64,000 nucleotides of DNA from Hericium rajendrae (Eukaryota; Basidiomycota; Agaricomycetes; Russulales; Hericiaceae): assembly GCA_033439255.1 (NCBI GenBank), contig JAVRDV010000018.1, forward strand, positions 186,001 through 250,000, given 5' to 3'. A model generated the notes under the pieces. That model was given only the letters and a program-made list of their open reading frames with translations. It searched no databases and was not told the origin of the DNA. Position 1 is the stretch's first letter; the number at the start of each line of letters is the position of its first letter. The position numbers were made by a program, and so were the translations under genes. This document shows positions 1-64,000 of this stretch, in pieces.

Positions 1-1108
1 TCTTGACAACTGCTGGAGCGCTTGAGACGTTCTTGGGCTCGTTCGAAAGCGTTTGAGAAGGCGAAGAGGATGGTGGAGTGGTTTAAGGAGCAGGGGCAAC
101 GTACAAAGCATGATTTGCGTCCAAAACCTCCCTACATCGCCTGACAGAGCCTGATCTCAGCGATCTACAGCCCCCCCAGCCTCCTGGACTTGAAGCGAGG
201 TGGAAAGCGTTTGAAAAGCGAATAGGATACAAAAGAAACCGAGGGAATCCATCCAGAAATGAGAGAGTTAGAGAGGGGGTGAACTACCAGGCTCCCTGAC
301 CCTCTCCTCGGCATGGGACTCCTCGAGGCGAGGCCCTGTTGATAGGGCAATGAAGCGAAGCATCTCTATAAGGACTAGAGATGCATATAGGGCCCTCCAA
401 GCAGCCAGAATTGGGCCGAAGGAGGAGCCAGAGGCAGGGAGCTGCCCAGAGGAGGAGGAGGCCTGGAATGGCCGAGCGAGTCTTGCGTCGACAGACAGCG
501 GCTGGAGAACACATGGGACATATTCTATGCGAAGGTAGGGAGCTCCTGGGACTGCCAGGGACATGGATTCCACGTCCCTGAGGTCCTCAACTCGAGGAGG
601 AGGAGGAGTCTTGATGGCAGGAGGAAGAGCACCTGCATACCGGAATAGGATATCGACACCTTCGGCGACTCGTGCCTGCAATGTGCGCCAGGCCCAGCGA
701 ACGTCCCAGGGAGATGGTGACCCATGGAGACAGGAACGGAGAACGAGATCCCTGTCGACCGTGAAGACAGACCTTGGGGGGTATGGCAGGCAAAACCAGA
801 CTTGATCGAGCGACGATTGAAGTCGCTCGATGACCTCTAAGGCAAAATGGAGCAAGGGCTCCCTGATCTGAAACCGATGGGCTTGGATACCAAGCCCATT
901 GTCGACAAGATCGCTGTCGACAAAGGAATGAGACCGGAGAGCGAGAACGCGGCTCTCCAGTGAATGGCGATAAGACGACTTGACATCGTCACTTGAGATA
1001 AGGAACCTGGACATGGATGCCACGTCCAGGGAGAGGGAAACTGAATGAGGCATGTGAAGTCCTCACCAGCCAGCCAGAGATGAGTGGACTTCCGGATGTA
1101 TCCACCTT
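1..1108. other. Edge segment, probably the body of an LTR element cut by the window
   Basis: This stretch keeps its CpG dinucleotides, unlike the DNA to its right, and abuts an LTR-like repeat. The minus strand is open for 262 codons (268-1053), but I recognise no domain in it. The plus strand also has short protein-like stretches before 290. A purine tract near 268-281 resembles the polypurine tract of the gypsy element at 12314. Orientation and family are unresolved. It is treated as a fossil and not interpreted further. Confidence 0.3.
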
Positions 1109-1595
1109 TGTAACGGACGATAGAGGTCGAGCCGCTACTGCCCAGGAAGTCCAAGGTAGGCGAGCAAGTGAGGAGGGTATAAAGGTGTCGTAGACCTCCT
1201 AGAGAGAGTCCACGAGCTAGAGCTAACAGAACCGAGGATGCCTCAGTCCTGCAGCCAAGCAGATGAGTGATGAGCTGGCACCTCCTCTGAGGGCCAGCAG
1301 CAGATATAGACCTCCTGATGAGGGTTTTGGGGGCCACACACCTTCCTTTGAGGGTTGGATCCCAAGAGAACCTTTCAGATATGAGGAGAACAAGCAGAGA
1401 CTGAGACAAAAGCAGACAGATGGTGGTGAGTTGGCAAGATAGATCCTTATTCCCAATAAGGAAATCCGCTCTAAGTACATGATTCAAACTCAGCTATCCT
1501 AATAAGGAAACTCTGCAAAACTCGAAAAGTAAGCCAGGTAGAAAAGAGTAAGAAAGTAGAAGACTATAGTAGTAACTGATAAACCATCCGTTACA
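1109..1595. repeat. LTR-like repeat with TGTAACGG...CCGTTACA ends
   Basis: The segment starts TGTAACGG and ends CCGTTACA, an 8-bp inverted terminal repeat typical of LTRs, over 487 bp. A TATAAAG box lies at 1178-1184 on the plus strand. The 5-bp flanks do not match, so it is either one LTR of an element extending to the left of the window or an old solo LTR that has lost its target duplication. Confidence 0.5.
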
Positions 1596-1947
1596 CCCAC
1601 TGTCTCATTGTTTCTTCACATTCAGGAAGAGTATTTCTGCCTTGAGCATAGTGGAGCATATGAGTATACTCATGACACCTTGTAGCACAGAACATGATGT
1701 GATACTGTAGCTACACAGCTCTCAACACAGATGCAAGAGCATACACCTTGTCTACAGTGAGCTGATAAAGTACTCTGCATATGGAACATAGATCTTATAT
1801 TTGCTTTGATATAATACATCTACAAGATCAGTACATCAAGCATGGAGGCCTCCGTTGTATTGTGAAAGAAGAACAGGTTCTCACAGGATATGAGCACATC
1901 ACTGGCATTGAAATTTTGAAATTATTCAATCTATCTAGGATGAGCGC
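1596..1947. other. Gene-free spacer
   Basis: AT-rich, CpG-poor DNA. I see no gene or recognisable repeat here. Confidence 0.6.
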
Positions 1948-2328
1948 TGTCAAGACTAGGTTCAGGGGAACAGTGAAGCCATCCAAGTCACCCCAAGGGA
2001 TCAAGGATCAAAGAGCAGAGGATGTCATAGAGAGTAGAGATAGGCTGAGAATGTCTAGCATACAATGGGACTGGAGAGTCAAATGGACAACTGAGGAAGT
2101 CAGTCAGAAAGGTAGCCCTATATATACTGGAAGGATAGCCCAAAGGGGAACAAGGGATATCTTGAAAGGGGAACAAGAGAAAGAGGAACAAGGGATATCC
2201 CAAAGAGGAACAAAGGATATCCTAAAGGGGAACAAGGGATATCCTAACAGGGAACAAGGGGACATGACAAGGGAGTGTCCATATAGAGAACAAAGGGAAT
2301 GAAGAAGACCAATGGGTAATTCATGACA
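1948..2328 (-). repeat. Solo LTR, family 2
   Basis: It starts TGTCAAGACT and ends TTCATGACA, 381 bp. The 5-bp flanks are AGCGC and AGTGC, a target duplication with one transition. A near-identical inverted copy lies at 34919-35300. Inside are several degenerate copies of a ~22-bp motif (GGGGAACAAGGGATATCC). Its general design resembles the LTR of the gypsy element at 11891-25293, so I infer that the sense strand is minus. Almost all CpG is lost, so it is old. Confidence 0.85.
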
Positions 2329-5234
2329 AGTGCAAGTAAGAGTAGAGTGTGTAGGGTAGGATGTGAAATCTTGCACTGTCTGATGGTGTATGTGCCAATC
2401 ACGAGCTTGGCAATGATTAGCAGTTGTTTGAGATGGTGCAGACAGGATGCCTGCAATTCTAAGCTTAAAATATGTGAAATGGCATAGTGGTAGACACTCA
2501 ACTGCCAATGCAGGAGAAGAAGAGGAATATGACACAGGAAGGCAAACAAAAGAAATCTTGCATGATGGTGACAAAATAATTAATTGCTGATGGTATATAC
2601 TGAATATCTGAACTGACCACAAAGTAAACTCTGAAGCCTAGGCACACCTTGCTCATAACGAAGGAGAGTGTACAACCAAACATGAGCAAACAGAAATGAC
2701 ATGCACAAAAGAGACTACAACCAAACATGTACAATTGCTATGCAGCATACTTGGTAATAGTAGAGAAATCTCAGGCTTCACAATCCTGACATGTCAGCGG
2801 CATGCTTATCAAACTGGCACTCAGCTTCAGTTCCATTTCACATCTTCCATGCCCATGGCAACAGAATGGCAGTTTCATCAGCTGCAGCAGGACCTAGAAA
2901 GTCAGGACAATTGAGGATGATGATAAGCTACCGGCCCTTTCCTGCATTGCTTGTCACTGGTGCTGAACATGCTGGCCTTGTTTACACAGATGAGGCTCAT
3001 CAAAGATGCAACTACCTCATTCACTCTGATCTCCTACCTGATCCTCAGGCCAATACTCTATGGCATGTTCTCTACAACAGTCAAAATTATTATTCCTTCA
3101 TAATCACCATGAGCCTCGACACCACCACCATTCACTTCCTACTGGAGTAGGGACTAACATGAGTCAGAGTCACCTGCAGATCGACACAGGTATACCTGCA
3201 AAATTTACCTATGGGTTTCTGACCTGCACCTGGTGGCTGAGACCTGTCTAGATCTAGGTCAAGGTCTTAGAAAAACCCATTCACCTGTGAGTGACCTATA
3301 AGTAACCCGTACTACTTCATATAATGTGCAGCCCAAATTTCCTTTTGTAAAGGCTACAATATTATGATTTACAGCTTATACAAGACATCATGTATTTCTA
3401 CTTAAACAACTAACTATATCCATGATGCCCTCTGATGGCACACTTACTACCCTGCATTAGGCTCTCAGTGTCATCTGTGCACAGATGTACATACAGTGTA
3501 GTTGAAGCTGTGAGTGAGTGGGGGCACACAAGCTGATAGGACATGCAGAGCAGAGGCATATTGTCTCAGGCATCTAATAGTGTGTGGACCCACACAGGTG
3601 ACTGCATGCTGTTGAGAGGTGCAAGGAAGGTGCTGGCAGGATGTGGAATGCTCACATGTTATGTGATTGCTTATGGAGACAAGAGCATGAGATTGTGTCG
3701 ACAAGGTACTGTCAAAAAGACAGGTAATAAGATAGACCAATGCAGTGGAGTGTTATTGTGTAAAACATTTCTGCATAACACCTGTAGCATTCTGTCAGCA
3801 GGCAGAATCAAGGCTTCAAAGAAGGATGACACACCTTAGACACTTTACTGGTTCCTATGCCTCCTATACCTGATGCTCACAGTCACATAAACATGCCCAG
3901 TTACTTTTCTGAGACTGCCTCTGTCCCTGCCTGCTGCCATCACATGCTCATCAGCCTCATATCCATGGAGGCACATGAAGCCATGCATGTAGGACTGCAT
4001 GTTGTTGAGGATGCAAGGGCAGGCACAGTGCTGAAGTCCATGCAGATGGACTTATGCAGATGATCAGTGAATGGTGATCAAGTTGCATTGCTACAGCAAC
4101 AGGGCTCAACACTTAGTTATGACTGGCTTTTCACGCAGTGTTGGGACTATGCATGCTCTTGTGCATGCGAGTAGAAAGTAAAGTCCTGTACATGTGAGCA
4201 CAGATTGTGAGAGATGGGTAGAGGCTGGGACAGAGGGTCATCAAAAGCAGGGGAGGATGGAGAGCGCAGACAATTCACAAGAGGCAAGATAGCTGTTGAT
4301 AGATGATAAGGACATTATAGGCTGTCAAATAATGCAAAATGAGTCTCACTCAATAACGAGCAAGATTTCAAAGATTAGTACAGTGAAGTGAAATTAGAAG
4401 TTGTTTGGACTCACCTAAGCACCTCTAGTCACTATAAAAACCCTTCCAACTATTGAACCAAACCAAGGACTATTGTGTTGAATGAAGAACCATATTTGAA
4501 TGAAGAGAAGAGGAATATAAGACTGAATTACACACTGACCTATTACTGACCTGCAAGTGACCCATGATGTCATGGGTATCTGACCTGCAGCTCTGGATCA
4601 TCCGATGGCTGAAACCCACACAGATCCAGGTCAGCCCTCTCACCATATCGAATACCCACAGATTTGGATCTGGATCACCTGTGGGTGCACTTGTGTCGAA
4701 CCCTATACTGGAGTCTGACTTTGCTAAAAAGTAGTATGGGTGCTCCATCCCCTGCTCTGACAGTAAACTGCTTAACATAGACCATTGCCCATACATATGT
4801 TTGCTCAATGCTGTGGGCACACATCTGAAAAAAATGGTTCCTTGAGTGATACATCAGGAACCCTTTCAGTCTTCTTAGTGATCTTATTGGTCTGATTTGG
4901 ATCTGGTGGATCTGGTTTTTGTCTGGTTTGTCTGGTTTTTATGTAGCCAAGACTGCATTACTGAAGTCACACCTTGAATATGGTAGCGAAGCCTCAGTTA
5001 CCAGTAGATAATCAGTTTGATATCTGTTGATCCAGAGATGTTACAAGCTCAGAATCATGGCTACAGTAGTTTTCATAGAACATGTAGATCATAAAATAAA
5101 AATGTTGAATTCTGACCATCATGCATCCTCATAAGCATATTCCAAAGCAACAGTCATTGTTTTTACTATAAACATTCACAATATATATTCATTGGGCTTA
5201 GATAGTACATTTACAAATTAAATAAGTCAGCAGA
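2329..5234. other. Gene-free, CpG-poor stretch with a dispersed repeat
   Basis: No credible gene. Two direct copies of a diverged ~100-140 bp repeat lie at 3195-3296 and 4550-4690. Both share CCTGCAA near the start, ATGGGT.TCTGACCTGCA in the middle and CACCTGTGRGTG at the end. The rest is AT-rich with TG/CA excess, as expected from old methylated DNA. Confidence 0.5.
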
Positions 5235-5528
5235 AGAATGCATGTGAGTCCGTACGGAGGTGCAGGAAACAGTGAGGGGGGCAGGCAACAGCATGGACAT
5301 GCTGAAGGCAGCATGGGCACACTGCGCAGGCATGCTGGATGTGGTGCAGGGGCGTGTGAGTCCATACAGGGGCACAGAAGGCAGCAGGGGGTGCAAGCAG
5401 CGATATGGGCACATGAGAGGTGGCATAGGCACATACAAGGTGGCACGGGCATGCATACATTGGCACGGGTGCATGTGAGTCAGTGTGGGGTCGCAGAAGG
5501 TGCAGGCATGCACCAGACCTTGTAGGCA

Positions 5529-7397
5529 GTTTAAAAACCCTACCGGACCTTGTCGGAGTTGGGGTTACAAACCACCCAGCAACTTTTTCAGCTAGGTTAA
5601 AAACCTTTCATGGGTTAAAATCTATTAATCTTGGATAAGATTGTGGCTGATGGGATGATCCAATGGGGATATATTATATATGGCTGTGATCATATTTGAA
5701 AGAAGAATCCAAATATAGTACCCATAAGCTTATGTAATCAGGGGTAATTTTTCAATTTGGCAATTATATGATATATATATCATTTTGCTCCGTTTCTTAT
5801 GCTGATTTCAAATCTGATGGCTGATATGTTATGTAAACATGTATAATTTTTAAATTTGGTAACTATATGATATATATATGTTTGAGCTCCATTTTTGAAG
5901 CTAGATCTGAATATGATGACTATATGTTTATATAATCTATTATATATAGAAATTTTTGGTTTGACAATTGAATATATTCATTTTAGCACCATTTTTCAAG
6001 CCAAATGTGAATATAATGTCTGTTTACAGATTGAATGACTGTTTGAGCTTGCAACACTCATACTATGTTATGTAGTAATACAAATCAGTATATTGCTCAT
6101 TCTATTTTTTTGCTTGGCTATTCAGCTTGATAAAGTATCAGGCTAAATGCAGCTTCTCAAGACCTTTCCAACAGTGCTACATTCATATCAATCGAATAAG
6201 TATTGACTGAGATATTCACAAATCTTTGTTTTATACAAAGCATTTGGTCGACTATTTTGCAATTTGCAAGTGCATCTGTATAGCTATGCTGGTCAAACCA
6301 CTTGTCTGTCACTCACATGCCACATGGTTATGATTTAGGCATATATCACTTTTTTATATATGATTAAATATATACTATGTTCACATCAAAGAGTTGACAT
6401 TTATAAGAGCATAAGAGATCATAAGATATGATAGATAGATTGACTCAATCACCCATATATACTAACCCAACCCAACCCTATAGCCAACTTCATATCAGTT
6501 GTAATAAGTACTTATAGATAAATACAATCAAACATAATAGAAATGGAGAAATAATAGCAATTAGAGTATAAAAAAGTGATATATGTCTCAATCGTAGTCG
6601 CGTGGCATGTGAGTGACAGACAAGTAGTTTGACCAGCATAGCTATACAGATGCACTTGCAAATTGCAAAATAGTCGACCAAATGCTTTGTGTAAAACAAA
6701 GATTTGTGAATATCTCAGCCAATACTTATTCGATTGATATGAATGTAGCACTGTTGAAAAGGTCTTGAAAAGCTGCATTTAGCCTGATACTTTATCAAGC
6801 TGAGTAGCAAAGCAAAAAAATAGAATGAGCAATATACTGATTTGTATTACTACATAACATAGTATGAGTGTTGCAAGCTCAAACAGTCATTCAATCTGTA
6901 AACAGACATTATATTCACATTTGGCTTGAAAAATGGTGCTAAAATGAATATATTCAATTGTCAAACCAAAAATTTCTATATATAATAGATTATATAAACA
7001 TATAGTCATCATATTCAGATCCAGCTTCAAAAATGGAGCTCAAACATATATATATCATATAATTACCAAATTTAAAAATTATACATGTTTACATAACATA
7101 TCAGCCATCAGATTTGAAATCAGCATAAGAAACGGAGCAAAATGATATATATATCATATAATTGCCAAATTGAAAAATTACCCCTGATTACATAAGCTTA
7201 TGGGTACTATATTTGGATTCTTCTTTCAAATATGATCACAGCCATATATAATATATCCCCATTGGATCATCCCATCAGCCACAATCTTATCCAAGATTAA
7301 TGGATTTTTAACCCATGAAAGGTTTTTAACCTAGCTGGAAAAGTTGCTGGGTGGTTTGTAACCCCAACTCTGACAAGGTCCGGTAGGGTTTTTAAAC
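5529..7397. mobile_element. Foldback element with ~830-bp inverted arms
   Basis: The arms 5529-6357 and 6567-7397 are inverted copies of each other, about 97-98% identical by eye, separated by about 209 bp of unrelated spacer. Both ends read GTTTAAAAACCC going inward. The arms are AT-rich with ATATGATATATATAT runs and no coding potential; frames near 6490-6778 are short and unconvincing. The element sits inside the left arm of unit 1. No target duplication is visible. It could be a foldback (FB)-type element or two head-to-head copies of one repeat. Confidence 0.8.
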
Positions 7398-8073
7398 AAG
7401 CTACATGGACGCCTCAGGCATGCAGGAGGTGGTACAGGTATGCTGGCAGCAGCATGGACATGTAAGCATCAGCACAGAAGTCAGCAGGGAGGTGCATGCA
7501 ACTCTGTGCGTGGTGCTAGAGGCTGCAGGAGGGATGCAGACACAGCGTTGCTGGCATGATCGAGTCGACAGGGGTGCACAAGAGGCAGCATAGACAGTGA
7601 GAGGCAGTGCAGATGCACGAGAAGTGATGGATGATGCAGGAGGTGGCATGAATGTTAATGAGTGCAGTGTGGACATTGATGAGTGCAACATGGAGTGCTG
7701 GCATTGGCATGGCCACGCTAGAGGTGGTGTGAGCACAGAAAGCAGCAGGGAGGGCTCAGGAGGCAGTGCCAGTGTGCAGGAGGCAGCACAGAGGCTCAAG
7801 CATTGGCACAGATGCATGCAAGTCTGCACGGGGATGGAGAGGTAGCAGAGGTGCACAGGAGGCAGCATCAGTATGATCGAGGCTGCAGGGGTGCACGAGA
7901 GGCAGCATGGAGTGTGAGAGACGTTACAGGTGCACGAGAGGTGGAGGTGGTGGGTACATGCAGGAGGCAGTGTGGACATGCGCAAGTTGGCAGGGGTGTA
8001 TATGAGCCAGTGGGGACATGTGCAAGCTGATGCCAGATGCACAATTTGGCAGGGGCATGTGTAGTATCAAAAT

Positions 8074-8095
8074 GAGAGTATCAGGTGATACTCTC
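8074..8095. repeat. Hairpin H1 (left edge of unit 1 core)
   Basis: Perfect 10-bp stem GAGAGTATCA/TGATACTCTC with a 2-nt loop. On the minus strand it follows a splice-like donor GTAAGT and a CACTGAT branch-like site. Confidence 0.85.
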
Positions 8096-8511
8096 GATAT
8101 CAGTGCAAAAAAAAGATCAATGAAGTTGTTCAACTTACCTTATAGCCCTCTACACTATTGGCCATACCTTGCAAGTTTGAAAGACAAGGCATGGGATGTG
8201 TTTGGCTGCAGCCAAATGTTTTCCATGCATCTCTCGCATTTTTTTTTGTTCAAGTTGAAATGCACACAAGCATGGCTCGCTGTGCACTGATTCATTTGAA
8301 TAACCATATATGATCATTCAAATGAATTGGGCCACGTGGCTCCATGTGCAACAACTATGTGCATGACTTGACTTTGTTTGCCACATCATCTTCCACCTCT
8401 TCCTCACTGTGAAAATTTTTTTATAAGTATCTCTCATTCTTTTTTGATACTTTTTGGGCTGAGAACAAAGGTGATACCTATAGGTTTTTTATAGCTTTGT
8501 TGTCTAATCAA

Positions 8512-8545
8512 GAGAGTATCGCTCGACAATGTAAGTGATACTCTC
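8512..8545. repeat. Hairpin H2 (right edge of unit 1 core)
   Basis: GAGAGTATC pairs with GATACTCTC around a loop containing GCTCG. It is preceded at once by TCTAATCAAG, which looks like an intron 3' end. Confidence 0.8.
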
Positions 8546-9610
8546 ATTTTTGTGCACTTCACATGCTCCCACCGACTCCTGCACACCCACGCCATCTCCT
8601 GCATGCCCATGTCGCTGCCCGTGCACCCACATTGCCATCCATGCACCTGTGCCACTGCTCGTGCACCTCCACTGGCTCACTCACATCTGTGCTGCCTGCT
8701 GTGCACCAGTACCAACTTGCACATGCCCCTGCTGCCTCTTGCATACTGCTTGCCAACTCATGCACAGCTCCACCCATGCCTCTGCACTCTCATTCCCCTG
8801 ACTGACTCTCGCATGCTGCCACACCAACTTCTGTGTACTCCCACCAACTCCCCTATGCCTCCACTGACTCGATCATGTCAGTGCCACATCCCGTGCCCCC
8901 GAGAAGACTCACACGCCCCTGCAGTGCATCCAGATACCCATGCCACCTCAGTGTGGTCATGTCACCTCCAACGTGACCATATCAATGCCTGCACTGACAC
9001 CTGCACTGATGCCTGCACCAATGCCTGCATGCTTACATGCCCATGCTGATGCCTGCATGTCCACACCAGCTATTGCATGCCCATACAGACTTGCTCACAG
9101 TCACACAGACTCGCACACTCCAGCATGGACTCAACATGTCCTCTGCTGACTCCTGCATCTCTGTGCTGATGCTTGCATGGGGGCATCAACACCTGCACAG
9201 GGACACCAATGCCTGTATGTTCATGCTACTGTCAGCATGCTCACACCACTGTTAGTATGCCCATGCTGCCTTCCATGCTCCTGCACCTCTTGCACCCTCA
9301 CATCAACTCGCATATGTGCACAGATTCTTATATGTCCATGCTGCCTTGCATGTGCCCATGCCACTTCCTGCATGCCTATGCCACTGCTCGCACACCTGCG
9401 CCAACTACAGTGCACATCCACGCTGAAGCCTATATGTCATGCCAATTCTTGCATGCCTGTGCTGATACCCATGCACCTCTGCTGATGTGCATACACCTGC
9501 ACTGATGCCTGTGCATCTGTATCAAGCTCTGTGTACCTTTGCCACCTTCTGCACATGCCTGCCAACTTCTGCATGTCCCTCACTGATCCCCACACACCCA
9601 TGTTGCCTTG

Positions 9611-10937
9611 TGTAGTGCATGGAGCAAAACATTTCTCACAAGGCATTGGATACTGTAGGTGCAGAAGAATATGGGCTGGGAGATATACTAGTAGTGTACA
9701 AGATGTAATCAGCCAGAAATATAGTATCTTCTCTGGTATACTGCCAAAGATCTGATATAAGAGAGATGATAATGGATGATAACAAACTATACATAACTAT
9801 AGGTGGAATGGAGCTACCAAAGGGTATAGACTCTATTGTAGGTGTACTGTAGATACCATAGCTTTAAGCAGCTATGGTATATTTGCTCATCTACAGACTG
9901 CTACAGATCAGCTACAGGTAGCAAATATAGAGACCCACTTGTTACCAAGAGCTACGCAATCTATGGAATCTTTTTCAGCTACTGTAGGGTAATATTGCTA
10001 CTGTAGATCCCTGTAGAATCTACACCTTTTCTAGATGCACTTGATCTTGCTTTACACTATTGGAACTTCAATCTCTGACAACCCCAATGCTAATCTCTGC
10101 AGATCTTCATGTCAGTCTGTGGAGAGGGTCAAAATATGTTTTGATTTTGAATTCTTATTTGTAAATTAAGGGCAACTCAGTTATTGAGCACAAAACATCT
10201 CATATCATAGAAATAAGGCCAAGAAAAGTTGTCCAGTGTAACTATTGTATGTGGTCTTGCGATAAGAGGTTGAAACTGATAAACTCTGTACCAGTACCAA
10301 GTGATATCAGATGTCAGCAAACTGCATGTCATGTATGTCCTTCATCATTGTTCCAAATGTTTATAAAAGGACAGAAGTGGTGAAAGTAGGAAATGATGAT
10401 GGTGGCTATCAAATAAGCTACACTTCTGTTCCATCTTATGCTGTGCATCAGGATTACTTACTCATGCTGTCTATGATTCATTAACACACAGTGCACTAGA
10501 GTGCTGGCTGAGTATGGGTGAGCTCTTTAGATAACATTGATGATTTATATTCTACTGAACTCATACCTATAATTGGCAAAACAATTGAAAGCAAGGTGTT
10601 CTCATGACCTCCAACCTTCTGATACATTCCATACTATTCATGGCTTATAAGTATCTGACTTTTCTTAAATGGCCTCATATACAGTGTATGATATGGTTCA
10701 TCTGACAATATTTTCCATCCAGGGATTTCTTCTCTTTATGAATTAAATGCACTTGAACTCCACATCTACTGTCATTGTTAATGATATCTGATGTCAACTA
10801 GTGCTTGCTACTATATGCTGTCTCCTCAAAAGCTTGCTGTAGCACATGCATTTACTCAAAGTAGATGTATTCTCCAATAACTAAACTTGCTCCCTCAACC
10901 CTGCATGGATCTGCTACCAAGACTAGCAGAGCTCCAA
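9611..10937. other. Gene-free stretch with a CTGTAG/CTACAG cluster
   Basis: No gene seen. Between about 9835 and 10020 the motif CTGTAG or its complement occurs repeatedly. A similar cluster lies at 57363-57620 and a weaker one at 25540-25680. Such clusters are typical of subterminal transposase-binding repeats, but I could not define termini. Confidence 0.4.
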
Positions 10938-11360
10938 TGTCAAGACTCAGTTGTAGACAGCAGAGAATCACCCAAGTCACCAGCAATAATGGGAGTGAGA
11001 GAGCAGAGAGCAACTAATAGTGCAGTGACCTGTATTGGAGGTACAGTATGGTACAGATAAAATGGACAATCTAGGGAAATAGGCAAGCAACAGAGAGCCT
11101 ATAAGTACTGAAACAACAATGGAAAAAGAACAATGGACACCATAACAGGTCGAACAATAGAGTGAGAACAATGATGGCCAAATGGAGAACAATAGAAGGG
11201 AGAACAATAGGATGTCTCAAAGGAGAACAAGGACATAGGTGAAGGATAGCCCCAGGTCATGTGAGAAAGTAAACATGTGATGAGACAGCTGGAGCACATG
11301 ACTGATGCAATGGCTTGATGACAGAGAAGAAGGCAGAGAGAAATGGAGCAATCCATGACA
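10938..11360 (-). repeat. Solo LTR of the gypsy family at 11891
   Basis: 423 bp, the same length as the two LTRs of the element at 11891-25293 and alignable end to end with them (TGTCAAGACT...CATGACA on the plus strand). Most differences change CG in the young LTRs to TG or CA here, so this copy is much older. The flanking 5-mers do not match. Confidence 0.85.
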
Positions 11361-11890
11361 CTCAGCTCTACTGAATGAGGATGTTGCAAGTAAAACACTG
11401 CAATATAAAGACATTGAAAAGGATAATAAAGCACTTTAGAAATATCATCAGAGTACAGCATCATAGCTGTCCAATTTGGGTGCCTTACTGACAACTGTTC
11501 TCGAGTCTGCAGCAAATTCATATATACACGTACTACTCACACACATGCACAGACCTTTGAATGTCTGCTTAGAGCATAGATCCAACTTTCAGCCTATCTG
11601 TCACCACAAATTTCAGACCATAAATGTCTGAAGATCAGTGTGACCTCAGTTTCTGAGAGCATTTCATCCTCAAAATGGATTGCAGCCCAATGGCCAAATG
11701 AGTCAAACTCAATGGTATCGAGAGATTGGACATCAAAACCAGTGAGACCTTGAGAGAATCACATTTTCTTTGAATATTCTGCACTATCTCTGCCCTCTAG
11801 TCTCTCACAAGCAGACCTTGAAGAAGAGAGATAATGAGTTGATCTCTCTAATTAAGGTCTGCTATGAAGTGTGCTACCCAAACTGTAGGG
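11361..11890. other. Gene-free spacer
   Basis: CpG-poor DNA without a gene. It ends with TAGGG, the left target duplication of the gypsy insertion. Confidence 0.6.
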
Positions 11891-12313
11891 TGTCAAGACT
11901 CGGTCGTAGACAGCAGAGAACCACCCAAGTCACCAGCGATGATGGGAGCGAGAGAGCAGAGAGCGACTAGCAGCGCAGTGACCTGTATTGGAGGTACAGT
12001 ACGGTACAGACAAAATGGACAATCTAGGGAAATAGGCGAGCGACAGGGAGCCTATAAGTACTGGGACGACAATGGGAAAAGAACAATGGACACCATAACG
12101 GGTCGAACAATAGAGTGAGAACAATGGTGGCCAAAAGGAGAACAATAAGAGGGAGAACAATAGGATGTCCCAAAGGGGAACAAGGGCATGGGTGAAGGAT
12201 AGCCCCAGGTCATGTGAGGAAGTGAACATGTGATGGGGCTGCTGGAGCACATGACCAATGCGATGCCTTGATGGCAGAGAAGACGGCAGAGAGAAATGGA
12301 GCGATCCGTGACA
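11891..12313 (-). repeat. 3' LTR of the gypsy element
   Basis: On the plus strand it runs from TGTCAAGACT to CCGTGACA. It is bounded inside by the purine tract and outside by TAGGG. Confidence 0.95.
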
Positions 12314-15300
12314 TCACCCCCTCTCTAAGACGCACTTTCGCCTGGAGTGCGTGATGAGCATGGACAGGGTCGAGGTAGATGAGTCCACGAAGATTGGGAG
12401 CCTTGAGTGCATGCGGATGGCGGGTGTAGAAGTCGGTGATTGCACCATGGGCATTGGAAAGGGAGGTATGTGAAAGCCACTGATTTTCCAAATCAGGGTA
12501 GCCTGCCCATTTGACGAGATATTCAATGCTGCGTTTGTTCCGGGTGAGACGGGCATCGAGGACAGACTCAACTTCGTACTCTTCCTCGCCCTCCACAAGG
12601 TCAGGTGGTGGTGCAGGGAAGTTGGGACCATGAGCATCGGTTTCCTTGTAAGGGGACAACAGGGACGTGTGGAACACCGGGTGGATACGCCAGGTGGGCA
12701 GTAGCTTCAGTTGGTAAGAGACTGGGCCCAGGACGTCAGTGATTTCAAAAGGTCCCAGGCGTCGATCAGCAAGCTTAGCTTTGGGTCGTGTGGTTTTGAT
12801 GTTCTTGCCATCGAGCCAGACCTTGTCACCAACCTGGAAGTGGATGGTGTCATGCATATGGTCCTGGTTGTTGCACTTCATGAGATCAGCAGCTGTTTGA
12901 AGGCTGGCCTGGACCTCAGTGCGAAGTTGTTCAAGATGATGGAAACGATCCTCGACGGCGGGTGTAGACGATGTGGGGTTGACAGTGGGGATGGCAGTGG
13001 GAATATAGCCGAGGAGCATTTCAAATGGAGCTCGGTTAGTGGCGCTGTGAATACGGTGGTTGTGCGAGAACTCAGCGTAAGGGAGCCATTGGACCCAATC
13101 ATCCTGACGGTAGTTGCAGAAGGTACGAAGGAACTGCTCGAGTTCTTGATTGACGCGTTCTGACTCGCCGTCGGTCTGTGGATGATAGGCGGTGCTGAGG
13201 GAGGACTTGATACCAAGTTTGTCAAAGACACCACGCATGACTTTGCCTGCATACTGTGGGCCATGATCAGAGATGAGGCGTTCCCAGAGGCCATAGTTCC
13301 GATAAATCCTGTCAAAAAGGATGTCGACTGTGCCATCACTGGTAATGGTCTCACTACAAGGAGTGAAGGAGACGTGCTTTGTAAAACGGTTGACGACCAC
13401 ATTGATGGAGTCATAGCCTTGGCATTCTGGGAGTTTGACGATGAAGTCCGAGGTAATGTCTTGGAAGGGACGGGTAGGGATGGCATTGGGAATTGTTTCA
13501 ACATGAGGGCGGTGATTTTGAACCTTGGTGGCCTGGCAGGTAGCACAGCCATCAACATAATCGCGAACGAAGACGGACATACCGGGCCACCAGTAGTTGC
13601 AACTGAGGAGCTCGTAGGTCTTGTAGCGTCCGGGGTGACCAGCCATGGGAGTGTCATGATGCAGCTTGACGATGTCTCGACGAAGGTCCTTGTCAGCAGG
13701 GATGTAGACTTTGCCACGAAAGAGGATGAGGCCATCCTCGTAGTTCCATTCTTGGAGGTTCTTGACGAGGGAGCGAGGGCCGTTGTTCAGGATCACATCA
13801 AGAGCTTGGACGACCTCAATGTCCTTGGTCTTGGCATTGCGAATGCGTTGGCAGAGATCAGCATTGTCAATGGATTTGACAGCAGCTGGACGTGTAGCAC
13901 GAATCTGGAAGTACTTGGGGTCGAGGAGGACACAATCTGAGTTGTCGTCGTCCACCCCCTCTCTGTGGTCAGGTCGTCTCGACATGGCATCTGGCCGGTG
14001 GTGAATACCGGGTTTGTGGATCAAGGTAAAGTCGAAACGAGTGAGAAAGAGAGCCCAGCGAGCCTGACGATGACTCAGCTTTTGGGCAGACTTGAAGTAT
14101 TCCAGGTTCTTATGGTCGGTCCAGATCTCCACAGTATGGGGAGAGCCTTCCAGGTAGTGGCGCCAGGCTTCGAGGGCACGGATGATGGCCAGGAGTTCCT
14201 TGTCATAAATGTCGTAGTTGCGTTCAGGGGCGGTGAAGGCCTTGGAGATGTAAGCAACAGGGTGCCATTGCTCATCCTCCCCACGCTGGGATAGGATACC
14301 TCCTGTGGCATAGTCTGAGGCATCGACCTCAACCAGGTAGGGTTTGGATGGGTCAGGCATGATAAGGACTGGGGACGAGGTGAACGCAGCTTTAAGAGCC
14401 TCAAAGGCATGTTGACATTCAGGAGACCAGGCCCAAGGATGGTCTTTCTTGGTAAGGTCAAACATGGGACAAGTGACTTTGGAGAAGTCCTGGATAAAGC
14501 GCCGATAGAAGTTACCAAAGCCAACGAAGGACTGGACGTCCTTGACGTTACGAGGGGCAGGCCATTCAGCAATGCCTGCAACCTTGATGGGGTCCATGGC
14601 GAGCGTGTTATGGGAGACGATGAGACCGAGGAACTCAACTGAGGGCTGCTCGAAAGAGCACTTCTCTGGTTTGAGAAAGAGGTCATTGTCCTGGAGGCGT
14701 TGGAGGACCTTGCGCACAAGGTCGCGATGTTCTTCAAGGGTTTCGGTGAAAATGAGGATATCATCCATGTAGATGACGACTTTGCCCGTGTCGATGAGAT
14801 CCTTGAAAAGTTCATTCATCATTCCTTGGAACGTGGCAGGGGAGTTTGTAAGACCAAAAAACATCACCAGGGGTTCAAAGAGACCGCGGTTGGTTTTGAA
14901 GGCAGCTTTCCATTCGTCGCCCTCCTTGATGCGAACATTGTTGTAACCCCAACGAACATCCATCTTGGAGAAGACCTTGGCACCCTTGAGCTTGTCGACG
15001 AGTTCAGAAATGAGGGGCAGGGGGTATTCATTCTTGATGGTGCCTTTGTTGAGGGCACGATAGTCCTGGACGGGGCGTAGTTTTCCATCTTTTTTCTTGA
15101 TAAAGAAGAAGGGACTTGCCATAGGGGATTTGGAAGGACGGATGTAGCCTTTCTTGACCTGGTCATCAAGGAATGAATCGAGGTCCTCCTGCTCAGTGGG
15201 AGCCATGGGATAGACCTTGCAGGAACGGGGTTCAAAACCATCTTTCAGGTCGATGGCGTGATCCCAAGGGCGACGTTCGGGAAGGCGCTGGGAGGATTCC

Positions 15301-16316
15301 TCATCGAAAATGGGTTGGAAGTCCTGGTACTGAGGGGGAACCATCTCAGCAAAGGACTTCTCTGCAACACGGGTGGCCACACGCTCAGCCAGTTTCTGAG
15401 CATTGGTGAAAGAGCGACAGATACGGATGGTGTGTTGGTAGTCTGGGTCATCATCTGGAGGGGGTGGTGTGTCCCAGTCAGGGAGAACACCAGCCAGGCG
15501 AAGACCTTCTTCAACCCAGTCATCATCGACGTTAGGTCGCAGATCATCGTCCTCGGTGAACAGACGTGCAGGGAGTTTGGACAGGTGGATACGGCGAAGG
15601 CGGACACCTTGGACTCGGCGAGCAGGGATCACGTATTTGGGAAGTGGGGCAGCGACAAATGGCGGGGGCAGTGGGAGCGATGGAGGGGGGCAAGGTGGGG
15701 GGAGCAGTACAGCAGCAGTACTGAGGACTGGTGGATGAGGGGCTGATTGGCGGTGTTCTGTGCGAGTGGACAGGTTCTTGACTGGGGGCTTATTCAGGGT
15801 GCAAGAGGGAGGGCAGCGAGTCATGTCGACACGACGAGAGACCCAGTCAATTTCAGGGTTGTGTTCCTGTAACCAATCGGTCCCAAGGATAATGTCATAG
15901 TCACCAATGTCAACGAGATAGAACTCAGCTGTCTCCTCATGGAAGGACGTTGAGTCCTTGGCGTAAATGCGGATGTTCTGGTTGACTGAATAGTGGACCC
16001 AGCCCATGATGTTTTCGGAGTTGTCCACGTTGCGAACGGGAAAGGGTTTAGGGAGTTTCTTGAGGGGGAACTGGTGTTTCTTGGCAAACTCGGGGTGCAT
16101 AATGATGCCTTCTGCACCACTATTGAGAAGTGCCTCAGCATCGATTTGTTTCTTGATCAGGGCAGTGATAATCTTGGCCTGGAGCGTAATGGACGGTGTC
16201 TGACGGTTGGGCGTGATAGCAGACATGCGCAAAGACGATGGATACGATTGCTCACAGGGGTCGGATAGTACAGAGAATCGATTCGATGGATCAAAGAAAT
16301 GTTTCTTGCCACCCAC
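12314..16316 (-). CDS. Pol polyprotein of the gypsy element (fossil)
   Basis: One long frame of 1,368 codons that runs on into the LTR. Domains in order: retropepsin-like region (~45-150), proline-rich linker, reverse transcriptase with YMDD near 517, RNase H (~660-780), integrase with an HHCC zinc module (~885-930) and catalytic core (~950-1110), and a C-terminal chromodomain (~1235-1290, with YLVKWAGYP). The chromodomain places it among the chromoviruses. It starts 24 nt after gag ends. Confidence 0.93.
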
Positions 16317-16339
16317 GGACGACGTGACCGGGGGGCGTT

Positions 16340-17282
16340 TTAAAAACCCTCAACCATGTCCTTCAATGCAGCCTTCGCCTCTTCCCTCTCCTCCTCGCTC
16401 AAGTCCTTCAACTGCGATGATAAATCGGCGATGGACCTGTTGATGGCGAGGACAGCGAGGGCGGCGGCTGCATCTTCTGGAGCTACTCCCGGGGCAGAGC
16501 CGGTTTCTAGCGCTCGGACACGAGGGATTGGGGCACGGGGGTTGGAGTCGGCATTGAGGGGGCAGTCGTGGAAGCCATGGCCCTTCTGGCGGCAGCGGAA
16601 GCAATCGCCCTCACGCCTGAGGCACTCACGGTCAGGCTCCGAGAGTTTGGGCAGTTGAGCACCTGTAGCAGCAACTGTGCGGGATCGGCCAGTAGATGCA
16701 GACTGAGGGGAGCGAGTGCTCACCGAGGTGTGCCCAGTTGTAGGGCGGGGACTCTGGAACCGGGTGCGCATGAGGTAGGCAGCATTCCTGTCACGGGCCC
16801 TCACCTTCCACTCAGCCAGGGTGGTGGGCATTGGGTAGCTGTGCTGGCAATCATCCCGTAGGGCGCTGTTGAGGCCATGCAGGAACCAGTCGATCAGGGC
16901 CACGTCATTGTAGCTGGTGCGAGGGGCGAAGGACTCGAACTCGGTGATGTAGTCGACTACCGGGCGTGTACCCATCTGGAGGGTCTGGATGGCATGGGAG
17001 GCATCCTTGGAGTCATCAAGGGGGGAGAAGTCCAAGTTGAAGCGAGTTCGAAGGGTGGTGAGGTTGGCGTAACGGGGAACATGAGCTGGAGATGTTTTTG
17101 CAGCCACGAGATCGTCGTCCTCAAGGATCTCCTCGACACGCTGGGTGGCCCACTGGCCGGCAATGGGGCCCTGGCAGAGGTCAAGAAAGAGGGAGATCTG
17201 GGCGGTATCCTCTTTATATCTGACAGAGTTGGCACGAAGGTATAAGCAAATACGCAGCTGGAATTCCTTGGACTTGGAATGA
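16340..17282 (-). CDS. Gag, 3' part (fossil)
   Basis: Retrotransposon gag-type sequence followed by one CCHC zinc knuckle (CFRCRQKGHGFHDC) and an acidic tail. The frame is cut off at 17283 by the CATCTG-family insertion. Confidence 0.85.
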
Positions 17283-18072
17283 CATCTGAAAAATGTACCA
17301 ATGCTATGTTGCTCTATATGACTTACATAGATCTCATAGTTTCATAGCAATCCCCTTTTATACATAGGGCCCCCATAGCTGAAAGGCAGTCTATAACAAG
17401 CTATGTAGTCAAATAGGATTGCTATGCCTAGCTATGATAGCTATGATAGCTATAGAGGCTATGTTAATTATACTATGTATGCTCATTATTATATCATATC
17501 TAGCTTGATAGGATTGCTATCTAATATATGTTATCTCTGCTTGATATGTAAGTCTATCATGCTATGAAGATTTTATTAAAATCTAAAATTTTTATAGCCT
17601 TCATAAACTTGTCACACATCAGATAGAAAAAACATCGAAAATTGTGTAAACAATATATTTAAGATCATATGAATAAGTATACATGCTATACTAAAATATA
17701 TAAATTCATAAAGACTATTCTAAATCTATTTAGATTACATGTCAACACATAAGATATGAACACAAGTCATAAGAAGGCTTACCAGATATAAGAAAAGTCG
17801 AAAATAATCTAATATAAATGACACATCATTAACATGAGTTACAACACATATAAAAGAAGACTTACCCCTAAAGAGAACCTAAAGAGAACAAAAAGCGAAA
17901 ATTGAAGCCTATAAAATCAACATGTCAACAAGTAAATACTAATGAACAATAAATAAAAACATAAGAAGCTTACCTAAGATAAGAAAGTCGAAGAAGAACG
18001 AGGAGAGGAAGGAGGGCGGACGACGGGAGATGGTAGTGGTTGAGAGACAAGAGAGAACGCGCGTCGTGCGAG

Positions 18073-18080
18073 CGTTATAA
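18073..18080 (-). promoter_or_regulatory. TATA-like motif, copy A
   Basis: TTATAACG on the minus strand, followed by a pyrimidine-rich leader (TTCTCTCTTGTCTCTCAACC) and then TTAGGTAAGC. Copies B and C have TATATAAAG at the matching place, so it probably marks a promoter reading outward toward the terminus. Confidence 0.5.
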
Positions 18081-18518
18081 ACCCGAGTTCGGGTCTGCCC
18101 GGCGGAGCCCGAATTGTGGCTGCCGAGAGCCGCGGCCGAGGCTAGCTTTGAGATCTTCTTAGGTTAGCTTGACTGTCCATTGAAGTAGAGTAGAGTAGAT
18201 ACGTTTGTAGCTCATTCATTGTGCTCAAGCAAATGATACATGCCTTCTGTTTTTTTCTCTGAATTTGAACGGTTTTATTTGATTTGTTGAAGTCGAAAAC
18301 GCCAGACGCGCGAGTCGAGTGCTGTGGCTGCACTCGACGCGCGACTTAGGAGGCGTCCCAGTCACGAAAAAACATTCTGTCCAGCAAATTGCCGGAGGTG
18401 CATTGCAATAACTCCAGCAACTGGCAACTAGCCAGTTGCTGGACATATTATTATTCACACTCACAAAGCTGCACCGGGAGGTGCCGCGAAAACATATAAT
18501 ATTCCAGAAAAAACATAT

Positions 18519-18545
18519 CGGCCGAGATCATAAGGATCTCGGCCG
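18519..18545. repeat. Subterminal hairpin of element D
   Basis: An 11-bp perfect stem, CGGCCGAGATC/GATCTCGGCCG, with loop ATAAG, at the boundary between the left terminus and the CpG-rich arm. Confidence 0.8.
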
Positions 18546-21500
18546 CGCGTTCGCTAACCACGCTGCGCGCTCGTCGCCTCGGCTACGCTGCCGCGCCCAC
18601 TGATGCCCGCGGCCGCCGCATGCTTAATGCTCCCGCCCGCCGCGCGCTTACCCCGTCCCGCCGCGCGCTTACCCCGTCCCGCCGCGCTCGCTGCCGGCGC
18701 TTACCGTTGCGCACGCGCTCGCTGGCGCTACCGCTGCGCGCGCCCCCCGGCGACTCTTCGCCCGCGTTATGCGCATACCGCTGCCCGTCGGTGCTCCTGG
18801 TCGCGCCCGCATACCGCTCCCCGCCCGCTGCTGCAGGACCGCTCCCTGCGCGCGGCCGGCCTGCTGCTCCCCGTCCGCGATCCCCGCCCGTCGCAGAGCG
18901 TACGTGCCGCGGTCCGGTCGGCGCAGCGTTATGCGCCCGCTTGCCACTGGCGCCCGTGCCGTCCACTGCCCTGGCCGCGCATCTGCCGCGCGCCGATGGT
19001 GGCTCCCGCGCGCATGGAGCGGGCGGGAGACATGCACGCACGGCGGTCGGCATACGCGTGGGGGTGCTAGCGCACGGGCCACGGGGCTGGAATGTGCTAG
19101 CACGGCGGGCGCGATGCTAGGGCGCACGGCGCATGGCGCGGGGACCCTGCGGGGACGACGGCGCAGGGACGGCGCGGGGCACGGCGCTGGACGCGCGGGG
19201 ACGGCACTGGGGCACGCGGGCGGGGTGCTGAAAGCGCAGGCGGGTGCTGGGACGCGGGCGCGTGGGATGTGTGCTGCATGGGGGCTGGCACGCGGGGGGG
19301 CTTGCTTATGCGCAAGCGCGCAGGCGGTCTTGTGTCACGGGTGCAGGCGGGCGAGCTGGCTGGCTGGTGGGGACTGGCGTGCTGAGCGGGGGGGGCAGCG
19401 AGCTGCTGCGCACACGCGGGTGCTGAGGTGCGGTACTGGCACACGCACGTGGACTCGGACGCGGCACGCGGGCTGAAAACGGGCGCGCGTGGTCGCACGC
19501 GACACGCGGGGCTGCGCGGGCAGGGGTGTTGGTGCGCGGGCAGGGGCGTTGGTGCGCGGTCCAGGCGTTGAGCACGCACGCGAAGTGCTAATGCGTGGAC
19601 GCGATCCGCTGGCGTGGACGCGCACGAACGCGGAGGGCGGTTGCGGCAGCATTTGCGTGCGTGCGCTGGCGAGGTCGGACGCGCGTTTGCGAGCGCGGGA
19701 GGTGGGAGATAGTGGAGTGAGGGGGGGCGTCGTCGTGTGGCCTGTCGTGCCACGTCAGCATGTTCAGAGCCTAAGAAAAGAACGAGATAGTCAGTATAAC
19801 ATGTAGATACATATGTAGAAACGAGAAACTTACAAATTCGAGGGCTATTGAGCCCTAGCTTGTCCCCGCTTCATCATGGAAGGAGGAGGAAAAGGTATGG
19901 CTCAGCTACGAGCACTGTGGCACCGAATCGGCAATTGCCGAACAGGGCACCGAACGAGGCTGGCCGAAATTCGAACACGAGTTTCAAGGCGAATAAATTT
20001 GATTTAATTCGACAAATAATAGGGTAGCTGTAGATACAATTAAGTAATGTATGTACAAAGTTCTGTGCGAATAGAACGAACTGGAAGTGCTCTGTGTGCG
20101 AAGCACTGATAAGCACGTCTAAAATGGACGGCGCTTTCAAACGCGTCGAGCTCGAATCGACGTCTCGGGCACGCCGGACATCAGATTCGAGTCGCGTTTC
20201 TGTAGCGCATCTTCTCTCACCTCTCTATTCGCATACGATTTTACATATAAGTATATGTCCTTAGTGTATACTAAATTTACTGTATCTTCTACATGCCAAA
20301 ATCGATAGGATCTCGCTAGATACATGTTTTTTAAGAAGTATCGACTATGTTATCGATGTCTTTCTGGTCTCAAGCTCTGGAATCACATCAAATAAAATTG
20401 ATACTTCGTATGTACATAGAAGATCATCATTGAAAACGTCTCGCTGAAGCAGATATGAAGAAAGTCAGGTATTCAAGCTTTTACTGTACAAATTCGGGCC
20501 TAGGGTTACTGTAGGGTTACATTAATTTGCTAGTACTGGCTCGGGATCTTGTTCTATTCTCTAGATTTTTGGCAGACAAGTTTAATTCTTCTATATCTAC
20601 GTGTCTACGGCTTAATTTTCATTCAATTCTCCGCAGAATGTGTGCCCGCGCGTTCCTCTCTTCGAACGTCGGGCATTTCGGCCCTGTCTCGGCAATCTCC
20701 GAGCCGCGCCACAGCACGCACGCGGCTCGTCTCCGCCTGCCTCTCCCTGCCTCTCCCTACATCCCGGGTACCCTGTCCTGCCTGCTCACCCTCCTTTTCG
20801 CGCACACCCGTTCCTCCCTGCTTTTCGCGCGTCGCGTCTCCCTCTCCGCGCTCCTTTCCCCATCCATCCCACGCATCCGCTGGCCTCCACGCCCCTCGAC
20901 CACGCAGGACCACGCCTCTTTCAGCCCCCCCAGCAGCCCCCGGCGGCCGTCCGCGCACGTATGCGGGCCTCCACACACACACGGACACGTACCAGACGTG
21001 CATGGACGCGCGGCTCGCGGCGCGCAGGCGCGCAAGGCACAGCGTGCCCAGCGCTCGCTCGGGCCATCCAGCACCCCCTCGCATCGCTCAATACCGGCGC
21101 CGGAGCCTCAGCGCGCGCGTTCGACGCGCAGCACCCATGCGCGACACCCCGACACCCATCTGCCATGCCCTAGCAACGGCCCGCATGCCCCAGCAACGGC
21201 GCGCGGCCCCCAGCACCGCGATGCATACCGAGCACCCACGCCGCATGCCAACACCCGCGCCGAATGCCCAGCACCCACCGCAATGCCCCAACAACGGCGC
21301 GCGTGCCCAGCGACGGCGCACGTCCACTCACGCTCCCCCCCCCGTGCCCCGTAGTTTACCCTCGTGTCGCAGCAGCGACGACGTCGGCAACGCCAACGGC
21401 GCCGACGACGCGCGTCGCAGCAACGCGCGCGCAGGATCAAACGGTGGCAGCGAGGAGCGGTGGCACCAGGCGGGCACGCGTGTAGCCGAGGCATGGGCGG

Positions 21501-21567
21501 GAGGCGGGCAGCGCGCGCATTCGTGTAGCCGAAATCGGGGCGCTGCGCGTAGCCGAGGCGGGAGGTG

Positions 21568-21689
21568 GTGCCGAGCAGGGGCGGAACGGTGCCGAGCAGG
21601 GGCGGAACGGTGCCGAGCAGGGGCGGAACGGTGCCGAGCAGGGGCGGAACGGTGCCGAGGTGGGGCGAGCACGGTGCCGAGCCGAGCCG
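21568..21689 (+). repeat. 21-bp tandem repeat in element D
   Basis: Four near-perfect units and one to two diverged ones of GTGCCGAGCAGGGGCGGAAC + G. The period of 21 keeps frames open, which explains the repetitive translations. Confidence 0.9.
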
Positions 21690-22046
21690 ATGTAGTAAGC
21701 ACACGGTTGGAGTAGTGTACGGCCCGGTAAGCGGCCCCGAGCTACATTATAGTATGAGTGCATAATAATGAGTGCGGTAAGTTGCTGGCCAACAAGTTGC
21801 TGGGTGTATTGGAATGCACTCCCGGCAATTTGCTGGTCAACAAAATTATTCAAGGGCTGGTACTGGTGCGACTTAGTGCATCTCTTCTCTCCGTCTCCCA
21901 CCTCATCTCCCCTGGTTCCCCTGCCCTCTTTCTTTACACAAGCAACGGACGACTTCAATCGAAGGCCGCGAGGGTTAGCAGGAGGACCGAGGACCTCCAG
22001 GTAAGTAAAACCATGTTCTTTTTTTATGTCTTCGTGCTAATCAGAT

Positions 22047-22076
22047 GAGTATCGTTCGTTTGCGCGAACGATACTC
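22047..22076. repeat. Hairpin H5 (copy A)
   Basis: A perfect 12-bp stem, GAGTATCGTTCG/CGAACGATACTC, with a 6-nt loop. It directly follows GTGCTAATCAG, the 3' end of a splice-like intron starting GTAAGTAAAA near 22000. Confidence 0.9.
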
Positions 22077-23221
22077 GTATGTCTTATCGTGACCGTGCCT
22101 CACGTTCGACACCCCGCGGCCACGCCCATATCACCACCCCATCCCACTCCCTCGACAACGCCGTCGACGACGCCGACGTCGGGTCTCGTTGCCGCGGCAA
22201 CGAGACTCGACTAAACGTCGCGCGACGTGCTCTGCCCGGCTCCCACCCTCGCCCTCGCTCCGCCCTCGCCCTCGCCCTCGCCCTCCCCTCGCCCTCGCCC
22301 TGCCCAACGTCCTCGCCCCCGCTGCCAGCGCACGTGCGTGTGGCCCCGCGCGCATGCGTGGGGCCACACGTTGCCGGCAACTCCGTGCGCACGGCCGCGG
22401 ACGATCGCCAGCGCACCCACCATGCCCACGCTGCGCTGGCAGCTGTGGACTGCGCGCGCGGTCACGCACGCCGGCGGACGACCGCGCCAGCACATACACG
22501 CATGTGCCGGCAGCCGCAGACGATCCCGCCAGCGCACACGCGCGCCCGAGGCTACGCGCTGTTACGGGCGACCCGAACAGCGCGCACACGGCCGCGAACA
22601 GCCCCGCAGCACCCGGGCTGTCACGCACGGCCCCGCCCCGCCTGTGCACGACCGCAGGTGACCGCGCCAGCGCGTGTACGCACGCACGGCGAGGCAGCCG
22701 CGCAGCGACCCCAACGGCGCGCACACGGCCGCGGACGGCCCCGCCAGTGCGCGGGCTATCAGTACAGTCCCGCCTCACCTGTGCACGGCCGCAGATGACC
22801 GCGCCAGCGCGTGTGCTGTCGGCGGACGGCCGCGCCAGCCCATGTGCATGCGGGCGGGCAGTTGCGTCTGCACGCGCGAGGCCATGCGCACCGGCGACGG
22901 CGTACGCATGCCGGCTGCAGGGCTGCGCACGCCGATGAGGGCGCGCGCGCAGCCGCGTCTGCGTGCACGAGGTAACACACGTCGGTGGCGGACGACTGCG
23001 CTAGCACCCGCATGCGTGCACACGCTGCGCGAACAGCTGCGACAACGGGCGCTACGTCGTCACTGTGTGCCGTTGTGCATGCGCGAGGTTCGTTTGGAGC
23101 AGCTAGATACTTTGTAATGTAACAGACCAGTTTGTAGTACTAGTTACATTTTAATTCAATGATTTAGACTCCACACCTTTCATGCCTATTTGGCTCAGCA
23201 CAGTAAGCATAGTATTGATAG

Positions 23222-23370
23222 CACTGCCCACATCACTCACTTTTTCCCAAGATATAGTGTAGAAAATATTTTAGAAATAGATAGTCTTTCTTCCTAGGGA
23301 AGAAAGAATATCTTTTTCTAAGGTTTTTTCTACACTATATCTTGGGAAAAAGTGAGTCATGCAGGCAGTG
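23222..23370. mobile_element. CACTA-like MITE, 149 bp
   Basis: Inverted arms of about 45 bp begin CACTGCC and include ACTCACTTTTTCCC...; they fold into a near-complete hairpin. TAG is present on both sides (23219-23221 and 23371-23373), a 3-bp duplication. CACTG ends plus a 3-bp duplication fit the CACTA (En/Spm) superfamily. It is inserted in the right part of copy A. Confidence 0.75.
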
Positions 23371-23583
23371 TAGGAGCCATAGCTCCCCTGAGCAAGTATG
23401 ATAGCTCTATGTATTTGACAGTACTGGCTATGTAGGCTATGTATTTTACACTATCTGCTATAGAGGCTATGATAGCCCTAATAGCTCTACATAGCTTAGC
23501 AAGTTAGAGCCATAGACTCCATAGCTTACCTATAGGACCCATAGCTTGACCTTTTGCTATATAAAATTTAGATTTTTCAGATG

Positions 23584-24870
23584 GATCTCCCTCAAAGGGA
23601 GCAGGTTTGACGCCAATCTCAGGGTTGGACATGTCGATGGATGGTTGGACAGGGGGGCGGGGGCAATGATTGGTTTGACGTTGACGGTGGATGTCGATGC
23701 AACAGCGGCAATGGGTGGAGCAGGTGAGGGGACTGGTACTGGGGTAGGTGTTGAAACAGGTGGTGGTAGTGGGGCCCGAAGGGTATCGAGGTGGGTAGCT
23801 TGTTGCTGAGCGAGATTCTCTATAACTGCCTGAGAGAGTGCAAGTTCTGCAGCGGTTAAGAAGAGGGTACTGGCCTGCCAAAACCACAGGTCACTTTCGT
23901 CTACGAGGCTGGGTCGCCAACTGACTACAAGCCGATTGGTGTCGGAGCGGTATGCATAGTAGTTGTTGGTTACCGGGTTGAAGGTAATACCTGGGGGAAC
24001 AACAAGTGGTGTGGTGCGAGCAGGGGGAGAATCTGCACTAGAAAGGGCAACGGTGGGAAGCGGTGGGGTAGCAGGGTGTTGACGGCGGTGTTCTGTAGCT
24101 GCGACGTCGAAGTTGTTAAGCTCGAGGTCCTCCTGATCGTCACGATCAGCGAAGTACCACTGTGCAGGACCATCGTCGTCCTCGTCCGGAGTGTCAAAGT
24201 CTACTCGAACGATGCCGGAAAGGGTATAGATGAAGTATTCGTCGAGCGAGGCAAAGATGCCAAGTGGGTATGGTTCGGTGGTCTGGAAACGGGGGTCGGT
24301 GGGATCAATGGTGAGGTCTAGAGGAAGTCAGCCGCGACTGGGCGACGACCAAGAGCACGAGGGTACAGGGGATCCGAGTATGGGGTTCTGAGGAATCGGT
24401 GGCCGAGGCGTTCTCTGGCCCACACAGGCTCAGGCGAGGGTTCGGGGGTGAAGAGACCTAGTGTGCAAAAGGGGAACGAGGTTGATGGCAGGATACTTGC
24501 AGGGGATCCTCGGTTGGGTTGGCGACAGTGGTAAGCGATGTCCGAGGCACCGAACGTGAATTCTTGCAAGTCGACGTCAAAGGAAACTCGAATTCGAACG
24601 TATAAGGCAATGGAGATAGCACCTGCACGTGGTTTCCACGACCTCAATCGAAACCAAACTCCTTCGGCTTCCCAACGCTTCACAGCACAATAGCGAAGGA
24701 GGGGGATGAGTGTGCTGCCCTCGATGGTGTTGGCGATGGGGAAGGGGAGATGAGGTTGATGGAATGGATGTCGAGATTCGGTGAAGATGTCAGCGGTGAA
24801 GGGTTCAAAGAAGAAAGGTATGATGGGCGATAGTAGGGAGGTGAGGCGGGTGTATGAGAGATTGTCCAGG
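23584..24870 (-). mobile_element. Gypsy element, 5' internal region with the other part of gag (fossil)
   Basis: This lies between the nested insertion and the 5' LTR. It contains the start of the gag region on the minus strand, with proline/threonine-rich low complexity. Treated as part of the element at 11891-25293. Confidence 0.7.
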
Positions 24871-25293
24871 TGTCAAGACTCGGTCGTAGACAGCAGAGAA
24901 CCACCCAAGTCACCAGCAATGATGGGAGCGAGAGAGCAGAGAGCGACTAGCAGCACAGTGACCTGTATTGGAGGTACAGTACGGTACAGACGAAATGGAC
25001 AATCTAGGGAAATAGGCGAGCGACAGGGAGCCTATAAGTACTGGGACGACAATGGGAAAAGAACAATGGACACCATAACGGGTCGAACAATAGAGTGAGA
25101 ACAATGGTGGCCAAAAGGAGAACAATAGGAGGGAGAACAATAGGATGTCCCAAAGGGGAACAAGGGCATGGGTGAAGGATAGCCCCAGGTCATGTGAGGA
25201 AGTGAACATGTGATGAGGCTGCTGGAGCACATGACCGACGCAATGCCTTGATGGCAGAGAAGACGGCGGAGAGAAATGGAGCGATCCGTGACA
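24871..25293 (-). repeat. 5' LTR of the gypsy element
   Basis: 423 bp, about 98% identical to the LTR at 11891. It is followed by the TAGGG target duplication. Confidence 0.95.
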
Positions 25294-25730
25294 TAGGGTC
25301 CCATTCAGAAATTAATGTTCAGTGATAAGGAACTTCAGCATTTTCCATATGCTGTAATCTATATTAGTCATACCTGTATTGAGAGTCACAATGAGTCTCA
25401 AGTTTATTTTATACATCAGAAAAAAGTGTTTTTTGATCAATAGCTAGGACAATGTTACGTTATGCTATAGTATCAGTGTCTGTACTACAAATAGACATAT
25501 GATAGCCGATGTTCAGGTACTGATTTCAACCCGGGAGCAATCTACTGTAGCTTCTCTAGTTCATGAGATTTTTGCACTGTAGAGACAATCTGCAGGCTCA
25601 CAGATGCTAGGTTGACAAGTTCAGCAGTTCAAAAAATCTGCATTGTAGCTCACAATATAGCCAGGTTCTCATATATTGCATATCTAATTTATAAGGCCAA
25701 CATGTAATTACATCTCTCTCCATAGGAAGT
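25294..25730. other. Gene-free spacer
   Basis: AT-rich DNA with a weak CTGTAG cluster near 25540-25680. No gene seen. Confidence 0.6.
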
Positions 25731-26822
25731 GTTTGGCTGCAGCAAAACATTTCTCACATGTCAATTTGCAAGAGTTTGTGGTGATGTGTTGAGCATGTGC
25801 AGGTCGGAGGGGGATGTGTGCATGGTTCAGCACAATGTGCATGGGTCAGTGGGAATGCATGGGAGTCAGCAGGAGTGTGCGCAAGTTGGTGGGGCATGCA
25901 CGAGTCAGCAGTGGCCTGCAGGGATCAGCACACATGAGTTGGCAGCACTGCGCAGTGGGTCGGAAGGGCTGCGTGCAAGTCAGCAGCAGCATGTGTGCCT
26001 AAGCGAGCTGTGGAGTGTGCACAAGTTGGCACTGGCAGGGCATGCAGGGACCGGCGAGGGCATGCAAAGGTCAGAGGGGGTGTGTGAAAGTTGGCGGGGG
26101 CTTGTGTGGTTCGGCAGTGGTGCTCACAAGTCAGCAGCAGTGCGCACAAGTCAACAGCAGTGCACACAGGTTGGTAGGGGCTTGCTGGGTCAGCGATGAT
26201 GCTTATGGTTGACAGGGGTGTGCGAAGGTTGGTGGGGGCATGCAGGAGTCAACGAGGGTGTGCGGGGGTGTGTGAGTTGGTGGGAGCGTGTATGAGCCGA
26301 TGGGGCTGTACATGAGTCAGTAGGGGGCTGTGCGAGTCAGAGGGGGACAGCGCATGTTGGTAGGTGCACACATGTGTTGCCGGTGATACGAGCAGGTCGG
26401 TGGGGGCATATAGAGGTTGACGGAGGTGCACGCAGGTTGGCAGGGATGGGTGGGTCAGTGTGGATGGGTGCAAGTTGGCGTGTATGTGTCTGAGCCATGG
26501 GGGCTGTACACGAGTCGGCGGCAGTGTGTCTGGATTGGCAGCAGTCAGCGGCAGCGTGCGTGGGTCAGCTGTGACATGTGCAGGTCGACGGGGGTGTATG
26601 CATGTCGGCTTGGATGAGCAGGGGTCAGCAGGGTTGTGTGAGTTGGCAGGGTTGCATGAGTCGGTGGAGATGCACAAGTTGGTGGGGGTGTGCGAGTCAA
26701 CAGGGGTGCACATGAGTTGGCGGAGGTATACAGAGGTCGGTGGGAGCATGCAGAGGTTGGTAACCATGCATGGGGTTTGGTAGTGGGGCACATGGGTCGG
26801 TGGCATGTCGAGCAGTTCAGTC

Positions 26823-26858
26823 GAGAGTATCGCCCATATTTGAACAGGCGATACTCTC
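26823..26858. repeat. Hairpin H3 (left edge of unit 2 core)
   Basis: Perfect 12-bp stem GAGAGTATCGCC/GGCGATACTCTC with a 12-nt loop. Confidence 0.9.
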
Positions 26859-27022
26859 TGTATTAGTGAAAAACTAGGTCAAAAGAACAGTTTTACTCAT
26901 TATGTGGCCATTTGCAACTCCTTCCTATATTGTGTCCAGCTCAGAATACCTGAGAAATGTGTGTTAGTTGTCCATTGACAGAGAAAAATGTACCTTGCAA
27001 GTAAGAAAAAACAGCTGTGGGA

Positions 27023-27047
27023 CATGTTTGGCTGCAGCCAAACATTT
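27023..27047. repeat. Palindrome TGTTTGGCTGCAGCCAAACA
   Basis: A 20-bp perfect palindrome with CA and TTT outside. Related copies lie at 8198-8220 (one half slightly changed), 25731-25752 (one half changed) and 63415-63438 (one central change). Confidence 0.8.
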
Positions 27048-27333
27048 CCCATGTGCCCTCTGCTTTTTTTCTTTTTGTTCAAAGTCGAATCGCGCACCGT
27101 GCTGTTTTGTTGCCCATATATGGTGCATAAAATGAATCGGGCTGCGTGGCTCCATGTGCTCAACTTAGGGCATGTTCTGTGTCGCATGTGCCACATTGTG
27201 CTTCGTCCTACTTCTCACCTCCAACTCATCTCCTCCACTTCATCTTTTCTCAGATGCTGCCCAGGTTTTGCTTGGTATAGAATGCTGCAAGGTGTGTAAA
27301 AACACCCCTCTCCCATAGTGCAGGATACTAACT

Positions 27334-27367
27334 AGAGAGTATCACTCATTATCGAGCAATACTCTCT
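27334..27367. repeat. Hairpin H4 (right edge of unit 2 core)
   Basis: AGAGAGTAT...ATACTCTCT with an inner CTC/GAG pairing. The CG pairs found at the same place in other copies read CA on both arms here, as expected from CpG decay. It directly follows ATACTAACTAG, a near-perfect branch site plus acceptor. Confidence 0.85.
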
Positions 27368-29366
27368 TTTCATCTTCTTTAGATTTTCATCTGTGCCTGC
27401 ACCCATGCCAGTTGTCCAAAACTCGCACCAACTACCCACCAATGCCTCGGAGGTGTGTGCTCACCCGTCACATGCATGCGTTAGCTCATGCCTGCACCCA
27501 TGCTTGGCTGTTGTCCTGCCAGCACATCCAATGTGGCATGGCTCACACCCCCACTGCTGACTTGCTCATGCCCCGCCAATGCCCTGCACTGCCGCTGCCT
27601 CCCTCATGCCCTCGCCACCTCTCCCATGCCCATGCCACCTCCTGCACACCCACACTGACTCACGTACATCCACGCTGACTCGCCCATGCCCACATGCCTG
27701 CACCGACTCGCCCACTCCTGTGCCAAGTCGCTTGCTCATGCCCGCGCTGTGCTGACTTGTACGTGCACGTGCTGAGTCACCCGCATCTGTGTCAACCTCG
27801 TGCTCGTGCCTGCACCTGCACCAACTCGCCTGTGGCCATGCTGCCTCACTCATGCCCCCACTGACTCTCATGGCCTCCCACATGCCCTTGACTCCTGTGC
27901 GGCCTCGCTGACTCCCTGCACCTGCGCAGCCTCTCCTGTGCTCCCACTGACCCCTCTGTGCCTCTGCTGACCCCCTTGTGCACGCGCGGCCTCGCTCATG
28001 CCTGCGCTGATGCCTACATGCCCGTGCCGAGTCCCCTGTGCCATTGTTACCTCTGATGCACCCCCACCAACTCCTGCATGCCCGCAGGGGTGAGCAAGTT
28101 GGCACGGGCATGCAGCAGTTGGTGCGGGTGGATGGGAGGTGATGGGACCCACATGGGTGGCTGCACGGGTGGATAGGAGTCTGGTGGACATGCTGGAGCC
28201 AGTAAGGGCATGGAGATTCAGCAGGGGTGTGCGAGAGGCAGCAGCCGACTCCTGCATGCTGGAGCTGACTCTCATGTGCCCCTGCTGACTCGCTTATGCC
28301 AATGCTGACTCCCACGTGCCCCTATCACTCTCGCACACTGGTGCTTCCTGGTGCGCACCCCTGCTGCCTCCCGCATATATGCACCGATACCTGCATGCCT
28401 GCACTGACTGCACCATGCCCATGCCAACTCCTGCCTGCCTGCACTGCCTTCCATGTGCTCCCACTGCTTCTCACCTGCCTGTACTGTTACACTGACTTCC
28501 AAACACCGGCACAGACTCACGTGTGCCCACCTGATGCCCACACACTTGTGCTGACTCCAGCATCAGGAAAATGTAGAGGTACTATATAGTCCTATCAGAG
28601 TTATATAGAGTTCCTAGGGCCATAGCATTGCCCTTTACTCCATAGTCTATATAGCTAAGGAGAGATGCTATATAGTCCTATAAAGCTCAAGAGGGATGCT
28701 ATGAAGTGCTATCATAGCTATCATAGCTAACTATGCAGCTATTATAAGACATATAGCTATAAAGGCTATGAATATTATGTCACTGATATAAGCTATGTCC
28801 ACAAGATAGAATTGACATTTCTATATAAGCTATGTTCATAAGGTAGACTTGACAAATCTATAAAAGCAATGAAAGCTATTCATATTATCTAATCTACAAT
28901 CAGACTACAAACAAATTTTCATACAAGGTTCAAATCAACAAGACATTATAATTTTAGATTATAATTCATCAGATAGACTAATACATGAAAGAGTATTACA
29001 TTATACTAAAAAGTTAACAAGCCTATATATATTTACAAGTCTTAAGTCAAACTATATCAAATAAAAATAAAAATAAACAATATAAAACTTATCTAAGACA
29101 ATAAAAAGTGAAAATGAAACCTTAAAGTCAACTGATTGTAAGTAAACAATAGAAAGGAAGAGCACAAAAGATAAGACTTACCAAAGAGAAGAAAAAGTGA
29201 AAATGCTCATATCTACAAAGATAATATATAAGCATAAAGATTAGTTAACAATATAACAACATAAAAACTTACTGAACAAAGAAAGTTGAAGAGAGGAAGG
29301 GAAGAAACTGACAGAAGACGGGAGATGGTAGTGGTAGAGAAGAGAGAAAGGACGCATGTTGTGCAT

Positions 29367-29375
29367 GCTTTATAT
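29367..29375 (-). promoter_or_regulatory. TATA box, copy B
   Basis: TATATAAAG on the minus strand at the place matching the TATA motifs of copies A and C. A pyrimidine-rich leader follows. Confidence 0.5.
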
Positions 29376-29820
29376 ATGAGCATGTCAGAGCCCGAATTGT
29401 GGCTGGCCAGCGGTTGCTGGATGGCACAGCAGAGGCTACTGATTTAGATTTCAGTAAGTTAGATTGACTGCTCAAGGGCATATATCATAGTAGATACCTA
29501 TATAGCTCATTTATCGTGTAGGATCAATGATTTTATATGTGCCCCATTTTTCTCGTATTTTCAAAGATTTTATTTGATTTGTTGAACTCGAAACTGCCAG
29601 CTACATGAGTTCTGCACTTGACGCATGACTTCGTGCATTTCTTCATCCAGTACTCCCTCCACCCAACCTCCATCTCTCCCTCCCTCTCCCTTCGTCTCTC
29701 TCCTCTCTCTCTACACGCAAGATACAATGTTGCTCGATGGTCAGGACAGCTAGCAGGGCACTCGGGGGGGTCTAGGTAAGTAAACACATGTTTTTTTTTG
29801 TCTTTTCATGCTAATCAAAT

Positions 29821-29851
29821 GAGTATCACTCGTTGACAATGAGCAATACTC
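29821..29851. repeat. Hairpin H6 (copy B)
   Basis: GAGTATCACTCGTT pairs with AATGAGCAATACTC. The C-A mismatches stand where other copies have C-G, i.e. CpG decay. It follows ATGCTAATCAA. Confidence 0.85.
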
Positions 29852-31316
29852 GTGTGTCATCTCTCGGACCTCCGCTCGCTCTCGACAACCATCTGAAAAA
29901 TCTGAAATCTACATAGCTACCAGCCAATGCTATTCCTGGTTGCATAGTGCTATGGTTGCTATGTAGTTGGGCCACACAGCTATACAGGACTATGGTAGCT
30001 ATCATAGCTATCATAGTCATGAGTGATGGGTATATAGTAATACATAGTGATAGGGCACTACTATGCCTGCTATGTAACCTATGTGTTTTTAGTCTCCCTC
30101 TATGTATCCTATAGATACTATGTTCGATACAGAGCTTCCAAGGTTACTATGGACTCTCAGGTTGCTATAATATCTATAGTTGATGTAGAGACTATGATTT
30201 CGAGCATACTGTATTTGAAACAGATCAAACTAAATTATTTTTAACTACTACTACATTCAAGTATACTACATGACATGCGCGCTTGCAAAGTGACAAGGCG
30301 TGCATGTACACAAGGGTGCAGCTAGTGCGCACGACACTGCATGCGAGGTGCAATGGCACGCACGAAGCTCGCAACCCGTGCGCAGGAGTGCACATGCTGC
30401 GGGGCCGGCGCACGATAGGACTGGCCGCGCTATGCGGCAGGCCTGCACGCAGGGGATAGGAGGGCTGTGCGTGAGGCACGGCGGGGTGTGCATGAGGTGC
30501 TGGGCTGCAGCGGGCCCATGCACGATGCGGCAGACGTGCACGCAGGAGGCGTGGGGCTTGGGGTCTGTATGCAAGGTGGCGGGCCTGTACACGAGGTGTG
30601 GGGCCCGTACGTGAGATACTGGGCCACCACAGGCTCATGTGCGACGTGTCATGCCTGTGTGCGGGAGACGCAAGGTGCACAGGGTGTGTGTGCGAAGCGT
30701 CAGGGATGGCAGGCCCATGCGTGAAGCACTGGCTTTCCATGGGCTCGTGCATGAGGCTGCACATGGGGCGCAGGGTCTGCGCGAGATGCGGAGGGCGTGC
30801 GTGAGGCGTCGGGGGTGGCAGGCCCATGCACGAAGTGTCGGGTGACCACGGGCCTGTGCACGAGGCACTAGACTGCCACGGCTTTGTGCGTGACAGGTAG
30901 CCTGCACGCCAGAAACGCAAGGTGCGTGAAAGGTGTGGGCGAAGGTTGAGGGTGGCGGAGCCGGGCACGAGGCACAGGGGCTGGGCACGAAACGTCAGGT
31001 ACCGCGAACCCGTGCACAAGTCCTTGGCTTATCGTGGGCCCATGCACAACGCAGCAGGCATGCACGCGAGGCACGATGGCATAGACATCGCAAGGATGGA
31101 CATGGCCCTGCGCAACGTGCGTGTGCTGGCATACCTGTCCCAGGTTGCGGACGACCGTGCGCACTCCGCTGATCGTGGTCATTGGAGGTGGCACGCTGGG
31201 TGCTAACGATGTGGCAGCATGGCAGCGTGGCAGTGAGGTCGGTGGAGGGCAGGGTGTTGCAAGATGGGCAGCAGTCGGAGGCAAGAGTGGATGAGGGCAC
31301 GGGAGGACAAAAGAAG

Positions 31317-31350
31317 TCGAGAGTATCACTCGTTCGAGCGATACTCTCGA
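31317..31350. repeat. Hairpin H7 (copy C)
   Basis: A 16-bp stem with one mismatch, TCGAGAGTATC-A-CTCG/CGAG-C-GATACTCTCGA, with a 2-nt loop. On the minus strand it follows GTGAGTAAAA and GTGCTAACATCG. Confidence 0.9.
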
Positions 31351-31791
31351 TGTTAGCACGAATTAACGGAATAAAAGGGTTATTTTTACTCACTTTCGAG
31401 GCCCTCTGCATCCTACTGAATCCCTCTGGCATGTGATTCGATGAGTCAGAGGGAGAGGAGGAGGTGGAGAGTGGAGAGCTGTGGAGGTGATAGAGATGAA
31501 GAGACAGATGAGCTTCGACACACGTTTCGGTGCTTCAGCCACCGAACGAGCGAAGGTACGTTCCTCGAGCCACTACAAATCAAATAAAATCACATAAATT
31601 CAGAGAAAAACAAGATAGCTATAAATTGTATATACAATTCGAACGAATGAGCATTATAAGTATCTACTGTATGTGAAGCTCAAAGGGAGCCAAGTCCATC
31701 TAGTGAAGTCTGGCGCCCAGTCTCGACGTGATGCACGGCAAGTGCCTGGCAGCCGTGAATCCCGGCTTCACCTGGGATTCCTATATAAAGC

Positions 31792-31800
31792 TCGTGCGAT
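31792..31800 (+). promoter_or_regulatory. TATA box, copy C
   Basis: TATATAAAG, followed by GCTCGTGCGATGTGCGTTGC. Copy A has the same layout (GCTCGCACGACGCGCGTTCT), which supports a conserved promoter and leader. A splice-like AGGTAATCTT follows near 31972. Confidence 0.55.
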
Positions 31801-32232
31801 GTGCGTTGCCTCTTGCTCTTTAACCCCCACTGTCTCTTGCCACGTCGACACTTTCGTCGACATTCTTTGCTCGCTCGTCGCTGTTCCTTGCTCACTTGTC
31901 ACTGTTCCTTGCTTGCTTGTTGCTGTTTCTTGCTTGCTCGTTGTTACTTCTTGCTTGTTTGTTATCTCTAAGGTAATCTTCTAATTGTTAATCTCTTATT
32001 GCTTATACTAATATTTAGTTTTTTAGATTTCGCTTTTTGTTACTTTGATAAGTTCTTATGTGTTATCTTTATCTTCTAAGCCTCATGTTTTCTTATCTTT
32101 TCTTATTTAGTTTCTTATATTCTTTTACTTATCTTATCTTATCATGTTTTCTTATCATATCTTATATTCTTGCACTATCTTATCTTATCTTTTTATCTTA
32201 TCTTATCTTATTATTTTCTTACTTATATTTTC

Positions 32233-32351
32233 ACTTTTTAGTTAGTAGTAGTGTTTGTTTGTCACGGGTTCAAGCTAAATTTAAAGAAATTGCGGTGGAC
32301 GCTAAATGTATTGATGATATCATTTACTTTTTAGTTAGTAGTAGTGTTTGT
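32233..32351 (+). repeat. 26-bp direct repeat around a foreign-looking segment
   Basis: ACTTTTTAGTTAGTAGTAGT plus GTTTGT occurs at 32233-32258 and, identically, at 32326-32351. The piece between them (32259-32325) keeps CpG and differs in composition from the TTCTTATC-rich surroundings. Confidence 0.8.
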
Positions 32352-34271
32352 GATATATCAATATAATCTTGATGCATTGAAACACTATATCTGTGTGATC
32401 ATATATTATTAATTTTGATATGATTGTAGAAAAGATTTAAAGTTCTAATAAATTGTATTGCTCTAATATATATATCAGATCTACATATAAAATATAAGAT
32501 ATATGAGACACATATTGAATGTAGGATATGTGAGACATATATTATACATAGGTTATGTGAGACACATACTGAATATAAGATATGTAAGACATATAAGCCT
32601 TATAGCTTTAATAGATACTGATAGCTTTCATAGCTAGTCATACTATCATAGTTACATAGTCAGCTCTCATAGCTATGATAGTACTCCATAGCACTCCATA
32701 GCATCACCTTTGAGCCTCATAGCACTACATAGCATCTCTCTTTGGCTATGTGGGCTATACAATAAAGGGCGATACTATGAAGCTAGGAGATCTATGTAGA
32801 CTTTATAGAGCTATGTACCACTGGCAAATTTTTCAGATGACCCGAGCCCATACCCATGAGCCTGCCACATCCTCTCCCCTCGACAAGGCTGTCGTCGACA
32901 CCGTTGTCGAGTCTCATTGCTATGGCAATGAGACTCGACCAAACATTGTACGATGCGCACTCACCCCTGCTCACCCTCCACCACATCACCATGCCCACGC
33001 CCATGCCCGTGCCCATGTCCACACCCATGCCCATGCCCACGCCCGTGCCCCACCTCCGCTTCAAGCTCAAGCTATGCCCATGCCCACATCTCCGTATGCA
33101 GTCCGGTGTGTGACTTCACCTACATACACCAGCGTTTGCATGTGCATGGCCCTGCTTGCATGAACAGGGCCACGCATGCTGGCAACTAAATGCGCATGGC
33201 CGCAATGATCACATCAGCATATGCACGTACAGATGCATGGTGTGGGCAGTCATGCATGGTCCTGCTTATGCACGAGCAGCCAACGCATGCTGTGCATGTG
33301 GGGCCATGCCTGGTGATGACTGCATGCCCCCACTGGTGGATAACTGCACGGCACATGGTGCAGATAGTCACGCACGGCCCTGTCTGCATGCGTGAGGCCA
33401 CACACACTGATGACAGCACGTGCATGGCCACACATGATGGCCAGCACGTGCTGGTCCACGCACACTGGTGATGGTGCCATATGGCTGCAGATGACCACAA
33501 TGGCATGGACATGCTGCACGGGCAGCTGCAGATGGTCCCACCAGCCTGGGCATACACGTGCAGGCAGTCATAGATAACCCGCCTGCACATGGGTAGCTAT
33601 TCACAGCCAGGCACGACAGCAGCTGGGTGTGCACGGCCATGCACAACCCCAGTCGCAGGGCTTTGTTGTGTCGTGCACGGCCTCCCTTTTCGTGGGTGAT
33701 GCCGCCGTGTCATGCATGACTCACGCACCTCACGTGTGACCGTCAACCCGCACGTACTGCCACCAACCTGTGCGTACCACCGCCAACCCGTGCATGGTCC
33801 CGATGTCTTGACATGGCCCATGCAGGTGCACGGCCCTTGCATTCTGTGTGTGTAAGCTGCCGCACCCCACACATGGCTGTGCCGTGTCATGCACATGTAG
33901 CATCTACTACTATATTTACTTGTGTGTTGTAGCTACAATGTCTCTTAGTAGGCATTATTGAATACATAATTTTTGTCATGCTTTTAAGTGTATGATATGA
34001 GACTTTTGACTGGATGGTTATGGAGTCTAGTGCACTTAGTGTAGGGACCATAGGAGCCATAGGGACCATAGCATGCCAACAAGTTTATATAGCAATCATA
34101 GCTGCCCCTCAAGAGTATATAGCACTATTTAACATCTACCTACTGCTATGAAAGCTATGATAGACCTCATAGCCCTACATAATTGAGAAGGATAGTTACA
34201 TAGACCTCATAGTACTTTGATAGTACACATAACTTAATATGAAGCTATATTAAATTCCAATTTCCCTGATG

Positions 34272-34457
34272 TATATATCTTGTACTTGCAGTGAGAATGA
34301 TCAATTGCTGGTGGTAAGTGTGATATCAGCTATTTATAGCAGAATTTAGACTCACTAACTTCATGCTAGTATTGGATTTGGGTCTAAAGATATCTTTGCA
34401 GAATTTGAGGAGTGACAAGAACAAGATCATATTCCAAGCTTCAGTGAATTGTGAGAT
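34272..34457. other. Short spacer
   Basis: AT-rich, nothing recognised; it may be upstream sequence of the pseudogene that follows. Confidence 0.4.
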
Positions 34458-34918
34458 ATGGCCACTACATTGCAGCATTGTTATTTGAGCTTGCATGCCT
34501 ACCACCATGCAAAGCAGCCACATGATAGCAAGGACACATATTCAGTTTCTTTGAAAAATCCATGGACACCTTCAGATTGGATGAATATGTTGCACAATAT
34601 GGACACGTCACCAGCAGAACAGAATGACAGTCAGTCCAATCCAAATGTACTCACAAAAGTAAAAAGACACACGTACTGACAACTGAGGAACCATTTCTTG
34701 ATGATGAAGCTCTTGCAAATTCAATGCAGTTTATCTTGGATGCATGCCTTTCAAAGGAGGTTGTGAAGTCTTCAAAGTGACAATGTTGTTGAATTACATT
34801 TGGATCTGGGCTAACAAATAAGATCAGTTCTGGCTTTTCACATTCTTGGGCTCAAGCCATACCAAATACCCAGGTTATCTTTTAGAGATGATTTGCAGAT
34901 TCAATTTGGAGTCCTCAC

Positions 34919-35300
34919 TGTCATGAATTACCCATTGGTCTTCTTCATTCCCTTTGTTCCCTATATGGACACTCCCTTGTTATGTCCCCTTGTTCCCTGT
35001 TAGGATATCCCTTGTTCCCCTTTAGGATATCCCTTGTTCCCCTTTGGGACATCCCTTGTTCCCTTTCCCCTTGTTTCCCTTTCAGGATATCCCTTGTTCC
35101 CCTTTGGGCTATCCTTCCAGTATATATAGGGCTACCTTCCTGACTGGCTTCCTCAGTTTGTCCACTTGACTCTCCAGTCCCATTGTACCCTAGACATTCT
35201 CAGCCTGTCTCTACTCTCTATGACATCCTCTGCTCTTTGATCCTTGATCCCTTGAGGTGACTTGGATAGCTTCACTGTTTCCCTGAACCCAGTCTTGACA
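34919..35300 (+). repeat. Solo LTR, family 2
   Basis: 382 bp, about 94% identical to the inverted copy at 1948-2328. Perfect CTCAC duplications flank it (34914-34918 and 35301-35305). It sits inside the DUF6589 pseudogene. Confidence 0.9.
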
Positions 35301-35772
35301 CTCACCTGAACTCCAAGAATTCTTTATGAAAATCTGATTAGTAAATCCATCAGATAAAGCAGGAAAGTCAATAGAAGGTAACTTAGCTGTGGAGCACAAC
35401 AACAGTGATCTTCAGGCAATTTTGCAACAAAAAGATTCTGACTGGGATGACAAATATTTGAGGTCATTTTTTCAAACATGTTGTGAATTCACAACACAAA
35501 AGAGGCATTCATCAGCAGCTGTGACCTTCTACCAACATTAAAGACACATACCAAGCTGCATGACTATGCTGAGTTTTGCACCCTTTATGATATGTATTGT
35601 GAAGCTTAGCTTCATTTTTTTTATCCTGAATGCAGCTATGGAGAACAAAAGCACAAAGTTGATGATTATGAGCAGGGTATGCAATGGCTGATGGATGGTA
35701 AACTTGAGCAGTGAATCAAAGACTCAATGTCAATGAAGTTCAATATAATGTTGACCCTAGAAAACAATGCTT

Positions 35773-36951
35773 ACCAACTGTGATGATGATTTGTGACCAC
35801 TGAATTCATGTGGGTAAAAGGATATAATGGCAAACATGGAAATGAAATGGCTGACCAATTAGCTGGAGAAGAGGTTGATAAACAAGAACCAGACATACTC
35901 AATCTTACAGTACCAGATGCCTTCACCATGACAGGAGCTAAAGTCATGATGCTAACACAATCAATTGCATACTGCAGAGTAAGTGACATAAAAAAAGAGA
36001 AACTATGACACACCACTCAAGTTAACCTAGACAAGGTCCAGGAGGCCCTCAAAGCCCTTTTATGAACTGTGGAAACTGATGCTGCCATCTAAAAGGCAAC
36101 CCGACATGAAGACCTAAGCTTGTGCTATCAGCAATGGCTATGGCAAAACTTCCATGGTGTATACTTTGTGGGAGCCAAATGGCTCAATGTCCTAGCACTA
36201 GTCCACTATGCACAGTGCTCCTGCTGTGATGAAAAAACAGAATCAATGGAACACATCATGCTCCAATGTACAGACAAAGTGAACAAACTCATCTGGACCC
36301 TTGCAAAGAAATTGTGGCCACATGGTGATACAACATGGCCCAAAATTATCTGAGGCCTGATCATGGGAACTGGAAAACTCATGGTAATGTTAAATCTAGT
36401 GCTGGCACAGGCTACACAAGCAACACAAACTATGATGCAGAACATACCTACAGCTAAACTAACTTCGAGAGATAGAGAAGCCTCACAGCTCCTCCAGATC
36501 CTTATCTCCAAAGCCGATTATCTTATCTGGGTTATCAGATGTAAACAGATTGTCTGGGGAGTGAAACACTCTGAATGCGCAATCACTACTTGATGGAAAC
36601 AAACAATCATAGACAGGATAACTTCGGACAGACTCATAGCATGTAAGCTAAAAAAAAAACAGCAATGATGAAGCTGGTTAAAAATACATGGCACAACATC
36701 CTCGCTCATCTGACAAGCGACTGGCACACCCACTCCAAGGTTTTAGTGAGTCTCAAGCCCCACTGGCACACTGCCTGATGATAGATCAGGCATGCATTTA
36801 TGCATTTTTCCTTACAGCACTGTCAACCCCTAGTGGATGGTGGTGGTTTAAGCTTTTAGGTGAAACTCGAGTTGTATAATTGTGGCTAGCTTAACTAGTT
36901 GCACTCTGTACGATATAGTGAACCCTAATATATGGCTATTCGAAAAAAAAA
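35773..36951 (+). mobile_element. 5'-truncated LINE: RNase H and zinc-binding tail
   Basis: A 13-bp target duplication, GAAAACAATGCTT (35760-35772) and GGAAACAATGCTT (36952-36964), flanks 1.18 kb ending in a run of nine A. The frame starts within an RNase H domain (WVKGYNGKHGNEMADQLAG: the conserved H and D of the last motif), followed by a CxxC...HxxxxC zinc-binding segment (CSCCDEKTESMEHIMLQC) as in the zf-RVT domain of fungal non-LTR elements. Several in-frame stops show it is dead. The short 3' portion is typical of incomplete reverse transcription. Confidence 0.85.
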
Positions 36952-37284
36952 GGAAACAATGCTTGTGATGTACCTGTCACAGTGGAGTCAAATGAAGGAC
37001 AAACCTTGGAAGACAAATCAGAGAACACTATCGTTGAGGAAGAAGACAAGAGTCAGAATGCCGATGATGCCGATGATGCCGCGGCCGGTCCGGAACTGGA
37101 GCTCACATGGAGATTTGCTGCAATAGTGAATGGCAAGTTCACAATGGAAGCACGACTAGAGGATATTATGCAGCAGGAGATGGAACATGACAATCAAGAA
37201 TGGGAGAACAAGCACACTTTCAATCAGTGGCAGGAGGACGATCCAGAACCAATCTCAGAAGTTGTTTTCGTAGATGAGGAGTAA

Positions 37285-37649
37285 AATGGGACTACGAAAT
37301 GATTATATTGCTATCTCTGTCATCCTGTAGACATTGTCACTCGGTCATTGCTTACTTCGACAGAAATATAGGACTTTGAACGTACCAGCGCTCTCATCCG
37401 TTTGGCGCTTCGTGGCAAGGTGTTGATAGATACATCTCCTGCAGCATCTGCCGAGCTTCTATAATGACATGGATAGTAGCCCTAAATTACGTAGATGCAA
37501 TAAAGCCGGAATGACATACTTGCGTTTCAGCGGTGGAATCCGCAAAACAATTTTAGCCCCATGTTTGAGGATGATTTCACTAGGCAGACGCCGAGTCGCC
37601 TGTGCAGTTGCAGTCTCAGCTTGAAGCGAGACATTTGGAGTTTGCTCAT
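37285..37649. other. Spacer at the start of the CpG-retaining island
   Basis: No certain gene. A 64-codon minus-strand frame (37459-37653) could be a last exon of the helicase gene upstream. Confidence 0.4.
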
Positions 37650-39926
37650 TCACTTTGACATTCTCCTACAGGCGCGATACTTTAGCTCAAGAACGACTAG
37701 ACTAGAGTGCTTTGTTTGCCTACGTACCTCGTTCCCCGCGCTCACTACTCCTCCATTGACTGACGAGCCTGATGAATCGCATACAAGGCTGCCGGCTGCG
37801 ATAACCATATTTTGCATACTAATATGCATCTGGTTTACTGGTCGAGGTCGAGGTCGAGATTGCATTGTAGTGGTCTTCATTGCCATCGGAGGCTGTGAGG
37901 CGGATAACGCGGATGGTGATGTTGGCTGCCCGTTCTTCTGCGGCGGATATGATGGCGTACCACTCTCGCCCACTGCTCCTTCTGCCTCAACAGCGGCAGT
38001 CGACCGTGCTTCGCCACACACAACTGGAGCTTGTGCTGATGTAGCTGCATCTGAATCCTCGAAAACCGTCGTTTGCACCATGCCGAGTGTGCGCTGCACG
38101 TCACGGACTGCATCCGAAAGCTGCGACTTACAGTTGTGGATGTATGGGATGCCGTTGATGATGTCGTCAAGATCAGATGGCGATGTGAACGAATGCGGCC
38201 CAAAAGAGCACGAATCGTAGGATCGGGGAGGAAGAGGAATGGAGGAATGTGTCCAGCTTCGACCTCATCAGCGGCTTTCCACGCTGTCAATCGAAACTCG
38301 AGCAAGCGCCTAGTCCCTGCTGTGGTCTGCTCAGCGCTTAGTCGACTAGGTTGGTCGTAGGCGGAAGATGGATCCTCGAACAGAAACTGCAGGCCCTTCG
38401 GTTCCAAATCGCCAAGGCTGGCCATACAGCGTGAGCAGTTACAGAATGGAGGTTTGGAAGGGGGAGGGTTGATGAGGCAGCTGTTGCATGTACAAGACGT
38501 ATCGTCTGATGGATTCTCGTACAGATCATCCTGTACTTCTCGAATACAGGAGGCTTCGACCAGCCGGGTGACACCGCGATCCATCGATGGCTTCGAATTC
38601 TCCGCACTGTGACCTCGCGCCTGGGTTTCCGGACTAGAAGTCAGGACCTGACGAGCGGTCTCGCGCACCGACGGCGAGATGTACATGATCCCTCGTGCAT
38701 CGGAGACGAGCCTCCGGTCGCGCCCAGCCCGTCCAACTCGTTGGAAGAATTCATCCGGGTCCGTTGGAGCACCTAAGGTGATGACGTCCTCGATGTCCGG
38801 CGCATCCACACCTTGCATCAGCGAATCAGTCGCAATGATAATTTGCAGTCCCGACCCTCTCGTGTTCATGAGCTCTTGAGTCTTTGTGTTGTATTGCTTC
38901 GACATGAGCGAGTTATAAGTCCGGAAGCGGACTGATCGCGCTCGCGAGGATGGCGCACGATGCCATAGATAGACGAGAACACGAAATCCAAGGAGTATGG
39001 TCTTGCAGAAGATGATGATCTTTCTATTGCGCTGTAAAACCCAATCGAGGTAATCAAATCGGCGACCTCCGAGTCCTAGAGCGGGGACCTCGCGAATGAG
39101 AAGTTAAAGGTCGTAGCGCATATTTGATCGTCGGATCGAGTGATATCGGCCGGCTTTCAGGCCCAGAAAGCGACAAATGTTGCGAGTGCGCTCACCCGCG
39201 AGAAGGGTGGCTGAGAGCCCAATGAGGACCGTGTGCTCTGGCAGTCGCGCCCTCATGAACCCGATCTGCTGAAACGCCTTTCGAAAGAGGGCACCCCAGA
39301 CATCTAATAAATGGATCTCGTCGACATCTAGGAATCATATGCATCTATAGAAAAACCCATCTTGAAGAAGTCCTTCAAAACCTTTCGAGATGAGTTGTTC
39401 CTGCGATAATAGAATAATGGATACATCGAGGCGACGCGCGGTCAACCAGAGATTTTCGCCGTGCCGTCGACCATCGGCTAGAGTCTCAGAGTTGATTGGT
39501 ATTATGTTGAGACTGAGTTTGTTGAGTTCGTCAGTCTTCAGAAGTGTGGGTTAATATAATTGCAGTCCGACAGTACAAAGATTGTACTCGCACCTTCTCG
39601 ACCTCGAGCACGTTGGTAGGAAGTATCCCTATGAACACAGGGTTTGGGGGGAGCTTTCTCTTCAAGGACTGAGGGAGAGTCGGATATTTGTGAACAGAGT
39701 CTATGAGGAGCATGGGTAGGAACCACAGCGCGGTCTTGCCACCTCCAGTAGGTATGCATCCGAGAAGATCTTTCCCGCTTACGGCGGCACAAGCTCCTTC
39801 GAGCTGACAGTCGTGTATGTCGAAAGGGACTCTCTCTCTGAGCAGCACTCGAGCCAATTCCTGTCCTCGAGGAGAGAGAAGGTCGACGATGCTGTCATCA
39901 GAGGCTGGGCGAGTAGCTGTGCTCAT
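37650..39926 (-). pseudogene. RecQ-like DEAD-box helicase, decayed
   Basis: ATP-dependent helicase of a RecQ-like group common in Agaricomycetes. The first exon starts at 39926 and has a Q-motif-like segment (FDIHDCQLEGACAAVSGKDL) and Walker A (PTGGGKTAL, ~39750). After an intron near 39540 come a DEIH box in VDEIHLLDVWG (~39310), SATLLAG (motif III), then in helicase domain 2 ATDSLMQGVDAPDIEDV (motif V) and QRVGRAGRDR (motif VI, ~38740), followed by a cysteine-rich tail (CTCNSC, CNCSRCM) and a low-complexity C-terminus. In-frame stops stand at 39335-39337 (TGA, probably from CGA) and 39104-39106 (TAA, probably from CAA), both C-to-T on the coding strand, and a frame change occurs near 38190. 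The end could extend to about 37459. It is probably not functional. Confidence 0.75.
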
Positions 39927-40662
39927 GAACGTGTTGAATGACGCTTGTTGAAGTCGCCGCGACGCGTTGAACGCGTCTCGTTGACCGTGTGGCTGCGTTG
40001 CACGTGCACCGTGTTAACGCCGAAGGGGACTCTACGGTTCGGCCCTAACACTTCGCAAAGGACAACTGCCCTCAACGTTCGATATCCGTCAGCATCGGGG
40101 ATGGGAGATGGGCCAAAGACTCCTATATTCGTAGTGATTTCTATTGGAGCTCGGCCGAAATTTGGGCCCTTTCGTCCGCAGCAGGATCGCAGCGTGGCGA
40201 TTTTTTGGGCCATTTCCGTCAGCACCAGGATCTAACCTTTGCTGGGATATTCGGCGATCTTACGCGCACCTAATGCAGGTACTTTTCTGATCGTTCAATT
40301 ACCCACGACAGCAGGCCGCGTGTATGTTCTCACCTGCTCTCGCTCAGCAGCTCACTCAAAACTTGCTCAACACACACTCCTGCCATGCTTAGCAAGCGGC
40401 CCTTCCGCAACCCAGCCGTAAGCAAGCAATTCCGCGCAAGAGGTCTATCAATACGAAATTTGCTGTAACCCTCCTGACTTCGTTGGAGTCGAGCATATAG
40501 ACAACATATCAGCACACCGCACTGGGATCCGCATTGACATCAGTCCTTGCGCCGCACTGCTGCCCCGCTGCTATGATCATGAGGTATATCAGAGATGGAC
40601 GTCAATGTCCATAAAGACATTTCCCCCTCTTTTCGCCGAGGTGGTGCACCGTGCTATTCTTC
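39927..40662. other. Spacer with no recognised gene
   Basis: CpG-normal DNA between the helicase start and the next gene. Short frames on both strands show no domain. Confidence 0.5.
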
Positions 40663-41071
40663 ATGGCCACTATCGTTGAAGGGGACCAGGATCCTCGCAG
40701 CTACCGTTATTTCATCAGTTTGAGTAAAGATGAAGAGGCGATTTACAACTCATGGTATTTGTGATACTTCATTTTTTTGCCCGTCCGACATTCGAGACTA
40801 ATCCATTTCCAGGGATACCGCCGTGAATGATGCCTCCGAGTTTGCCATTTTTAAAGGGTTCAATGACCTGAATTCCGCTATGAAGGTTTGGCGGTCAGCT
40901 CGTGTTAAACGCGGATTAGTAGATGCTGCATTCCATCCAAATGGAAAGGGCTATGATGGTCTTGGTGCTCTTCTCATATATACGCGGGGCCAGCAGCCCA
41001 CAAAGGCGCGTTCGTCGAGGAGTCATAATTCCAGGGGTGGGAAGCGGGCACAGTTTATCCCAAAGGTATGA
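40663..41071 (+). CDS. Small protein, possibly with an RNase H1 N-terminal-like fold
   Basis: Two exons, 40663-40754 and 40813-41071, joined by an intron with GTATTT and TTTCCAG ends, give 116 residues with matching phase. The middle (DEEAIYNSWDTAV...FKGFNDLNSAMKVW) follows the pattern G/N-x-W...F-K-x-F...A-x-x-x-W seen in RNase H1 N-terminal (viroplasmin-like) domains, which bind RNA/DNA hybrids. The tail is basic and serine-rich (KARSSRSHNSRGGKRAQF). The similarity is weak and the assignment is inference; the gene may be a truncated member. Confidence 0.4.
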
Positions 41072-42784
41072 TTTGTTGTCGTCCCAAGGACAAGTAGCCA
41101 ACCAAAGCTCTGAAAATGCTCTGAAAGGGAGCATCCACAGCCATCATGTACTCCTCCCGCACCACGCGACACTTTCCCACTGCATCGATGTGAATAACTG
41201 CATGCAGGTCCTGAATGGGAAGCGTTGGATATTTGTGGGGCAGGGTCATTAATGATAGAGGACTGTCTGCAATGTCAAGCCGTAAGGCATTTACTTGGAC
41301 TGAGCAGTAAGCAATTCGTATACAGCTTCTTAACAACTTTTAACGCTCGAAAGTCCGAGAGAGCTCTGGGGGGCTATACAACCCCCGCGATAGACTCTTC
41401 GGAGTTGGGATAGTGAGTGTCATGACGTGTCTTGTACACTCATGGGAATTCTCTCAGATTCGCGATGCATACCAAGAGCCGGACTGTATTACAGCACAGC
41501 TAAGATTGTATTGTTTCTTCTGCCTATGGTCGTAGGTTGTTCCTGGCACGTCGCCCTGAGCAGAAGCAGAAGGCAGATTAGCAAATGGTATCATCGATTG
41601 TTTCATTGAGAAAGAGTGTCCCGGATCCACGGTCAGACTTAGCGCAGAGGGGTAAATCTGACTCTTTATAGTCGGATCCATAGACCCTCACAGCTGTAGC
41701 ATTTTCGAAAGACACCGTAGCACCTTTCATTGCGTGACACCCGCGGCCCTTGCTTCAGTCCTTCACGTCCGGGTTCAACTCCTCGTTGCGGTGCTAGCGC
41801 TGCCACCCTATGATGGCCACCAATCCGACCGCTTATATCATTGGCACTAGGGAAACCTGAGCTGTACAAAATACAGACAACTGAGACGAAGTCTCATGTC
41901 AGCAGGGCAAGGAGGTAGACAGGAAACCAGAAATGCACAGAGAATATCGATGTTGACGACGAATTACACGCTAAGACGTAACGCTCCACAGAGATCACGC
42001 ACGAGCACAAGCTCCACGAAGTTTTGGATCGGGGAGTTAATGCAGAGCCGATGGTACAATGGCAGCACTGAGAAGATGTCGAGCGTGATGCTGCGGCACC
42101 ACATTGCGGCAGAAAAATCAAATTCGGGCAGGGAAGGTGCACAGGAGACATACTCATTTACATACTGATAGGAGATGACCGTCGCCAAATAGGAGCAGGT
42201 CCTTCAATTGTAGCTTCATGACTTCGCATGCACCGTACTCCTTGATGACCTCGGGCTTGATAACGAACGACAACGCCTGTCACATCGCCCGCCTTGAGAT
42301 GGATCAGAGAGGAGGAGACGCTCCGAATGATGCTCAAGTACTTGCGAGGCATTAGCAAAGGCATTCCCATGCGCAGCGCTGTTGAGCGACGCGTCCAGGA
42401 CATGACCCTGTCAATGCTTCGATGATTGAGCGCAGCTAGTCGAGAGATGAGAATGCAAATTGTGACATGCTCTTGGGCCATGCAGAAACGCGTATAAGAT
42501 TGATATAACATAGAATGAATGGTCATAGATGGTGGCAGAGACAAGGAGACTAAAAAGCATGAGGGGCATAGGGACCAAACACACACACTCACCCACAAGA
42601 CCGACCGACACCATATGCACATCGAAGATGGAGGTGATTACATATGCGCGTACGGACGTGCCTGAATCGACTCCATGAAAGACGGCGATGCCAATGGAGG
42701 ACGCATGCGCTGATGGATGGTGCACGCAGCCACTGATGTCGAGGGTATTAATGAGGGCCATGGCTGAGGGCAAGGGACTCGGGG
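41072..42784. other. No recognised gene
   Basis: Several minus-strand frames between 41894 and 42791 are hydrophobic (for example SIRALVYAASC-type stretches rich in L, V, S and C) and could be remnants of a membrane protein, but I cannot place them in a family and no consistent exon set emerges. A B-box-like GGTTCAACTCC at about 41773 is not part of a foldable tRNA. Confidence 0.35.
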
Positions 42785-43243
42785 TTGACACAGGCTAACT
42801 CAGACGTGAGTGCGGTGGGTGTACGTGCGCAGGCTGGCAAAGAGGACGCGGTCGTCTGGTCCACTACGATGGCATCCGCATCCGCACCCGCACAGACAGC
42901 AGAACTTGATGCGCTAGAAATGCTGAAATTTTGCGTGCTGGAAGGAATCAGAGCATGCCTCCAGCATGAACAGCGTCTCCGCAGGCGGCAGGACTGGATC
43001 AAGCTACTATCAAGCTGTCCTGTTGAGAAAACATGGTACCTAGAGTTCCGTCACGCGCTCCGTAAAAAAGCAAAATCGAGGATTAATCACCCTCACGTCA
43101 GAGCGCGGTTAGTTGGCGACCTAAATGTATTGATGACATCATTTACTTGCTACAAGCGATACGTACATCGAAGGATTGTGACTGGCGGTTGCAAACTTAC
43201 TGTGAGGCAGCTGAGCGTACAGTATGTAAGGGCTGAGCGCTGA
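42785..43243 (+). CDS. Hypothetical protein, 152 aa
   Basis: A single open frame of 152 codons with normal codon variety. Alanine-rich N-terminus, then a charged helical region (QHEQRLRRRQDWIKLLS, FRHALRKKAKSRI) and a basic C-terminus. No family recognised. It contains a 28-bp stretch nearly identical to sequence in copy C (see findings). It could be one exon of a larger gene or a chance frame. Confidence 0.3.
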   Translation: MTQANSDVSAVGVRAQAGKEDAVVWSTTMASASAPAQTAELDALEMLKFCVLEGIRACLQHEQRLRRRQDWIKLLSSCPVEKTWYLEFRHALRKKAKSRINHPHVRARLVGDLNVLMTSFTCYKRYVHRRIVTGGCKLTVRQLSVQYVRAER

Positions 43244-44280
43244 GCGCCGAGCGCCGAGCGCCGGTCTTATTAATAACTAGGATTTGTGCCGGTCCGGCTG
43301 AGCAACAGCAATCGAAGTGCTCCGTACGAGTCCTACAGCCGTTTGCTGAACGATATCGAGAGGTATCTAGGGAAACCATGTCAAATACATAGATCTCTTG
43401 AAGCAAAGCACGACCAGATTTCAAAGGAGCATGCCACCCAGATTTGTGTCGGTGCTCGCGCGATGGCAGAAACTGATGTCCTCACCATACCAAGATCTCT
43501 ATGAATTAATCTCTGGAGCGGAGCTGTCGTTCGCGTAGCAGCGCCTTCCGGATCTTCGGATCCAGAGATCCGATCGATGATCGATGATCTGCTGCAACTC
43601 CTGGATCTTTGACATCTTCGCTCGGTCGGCATCTCGCGATCAGACTCCGCACACCAGCTGCACAATCTCACCTTCCATGATCTGCCATGATCCTCACGAA
43701 TTACCTTACCGTCCTGTTTTGTGATTCGCCTTAGACAGCTAGCGGGTCAGTATCTCATGCAATTATCATTTACTTTTCGAGGCGCCAACCTTACGTCCGA
43801 GCTGCCGTCTTCCGCCGCCCACAAAGGAAGGAAAGTAAGGTAAATGATATTGTATCCTGCAGCGGGACCCAACGACGAACAAGGTGGTATATACCGCGTG
43901 CCATGCAGTCAGGCACAGACTTAATGCACGGTCCTCCGGCCATTTCCTCGGTCCCGTCTGCTCATCGTTTTCTCGCTCAGGCTTTCGCAGGTAGACAGAA
44001 CACGCGCACATGTGATACGGTGCACCAAGCTCATTCCATCTGCAAAGACTAATTCGGTAATTCTTCTTCGAGATGCATGCGCTCATGTGCCATGTCTGGC
44101 GAATCCAACCCCCTCGTTATCGCCAAATTATGCACGATCGGAGGACGTTGATCGTTTGGCTAAGCCGTGGGGCTTCTTGTATAAATTGCTGTGAGTGCTT
44201 CTCATCTGAAGCGTAACACATATATATTACAAGCTTCATCTGACCGGCCACGTCTCGTCGGGGCGCATTCTGCTGTCAGC
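43244..44280. other. Spacer, probable upstream region of the Gti1/Pac2 gene
   Basis: No gene recognised. Two short frames (43286-43504 on the plus strand, 43766-44086 on the minus strand) lack domains. The last few hundred bases should contain the promoter of the gene at 44281; a TATAAAT motif lies at about 44180. Confidence 0.45.
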
Positions 44281-45306
44281 ATGCAACGACCAACCTGCAC
44301 CGATATCTACCTCAGGTCCATTTCCGATGCAGAGGTCATCCTTTATGCCGCCCTTAATCATATACTTCCCACTGTTGTTCGTCGCCTTGATATTCGAGAG
44401 CAGGAATGCATTCGCTCAGGTTCCATCTACGTTTGGGAGGAGATGACGCCAGTGCGGAAGAAAGGCTCAGCGATGTCAGATGTAAGCACCGTATATCGCC
44501 TTCAAAAGCGCCTGATGTAACTTCATCACCAATTTCAGTCCTGTATCGACTCTTGGACCGACGGAAGGAAATGGAGTCGGCCTTTTAAAGGACGATCTGT
44601 ATGGACCAGGCTTTTTCTCCTGCTCTTTCATGATCTCATGGCCACTTTTCTCACAGGGTTTCTATACGTACAAGGAGAAGAAAATACCATTGCCTGAATT
44701 GGGTAAAAAGTATGTCGCCCTCGTATTCTATTCTCGCACCTTTTGATACTTTGTCATCTTGAAATTAAGGTCCTGTGTAAAATGGCCGGAGCACCGTTCT
44801 CGGGAGCCGCTTTTAAGGCAGACGTATTCCATCTTCGTGCACTCAACGGTGCATGGTCGACGTAAATACCACCTCAGTCAGTCTAGACATCACATCACAC
44901 GCTCTGTTGGTGCAATGCTTATTTGTCACCTCCAGCTGCATACGTCGCTGAGGAGACCATCAACCGTCTTTATACAATAGCAGATTTCCCAGTTCTTTTG
45001 TCTTTGCAAGTTCCTCGGGGAACTCTTCAACGTGCCAGTGCGATAGGAGGATCATCCGGTACCCATGCCGTCCACCACGAGCGGGCGCCCCAATCTGTCT
45101 TGCTGCAGCGCGCTGCTGTGAATACACTACCCAGTCACCGTCTTCCCCTCCTAAAGCGCCACACCCACTTCCAAAAACATGCCAACTCTCCGCGCAAATC
45201 CGAGGGTATCCACACTCTTGTTCCATTGGCTCTCCTTGAAAATAATCATGTTCTCAAGCGCCATCCTGTTGATGAGCAAGCCCTGCGCTCCTTCAAACTC
45301 TACTAA
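44281..45306 (+). CDS. Gti1/Pac2 (WOPR) family transcription regulator
   Basis: Five exons: 44281-44481, 44539-44598, 44657-44709, 44770-44876 and 44936-45306. All introns are 57-60 nt with GT...AG ends, and all phases agree, giving 263 residues. The WOPR DNA-binding domain is in two boxes. Box a (1-96) has AEVILYAALNHILPTVVRRL, ECIRSGSIYVWEE and SWTDGRKWS (72-80). Box b (~119-165) has LLRQTYSIFV and RKYHLTAYV (136-144) followed by DFPVLLSLQVP. The family (Wor1, Ryp1, Pac2, Gti1) controls morphological switches and sexual or pathogenic development. The C-terminus is serine/histidine/proline-rich and ends with a conserved-looking HPVDEQALRSF. The protein is shorter at the N-terminus than many relatives, so an upstream exon is possible. 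It appears intact amid repeats. Confidence 0.85.
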
Positions 45307-48300
45307 TCTTATCCTCTTCCACCCTGACGACACTATAGTTGGACAAACTTGAGGAAGACCCAGGGGCGTATTCCAACCGTTTATCGATAAGAGTTCCCCA
45401 TTTCCTTTCTGACGAAAATGCTTGGCTACGCCGTCTGTCCATACCTGGACAAGCATGATCGAAACCTCAGCAGCATGCTGATTCGGGCACTTGTACTTAT
45501 TCTATCGTGTTTACTGCAGCTATTCTCTGCCGAGATAATTCACCGTCGATTTGATACTGGGCCTGTCAATCTGTAACTAGTCTATAGTCATGCCTAGAAT
45601 GCCTGATTTACGTGCTCTCATAATCATGTCGCTGCTTGCAAGGGTGCATTCAATTGATTATTGTGTTCTCTGCATCGCTGCAGTATCTAGGACTGATCAT
45701 CGTGTTTACTACGGCAGTTCTCGTCGCCTGATCATCGTTCCGCATGCTCATATGCTTTACAGTTACGGAACTCGACGAAAAAACAAAGTTCTGCTATACT
45801 GTCATGTGCTTAGACATTCACGAGCATGGACAGCACGAATTAATCGTAGTATCAGTCTTCATCCGGCATTCACAGTGCGATGCAGAACGCCTGGAACACC
45901 AAGAACGATGCGGTCACATTCCCAGTAAGACTGAAAAGTTCGATATGGGCACGATGTATTCACTCTTTCCCTACAGCGTCGGGCCGGCCTTCTTTAGTGG
46001 ACTTAGGCCGGTCATGAGTCACGGGAGGCGAGGGCATCGAGGATGGCTATGGTCCGCAGAGACGTTGCCCTTCGCGCCTGAGGCGAGCCTCCACCACAGA
46101 TGGTCAAGTCAGGCATCACCCACCTGCGCCAGAAAAGTGGTCGAGCTTGGCGGCTATGTCGAATCGAGGTAGTGAGATAATGGGCCCACCGTCGGCCTCA
46201 GTTTGGAAAATGATCATATGGTTGATCTCGAGGAATGAGAAGCGAAGGTCAATATAGACGCTGTAGAGGTGGATGAGAGAGCCGACGATGGTCGTTGCTT
46301 TACGATGAGGCCGCTGAGGACCTGTTAGACAGAAAACACTAGTGATGGCGCGGAACAAAATTGAGTTATTATGTGACGCAGTTCAGTTTTCGCAACTGAC
46401 CGACTCCAACTCGACCAGGGGGGTGCCGAGTCCGACTGAAAAGCAAATGAAGTATAAGGTGTGACTGGCTGGGTTCGAGTTGGAGGGCTGCGAAAACCCT
46501 TTGATATATGCGGTCGCCTCATATGGTCGTGTTCCCCACCTGCAAAGGATATCGTCATCGTGCAGAGGTGTCAAACCTGTCGTGGGCTTTGACCACCCTG
46601 CCATTGCTGGCGAAGCTATCAACATATCTCGGCCCTCCTCCGTGCCCCAGCTTTCCTGGCTGCTGACAGTGATAGATCACACTCCTCGATTTTGGAGCGC
46701 GCATGTGCACAAATCATACGATGTCGCACGGAGAATGACGAGGTCGACCCGTTCTGTCACTGGATCGTACCCAAGAGGTGATCCCAGCACCGACCGACCG
46801 TTCTTATCCCATCCGAGGCCGACAAGAATGGACACGTCCTGGAGAACACAAAATGCGATGCCATCTGCAGCCTCGCGACAGGAACAGGGCTCGCGACCTC
46901 GATCTGTCGCCTCGGAGACACAGTCCAGCTGTACTGGATGACGGGATCGACCACGCCAAACACACATCTATACTTCGCACCCGCATGATTGACGGACGTG
47001 AGTTAGAATGTATTATGCATGAAGTTGTGCTATACGATGAACCGGCAGCTAGGCGACAGGCCGGAGTACAGCAACACGTTGTTCTGGCCAGACCGGAAAG
47101 TCTTTGGGCCCAAGTAACGCACCTGTGACGCAGAAGGAGACCTCTGCAGCGCATAAATGTGAGGAAGGCTGGGTCGAAGATGAGATCTTGCCAGTGGAGG
47201 TGAATAATGAACTTCGAGTCCGCCTACCCAGCCGAAGGATGACCGGTTCGAACTGCATGCAGTACGTGAGACGCAGTGAGACGAGACGCCTTGAAAGTTG
47301 AACGTGATGAAGTACGCCCTCTTCGTCGTCGTAGCAAGTTTGTGCGATTAGAGAGCGACTCGCGGCGGATGGAGCCATGGACCTTGTGGAGAAGTTCATC
47401 ACAGACGAGACAACGTGCATCAAAGTGTCTGAACGCATTGATGCAGTCCCAGGATGGAGCTCACAACACGAGATGCGGGGGCTGATATTCATGACAGCGT
47501 GAGCATGATATGTCGCGTATTGCACATCACCATTGGAGTCCGCTTCCACAGGTGGACTCTAAGCCTCTCGAGGCGTTACTTGCTGCTGGGGCATCCTTCC
47601 GTCACCGCACATCTCGAACCCTTTTGAACCTTTACATAGCAATCGTCAGTGGTTTTTATAGATCGTACAATCAACCGGTACTGACCATCCTTCCGGATCT
47701 TGTCAATGTCATAATGACATCTTATCTTACCCTTCGGGCCAGACAGCGGCAACCCAACCATAGCTGGCGCGAAATGCATAGCCCTGAATGTTCTCCAGCC
47801 AGCGCTACCAGTCCGCTTCGGGTTGGGTGGCAATATCGGATACCGCTGAGCATTCCCTTAAGCCTCCCGGCACAGATGCCGGTGCAGGCACAGTAGATGC
47901 TCTGGGGAGAAACAGAGAGATGCTAGAGGCGTACTTTCGGCTTAGCAACACGTACGTAATGGTGAGATGGTCATGGCTTCCTCTCCAGGACGATCAAGGG
48001 ATGTAGACAGTAAATGCTGACGTCGATGACATAGAGAGGGATGAGAGGGATCGATAAGAGTCCGCTGGGCGACGAGACCGAAATGGTGGAGGCAACAATG
48101 GACCTGCGTTGAAGTTGTGGATGGCATGATAACAATCTAATGGCCTAGTGTTTCTCACCCTCGTGTTGTCAACCTGTGAAGGACGTCATCGCGAATTCCA
48201 CTCGCAGAATGAGCGAAGGTGAATCAGTTGCATTCAGAGGTCGATCGACCCTAGCCAGGTTATGGCCTAGGTATGGCATGGCGAAAAATTGGGAGGCATG

Positions 48301-48860
48301 GTGGTTGTAGCCTCGAGCTCAGGCGAAATGGCATCCTGCGTCATCTTGCTATCGCGCACCTGACCGTATCACTTACCTAGGTCTTCTGGCTGAGCTGCAG
48401 TGCATATGAGATATGGAAAAAAAAGTAAATGATGACAAACAGATAACCGAGGAAGAGTGTGCAGCATACTGCCGCTGTGGCGCCTCGTTACACGGCCAAG
48501 TAGTCCATACGTCCGTAGGCTGACCGGGACGTTTTTAACAGTAGTCTAGGGTCCAATACGTACAATGCCCGCTATAAGTAACCACCGGAGTGCACTTTGA
48601 GATTAAAATGTGCTTTGTATCGGACTGATTCTCGGCAGATTGCGTGGCACGGGCGCTGTACTGTTCTATTTTGGCATCAGGGCAAGGGCGAAGTCGTCCT
48701 GTGGTTGAACTCCAGTCCATCCTGAGGCCATCCCTCGCTAATCCCTCGTCTCGGCAGTACCTTGAACTCAGTACCGAGCATACGCGAGACCACCGCCCAT
48801 CTCGCCTCGTCCTTCGCTCAGATTGATCTCACCTTGAGGACACAGCTGCAAGTGGGCAGG
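45307..48860. other. 3.5 kb with no recognised gene
   Basis: CpG content is normal and frames exist on both strands. The most protein-like are minus-strand pieces between 46116 and 47549 (for example RKATTIVGSLIHLYSVYIDL and LTPLHDDDILCRWGTRPY), which could be exons of one unrecognised gene, and hydrophobic minus-strand pieces near 47950-48120. I cannot assemble a consistent model. An 11-bp inverted repeat (CTCCAACTCGA/TCGAGTTGGAG) lies near 46397 and 46481. Confidence 0.35.
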
Positions 48861-51800
48861 ATGTCATCGAGAAATGCGCCGGCTGGCGACTTCGAATCGC
48901 CTAGATGTAAGACCTTTGCCGCTATCTTAAATCCGGATTCCTCTCATCGAACTTGTGTAAAGGGTGGATGCGCGCACCAGGCAATGATTGTTGGACTTGT
49001 GCGGCCTGCAATGATAGTCGTGTGCGCTCAAGAAAACTCGCTCTCCGCCACGAATTAACACAAGTCCACAAGGACAATGTTGCATATCAAGCTGACCAGC
49101 TATTATCCAGTGCTTCTAAGCAGTCGGCAGCTACAGCAGAATCAGCAGTACCTACCCTTCGTTCTCTTCTGACTGAAATGTCTACGATCGAGCCGGACAG
49201 CACTTCGCAGGACCTATCGCCGATTGATGTAGAGCGTGGCACCGACCAACCAGAGTCGGCATTTAATACCCAATTTTCAACCCACGATCACCGAGCAGCC
49301 ACCGCTGAACTTGCGGATGCGTTGCTAGACTTTATAAACGAAGATCTATCCGATGAAGAACTTATCGAGCGGTCTGACGCAGATAGCAGTGACCTGCATG
49401 CCGAGCATCGGGATCTTGAAGGTGGAGACCTAATCAGTAATCATTTGTCCTTGTCCACTGACTTTTTACTAGAGCATCTCTACAGTCAATTTAATGCGGA
49501 GGGACCACGAGAACCCAAACGCGCTCGATCTGCTGAAAGCGTAGATGAAAAATTATGGTATCCATGGACTAGTAAAATGGTAAGGTTATTTATTGTGTGT
49601 CGAGAACGGAGACAGAGAAATTGACGACTTATAGTCCTGTACACTGGACATACTCATGCATTTACCACGATCCGTGTTCTCTATACGTCAGTTGGACCTT
49701 CTGCGGTGGCTCCTCGACGTAAATGGCATCCCGGATGTGCCGTCTCAGGCAATCGTTCAGAACACGCAATCAGTCCTGCAGGCAATGTCCGGTATACGCA
49801 CGATCCCCTACGATGGTGCCTTCGGACACAAGTACTTTGTCAACAAACTCGCAGACATTGTTGCTCAGGTATGTAATTGACTTGATCTACCATTATTACA
49901 TGTGACGAGACGGCACTACTTGTATAGGAAATGGCAAACCCTCGTGTTCGCCCCTTTTTGCACTTTTATCCCGAAGATGCCGGCCGAACTGTCAACGAAA
50001 CCTGGCAGGCTAGTCATTGGCTAAACGAGGTCGATCCTTCAAGGCTCACGCCAATGGCCGTGATTCAAGACCAACAGTATTTCGTGTACGAACCCTGCCT
50101 TCTGAGGAATGGCCAGGCTTGCATACCTACAAGATGGTTCTATCGTGCCGGCCAGTTAGTCGCCAAGGCGTGGCAACTCCAACCAGTTACGAGCGATATC
50201 GATAGTTATTGGATCGTTCATCAGTATCAAGAAATAGAGGTTCAGCAGAATCAATTTCTCCTATCATTTGCGACATGGGATACAAGTCTTTCAACGCACG
50301 GACTTCCGCACAAATCATCAATACGAGGTCGGTTGTAATACTTCCAGACACTTGCTAGGTTTCGCTGAGCAGTTGATACGTACAGGTTCATTTCTTGAAC
50401 GAGACGCGCCGCTCATGCCGTGGACACTAACCGATCCTCGGTCTGGTAATCGCTGGCGTGCCCTGGCGAAAGGAGCCCCTGTTTATGCATTTCCGATCTG
50501 GTTGTATTGCGATGATACATCAGGGAACGTGTCGAAGAAGTGGAACAAGCATAACTCGTTCCTGTTCACTCCTGCCGGTCTTCCGCGGTCACATGTGCAT
50601 CAAGAATACAATGTACATTTCTTATGTACGTCCAATATAGCACCGCCTTTAGAAATGCTTGACGGGATTGTCGATCAATTTGAGTGAGTCATTTCTGTTC
50701 TCGCTGTATGTGCAAGACTCATGGGATTTATTGTTCAGAACAGCCTGGACTGATGGCATCTGGGCTTACGACTGTGTCCATCACCATCGTGTTCTTGTCA
50801 TTCCCTTCGTTCTGGCATTCTTAGGCGACAATCCCATGCAGAGCGAGTTTGCATGCCATATTGGCCCAATGGAAAAGTTTTTCTGTCGGATTTGCAAGGT
50901 GAAAGGGATGGACAGTGCTACGACAGGGACAAGTGCTGGGCAGCAAAATTCAGAGGCCCGCACTACCATGGAAGGGACCCCCGAAATGCCCGATACGACG
51001 AACAACAATGCGACGTCAGAATCGGATGCCGGGATCGCCAGCGAACGGGATCCCGCTCGGAAGAGGAAAAAGGCAAAGATAGAGACAATGGCAGAAATGG
51101 TTGATCAAGTCAAGCGGTTCTTGACTGTACGTGGATTTTCCTGTGATCACGCTACCTTCGCTGAAGCAGTCAGATTTGCAGATTGGAGAGCTTCGAACAA
51201 AGGACCAGACAATAGAGACTCTACGGTCAATGTTCATCGACGCAAAGCAGCTCGGCAAGCAAAAGCATATCAAAGATGTCAAGACTGCGACGGGCATCAA
51301 AGATCCGTATCTCGATTTTTTTATGGATGGAATATTCAAATCGTATAAGTCAAAGCAGGGCGTTGCTGCGAAACAAGCAGCGCTGGATGCCTACGTTGCT
51401 AATCTTCAAAGCGACGAGCTACATTTTCTCAGCCCTATATGGCGTGTAAAAGGTATGTCAGCATCGCTATAGCATTTCTGGACTGTTTGTAACAGTTTTC
51501 GTCTGTCGTATAGGGATTGATCCACATCTCGATACGCCGGTCGAGATCCTGCATACCATCCTTCTAGGATTTGTCAAATACTTCTGGCGTGATGTTATCC
51601 AAAACCAGCTGAAGAGAAATGAACAACAAATGCAGTTATTGAAGACAAGACTCTCCTCACTCGATGTGACTGGTCTTGGTATCAGCAAGCTTTCGGGCCA
51701 TACACTGGTCCAGTACGCCGGCTCGTTGACCGGCCGCGACTTCAGGGCTATCGCGCAAGTTGCTCCTTTTGTACTACATGATCTTGTTTCTGAACCATGC

Positions 51801-53278
51801 TACAAGACGTGGGTTGCGTTAGCAAATTTAATTCCCATCGTCTGGCAGCCCGTCATCCCTGATATTGACAAGCATACGGTGAGACAAGTCTGGATCAACT
51901 TCGAAGGTGGCTGACAATGTGAGACAGGTGCAGCTTCATACTGCGATATTACATTTTCTCGCCAGTACAGCATCATGGACACCTCGTTGGTTTAACAAAC
52001 CGAAATTCCACGTCATATTCCATCTTGTGATTCATGTTCGCCGATTCGGTCCTGCACCTCTATTCGCCACTGAGGCTTTCGAGTCGTTCAATGCCGTGAT
52101 CCGGGCAAAAAGTGTTCATTCCAACCGTCAGGCGCCATCTCGAGACATCGCTCTTGCATTTTCTCATGGTAACCGGATTCGTCACATGCTGAGCGGAGCG
52201 AGAATATTGGCCCGAAAACTTATGCAGGAAGGCATAACTGCACCTGCTGCATCCTCGTCATCGTCTTGTGATCCCCCTCTTATCTTCAGTGACCAGACCT
52301 TATACTCGAGATCCAGTCAGGAATCGGAACCCCCTGTAATTAAGGCAGGAGATGCTGGGGACTGGCATCTTGTTGGGCCGGGCCCTTTATCTCTTGTATC
52401 TTATCCGAACACGGTGACCAGCTATCTTGGATTAGACTCTAATGATCCAACACGATACGGTGAGTACTAGCCCACGGTGCAATGTTTCGTGACTTTCCTG
52501 ACGTCTGCTGGGACTGCTTACAGGCCGCTGCATTGCTGATGGAATCCTTCCCCGACCATATATGCAAACCCAAACAGGAAGCAGATTTCCAAGAGCTCTT
52601 CCTGGGGTCGAAGAACATGTCCTTCGGTCAAACTCATTCCGAACAAGTAAATCTCTTGTCTTGTTAAATGGCGATACTTGTGTAATCAGCCAATGGGTGC
52701 TCATCCGTCTGCGGAATGACTTGGCGTACACTACTGTTGCTATCATTCAAGAGGTTATCATTCGAACTGGCACTGCGAACAATATCGCGTCATGTCCAGA
52801 TGCGATCCTAGTGCAGCAAGGAGATCTCACAGGATACGATACGAATTATTGTATGCCCATGGTGTCTTTTCTGACGAGGGACGACTTCTTACTGCTGTCC
52901 ATAAATGTAAGTATGCGCTAACCATTGGCATTTGATTCATGCTCACTGTATCTCCAGGATATTATCTGTACCGTAAATCTCCAGCATCGGTGCCAACCTC
53001 ATGGATGTTCGCCTACAGGATTTGTATATGTTCGCGAAGAGCGCCAAGTGACAGACAAGACTCGTGAGACCATTGTTCATAACACTCCAACCGATCTCAT
53101 TCTCAATACTGCACACATGCGTGATACAGTTTATATGGAGAGTTTGCGCTTTCCGATTGACCCGCAATCCGTTGAAGCTGATCTTGACAGCGCAATCTTA
53201 CATGGAGTTCGAGCCGAGATCGATCGTCGGAAAGCAGACACAAGTTCAAATGTTGCTGCTCCCAATTCACGAGGTTGA
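48861..53278 (+). CDS. Tnp2-like transposase-related protein, 11 exons, intact
   Basis: Exons 48861-48906, 48963-49579, 49635-49868, 49928-50327, 50359-50683, 50739-51126, 51170-51452, 51514-51878, 51928-52459, 52524-52906 and 52958-53278 join in phase to 1,297 residues without a stop. Intron 4 is only 31 nt. The N-terminus has CWTCAAC and an acidic region; then the conserved body: WLYCDDTSGNVSKKWNKHNS, HFLCTSNIAPPLEMLDG, LGDNPMQSEFACHIG, FFCRICKVKG, VEILHTILLGFVKY, SLTGRDFRAIAQVAPFVL, WTPRWFNKPKFHVIFHL and TEAFESFNAVIRAKSVHSNR. I recognise this as a multicopy agaricomycete family. The order (YxD...x, D...QSEFAC..CxxC, HxxxLG...) resembles Tnp2 of CACTA/Plavaka transposases, so I infer a DDE transposase or a protein derived from one. 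No terminal repeats were found around it. Confidence 0.8.
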
Positions 53279-53623
53279 GGTCAACCTCGGGGTCGAAGTC
53301 GAGGTCGTGGCCGTGCTCAGACTCTTCAAGTCCAAGGCAGTGCAGCAATTCACTCAGAAGAACATGGAGGACATAAGACAGTTCTGTAAAACTAAAAATG
53401 CGACATGGCAAGCCCAAAGGAGTTGGATGCTTGACGCTTGACGAACTGTTTGCTCTTCACGCTTCACCCATACGCGTGCCGAATGCCACACAACGGAATT
53501 GCCACAGGGTTTGCTTCATCTGCTTCCAACTGTGCTCGTCTCCGCACACTCTTTTCACTGTCGACGTGCTGCCAGTTTTTGTTCGACGCATCCTGTTCGA
53601 CTTCTCTTAGCTTTCTCTATACG
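53279..53623. other. Intergenic region between the paired genes
   Basis: 345 bp with a pyrimidine-rich stretch (TTCTCTTAGCTTTCTC) shortly before the next ATG. It probably carries the promoter of the partner gene. Confidence 0.45.
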
Positions 53624-55714
53624 ATGTCCGGCTTCACATTCAGTAGTGGTCCAGGAACACCTAGAACTCCCCCTGTACAGTAGCAGTTAGGTGAGCTTTT
53701 TTGCCTCGATGTTGCACTGTCTTGAGAAACTGACTACCCAATCTTCTTGACAGCAGGGAGCATCCCAATCTGCACTCCAGATGCTGCGTCGTTCACAGGA
53801 CACACACCACAGGGTTTTGCTCAACACGTCGACCATCACACCGCTGCACCGCTGTCAGGAGGCCATCATACTGTGTCACCGTCAGGAGGGCCTCATACTG
53901 CACTACCGCCAGGAGGCCACCATACTGTGATGACGCCTGGAGGCCACCATACCGTGATGGCGCCCGGAGGCCACCATACCGTGACGGTGCCGGGAGGTCA
54001 TCATCACAGTCATCAGCCGTTCATCAATTTGAACGACGACCTGACCGGTATGCAGCATGCCAGTAAATTTCACTTTGCCAGCAGGTACACCTAGTACTCA
54101 GCAACCTTATGTTCCGCATGTGAACACCACGTATACCGCGCACGATGGACAGGCTGGACCATTTTCCAATCAGCCCAATGGCCCGCCAGGCTCATTTTCT
54201 CAGCCACCACATGTTCCTCACACCCCGCCTCCCCAATAGCATCAGTCTGCTGGTCCTGGTGCTGAGAATTCTGACGGTTTTCCAAGTCGATTTGTGGATG
54301 CGCTGGCTAATGAATTCCTCTGGGGAGAAGCAGAGAGCGATCTGCACGGGAACTTGCACATCTTCGCACAAGTCAGGTTATGCTTTTCTTCATCGTCCAT
54401 TATTTGGCTAAATGCTGTTGATATAGCTTGGACAAGGGCTTGCAAAACCAAATTTGGCTACGCGAATCTGGATTCTGGGTGCCATCTACGAATTGATCAA
54501 GGATCGCCGCATCGCGAATGACATACAGCGCTCGCTTCGAGTTATGATGAGTGACATCACAATTCGTCTTGACGCCACTTTTTCTGTGTCAAAGGAGCAA
54601 GCAGTGAGTAATCTCGCACCATACGTCCTCTATTATCATTGACAGGGTTACATTTTCAGGTGAATGTACGGCTTGTGGCCGGGGAGCTGCTATATGACCC
54701 TAGTTGCATCGACTTCATGCATCTGAGCCATGATGTTTTCGTACGTCAAACGTCTTTTCTTACCTGGCGCTGGCACTTATAGGCATTCCTATCACATAGC
54801 AACGGCTGAAGAGCGAAGCAAGCCAGCTTCGTTTCATCAATATATTTGGCAACTATGCCCGTGAGCGGCAGCTCATGACCGCGATCAAGCGAGCATGTTC
54901 TAGTCAACGGAATGCCCTTCGCGAAATGGTGCGTCATGCATGATCTCATAGATAATTGAGTCATGATGTTGTTTGGCCAGATCCGTGATAGTGTTATAGG
55001 CAACAATGTCAAATCTCTTGAAGACTTCACATATATTGTGACACAGTGCTTCGCTCGTGTTGATTTCAGCACTAACGTCAATCTTATCATAGCTGCGCGT
55101 CTTGCGATATTGGTAAGTGAGATCGGAATCCATGTTTGAGACATTGAAGGCTGATGAGTATCATCTAGCGCCGCTTTGCGTATGAGAATCTTGAGCTTCT
55201 GAACTGTGGCGAAGCAGAAGATCATTCTGAAGATAATGGCACAGAAAATGCTGAAGGTGCAACCACCCAATCTCCTAATCAGTCGCCACGGTCTTCCGCT
55301 GCTTCAGAACTAGGATCAACAGGCGAGGCCTCGGTCAATGGCAAAAAGCGAAAGCTTGAACCCGTATTGAAGCCAAAAAAGGGGAAGGATTTTTGGTCTG
55401 AAGTCGATAAATGGTTCATTGCTCAGCGCCAGCAGCGAGGCGCAGACTGGTCTGACCAAAGATGGAAGCAGTACGTTTTAAAATTTTGATATATGTGCAT
55501 AACGTGCCTATTGACAATGTCTATACTCAGATATATTCAGGAAACCGTTGCCAAGGACCATGAGACCTTCGCAGTGCAAGAGATCGTCAACCCGTACATG
55601 ACAGGCATTGAACTGGAGGATGAGCAGAGGGCATCTGCAATGCATGGAGGAGCTCCGTCGATACCGGTGAGATCAGGTGATGTTGTGTCGATTAATATCA
55701 TGAATGCGCTGTGA
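53624..55714 (+). pseudogene. Partner gene of the Tnp2-like protein; two nonsense codons
   Basis: Nine exons join in phase: 53624-53690, 53754-54047, 54082-54371, 54427-54603, 54660-54740, 54800-54928, 54981-55112, 55169-55470 and 55531-55714 (552 codons with the stop). The N-terminal third is low-complexity with a 9-residue repeat (PGGHHTVMA) at 53860-54000. The rest is helical and conserved: EFLWGEAESD, IKRACSSQRNALREMIRDSV, GKDFWSEVDKWF and WSDQRWKQYIQETV. I recall the same protein type beside relatives of the gene upstream, so they probably form a module; the function is unknown. TAG stands in frame at 53681-53683 and 54237-54239, each within a CAR/CA-rich glutamine context and explained by CAG-to-TAG. 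Both are in the low-complexity part, so alternative splicing cannot be excluded. Confidence 0.65.
53870..54004 (+). repeat. 27-bp coding minisatellite (GGHHTV repeat)
   Basis: About five units of GGAGGCCACCATACCGTGAT + GGCGCCC, encoding histidine pairs in a Pro-Gly-Gly setting. Copy number is likely to vary between strains. Confidence 0.85.
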
Positions 55715-56631
55715 TCCACAGTGATTTCTCTTATATCTTCGAACCTTGATGACTACCTTCACGATTTTGTTACATTCTATATTGGTTCTACATGATATTT
55801 TGCAATGAATGAATCTGCTATACTATCTGTGGACTGATGGTGGTGATGATATCATCCATGACCAGGATGATTAGGAGCACGAGAAAGCACGATTATGCAT
55901 CCATTACTTGGACTCCGAGATAAAGAGCCCCAGGCCAAGATTGAACACTTCAATCGGATGACCAAGCTGCTAAACGACGTGCATGAAGTGCTACTCCTTG
56001 GGCTCAATGGCAAACAAGGGGGAGACAGAATAGATCTTGCGCCCATTATGAGACCAGGAAAGAATCTCGGTTATATGTTGGCGAGCTGGTGGATGAGCCT
56101 GCAGACGTCCTGAGGATGAACTTCAGGATGCACTCAGGGTGAAATCAAATTGGCCCGAAGACCGAGGGCTTCTTCCACTCATTTCACTCGGATACCCGAC
56201 TTTCAGATGACTTCAGATCATGCTCGGGTACAACTCCATTGCATATTGGTTACCGCACAGGCGATATCCTGACTCACTGGTTCAGTCGAACTTTTGGATC
56301 GTGGGACTTTTCCTACCGCAGGCTTGTGCTCGTGCTTGCCTGAGGCCTTATCATTCTGGCCATCCTACGGCCGTCTGAACCACTTGGCCATGTAGGCTGG
56401 TAGGATTCGGAGTGACACATTAGGACCGGGCCATGTTGACTCAGCTCACACGTGAAACGTACTCACCTGACCGCGACTCATACTATGTTTGCCACACCGT
56501 TGTCGATCTTTTATCTTTCGTCATCCTGTCATTATATCCTACTGTCTACCGTTGTATCTCTTGACTACGATGAATCCTGCAGAGAAAACGTCGAGTGAGA
56601 GTGTCCCTAATTCATCCCCATTCTCACAATA
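55715..56631. other. Spacer with no recognised gene
   Basis: A 72-codon plus-strand frame (55895-56113) has no domain. This is the last CpG-normal stretch before the repeat-rich right part. Confidence 0.45.
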
Positions 56632-57362
56632 CAGTGGCGTGCGAAAAGAATGCACACTCCGCCACTTCAACAAAAAAATGTAAATTCCAGTAGATCGAGC
56701 AAGTATTATAGAAACTTCATTAAATAGATCTCGTAGCTAGATATGTAAAGATGAAGTAGCAAAAAAATGGAGGAAAAGCGCCAAGAAACGGCCGAGATAT
56801 CGATGAATATGTGTGGCATGACCACGTGATGCCATGCTCGACACGTCACTGTCGCAGTTTGAGGGTATCAAACAATTTCAGAAAAAGTCCAAAAAAATCA
56901 GTAACATATGTAACCACCCCTAGCTGCCTTTAATGCCTTCACCCGATCTGGAAGTGACCTATAAAGTTTCTGAATGACTCCAATATCCAAATTCTCCCAT
57001 TCCTCCTTTGAAGCAAGCCACAACTCCTCTATGTTGCATGGATGGACTGGTCGGTGGTGGACAGCATGATCTACAAGGTCCCCTGCATGCTCTATAATAT
57101 TCATGTCTGGAGAAGAGGGTGCGCAGGGGAGTAAATTGATATGATTCTTGGTGAACCACTGTGCAGCTTGGTGGGATGTGTGCTTGGGATCAAGATCCTG
57201 CTGAAAAATGATGACTGAGGGATCAAGCTGATGATCAGAGAGAGAGCTCTTGAGAGATTCTTCCAGAATGGCACAAAACTGGGCTGCATTCATTCATCCT
57301 TCCACCCAATGAAGCTGACCAGTCCCCTGTACTGTCAAGCACATCTGGAAAAAGTGTCCATA
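56632..57362 (-). mobile_element. Tc1/mariner element, 3' half
   Basis: The left end is CAGTGGCGTGCGAAAAG preceded by TA (56630-56631), the standard Tc1-type terminus and target. On the minus strand the frame 57293-56898 carries the C-terminal half of a DDE transposase: IIFQQDLDPKHTS with the second aspartate and SSPDMNIIEH with the final glutamate. Upstream the reading continues as FFQMCLTVQGTGQLHWVEG but is broken by a stop, then lost at about 57362, where unrelated CTGTAG-rich DNA begins. The N-terminal half and the second terminus are missing, so it is a truncated, inactive copy. Confidence 0.85.
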
Positions 57363-58022
57363 CTACTTTAGCCTACAGTAAAAAATATGATCTACAATAG
57401 CTGTAATAGATTATATATTTTCTATAGCATCTGTTGATAGGTGGGTCTTTATTACAAGTACATGTAGTGGTCTGTATCAGCCTGTAGTCAGTCTGTAGTG
57501 ATCTATAGCATCTGTAGATGTCAGTATCTACTGTAGCTATATGGTCCAGCTACTATAGCTACTGTATATCTATAGTATATATATGCTAAGTCTTGTACTG
57601 TTCATGTTAATATAATGTAAGACAGTATTATTCTTCTAGGTATGGATATCAGATGCTTGCTATAGTACAGATTTTGTTGGTATAGGAATTAGATGTTTGC
57701 TATAGGATATATCTTGTTGTTACAGGTTCAGAGGCTCTTGTACAAATGTTTATCTTGAGAAATAGACCATTCAATAGTTAAAAGTAAACTTCTGGATGCA
57801 CCAGCATGATATTGCAGTCTATGTCTAAGTACAAAAAGTATTCTATTGATCTCCACTTTCAGCAATAGCTTCGCTTCAAGGGCCACAAAATTTAGCCCAG
57901 CTCCTGCTTTGGAATCATAAACCCTATTGTTGCAAATCCTTCCGATGCTTGTTCTAGAAGAAATAATAATTGAGTAGATGAACAGATGTCAGAAAAAAAA
58001 CTTACAGGACATTCTCTTGTAA
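57363..58022. other. CTGTAG-rich gene-free segment
   Basis: From 57363 to about 57620 CTGTAG, CTACAG and CTATAG motifs are dense, as in 9835-10020. This looks like the subterminal region of a transposon that cut the Tc1 copy. The rest is AT-rich. Confidence 0.45.
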
Positions 58023-60148
58023 TTAAGCTACAACCTTTTGCTTCCAATATACTGGCATCTGCTCTTTTAAATCTGAGAATAAATTCTGGTAGTATATGTA
58101 TCTAATATCAAGTAAATCAAATTAGTACAACAAGGCTGGTAAAAATGAATGACATACCTGCTATAGAACAGAGTATCACTGAATTCTATCTCCTTTTTAT
58201 ATCCTTCTTGATACTCAACAATTGTGTTTTCAATCTGATCATATCTCAGTCAAATATCTCACAAAAAATTCATGATACGTACTGCTGTAAAAATCACAGC
58301 CAACAGAGGAATATTAACCTCTTGATAGTTTTTTGCAAACAGTGAACGGTTTCCATTGCCTTTCTTACCGTACCACTGTTTTGCTATAACTGTGACAACT
58401 ACTGAAAGTTTCAGCACCTTCTCCTCATTGTAAGTCCTTGCCTAAAATAGCACACAGGTCAGCACATATTATCAGTCACAATATACACATACCTCTATGT
58501 CTATGTCTCCAAAGGTGAAGACTGGAGTGGGACCAGACAACAGCCAGGTTACCAGGTCCTTCACAGCATCTCCGCCAGCAGTAGTGCATAGCTTCTCCAG
58601 CCCAAAATAATTGTTGCAAGCTTCAACAGCCTGTGTTTTGATCTGACCATGTATTTGTACAACATCAGTCCATATCTGTAATATATATATATATATATAT
58701 ATATATTTAGCTAGCAGACATGTAGAAGTTGAAGTATTGATGTAAGACATTACTTTGTCAAATTCCAGCTGTAGCACAGGACTGGCATCACTAGCCATGA
58801 CCTTGCACAATTTGTTGTACTCAGGCTGCAACAGTGCACTAGTTGCTGTAGCCCTTTTCAGGGCTGTCCATAAGGCTTTATCCTTGGACTGCATGGACAT
58901 GGGAAAAGCATCTTCAGTACAAACCATTATGTGTATAAAGCGGCAGCCTATGGCACTGATCTGTCCTGCTAGATCACCAAAGACGTGTTCTATTTGGGGT
59001 AGAGGTCATGACCCAGGTCATAGAGGTATGCTGCCCAACAATGCTGCTATATCTGGTGCAACATCTGATGCAGCTTGCAATTATACACCTGACGTTCTGC
59101 ACTTCTTCCTATTATGAAGAAATATCTCATCAAAAGAAACACACTCTTGATAAAAAGACTTACCGATCACTTTTGGCAGAAAGCTCTTCAGCAACAGCCA
59201 TGAGCTTTAACAACAAATGATGAACAATGAGTAATAAAAACAGTCTATAGCCTTTATAAAGACATACCTTTGTGCCACTGAAGGGTCTTTTACATCCCTT
59301 AATGTTAGCCTTCTTTGGCACTTGATCACTGCTCTTAGCACCTGACACCTTCTCTCCATCTTCAATTTCATCTCTCTCCTCTACATCGACCACTGACTCA
59401 TTGTTGTCCTCTTGTATCAGATGATCAGATTCATCTTCACAGTTTGAGCTTAAAAACATGGTCAGTCAATCTCAAGTTGAACGTCAGAAGTATAAACTCA
59501 CTGTCTTTATTGTCTTTACCGCTGTCATTCAGATCATCCTGTAATACCTTCTCCTCATCATCTAGACCCCTATGGCAGTCAGTGCAGAGATCATCTTCTA
59601 CACCAACATTGCCATCTGTGTTGTTCTCCTCATCCTCATCAGAATTGTCATCACTGTGGTTATTGGCTTTGGCATAGACAAGATCTATGGTGCATGTTGC
59701 TAGCTCTGGTAATTTCAATGTGAAATAAGAAAATTGGGTTAGATTGATGTCAGTACTGTCTGACAATGATAAATCAGAACTTACCATGCTCCTCCTCTGC
59801 CAGCTCTGCCTGAGTCTTCTTCTTCTTGATGGGCCTAGGCTTGGCCTTGGGTGTGGGGACAGGCTCCTCATCGTTAGACACCTCATTATGTTCTCTCTTG
59901 TTTCCAGCTTTCTTAGCTATGGCTGCTGCTTTGATAGCAGCAGCTGTGCTTTTAGTCTTGTCCTTGCATATAATACAAACAGTAAGCTTTTATTATCTCA
60001 ACCACACATATAAGTTGCTCACCTTTGCCACATTCTTTTTTGCTGCTGCTGGTGCTACGCACATAGTTGCTGTGTTCTTAGCTCTTGTGGTTGGCACAGA
60101 AACAGGCTTAGGCTGAATACTCTTTGTTTTGGATCTGGTGCTAGCCAT
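58023..60148 (-). CDS. DUF6532-type protein
   Basis: Multi-exon gene read from ATG at 60148 to TAA at 58023. The N-terminus is basic (MASTRSKTKSIQPKP, AAAIKAAAIAKKAG), the next third acidic (SDDNSDEDEENNTDGN, VEERDEIEDGEKV). The C-terminal half has the order typical of DUF6532: PQIEHVFGDLAGQIS, AFPMSMQSKDKALWTALKRA, LQLEFDKV, IWTDVVQIHGQIKTQAVEAC, TYNEEKVLKLSVVVTVIAKQ, IENTIVEYQEGYKKEIEFS and a final YQNLFSDLKEQMPVYW. The family is large in Agaricomycetes and its function is unknown. Exons are separated by AT-rich introns of about 40-80 nt; exact borders in the middle are uncertain, and I did not prove every phase. It may be intact despite CpG-poor surroundings. Confidence 0.6.
58680..58706. 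repeat. (TA)n microsatellite
   Basis: About 13 TA units, lying at an intron of the DUF6532 gene. Confidence 0.95.
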
Positions 60149-60407
60149 GAAGGAAGGAGTAGTATAGAGGTGAGGAGTAGAAAGGATAGATAGATGGCAA
60201 TGTGGCTGCAGATGTGGCTTGGAAGAAGTGGCACTTTTTTATACAGTGTCCTGTTGCCGTCCTCACTTTGAGAAGGGTGGAAAATGATTTACCATCTCCT
60301 GCTAGTTTCCACACTCTTGAAATTCCACTTTGCCTTTGCAAACAAAAAGCTGTAGAATTAAGAGGTATTGATGTGTATTGTAAGTAAGTAAAGGGTGAAA
60401 TTATGTA
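60149..60407. other. Spacer between two minus-strand genes
   Basis: Upstream region of the DUF6532 gene and downstream region of the TET/JBP gene. No feature recognised. Confidence 0.5.
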
Positions 60408-63367
60408 TCAATGGAATGTTTCATTGTGGTTGCAACCATTGCAGTTCCTGGTCCACTCCACTATGGTGGTGTCTGTATGGAAGACGAAAGAGGTGCACTC
60501 TCCAGAATAATGGAGGTTTAAGTGAGTGGTATCCTTGGAATTAAAAACAACAATATCACCATGGCATGCCTCAATTACCACCCCTTGCTCATACAATACA
60601 AAAGCACTGCCTTCAAATGCACCAATAGGCATGATTAGGCAGTGAGATTCATCCTTGTCATTGTGGTGGCCCCTGATTGAAATGTTGATGTTGACGATGA
60701 AGCTCACAAAGGGGCATACAATAGACTGCAAATTGTCTGGGAGGTCCTGCGAGTACAGGGACAGCTGCATGTACTCCCATGGTAAACAATCAAGAAGCTA
60801 TGATTAAAGCCATCAGCAACAACACTTTCTCCTGTATAGCAAAACACGTACCTTTGCTTCAATCTATTGAAATAGTTCTTGGAATATTACCTCCATCTTC
60901 TTCAAAGTTGCTGCATGTTTCTGCATGTCGGCAGATGGATAGGCCGTCATCTGCATGCAATTTGTGTGAGATGTGCCATCCCTGGACAGATACAGTGGTT
61001 GAATGTCAGGAGGTGCATTAGTACCCTATATATTTATCAGAAAGAATGAACAGAGGTGAAGCAAAGACAAACCTTGGTTGCATGCCAGTCATACCAAGAG
61101 AAATGGTATGTACCAAACCTCAAAGCCTTCTCCTCCACACTGGAGTCACTATTGACAAGGATCTCCCCAATGCAGAACTTGAGACCAGAGTGCAGATCAT
61201 CGCAGATGTGAGATGGCAGAGATGTACAAATGAAAGCCATGAGATTACTGTCTTTATTTTCAATGCAAACATTATCTCTGTAACATGTATCAAGAAGACT
61301 CGTAAGATACAATATAAATAAGTTATGCACTCAATTATATCTGTAGAAAAAGCCATGTAGGAAGTGGGATCTTGTCTGACCCCATTCATGTAGTGCTCCT
61401 CCAGCTGCAAAAAAGAAAAATCAGAACAAATCAAATTTAAGTAAGAAATTCTACCAACCTGTGCAGAAAGTTCTGCAACAGATGATACTGGGTGCTCTAG
61501 ACATGCTGCAACAAACATACACTGTGTCTCTGTCCACTCATAGTTCTCCTGGTAATCCACAGCTGCAGACATTGCCATATTCTGCAGATGATCATGCTAA
61601 TATCCTGTAAAAATGACCAAGGAGGGGCCTGAGGGATCTAAGTCCATGAGAATCCCAACATTCTCAGACATATCATGAAATGATGCAGAGGGGGTGGAAG
61701 GGTTTGAAGGCTTAGGTGTTGGTAAGAACAGCTCAGATGAGGAGGGAAAATGTGCGATCCTGGAGTGACAACACACAACCTCCTGTAAGGTGAGAAAAGC
61801 TGTTGACGACAGCAGTACATTGGTCAAGCAAGGCACCCATGCCTCTTTATTGCATGTTAGGGGGTGAAAAGTGCTGAAAATTGAGTTAGCCAAGAATAAA
61901 GGAAAAACAAGACAAGACAAACTTGAATGAAATAAGCTTGAAAAACCTGTCCGAGAACTCTAAGTTAAAGCAGTCAAGAGAGGGGAGGACCTTCCAAAGT
62001 AGCAGGTCCTCTTTCAAAAACAGACCAGCAAGGCTCATAGGAAGAATCTGACTGAGATACGACACTGTAGGAATGATTTTGGTGCACATCACAACACCCA
62101 TATCGTGCATGCCTGGTGGTGAAACACATAGCAGGTTGGTCATGATGTTGAGGCTCAAGTCTTGAATATGGTGGAGTTTGTCATGTAGCTTGAGGCCTGC
62201 TATCAGTACCAGGGCATAGATAGATCCTGAAATTGAATGAGCCACGGTGGCAACAACAGTCACATGAAACAACCACTCACCTCTGGATGCAATTGTAGCA
62301 TATTTGCTGCCCTTGCTGTACCATTCAAGGAAAGTGTTGTAGGTGATAAGCAAATCAGATTCTGCAGCCATGAACTGTCTCCAAAATGCGAGCCTGTCAG
62401 GAAGCCCATGTTGCTTTTGAAGGCTAGATAAGGATAAGAGCTCAGCATATTTTGATGACCAGAGCACGAATACTCACTTCTGAACCTACACCACAAGCAT
62501 CATAAAGCTTACTATTGTGGTGAAGCTCAATCCAACTTGCCTGCTGGTGATCAACCAGCAGTCTTGAAGGGCTGCACAAAACCCCCCTGCAATGCAGCCT
62601 CTCTCCAACTCCAAGCAGATGTCTTGAGCCCATTGCTCCAGTCTGCTGAAATCTAGTGCCTCGAACAATGCCCCAGACAAAGACTCTCCCTTTCACGACT
62701 GATGTACACTGATACCAACTTGGTCTCACACACCGAGCATGACGATAAAGCCTTATGCATCTCTGGTCACGACCCATGCTGGGTCATTATTGATGATCCA
62801 TATTGGAACTCTCCCTTGATGGCAGCCATCATGCCAGAGGTGCTGAACATCAAGACTGCCCTCACCTCCTCCATCTCCACTGCTCATGTTGCCTTCTTCA
62901 CCTGCACCACCCTCACCAAACAGCAGCTGCCCCTCCATGTCAATCTCTGATTCTCCATTGGAATCGGGCTCTCTCGAGTCCCTCAGGTTGTGCAGGTTGA
63001 ATGGAGGCATGCACAGGAGTGGTGTGAGTGAGTTCAGAGAGTTGAAGAGGGAGAGGGCATGCTTGCCCAATGGCGACATATGTGGGCAGGTGGGATCAGC
63101 CTCAGTTGGGCAGGTAACATGGTTGTCAGAGCAAAGAGAGCTGTGTACAGGGCTTTCCTGGGCCAGACAGGTGAGTTGCAGAAGGAGCTGCAACATACCA
63201 CCCCTCAAAGATTCTGAAGTCCAGGACTCTATGGTCTCAAGGTGTGAAAGAGCCTGCAACATATCTTGCAGCACATTCACAGGGATTTCGATGGGGTTCA
63301 TTGAGGAGAAGGCCAGGCATAGAAAGTGAAGCAATGAGCAGAAGGCATGCAGGATACAAAAGCACAT
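60408..63367 (-). pseudogene. TET/JBP-like 2-oxoglutarate dioxygenase, inactivated
   Basis: Fungal TET/JBP enzymes oxidise 5-methylcytosine or a related base, using Fe(II) and 2-oxoglutarate. The minus strand reads as a multi-exon member: an N-terminal region (63367-61900, e.g. HDMGVVMCTKIIPTVSYL), then TNAPPDIQPLYLSRDG and AYPSADMQKHAATLKKME (~61030-60890), an intron (GTACGT...CATAG, ~60850-60797) and the double-stranded beta-helix (60790-60408) with VSFIVNINISIRGHH, FEGSAFVLYEQG, GDIVVFNSKDTTHLNLHYSG and FVFHTD. The iron-binding HxD reads HHN (AAT at ~60660), the 2-oxoglutarate arginine after the last glycine reads Cys (TGC at 60495-60497), and TAG interrupts a likely Trp codon at 60864-60866. 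All three fit C-to-T changes on one strand or the other. The order H...H of the fold is otherwise kept. Start and early exons are tentative. Confidence 0.7.
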
Positions 63368-63599
63368 TCAAGGCAGTGACACAACATGGTGAGCATTATG
63401 CAGGGGCCATGGAAAATGTTTGGCTGTAGCCAAACATTTCTTGTGACCCATAAAAGTCCCCCTGCTTGTAAATTTTTCTACCTAACAAAGTCATAAAGTT
63501 CATTATTCAACTTGGGCCACTTTGGCCAGGACTAAACACATGTAAAACAAGCAGGAGGGGGCCTGTACCTGTAATGCTGGAAACACTACGTGTTGGGGA
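63368..63599. other. Spacer with a TTTGGCTGTAGCCAAA palindrome
   Basis: 63413-63440 reads AAATGTTTGGCTGTAGCCAAACATTT, split here as AAATGTTTGGCTG and TAGCCAAACATTT, the fourth copy of the palindrome in units 1 and 2. No gene. Confidence 0.6.
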
Positions 63600-64000
63600 C
63601 ACCTCCACGTCACCAAAGCAAATCTTATGCTCAAACAAATCAATGAGTATTACGAGGATGCAGGCAATAGTTCACACTTCATTGTGTGCTGTAAGTTGTT
63701 TAATGGAGAAATCATGCTGGAGGCCTCAAACAAGAGTGTCATAGACAAAATTCAGAAGTCAAACACACGAGAAGCCTTTCTGACAGTGCTCAGTGAATGG
63801 TTTGCTAAGATTAAAGAGAACTCATACCTCCTCATCCTCAAATTCATACCTGTTGAAGCTGATCTACATGAAACAGCTACTTTACAAGAGATCAAACACA
63901 CTCATGGTTGAGATCAAGGGTCATTCATTTCAGCATGATGGATCAAGGCTCCCGAGTGTCGCACGCCAGGCCAGTGAGTAGCAACAATGATGCTAAGATT
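63600..64000 (+). mobile_element. LINE ORF1 (RNA-binding protein) fragment, running off the window
   Basis: The plus strand reads FIVCCKLFNGEIMLEASNKS, LSEWFAKIKENSYLLILKF and IPVEADLHETATLQEIKHTHG, then a stop, then (in the same frame) a WIKAPE-like segment before PGQ. This is the pattern of the first ORF of basidiomycete Tad-like non-LTR elements (LVLEFVPV...L..E...I...ARWIKP..R..PGQ). At least two stops make it a dead fragment. The endonuclease/RT ORF would lie to the right. Confidence 0.5.

Follow-up and report, generated by a model that had tools for sequence, protein, structure and literature searches.

A conserved module of intron signals and a hairpin inside non-autonomous PlavakaB-type transposons of Hericium rajendrae

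In a 64,000-nt stretch of the Hericium rajendrae genome (GCA_033439255.1, JAVRDV010000018.1, positions 186,001-250,000, forward strand; hereafter the window), several non-coding units carry a hairpin at the end of an intron-like stretch. A first-pass annotation had grouped them into a family of no described element type. What kind of element carries this structure, and what might the structure do there? The observation of hairpin units is confirmed: all seven reported hairpins are present, each where an intron-like stretch ends on its outward side. The motif GAGTATCGCTCG, allowing up to two mismatches, occurs 12 times in the window against 3.4 expected, and none of 100 shuffles reached 12. The GTRAGT donor is intact at four of the seven hairpins and decayed at those starting at 8512, 26823 and 27335. 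Six have a CTAA branch site, and 8074 has CTGAT.

These units belong to a family that extends across the genome, as the annotation had proposed. The exact hairpin pattern occurs 155 times genome-wide and its control 0 times. The pattern of intron end plus hairpin matches 428 sites (at least two of 100 matches listed are overlapping duplicates), against four for the reversed pattern. A stem-agnostic scan of 338,814 bases found 25 intron-plus-hairpin sites, 23 of the present type and two subterminal palindromes; its reversed control found one. At the 34 hairpins with upstream sequence, GTRAGT is present in 29, CTAA in 31 and CTAAY in 27, which supports the outward intron signals noted by the annotation. 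L013:8891 has surroundings that look perfect, yet lacks GTRAGT. Besides the AG inside the stem, an AG ends within two bases of the stem GAGT in 30 of the 34; because AG is part of the stem sequence, the closeness of stem to acceptor is partly automatic. Within the search pattern, loops range in length from 2 to 8. Across 14 elements GTAAGT occurs 22 times leftward vs five times rightward, often preceded by TTTTCGCTTTTT. Searches of window positions 4800-35000 against Rfam at gathering score, and of IMG/VR with the exact hairpin pattern, gave no matches.

Subfamilies whose arms can no longer be aligned still keep the intron signals and the hairpin. Alignment A1 covers 31 of 35 hairpins; A2 covers 28, leaving out four near-copies of L005, the edge copy L014:9862, the window hairpin at 8074 and L013:8891. 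The module common to the different subfamilies consists of a core resembling a divergent promoter, then a short first intron and a hairpin of 12-14 bp that begins at the acceptor, followed by an arm that is C-skewed and often dense in CpG. Divergent spliced transcription is predicted from these conserved signals.

The units with readable ends are the interior of non-autonomous PlavakaB-type DNA transposons. We base this assignment on CATCWG..CWGATG ends, 2-bp target duplications, subterminal repeats and empty sites, all of them published features. In the available text of PMC12730594, PlavakaB termini are given as 5'-CATCA..TGATG-3' with a target-site duplication (TSD) of 2-3 bp; the units match these features, and the claim that no described element type fits does not survive. 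Termini are CATCAGA or CATCAGG in family 1, L022 and copy B, and CATCTG, one base off the published end, in most others. Terminal inverted repeats (TIRs) with an exact TSD surround 19 of 30 hairpin sites (one per unit, the edge copy and a partner in L014 being left out), L012 being a doubtful member of the 19, whereas six scrambled termini gave 0-2 of 30. Five copies, 91-97% identical, occupy different sites and have a common TIR, with matching 2-bp flanks in four. Empty sites were seen for L018 (GC) and L022 (CC). The 2-bp flanks are mismatched in L005 and copy B, and no TSD was found for unit 2 and others. The 14 one-hairpin elements measure 2637-6301 bp.

The hairpin elements appear to lack a transposase of their own: we found none by tblastn, in which the longest frame from each of 20 transposase loci was compared with the window and L005-L024 and two hits were obtained. 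The hit in L018 is a KDZ match outside the hairpin element of that locus, while the other, 30 aa long and in unit 1 (4942-4853), pairs with a short repeat of L027 that is not part of the Plavaka domain there. The genome holds 132 matches to the Plavaka transposase domain (PF18759); the autonomous Plavaka loci were read to within 1.5 kb of the transposase domain, a span in which no termini were seen. The 78 domains compared were hand-picked from these, leaving out short partial and second-exon matches. A covariance model search of the 20 transposase loci found no hairpin. We also rejected the idea that autonomous Plavaka elements regularly carry the hairpin: among the ten domains of the fully listed part (C1, C2, and C3 up to 2.24 Mb), three had a hairpin less than 10 kb away, and these three had no spacing in common.

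Within the window, unit 1 (4822..10037) is a two-hairpin element with TIRs CATCTGAAAAA / CATCTAGAAAA and an exact target duplication CA. Parts of it align to L020:3181-6637, located in LINE-like sequence with duplication TC. It had been described as having an AT-rich core; its most AT-rich stretch proved to be a separate inverted-repeat insertion (5518..7408; 760-nt arms 97% complementary and 103-nt arms 94%), but a core between the hairpins does exist, at 8096..8511. This core has outward intron signals on both strands: a GTAAGT donor and CTGAT on the minus strand, and a decayed donor GTGATA with CTAAT before 8512 on the plus strand. The left hairpin (8074..8095, minus strand), decayed and short, was found by the model from outside its training set (E 1e-7), and the right hairpin (8512..8545, plus strand) by pattern search and covariance model. 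Behind the latter lies a C-skewed, non-coding, CpG-depleted arm (8546..9616, plus strand; CpG observed/expected ratio 0.30 in the first 600 bp). Outside unit 1, at 4337..4423 on the minus strand, a covariance model from other copies matched at full length (33.7 bits, E 1.8e-4) a decayed eighth intron-plus-hairpin that the first-pass list did not contain.

Copy A (17283..23583, plus strand) is a one-hairpin element in a Gypsy retrotransposon, whose domains lie in 12210-17338; its TIRs match at 13 of 14 positions and its TSD is GA. The predicted intron (22001..22044, plus strand) reads GTAAGT..CTAATCAG; the hairpin (22047..22076, plus strand) has the perfect 12-bp stem attributed to it, and the GC-rich arm (22077..23100, plus strand) has a GC content of 0.73, a skew of -0.23 and a CpG ratio of 1.30 in its first 600 bp. 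Copy A is enlarged by D (18378..21839), which had been taken for a family copy without a hairpin. The covariance model indeed found no hairpin of the present type in D, but D is an element of another kind, nested within copy A and recognized by inverted ends around CAGCAAATTGCCGG, an inverted repeat pair and flanks. Unit 2 (25740..28560, outer ends approximate) is a two-hairpin element, recognized by hairpins and arm composition, whose right side meets copy B; a search for a TIR pair with TSD found none. Its left hairpin (26823..26858, minus strand) has lost the donor GT and its right hairpin (27335..27366, plus strand) has the donor GTGTGT; both match pattern and model. Copy B (28561..34271, plus strand) has TIRs CATCAGG..CCTGATG and aligns to L022:3667-6374, a copy flanked by TSD CC whose empty site is found in L023; the flanking dinucleotides of B itself, AG/TA, do not match. 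Its hairpin (29819..29853, plus strand) was located by alignment and covariance model. Copy C (29890..32839, minus strand) is not a neighbour of B, as annotated, but is nested in it. It is a one-hairpin element with 13 of 14 TIR positions matched and TSD AC, and its hairpin (31319..31348, minus strand) was found by stem-agnostic scan and covariance model.

The arms keep their composition and not their sequence. They show a C skew in the sense direction at 34 of 35 hairpins, in line with the GC skew noted by the annotation; the remaining one, 29821, is interrupted by nested element C. Over 600 bp, GC content ranges from 0.46 to 0.73 and the CpG ratio from 0.30 to 1.41. Of the 28 arms from the retrieved loci, 16 have a CpG ratio of 1.20-1.41, against 0.96 in the host region. 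In the family-1 arm, 145 of 170 substitutions are CpG decay. TET/JBP and DNA methylase matches are present in the genome, the former abundantly.

Compensatory changes in the stem, as anticipated, exceed chance: 23 cells show double changes vs 7.0 in shuffled alignments, and none of 500 shuffles reached 23, although two of five covariation measures were not outstanding (reached by 99 and 24 of 500 shuffles). At stem pair 5, both sides are changed in 74 copies and one side only in 0 and 0; instead of selection on pairing, a small number of ancient events, or copying from one arm to the other, may account for this lack of one-sided changes. Among the listed copies that decayed in one direction only, 24 have changes that form G-U pairs and 30 have changes that form A-C pairs (perfect stems being the overlap of the two decay lists over the range C1 to C6:2897761). 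The earlier attribution of stem mismatches to CpG decay was right, but not the view that they are mainly C-A pairs. Since the two kinds of decay are about equal, no maintenance of RNA pairing is seen in resident copies after insertion, and any selection would act on transposing lineages and not on the host. We discarded a host RNA gene family on two grounds: decay of resident stems is about equal in the two directions, and several copies lie inside other transposons.

Our best guess, to which we give a probability of about 0.5, is that the interior serves in cis as a non-coding transcription module which, like the GC-rich first exon of maize En/Spm, keeps its copy open to transposase, and that the hairpin works in the nascent RNA at the first splice. 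The element's own promoter would drive a non-coding spliced RNA from the module, and transcription with splicing would keep the copy active and its CpG-dense arm unmethylated. The ends of such a copy would be usable by Plavaka transposase acting in trans, as proposed for the En/Spm first exon. Folding over the acceptor AG, the hairpin could tune or time the first splice; resident copies would later be methylated and then decay. More tentatively, the covarying hairpin over the first 3' splice site might be a cis-acting RNA element that gates splicing, and thereby transcription and methylation of its own copy, so that non-autonomous elements would set their own transposase access. Gene-less elements are usually assumed to keep their ends only. 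Hundreds of copies keep mid-element intron signals and a paired hairpin, which suggests that the spread of these elements may depend on more than their ends. Should the module indeed hold copies in a transcribed, unmethylated state, it would provide a testable example of an anti-silencing RNA that acts in cis in fungi.

Alternatively, the hairpin could work as duplex DNA, a palindrome to which a protein of the transposon or of the host binds (an activator, an anti-silencing factor or a transposase accessory), its intron-end position being incidental. We consider this unlikely, though it accounts for much: the palindrome is near-perfect with four CpG sites, decay in both directions is about equal, and anti-silencing proteins that bind non-coding transposon regions are known (VANDAL/VANC, in the available text of PMC10398659). 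However, the variable loop is awkward for a rigid dimer site, pair 5 is changed on both sides together where a half-site could vary by itself, no lone exact half-site occurs in 20 loci and the window, and the stem follows the acceptor in one direction. Somewhat less plausible still is a functionless relic of an autonomous ancestor's 5' end, hitch-hiking between active ends. Six weak TET-like matches, 7.0-7.7 kb from a Plavaka domain and divergently oriented, imply that autonomous relatives may have a divergent promoter, and resident decay ignores pairing. Such a relic would hardly keep intron signals and hairpin where subfamily arms no longer align, show compensatory stem changes, or leave 155 exact stems. 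Template switching between the arms, that is, palindrome correction in place of selection on pairing, is improbable: the pair 5 pattern is very lopsided for selection alone, but one-arm CpG decay remains uncorrected in many copies, and the fixed place at the acceptor is left unexplained. Finally, we reject as most improbable of all a coding arm exon for a fast-evolving Arg/Pro/Ala-rich protein: some copies have long open frames (342 aa in L016), but high GC lengthens chance frames, the frame differs between copies and exon 1 has no conserved ATG (28 of 35 hairpins), and the eight family-1 indels, of 1, 2, 16, 19 or 20 nt, are never a multiple of 3.

Within the literature searched, the novelty of these elements lies in their conserved interior: promoter-like core, short intron, covarying 12-14 bp acceptor hairpin and CpG-rich non-coding arm. 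That search found nothing on a splice-site hairpin of this kind. Like MITEs, the elements are non-autonomous, TIR-bounded and of high copy number, but at 2.6-6.3 kb, with an interior conserved across subfamilies, the 14 one-hairpin elements do not fit a MITE as a short element without structured interior. VANDAL elements are Mutator-type transposons. The regions targeted by VANC are likewise fast-diverging, repeat-rich non-coding DNA transposon parts tied to methylation escape; unlike our module they are protein-bound, and the available text of PMC10398659 mentions no hairpin or splice site. PlavakaB, of the fungal CMCT clade, shares the termini (here also CATCTG) and the 2-bp TSD, and Plavaka transposases are present in the genome; the hairpin elements differ in that no transposase was found in them, and their non-coding interior with intron signals, hairpin and CpG-rich arm goes unmentioned in the available text of PMC12730594. 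The word 'hairpin' is absent from the Plavaka papers PMC12730594 and PMC9674265. En/Spm (CACTA) elements, whose transposase is distantly related, also have subterminal repeats and a CpG-dense, GC-rich first exon or downstream control region behind the promoter, where our elements have a promoter-like core. Unlike ours, they are autonomous and protein-coding, and any likeness in methylation control is conjectural; we know of no hairpin at their first acceptor. Exon 1 of En-1 is 82% GC and, according to the available text of PMC2613891, a proposed methylation-sensitive control site.

All seven hairpins claimed in the first-pass annotation were found in the window, which covers positions 186001–250000 of contig 18, and a search of the genome (46.8 Mb, 19 contigs) gave 155 exact hairpins (control: 0). 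The pattern proposed there, intron end plus hairpin, returned 428 sites genome-wide (control: 4), a count that includes duplicates, at least two of 100 listed matches being overlapping repeats of others. A structure scan using no fixed stem sequence found 23 sites of the hairpin type and two subterminal palindromes (reversed control: 1). We also fetched 20 loci from elsewhere in the genome (L005–L024); these were selected for having a hairpin and so give no estimate of the hairpin-bearing share among such transposons. An eighth intron-plus-hairpin, decayed and GAGTCTC-like, lies at window 4337–4423 on the minus strand (E 1.8e-4), outside the units first described. Further palindromes around GCTGCAGC lie near the arm's outer end (L009:3282–3317, L014:5995–6035, L020:6185–6222), and L014 and L020 contain another in the core.

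The hairpin units are, with a probability of about 0.93, transposons. Five closely alike copies (family 1) are 91–97% identical over 2.6–2.7 kb and stop abruptly at CATCAGA...TCTGATG (CATCAAA in L013); their flanking dinucleotides match in four of five, those of L005 being ct/ca. Full compared with empty sites revealed a 2-bp duplication, GC for L018 and CC for L022. CATC-type ends with an exact 2-bp duplication were present at 19 of 30 hairpin sites, the L012 pair within the 19 being doubtful; six scrambled ends gave 0 to 2 of 30, none with agreeing inverted repeats. In 14 one-hairpin elements, CTAT/ATAG-type motifs numbered 10 to 24 per 220 bp at the ends, 0 or 1 in the arms and 0.7 in host sequence. 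Within the window, the two-hairpin unit 1 spans 4822–10037 (duplication CA); among one-hairpin elements, copy A spans 17283–23583 (GA), and copy C (29890–32839, AC) lies inside copy B (28561–34271, flanks mismatched). The outer ends of unit 2, the other two-hairpin element, were looked for in the window and not found. Excerpts of Kojima 2025 (PMC12730594) give PlavakaB CATCA..TGATG termini and duplications of 2 or 3 bp. Termini and duplications put the elements in a known kind, against the earlier view that no described type fits.

Plavaka matches in the genome number 132. Searching the window and L005–L024 by tblastn with transposase frames gave only two matches. One, to KDZ, is in L018 but beyond the hairpin element there; the other is 30 aa in unit 1 and matches a short repeat found in L027, a locus with a Plavaka domain. 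At L027:2621–2832 an inverted-repeat insertion of ~210 bp adjoins that domain, and a 92-bp stretch close to unit 1's left end (window 4851–4942) matches the arms of this insertion. Unit 1 also contains a 1.9-kb inverted-repeat (foldback-like) insertion (5518–7408, arms 97% complementary). Element D, nested in copy A at 18378–21839, lacks this type of hairpin, and its inverted ends (CAGCAAATTGCCGG) are different. Two stretches of ~380 bp containing AAGGGGAACAAGGGATATCC-type repeats lie 33 kb apart in inverted orientation (1948–2328 and 34919–35300; 94–95% complementary).

The signals of the outward intron proposed before the hairpins are borne out in most of the 34 hairpins for which upstream sequence is available (GTRAGT donor in 29, CTAA in 31, CTAAY in 27), but the donor is intact in only four of the seven in the window. 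With near-copies taken out, donor, branch site and hairpin are alignable in 28 of a total of 35 cases, window plus fetched loci; donor and branch site are 34–40 nt apart at the 23 structure-scan sites. An AG ends at most 2 bases from the stem's GAGT in 30 of 34 hairpins, and in the remaining four the nearby AG is that within GAGT. In the set of 28 of 35 hairpins compared for exon 1, a GAGGGCC-like motif ends that exon in many one-hairpin copies. Hairpin and arm occur on both sides in units 1 and 2, L009 and L014. In the 14 one-hairpin elements there are 22 leftward versus 5 rightward GTAAGT (none leftward in copy C), and a TTTTCGCTTTTT stretch recurs shortly 5' of leftward sites (e.g. L011, L017, L023), as if micro-exons were repeated. 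This excess, often after that stretch, suggests a second, micro-exon-like side in one-hairpin elements.

The skewed, GC-rich arm described after each hairpin was confirmed, with C-skew in the presumed sense direction for 34 of the 35 hairpins; the single exception is an arm interrupted by a nested element. Across the hairpins compared for exon 1, an ATG at the end of that exon is present in some copies and absent in others, and open frames vary; in the family-1 arm none of 8 indels is a multiple of 3, and CpG decay makes up 145 of 170 substitutions. On these grounds, the arm is most likely non-coding and formerly methylated. Of 28 arms in the fetched loci, 16 have a CpG o/e of 1.20–1.41 and the remaining 12 one of 0.67 to 1.18; the value is 0.30 in unit 1 arms (host: 0.96).

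Covariation across copies, suggested earlier as a check on the stems, was detected in 31 hairpins (30 distinct): 23 double-change cells against 7.0 when shuffled, reached in 0 of 500 shuffles. Paired cells made up 94.3%, both sides had changed in 7 pairs, and the signal was lost when the partner was slid; two of five measures were not outstanding (further pair types, 99/500; pairs with double change, 24/500). Genome-wide, 74 sites carried changes on both sides of stem pair 5, perhaps from fewer independent events, and no site had either side changed alone (0 and 0). Among matches listed by both searches, 70 stems were perfect, and CpG decay was purely G-U-forming in 24 and purely A-C-forming in 30; resident copies therefore give no sign of pairing upkeep. 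Covariation, together with decay blind to pairing, suggests that the hairpin is maintained in transposing lineages and not in their resting copies.

TET/JBP matches are common in the genome, 46 in all with 38 of them above cut-off; with the KDZ and Plavaka matches they suggest that the source is an agaricomycete. Six weak TET/JBP-like matches that fall short of the family cut-off are each oriented divergently from a Plavaka transposase domain 7.0–7.7 kb away (G000 C2:33965, C2:3866436, C4:1122998, C4:348987, C9:549710 and C14:67218). These are possible TET-carrying Plavaka elements, and their arrangement is a hint of autonomous elements that have a divergent promoter and might be the source of the module of core, intron, hairpin and arm. 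An element without genes is selectable only for what aids that copy in cis. Tentatively, and with the odds somewhat against it, transcription and splicing of the module would hold the copy open, the hairpin modulating the first splice.

The acceptor hairpin is conserved between subfamilies whose arms do not align, and the literature searched on Plavaka and splice-site hairpins yielded no earlier description of such a hairpin kept across subfamilies. As far as that literature extends, the kind of element, by termini and duplications, is already known and the hairpin at the acceptor is new. In their promoter-like core, predicted spliced leader and CpG-dense arm, the hairpin elements resemble the plan of En/Spm, whose exon 1, at 82% GC, is presented in excerpts of PMC2613891 as a proposed methylation-sensitive control site.
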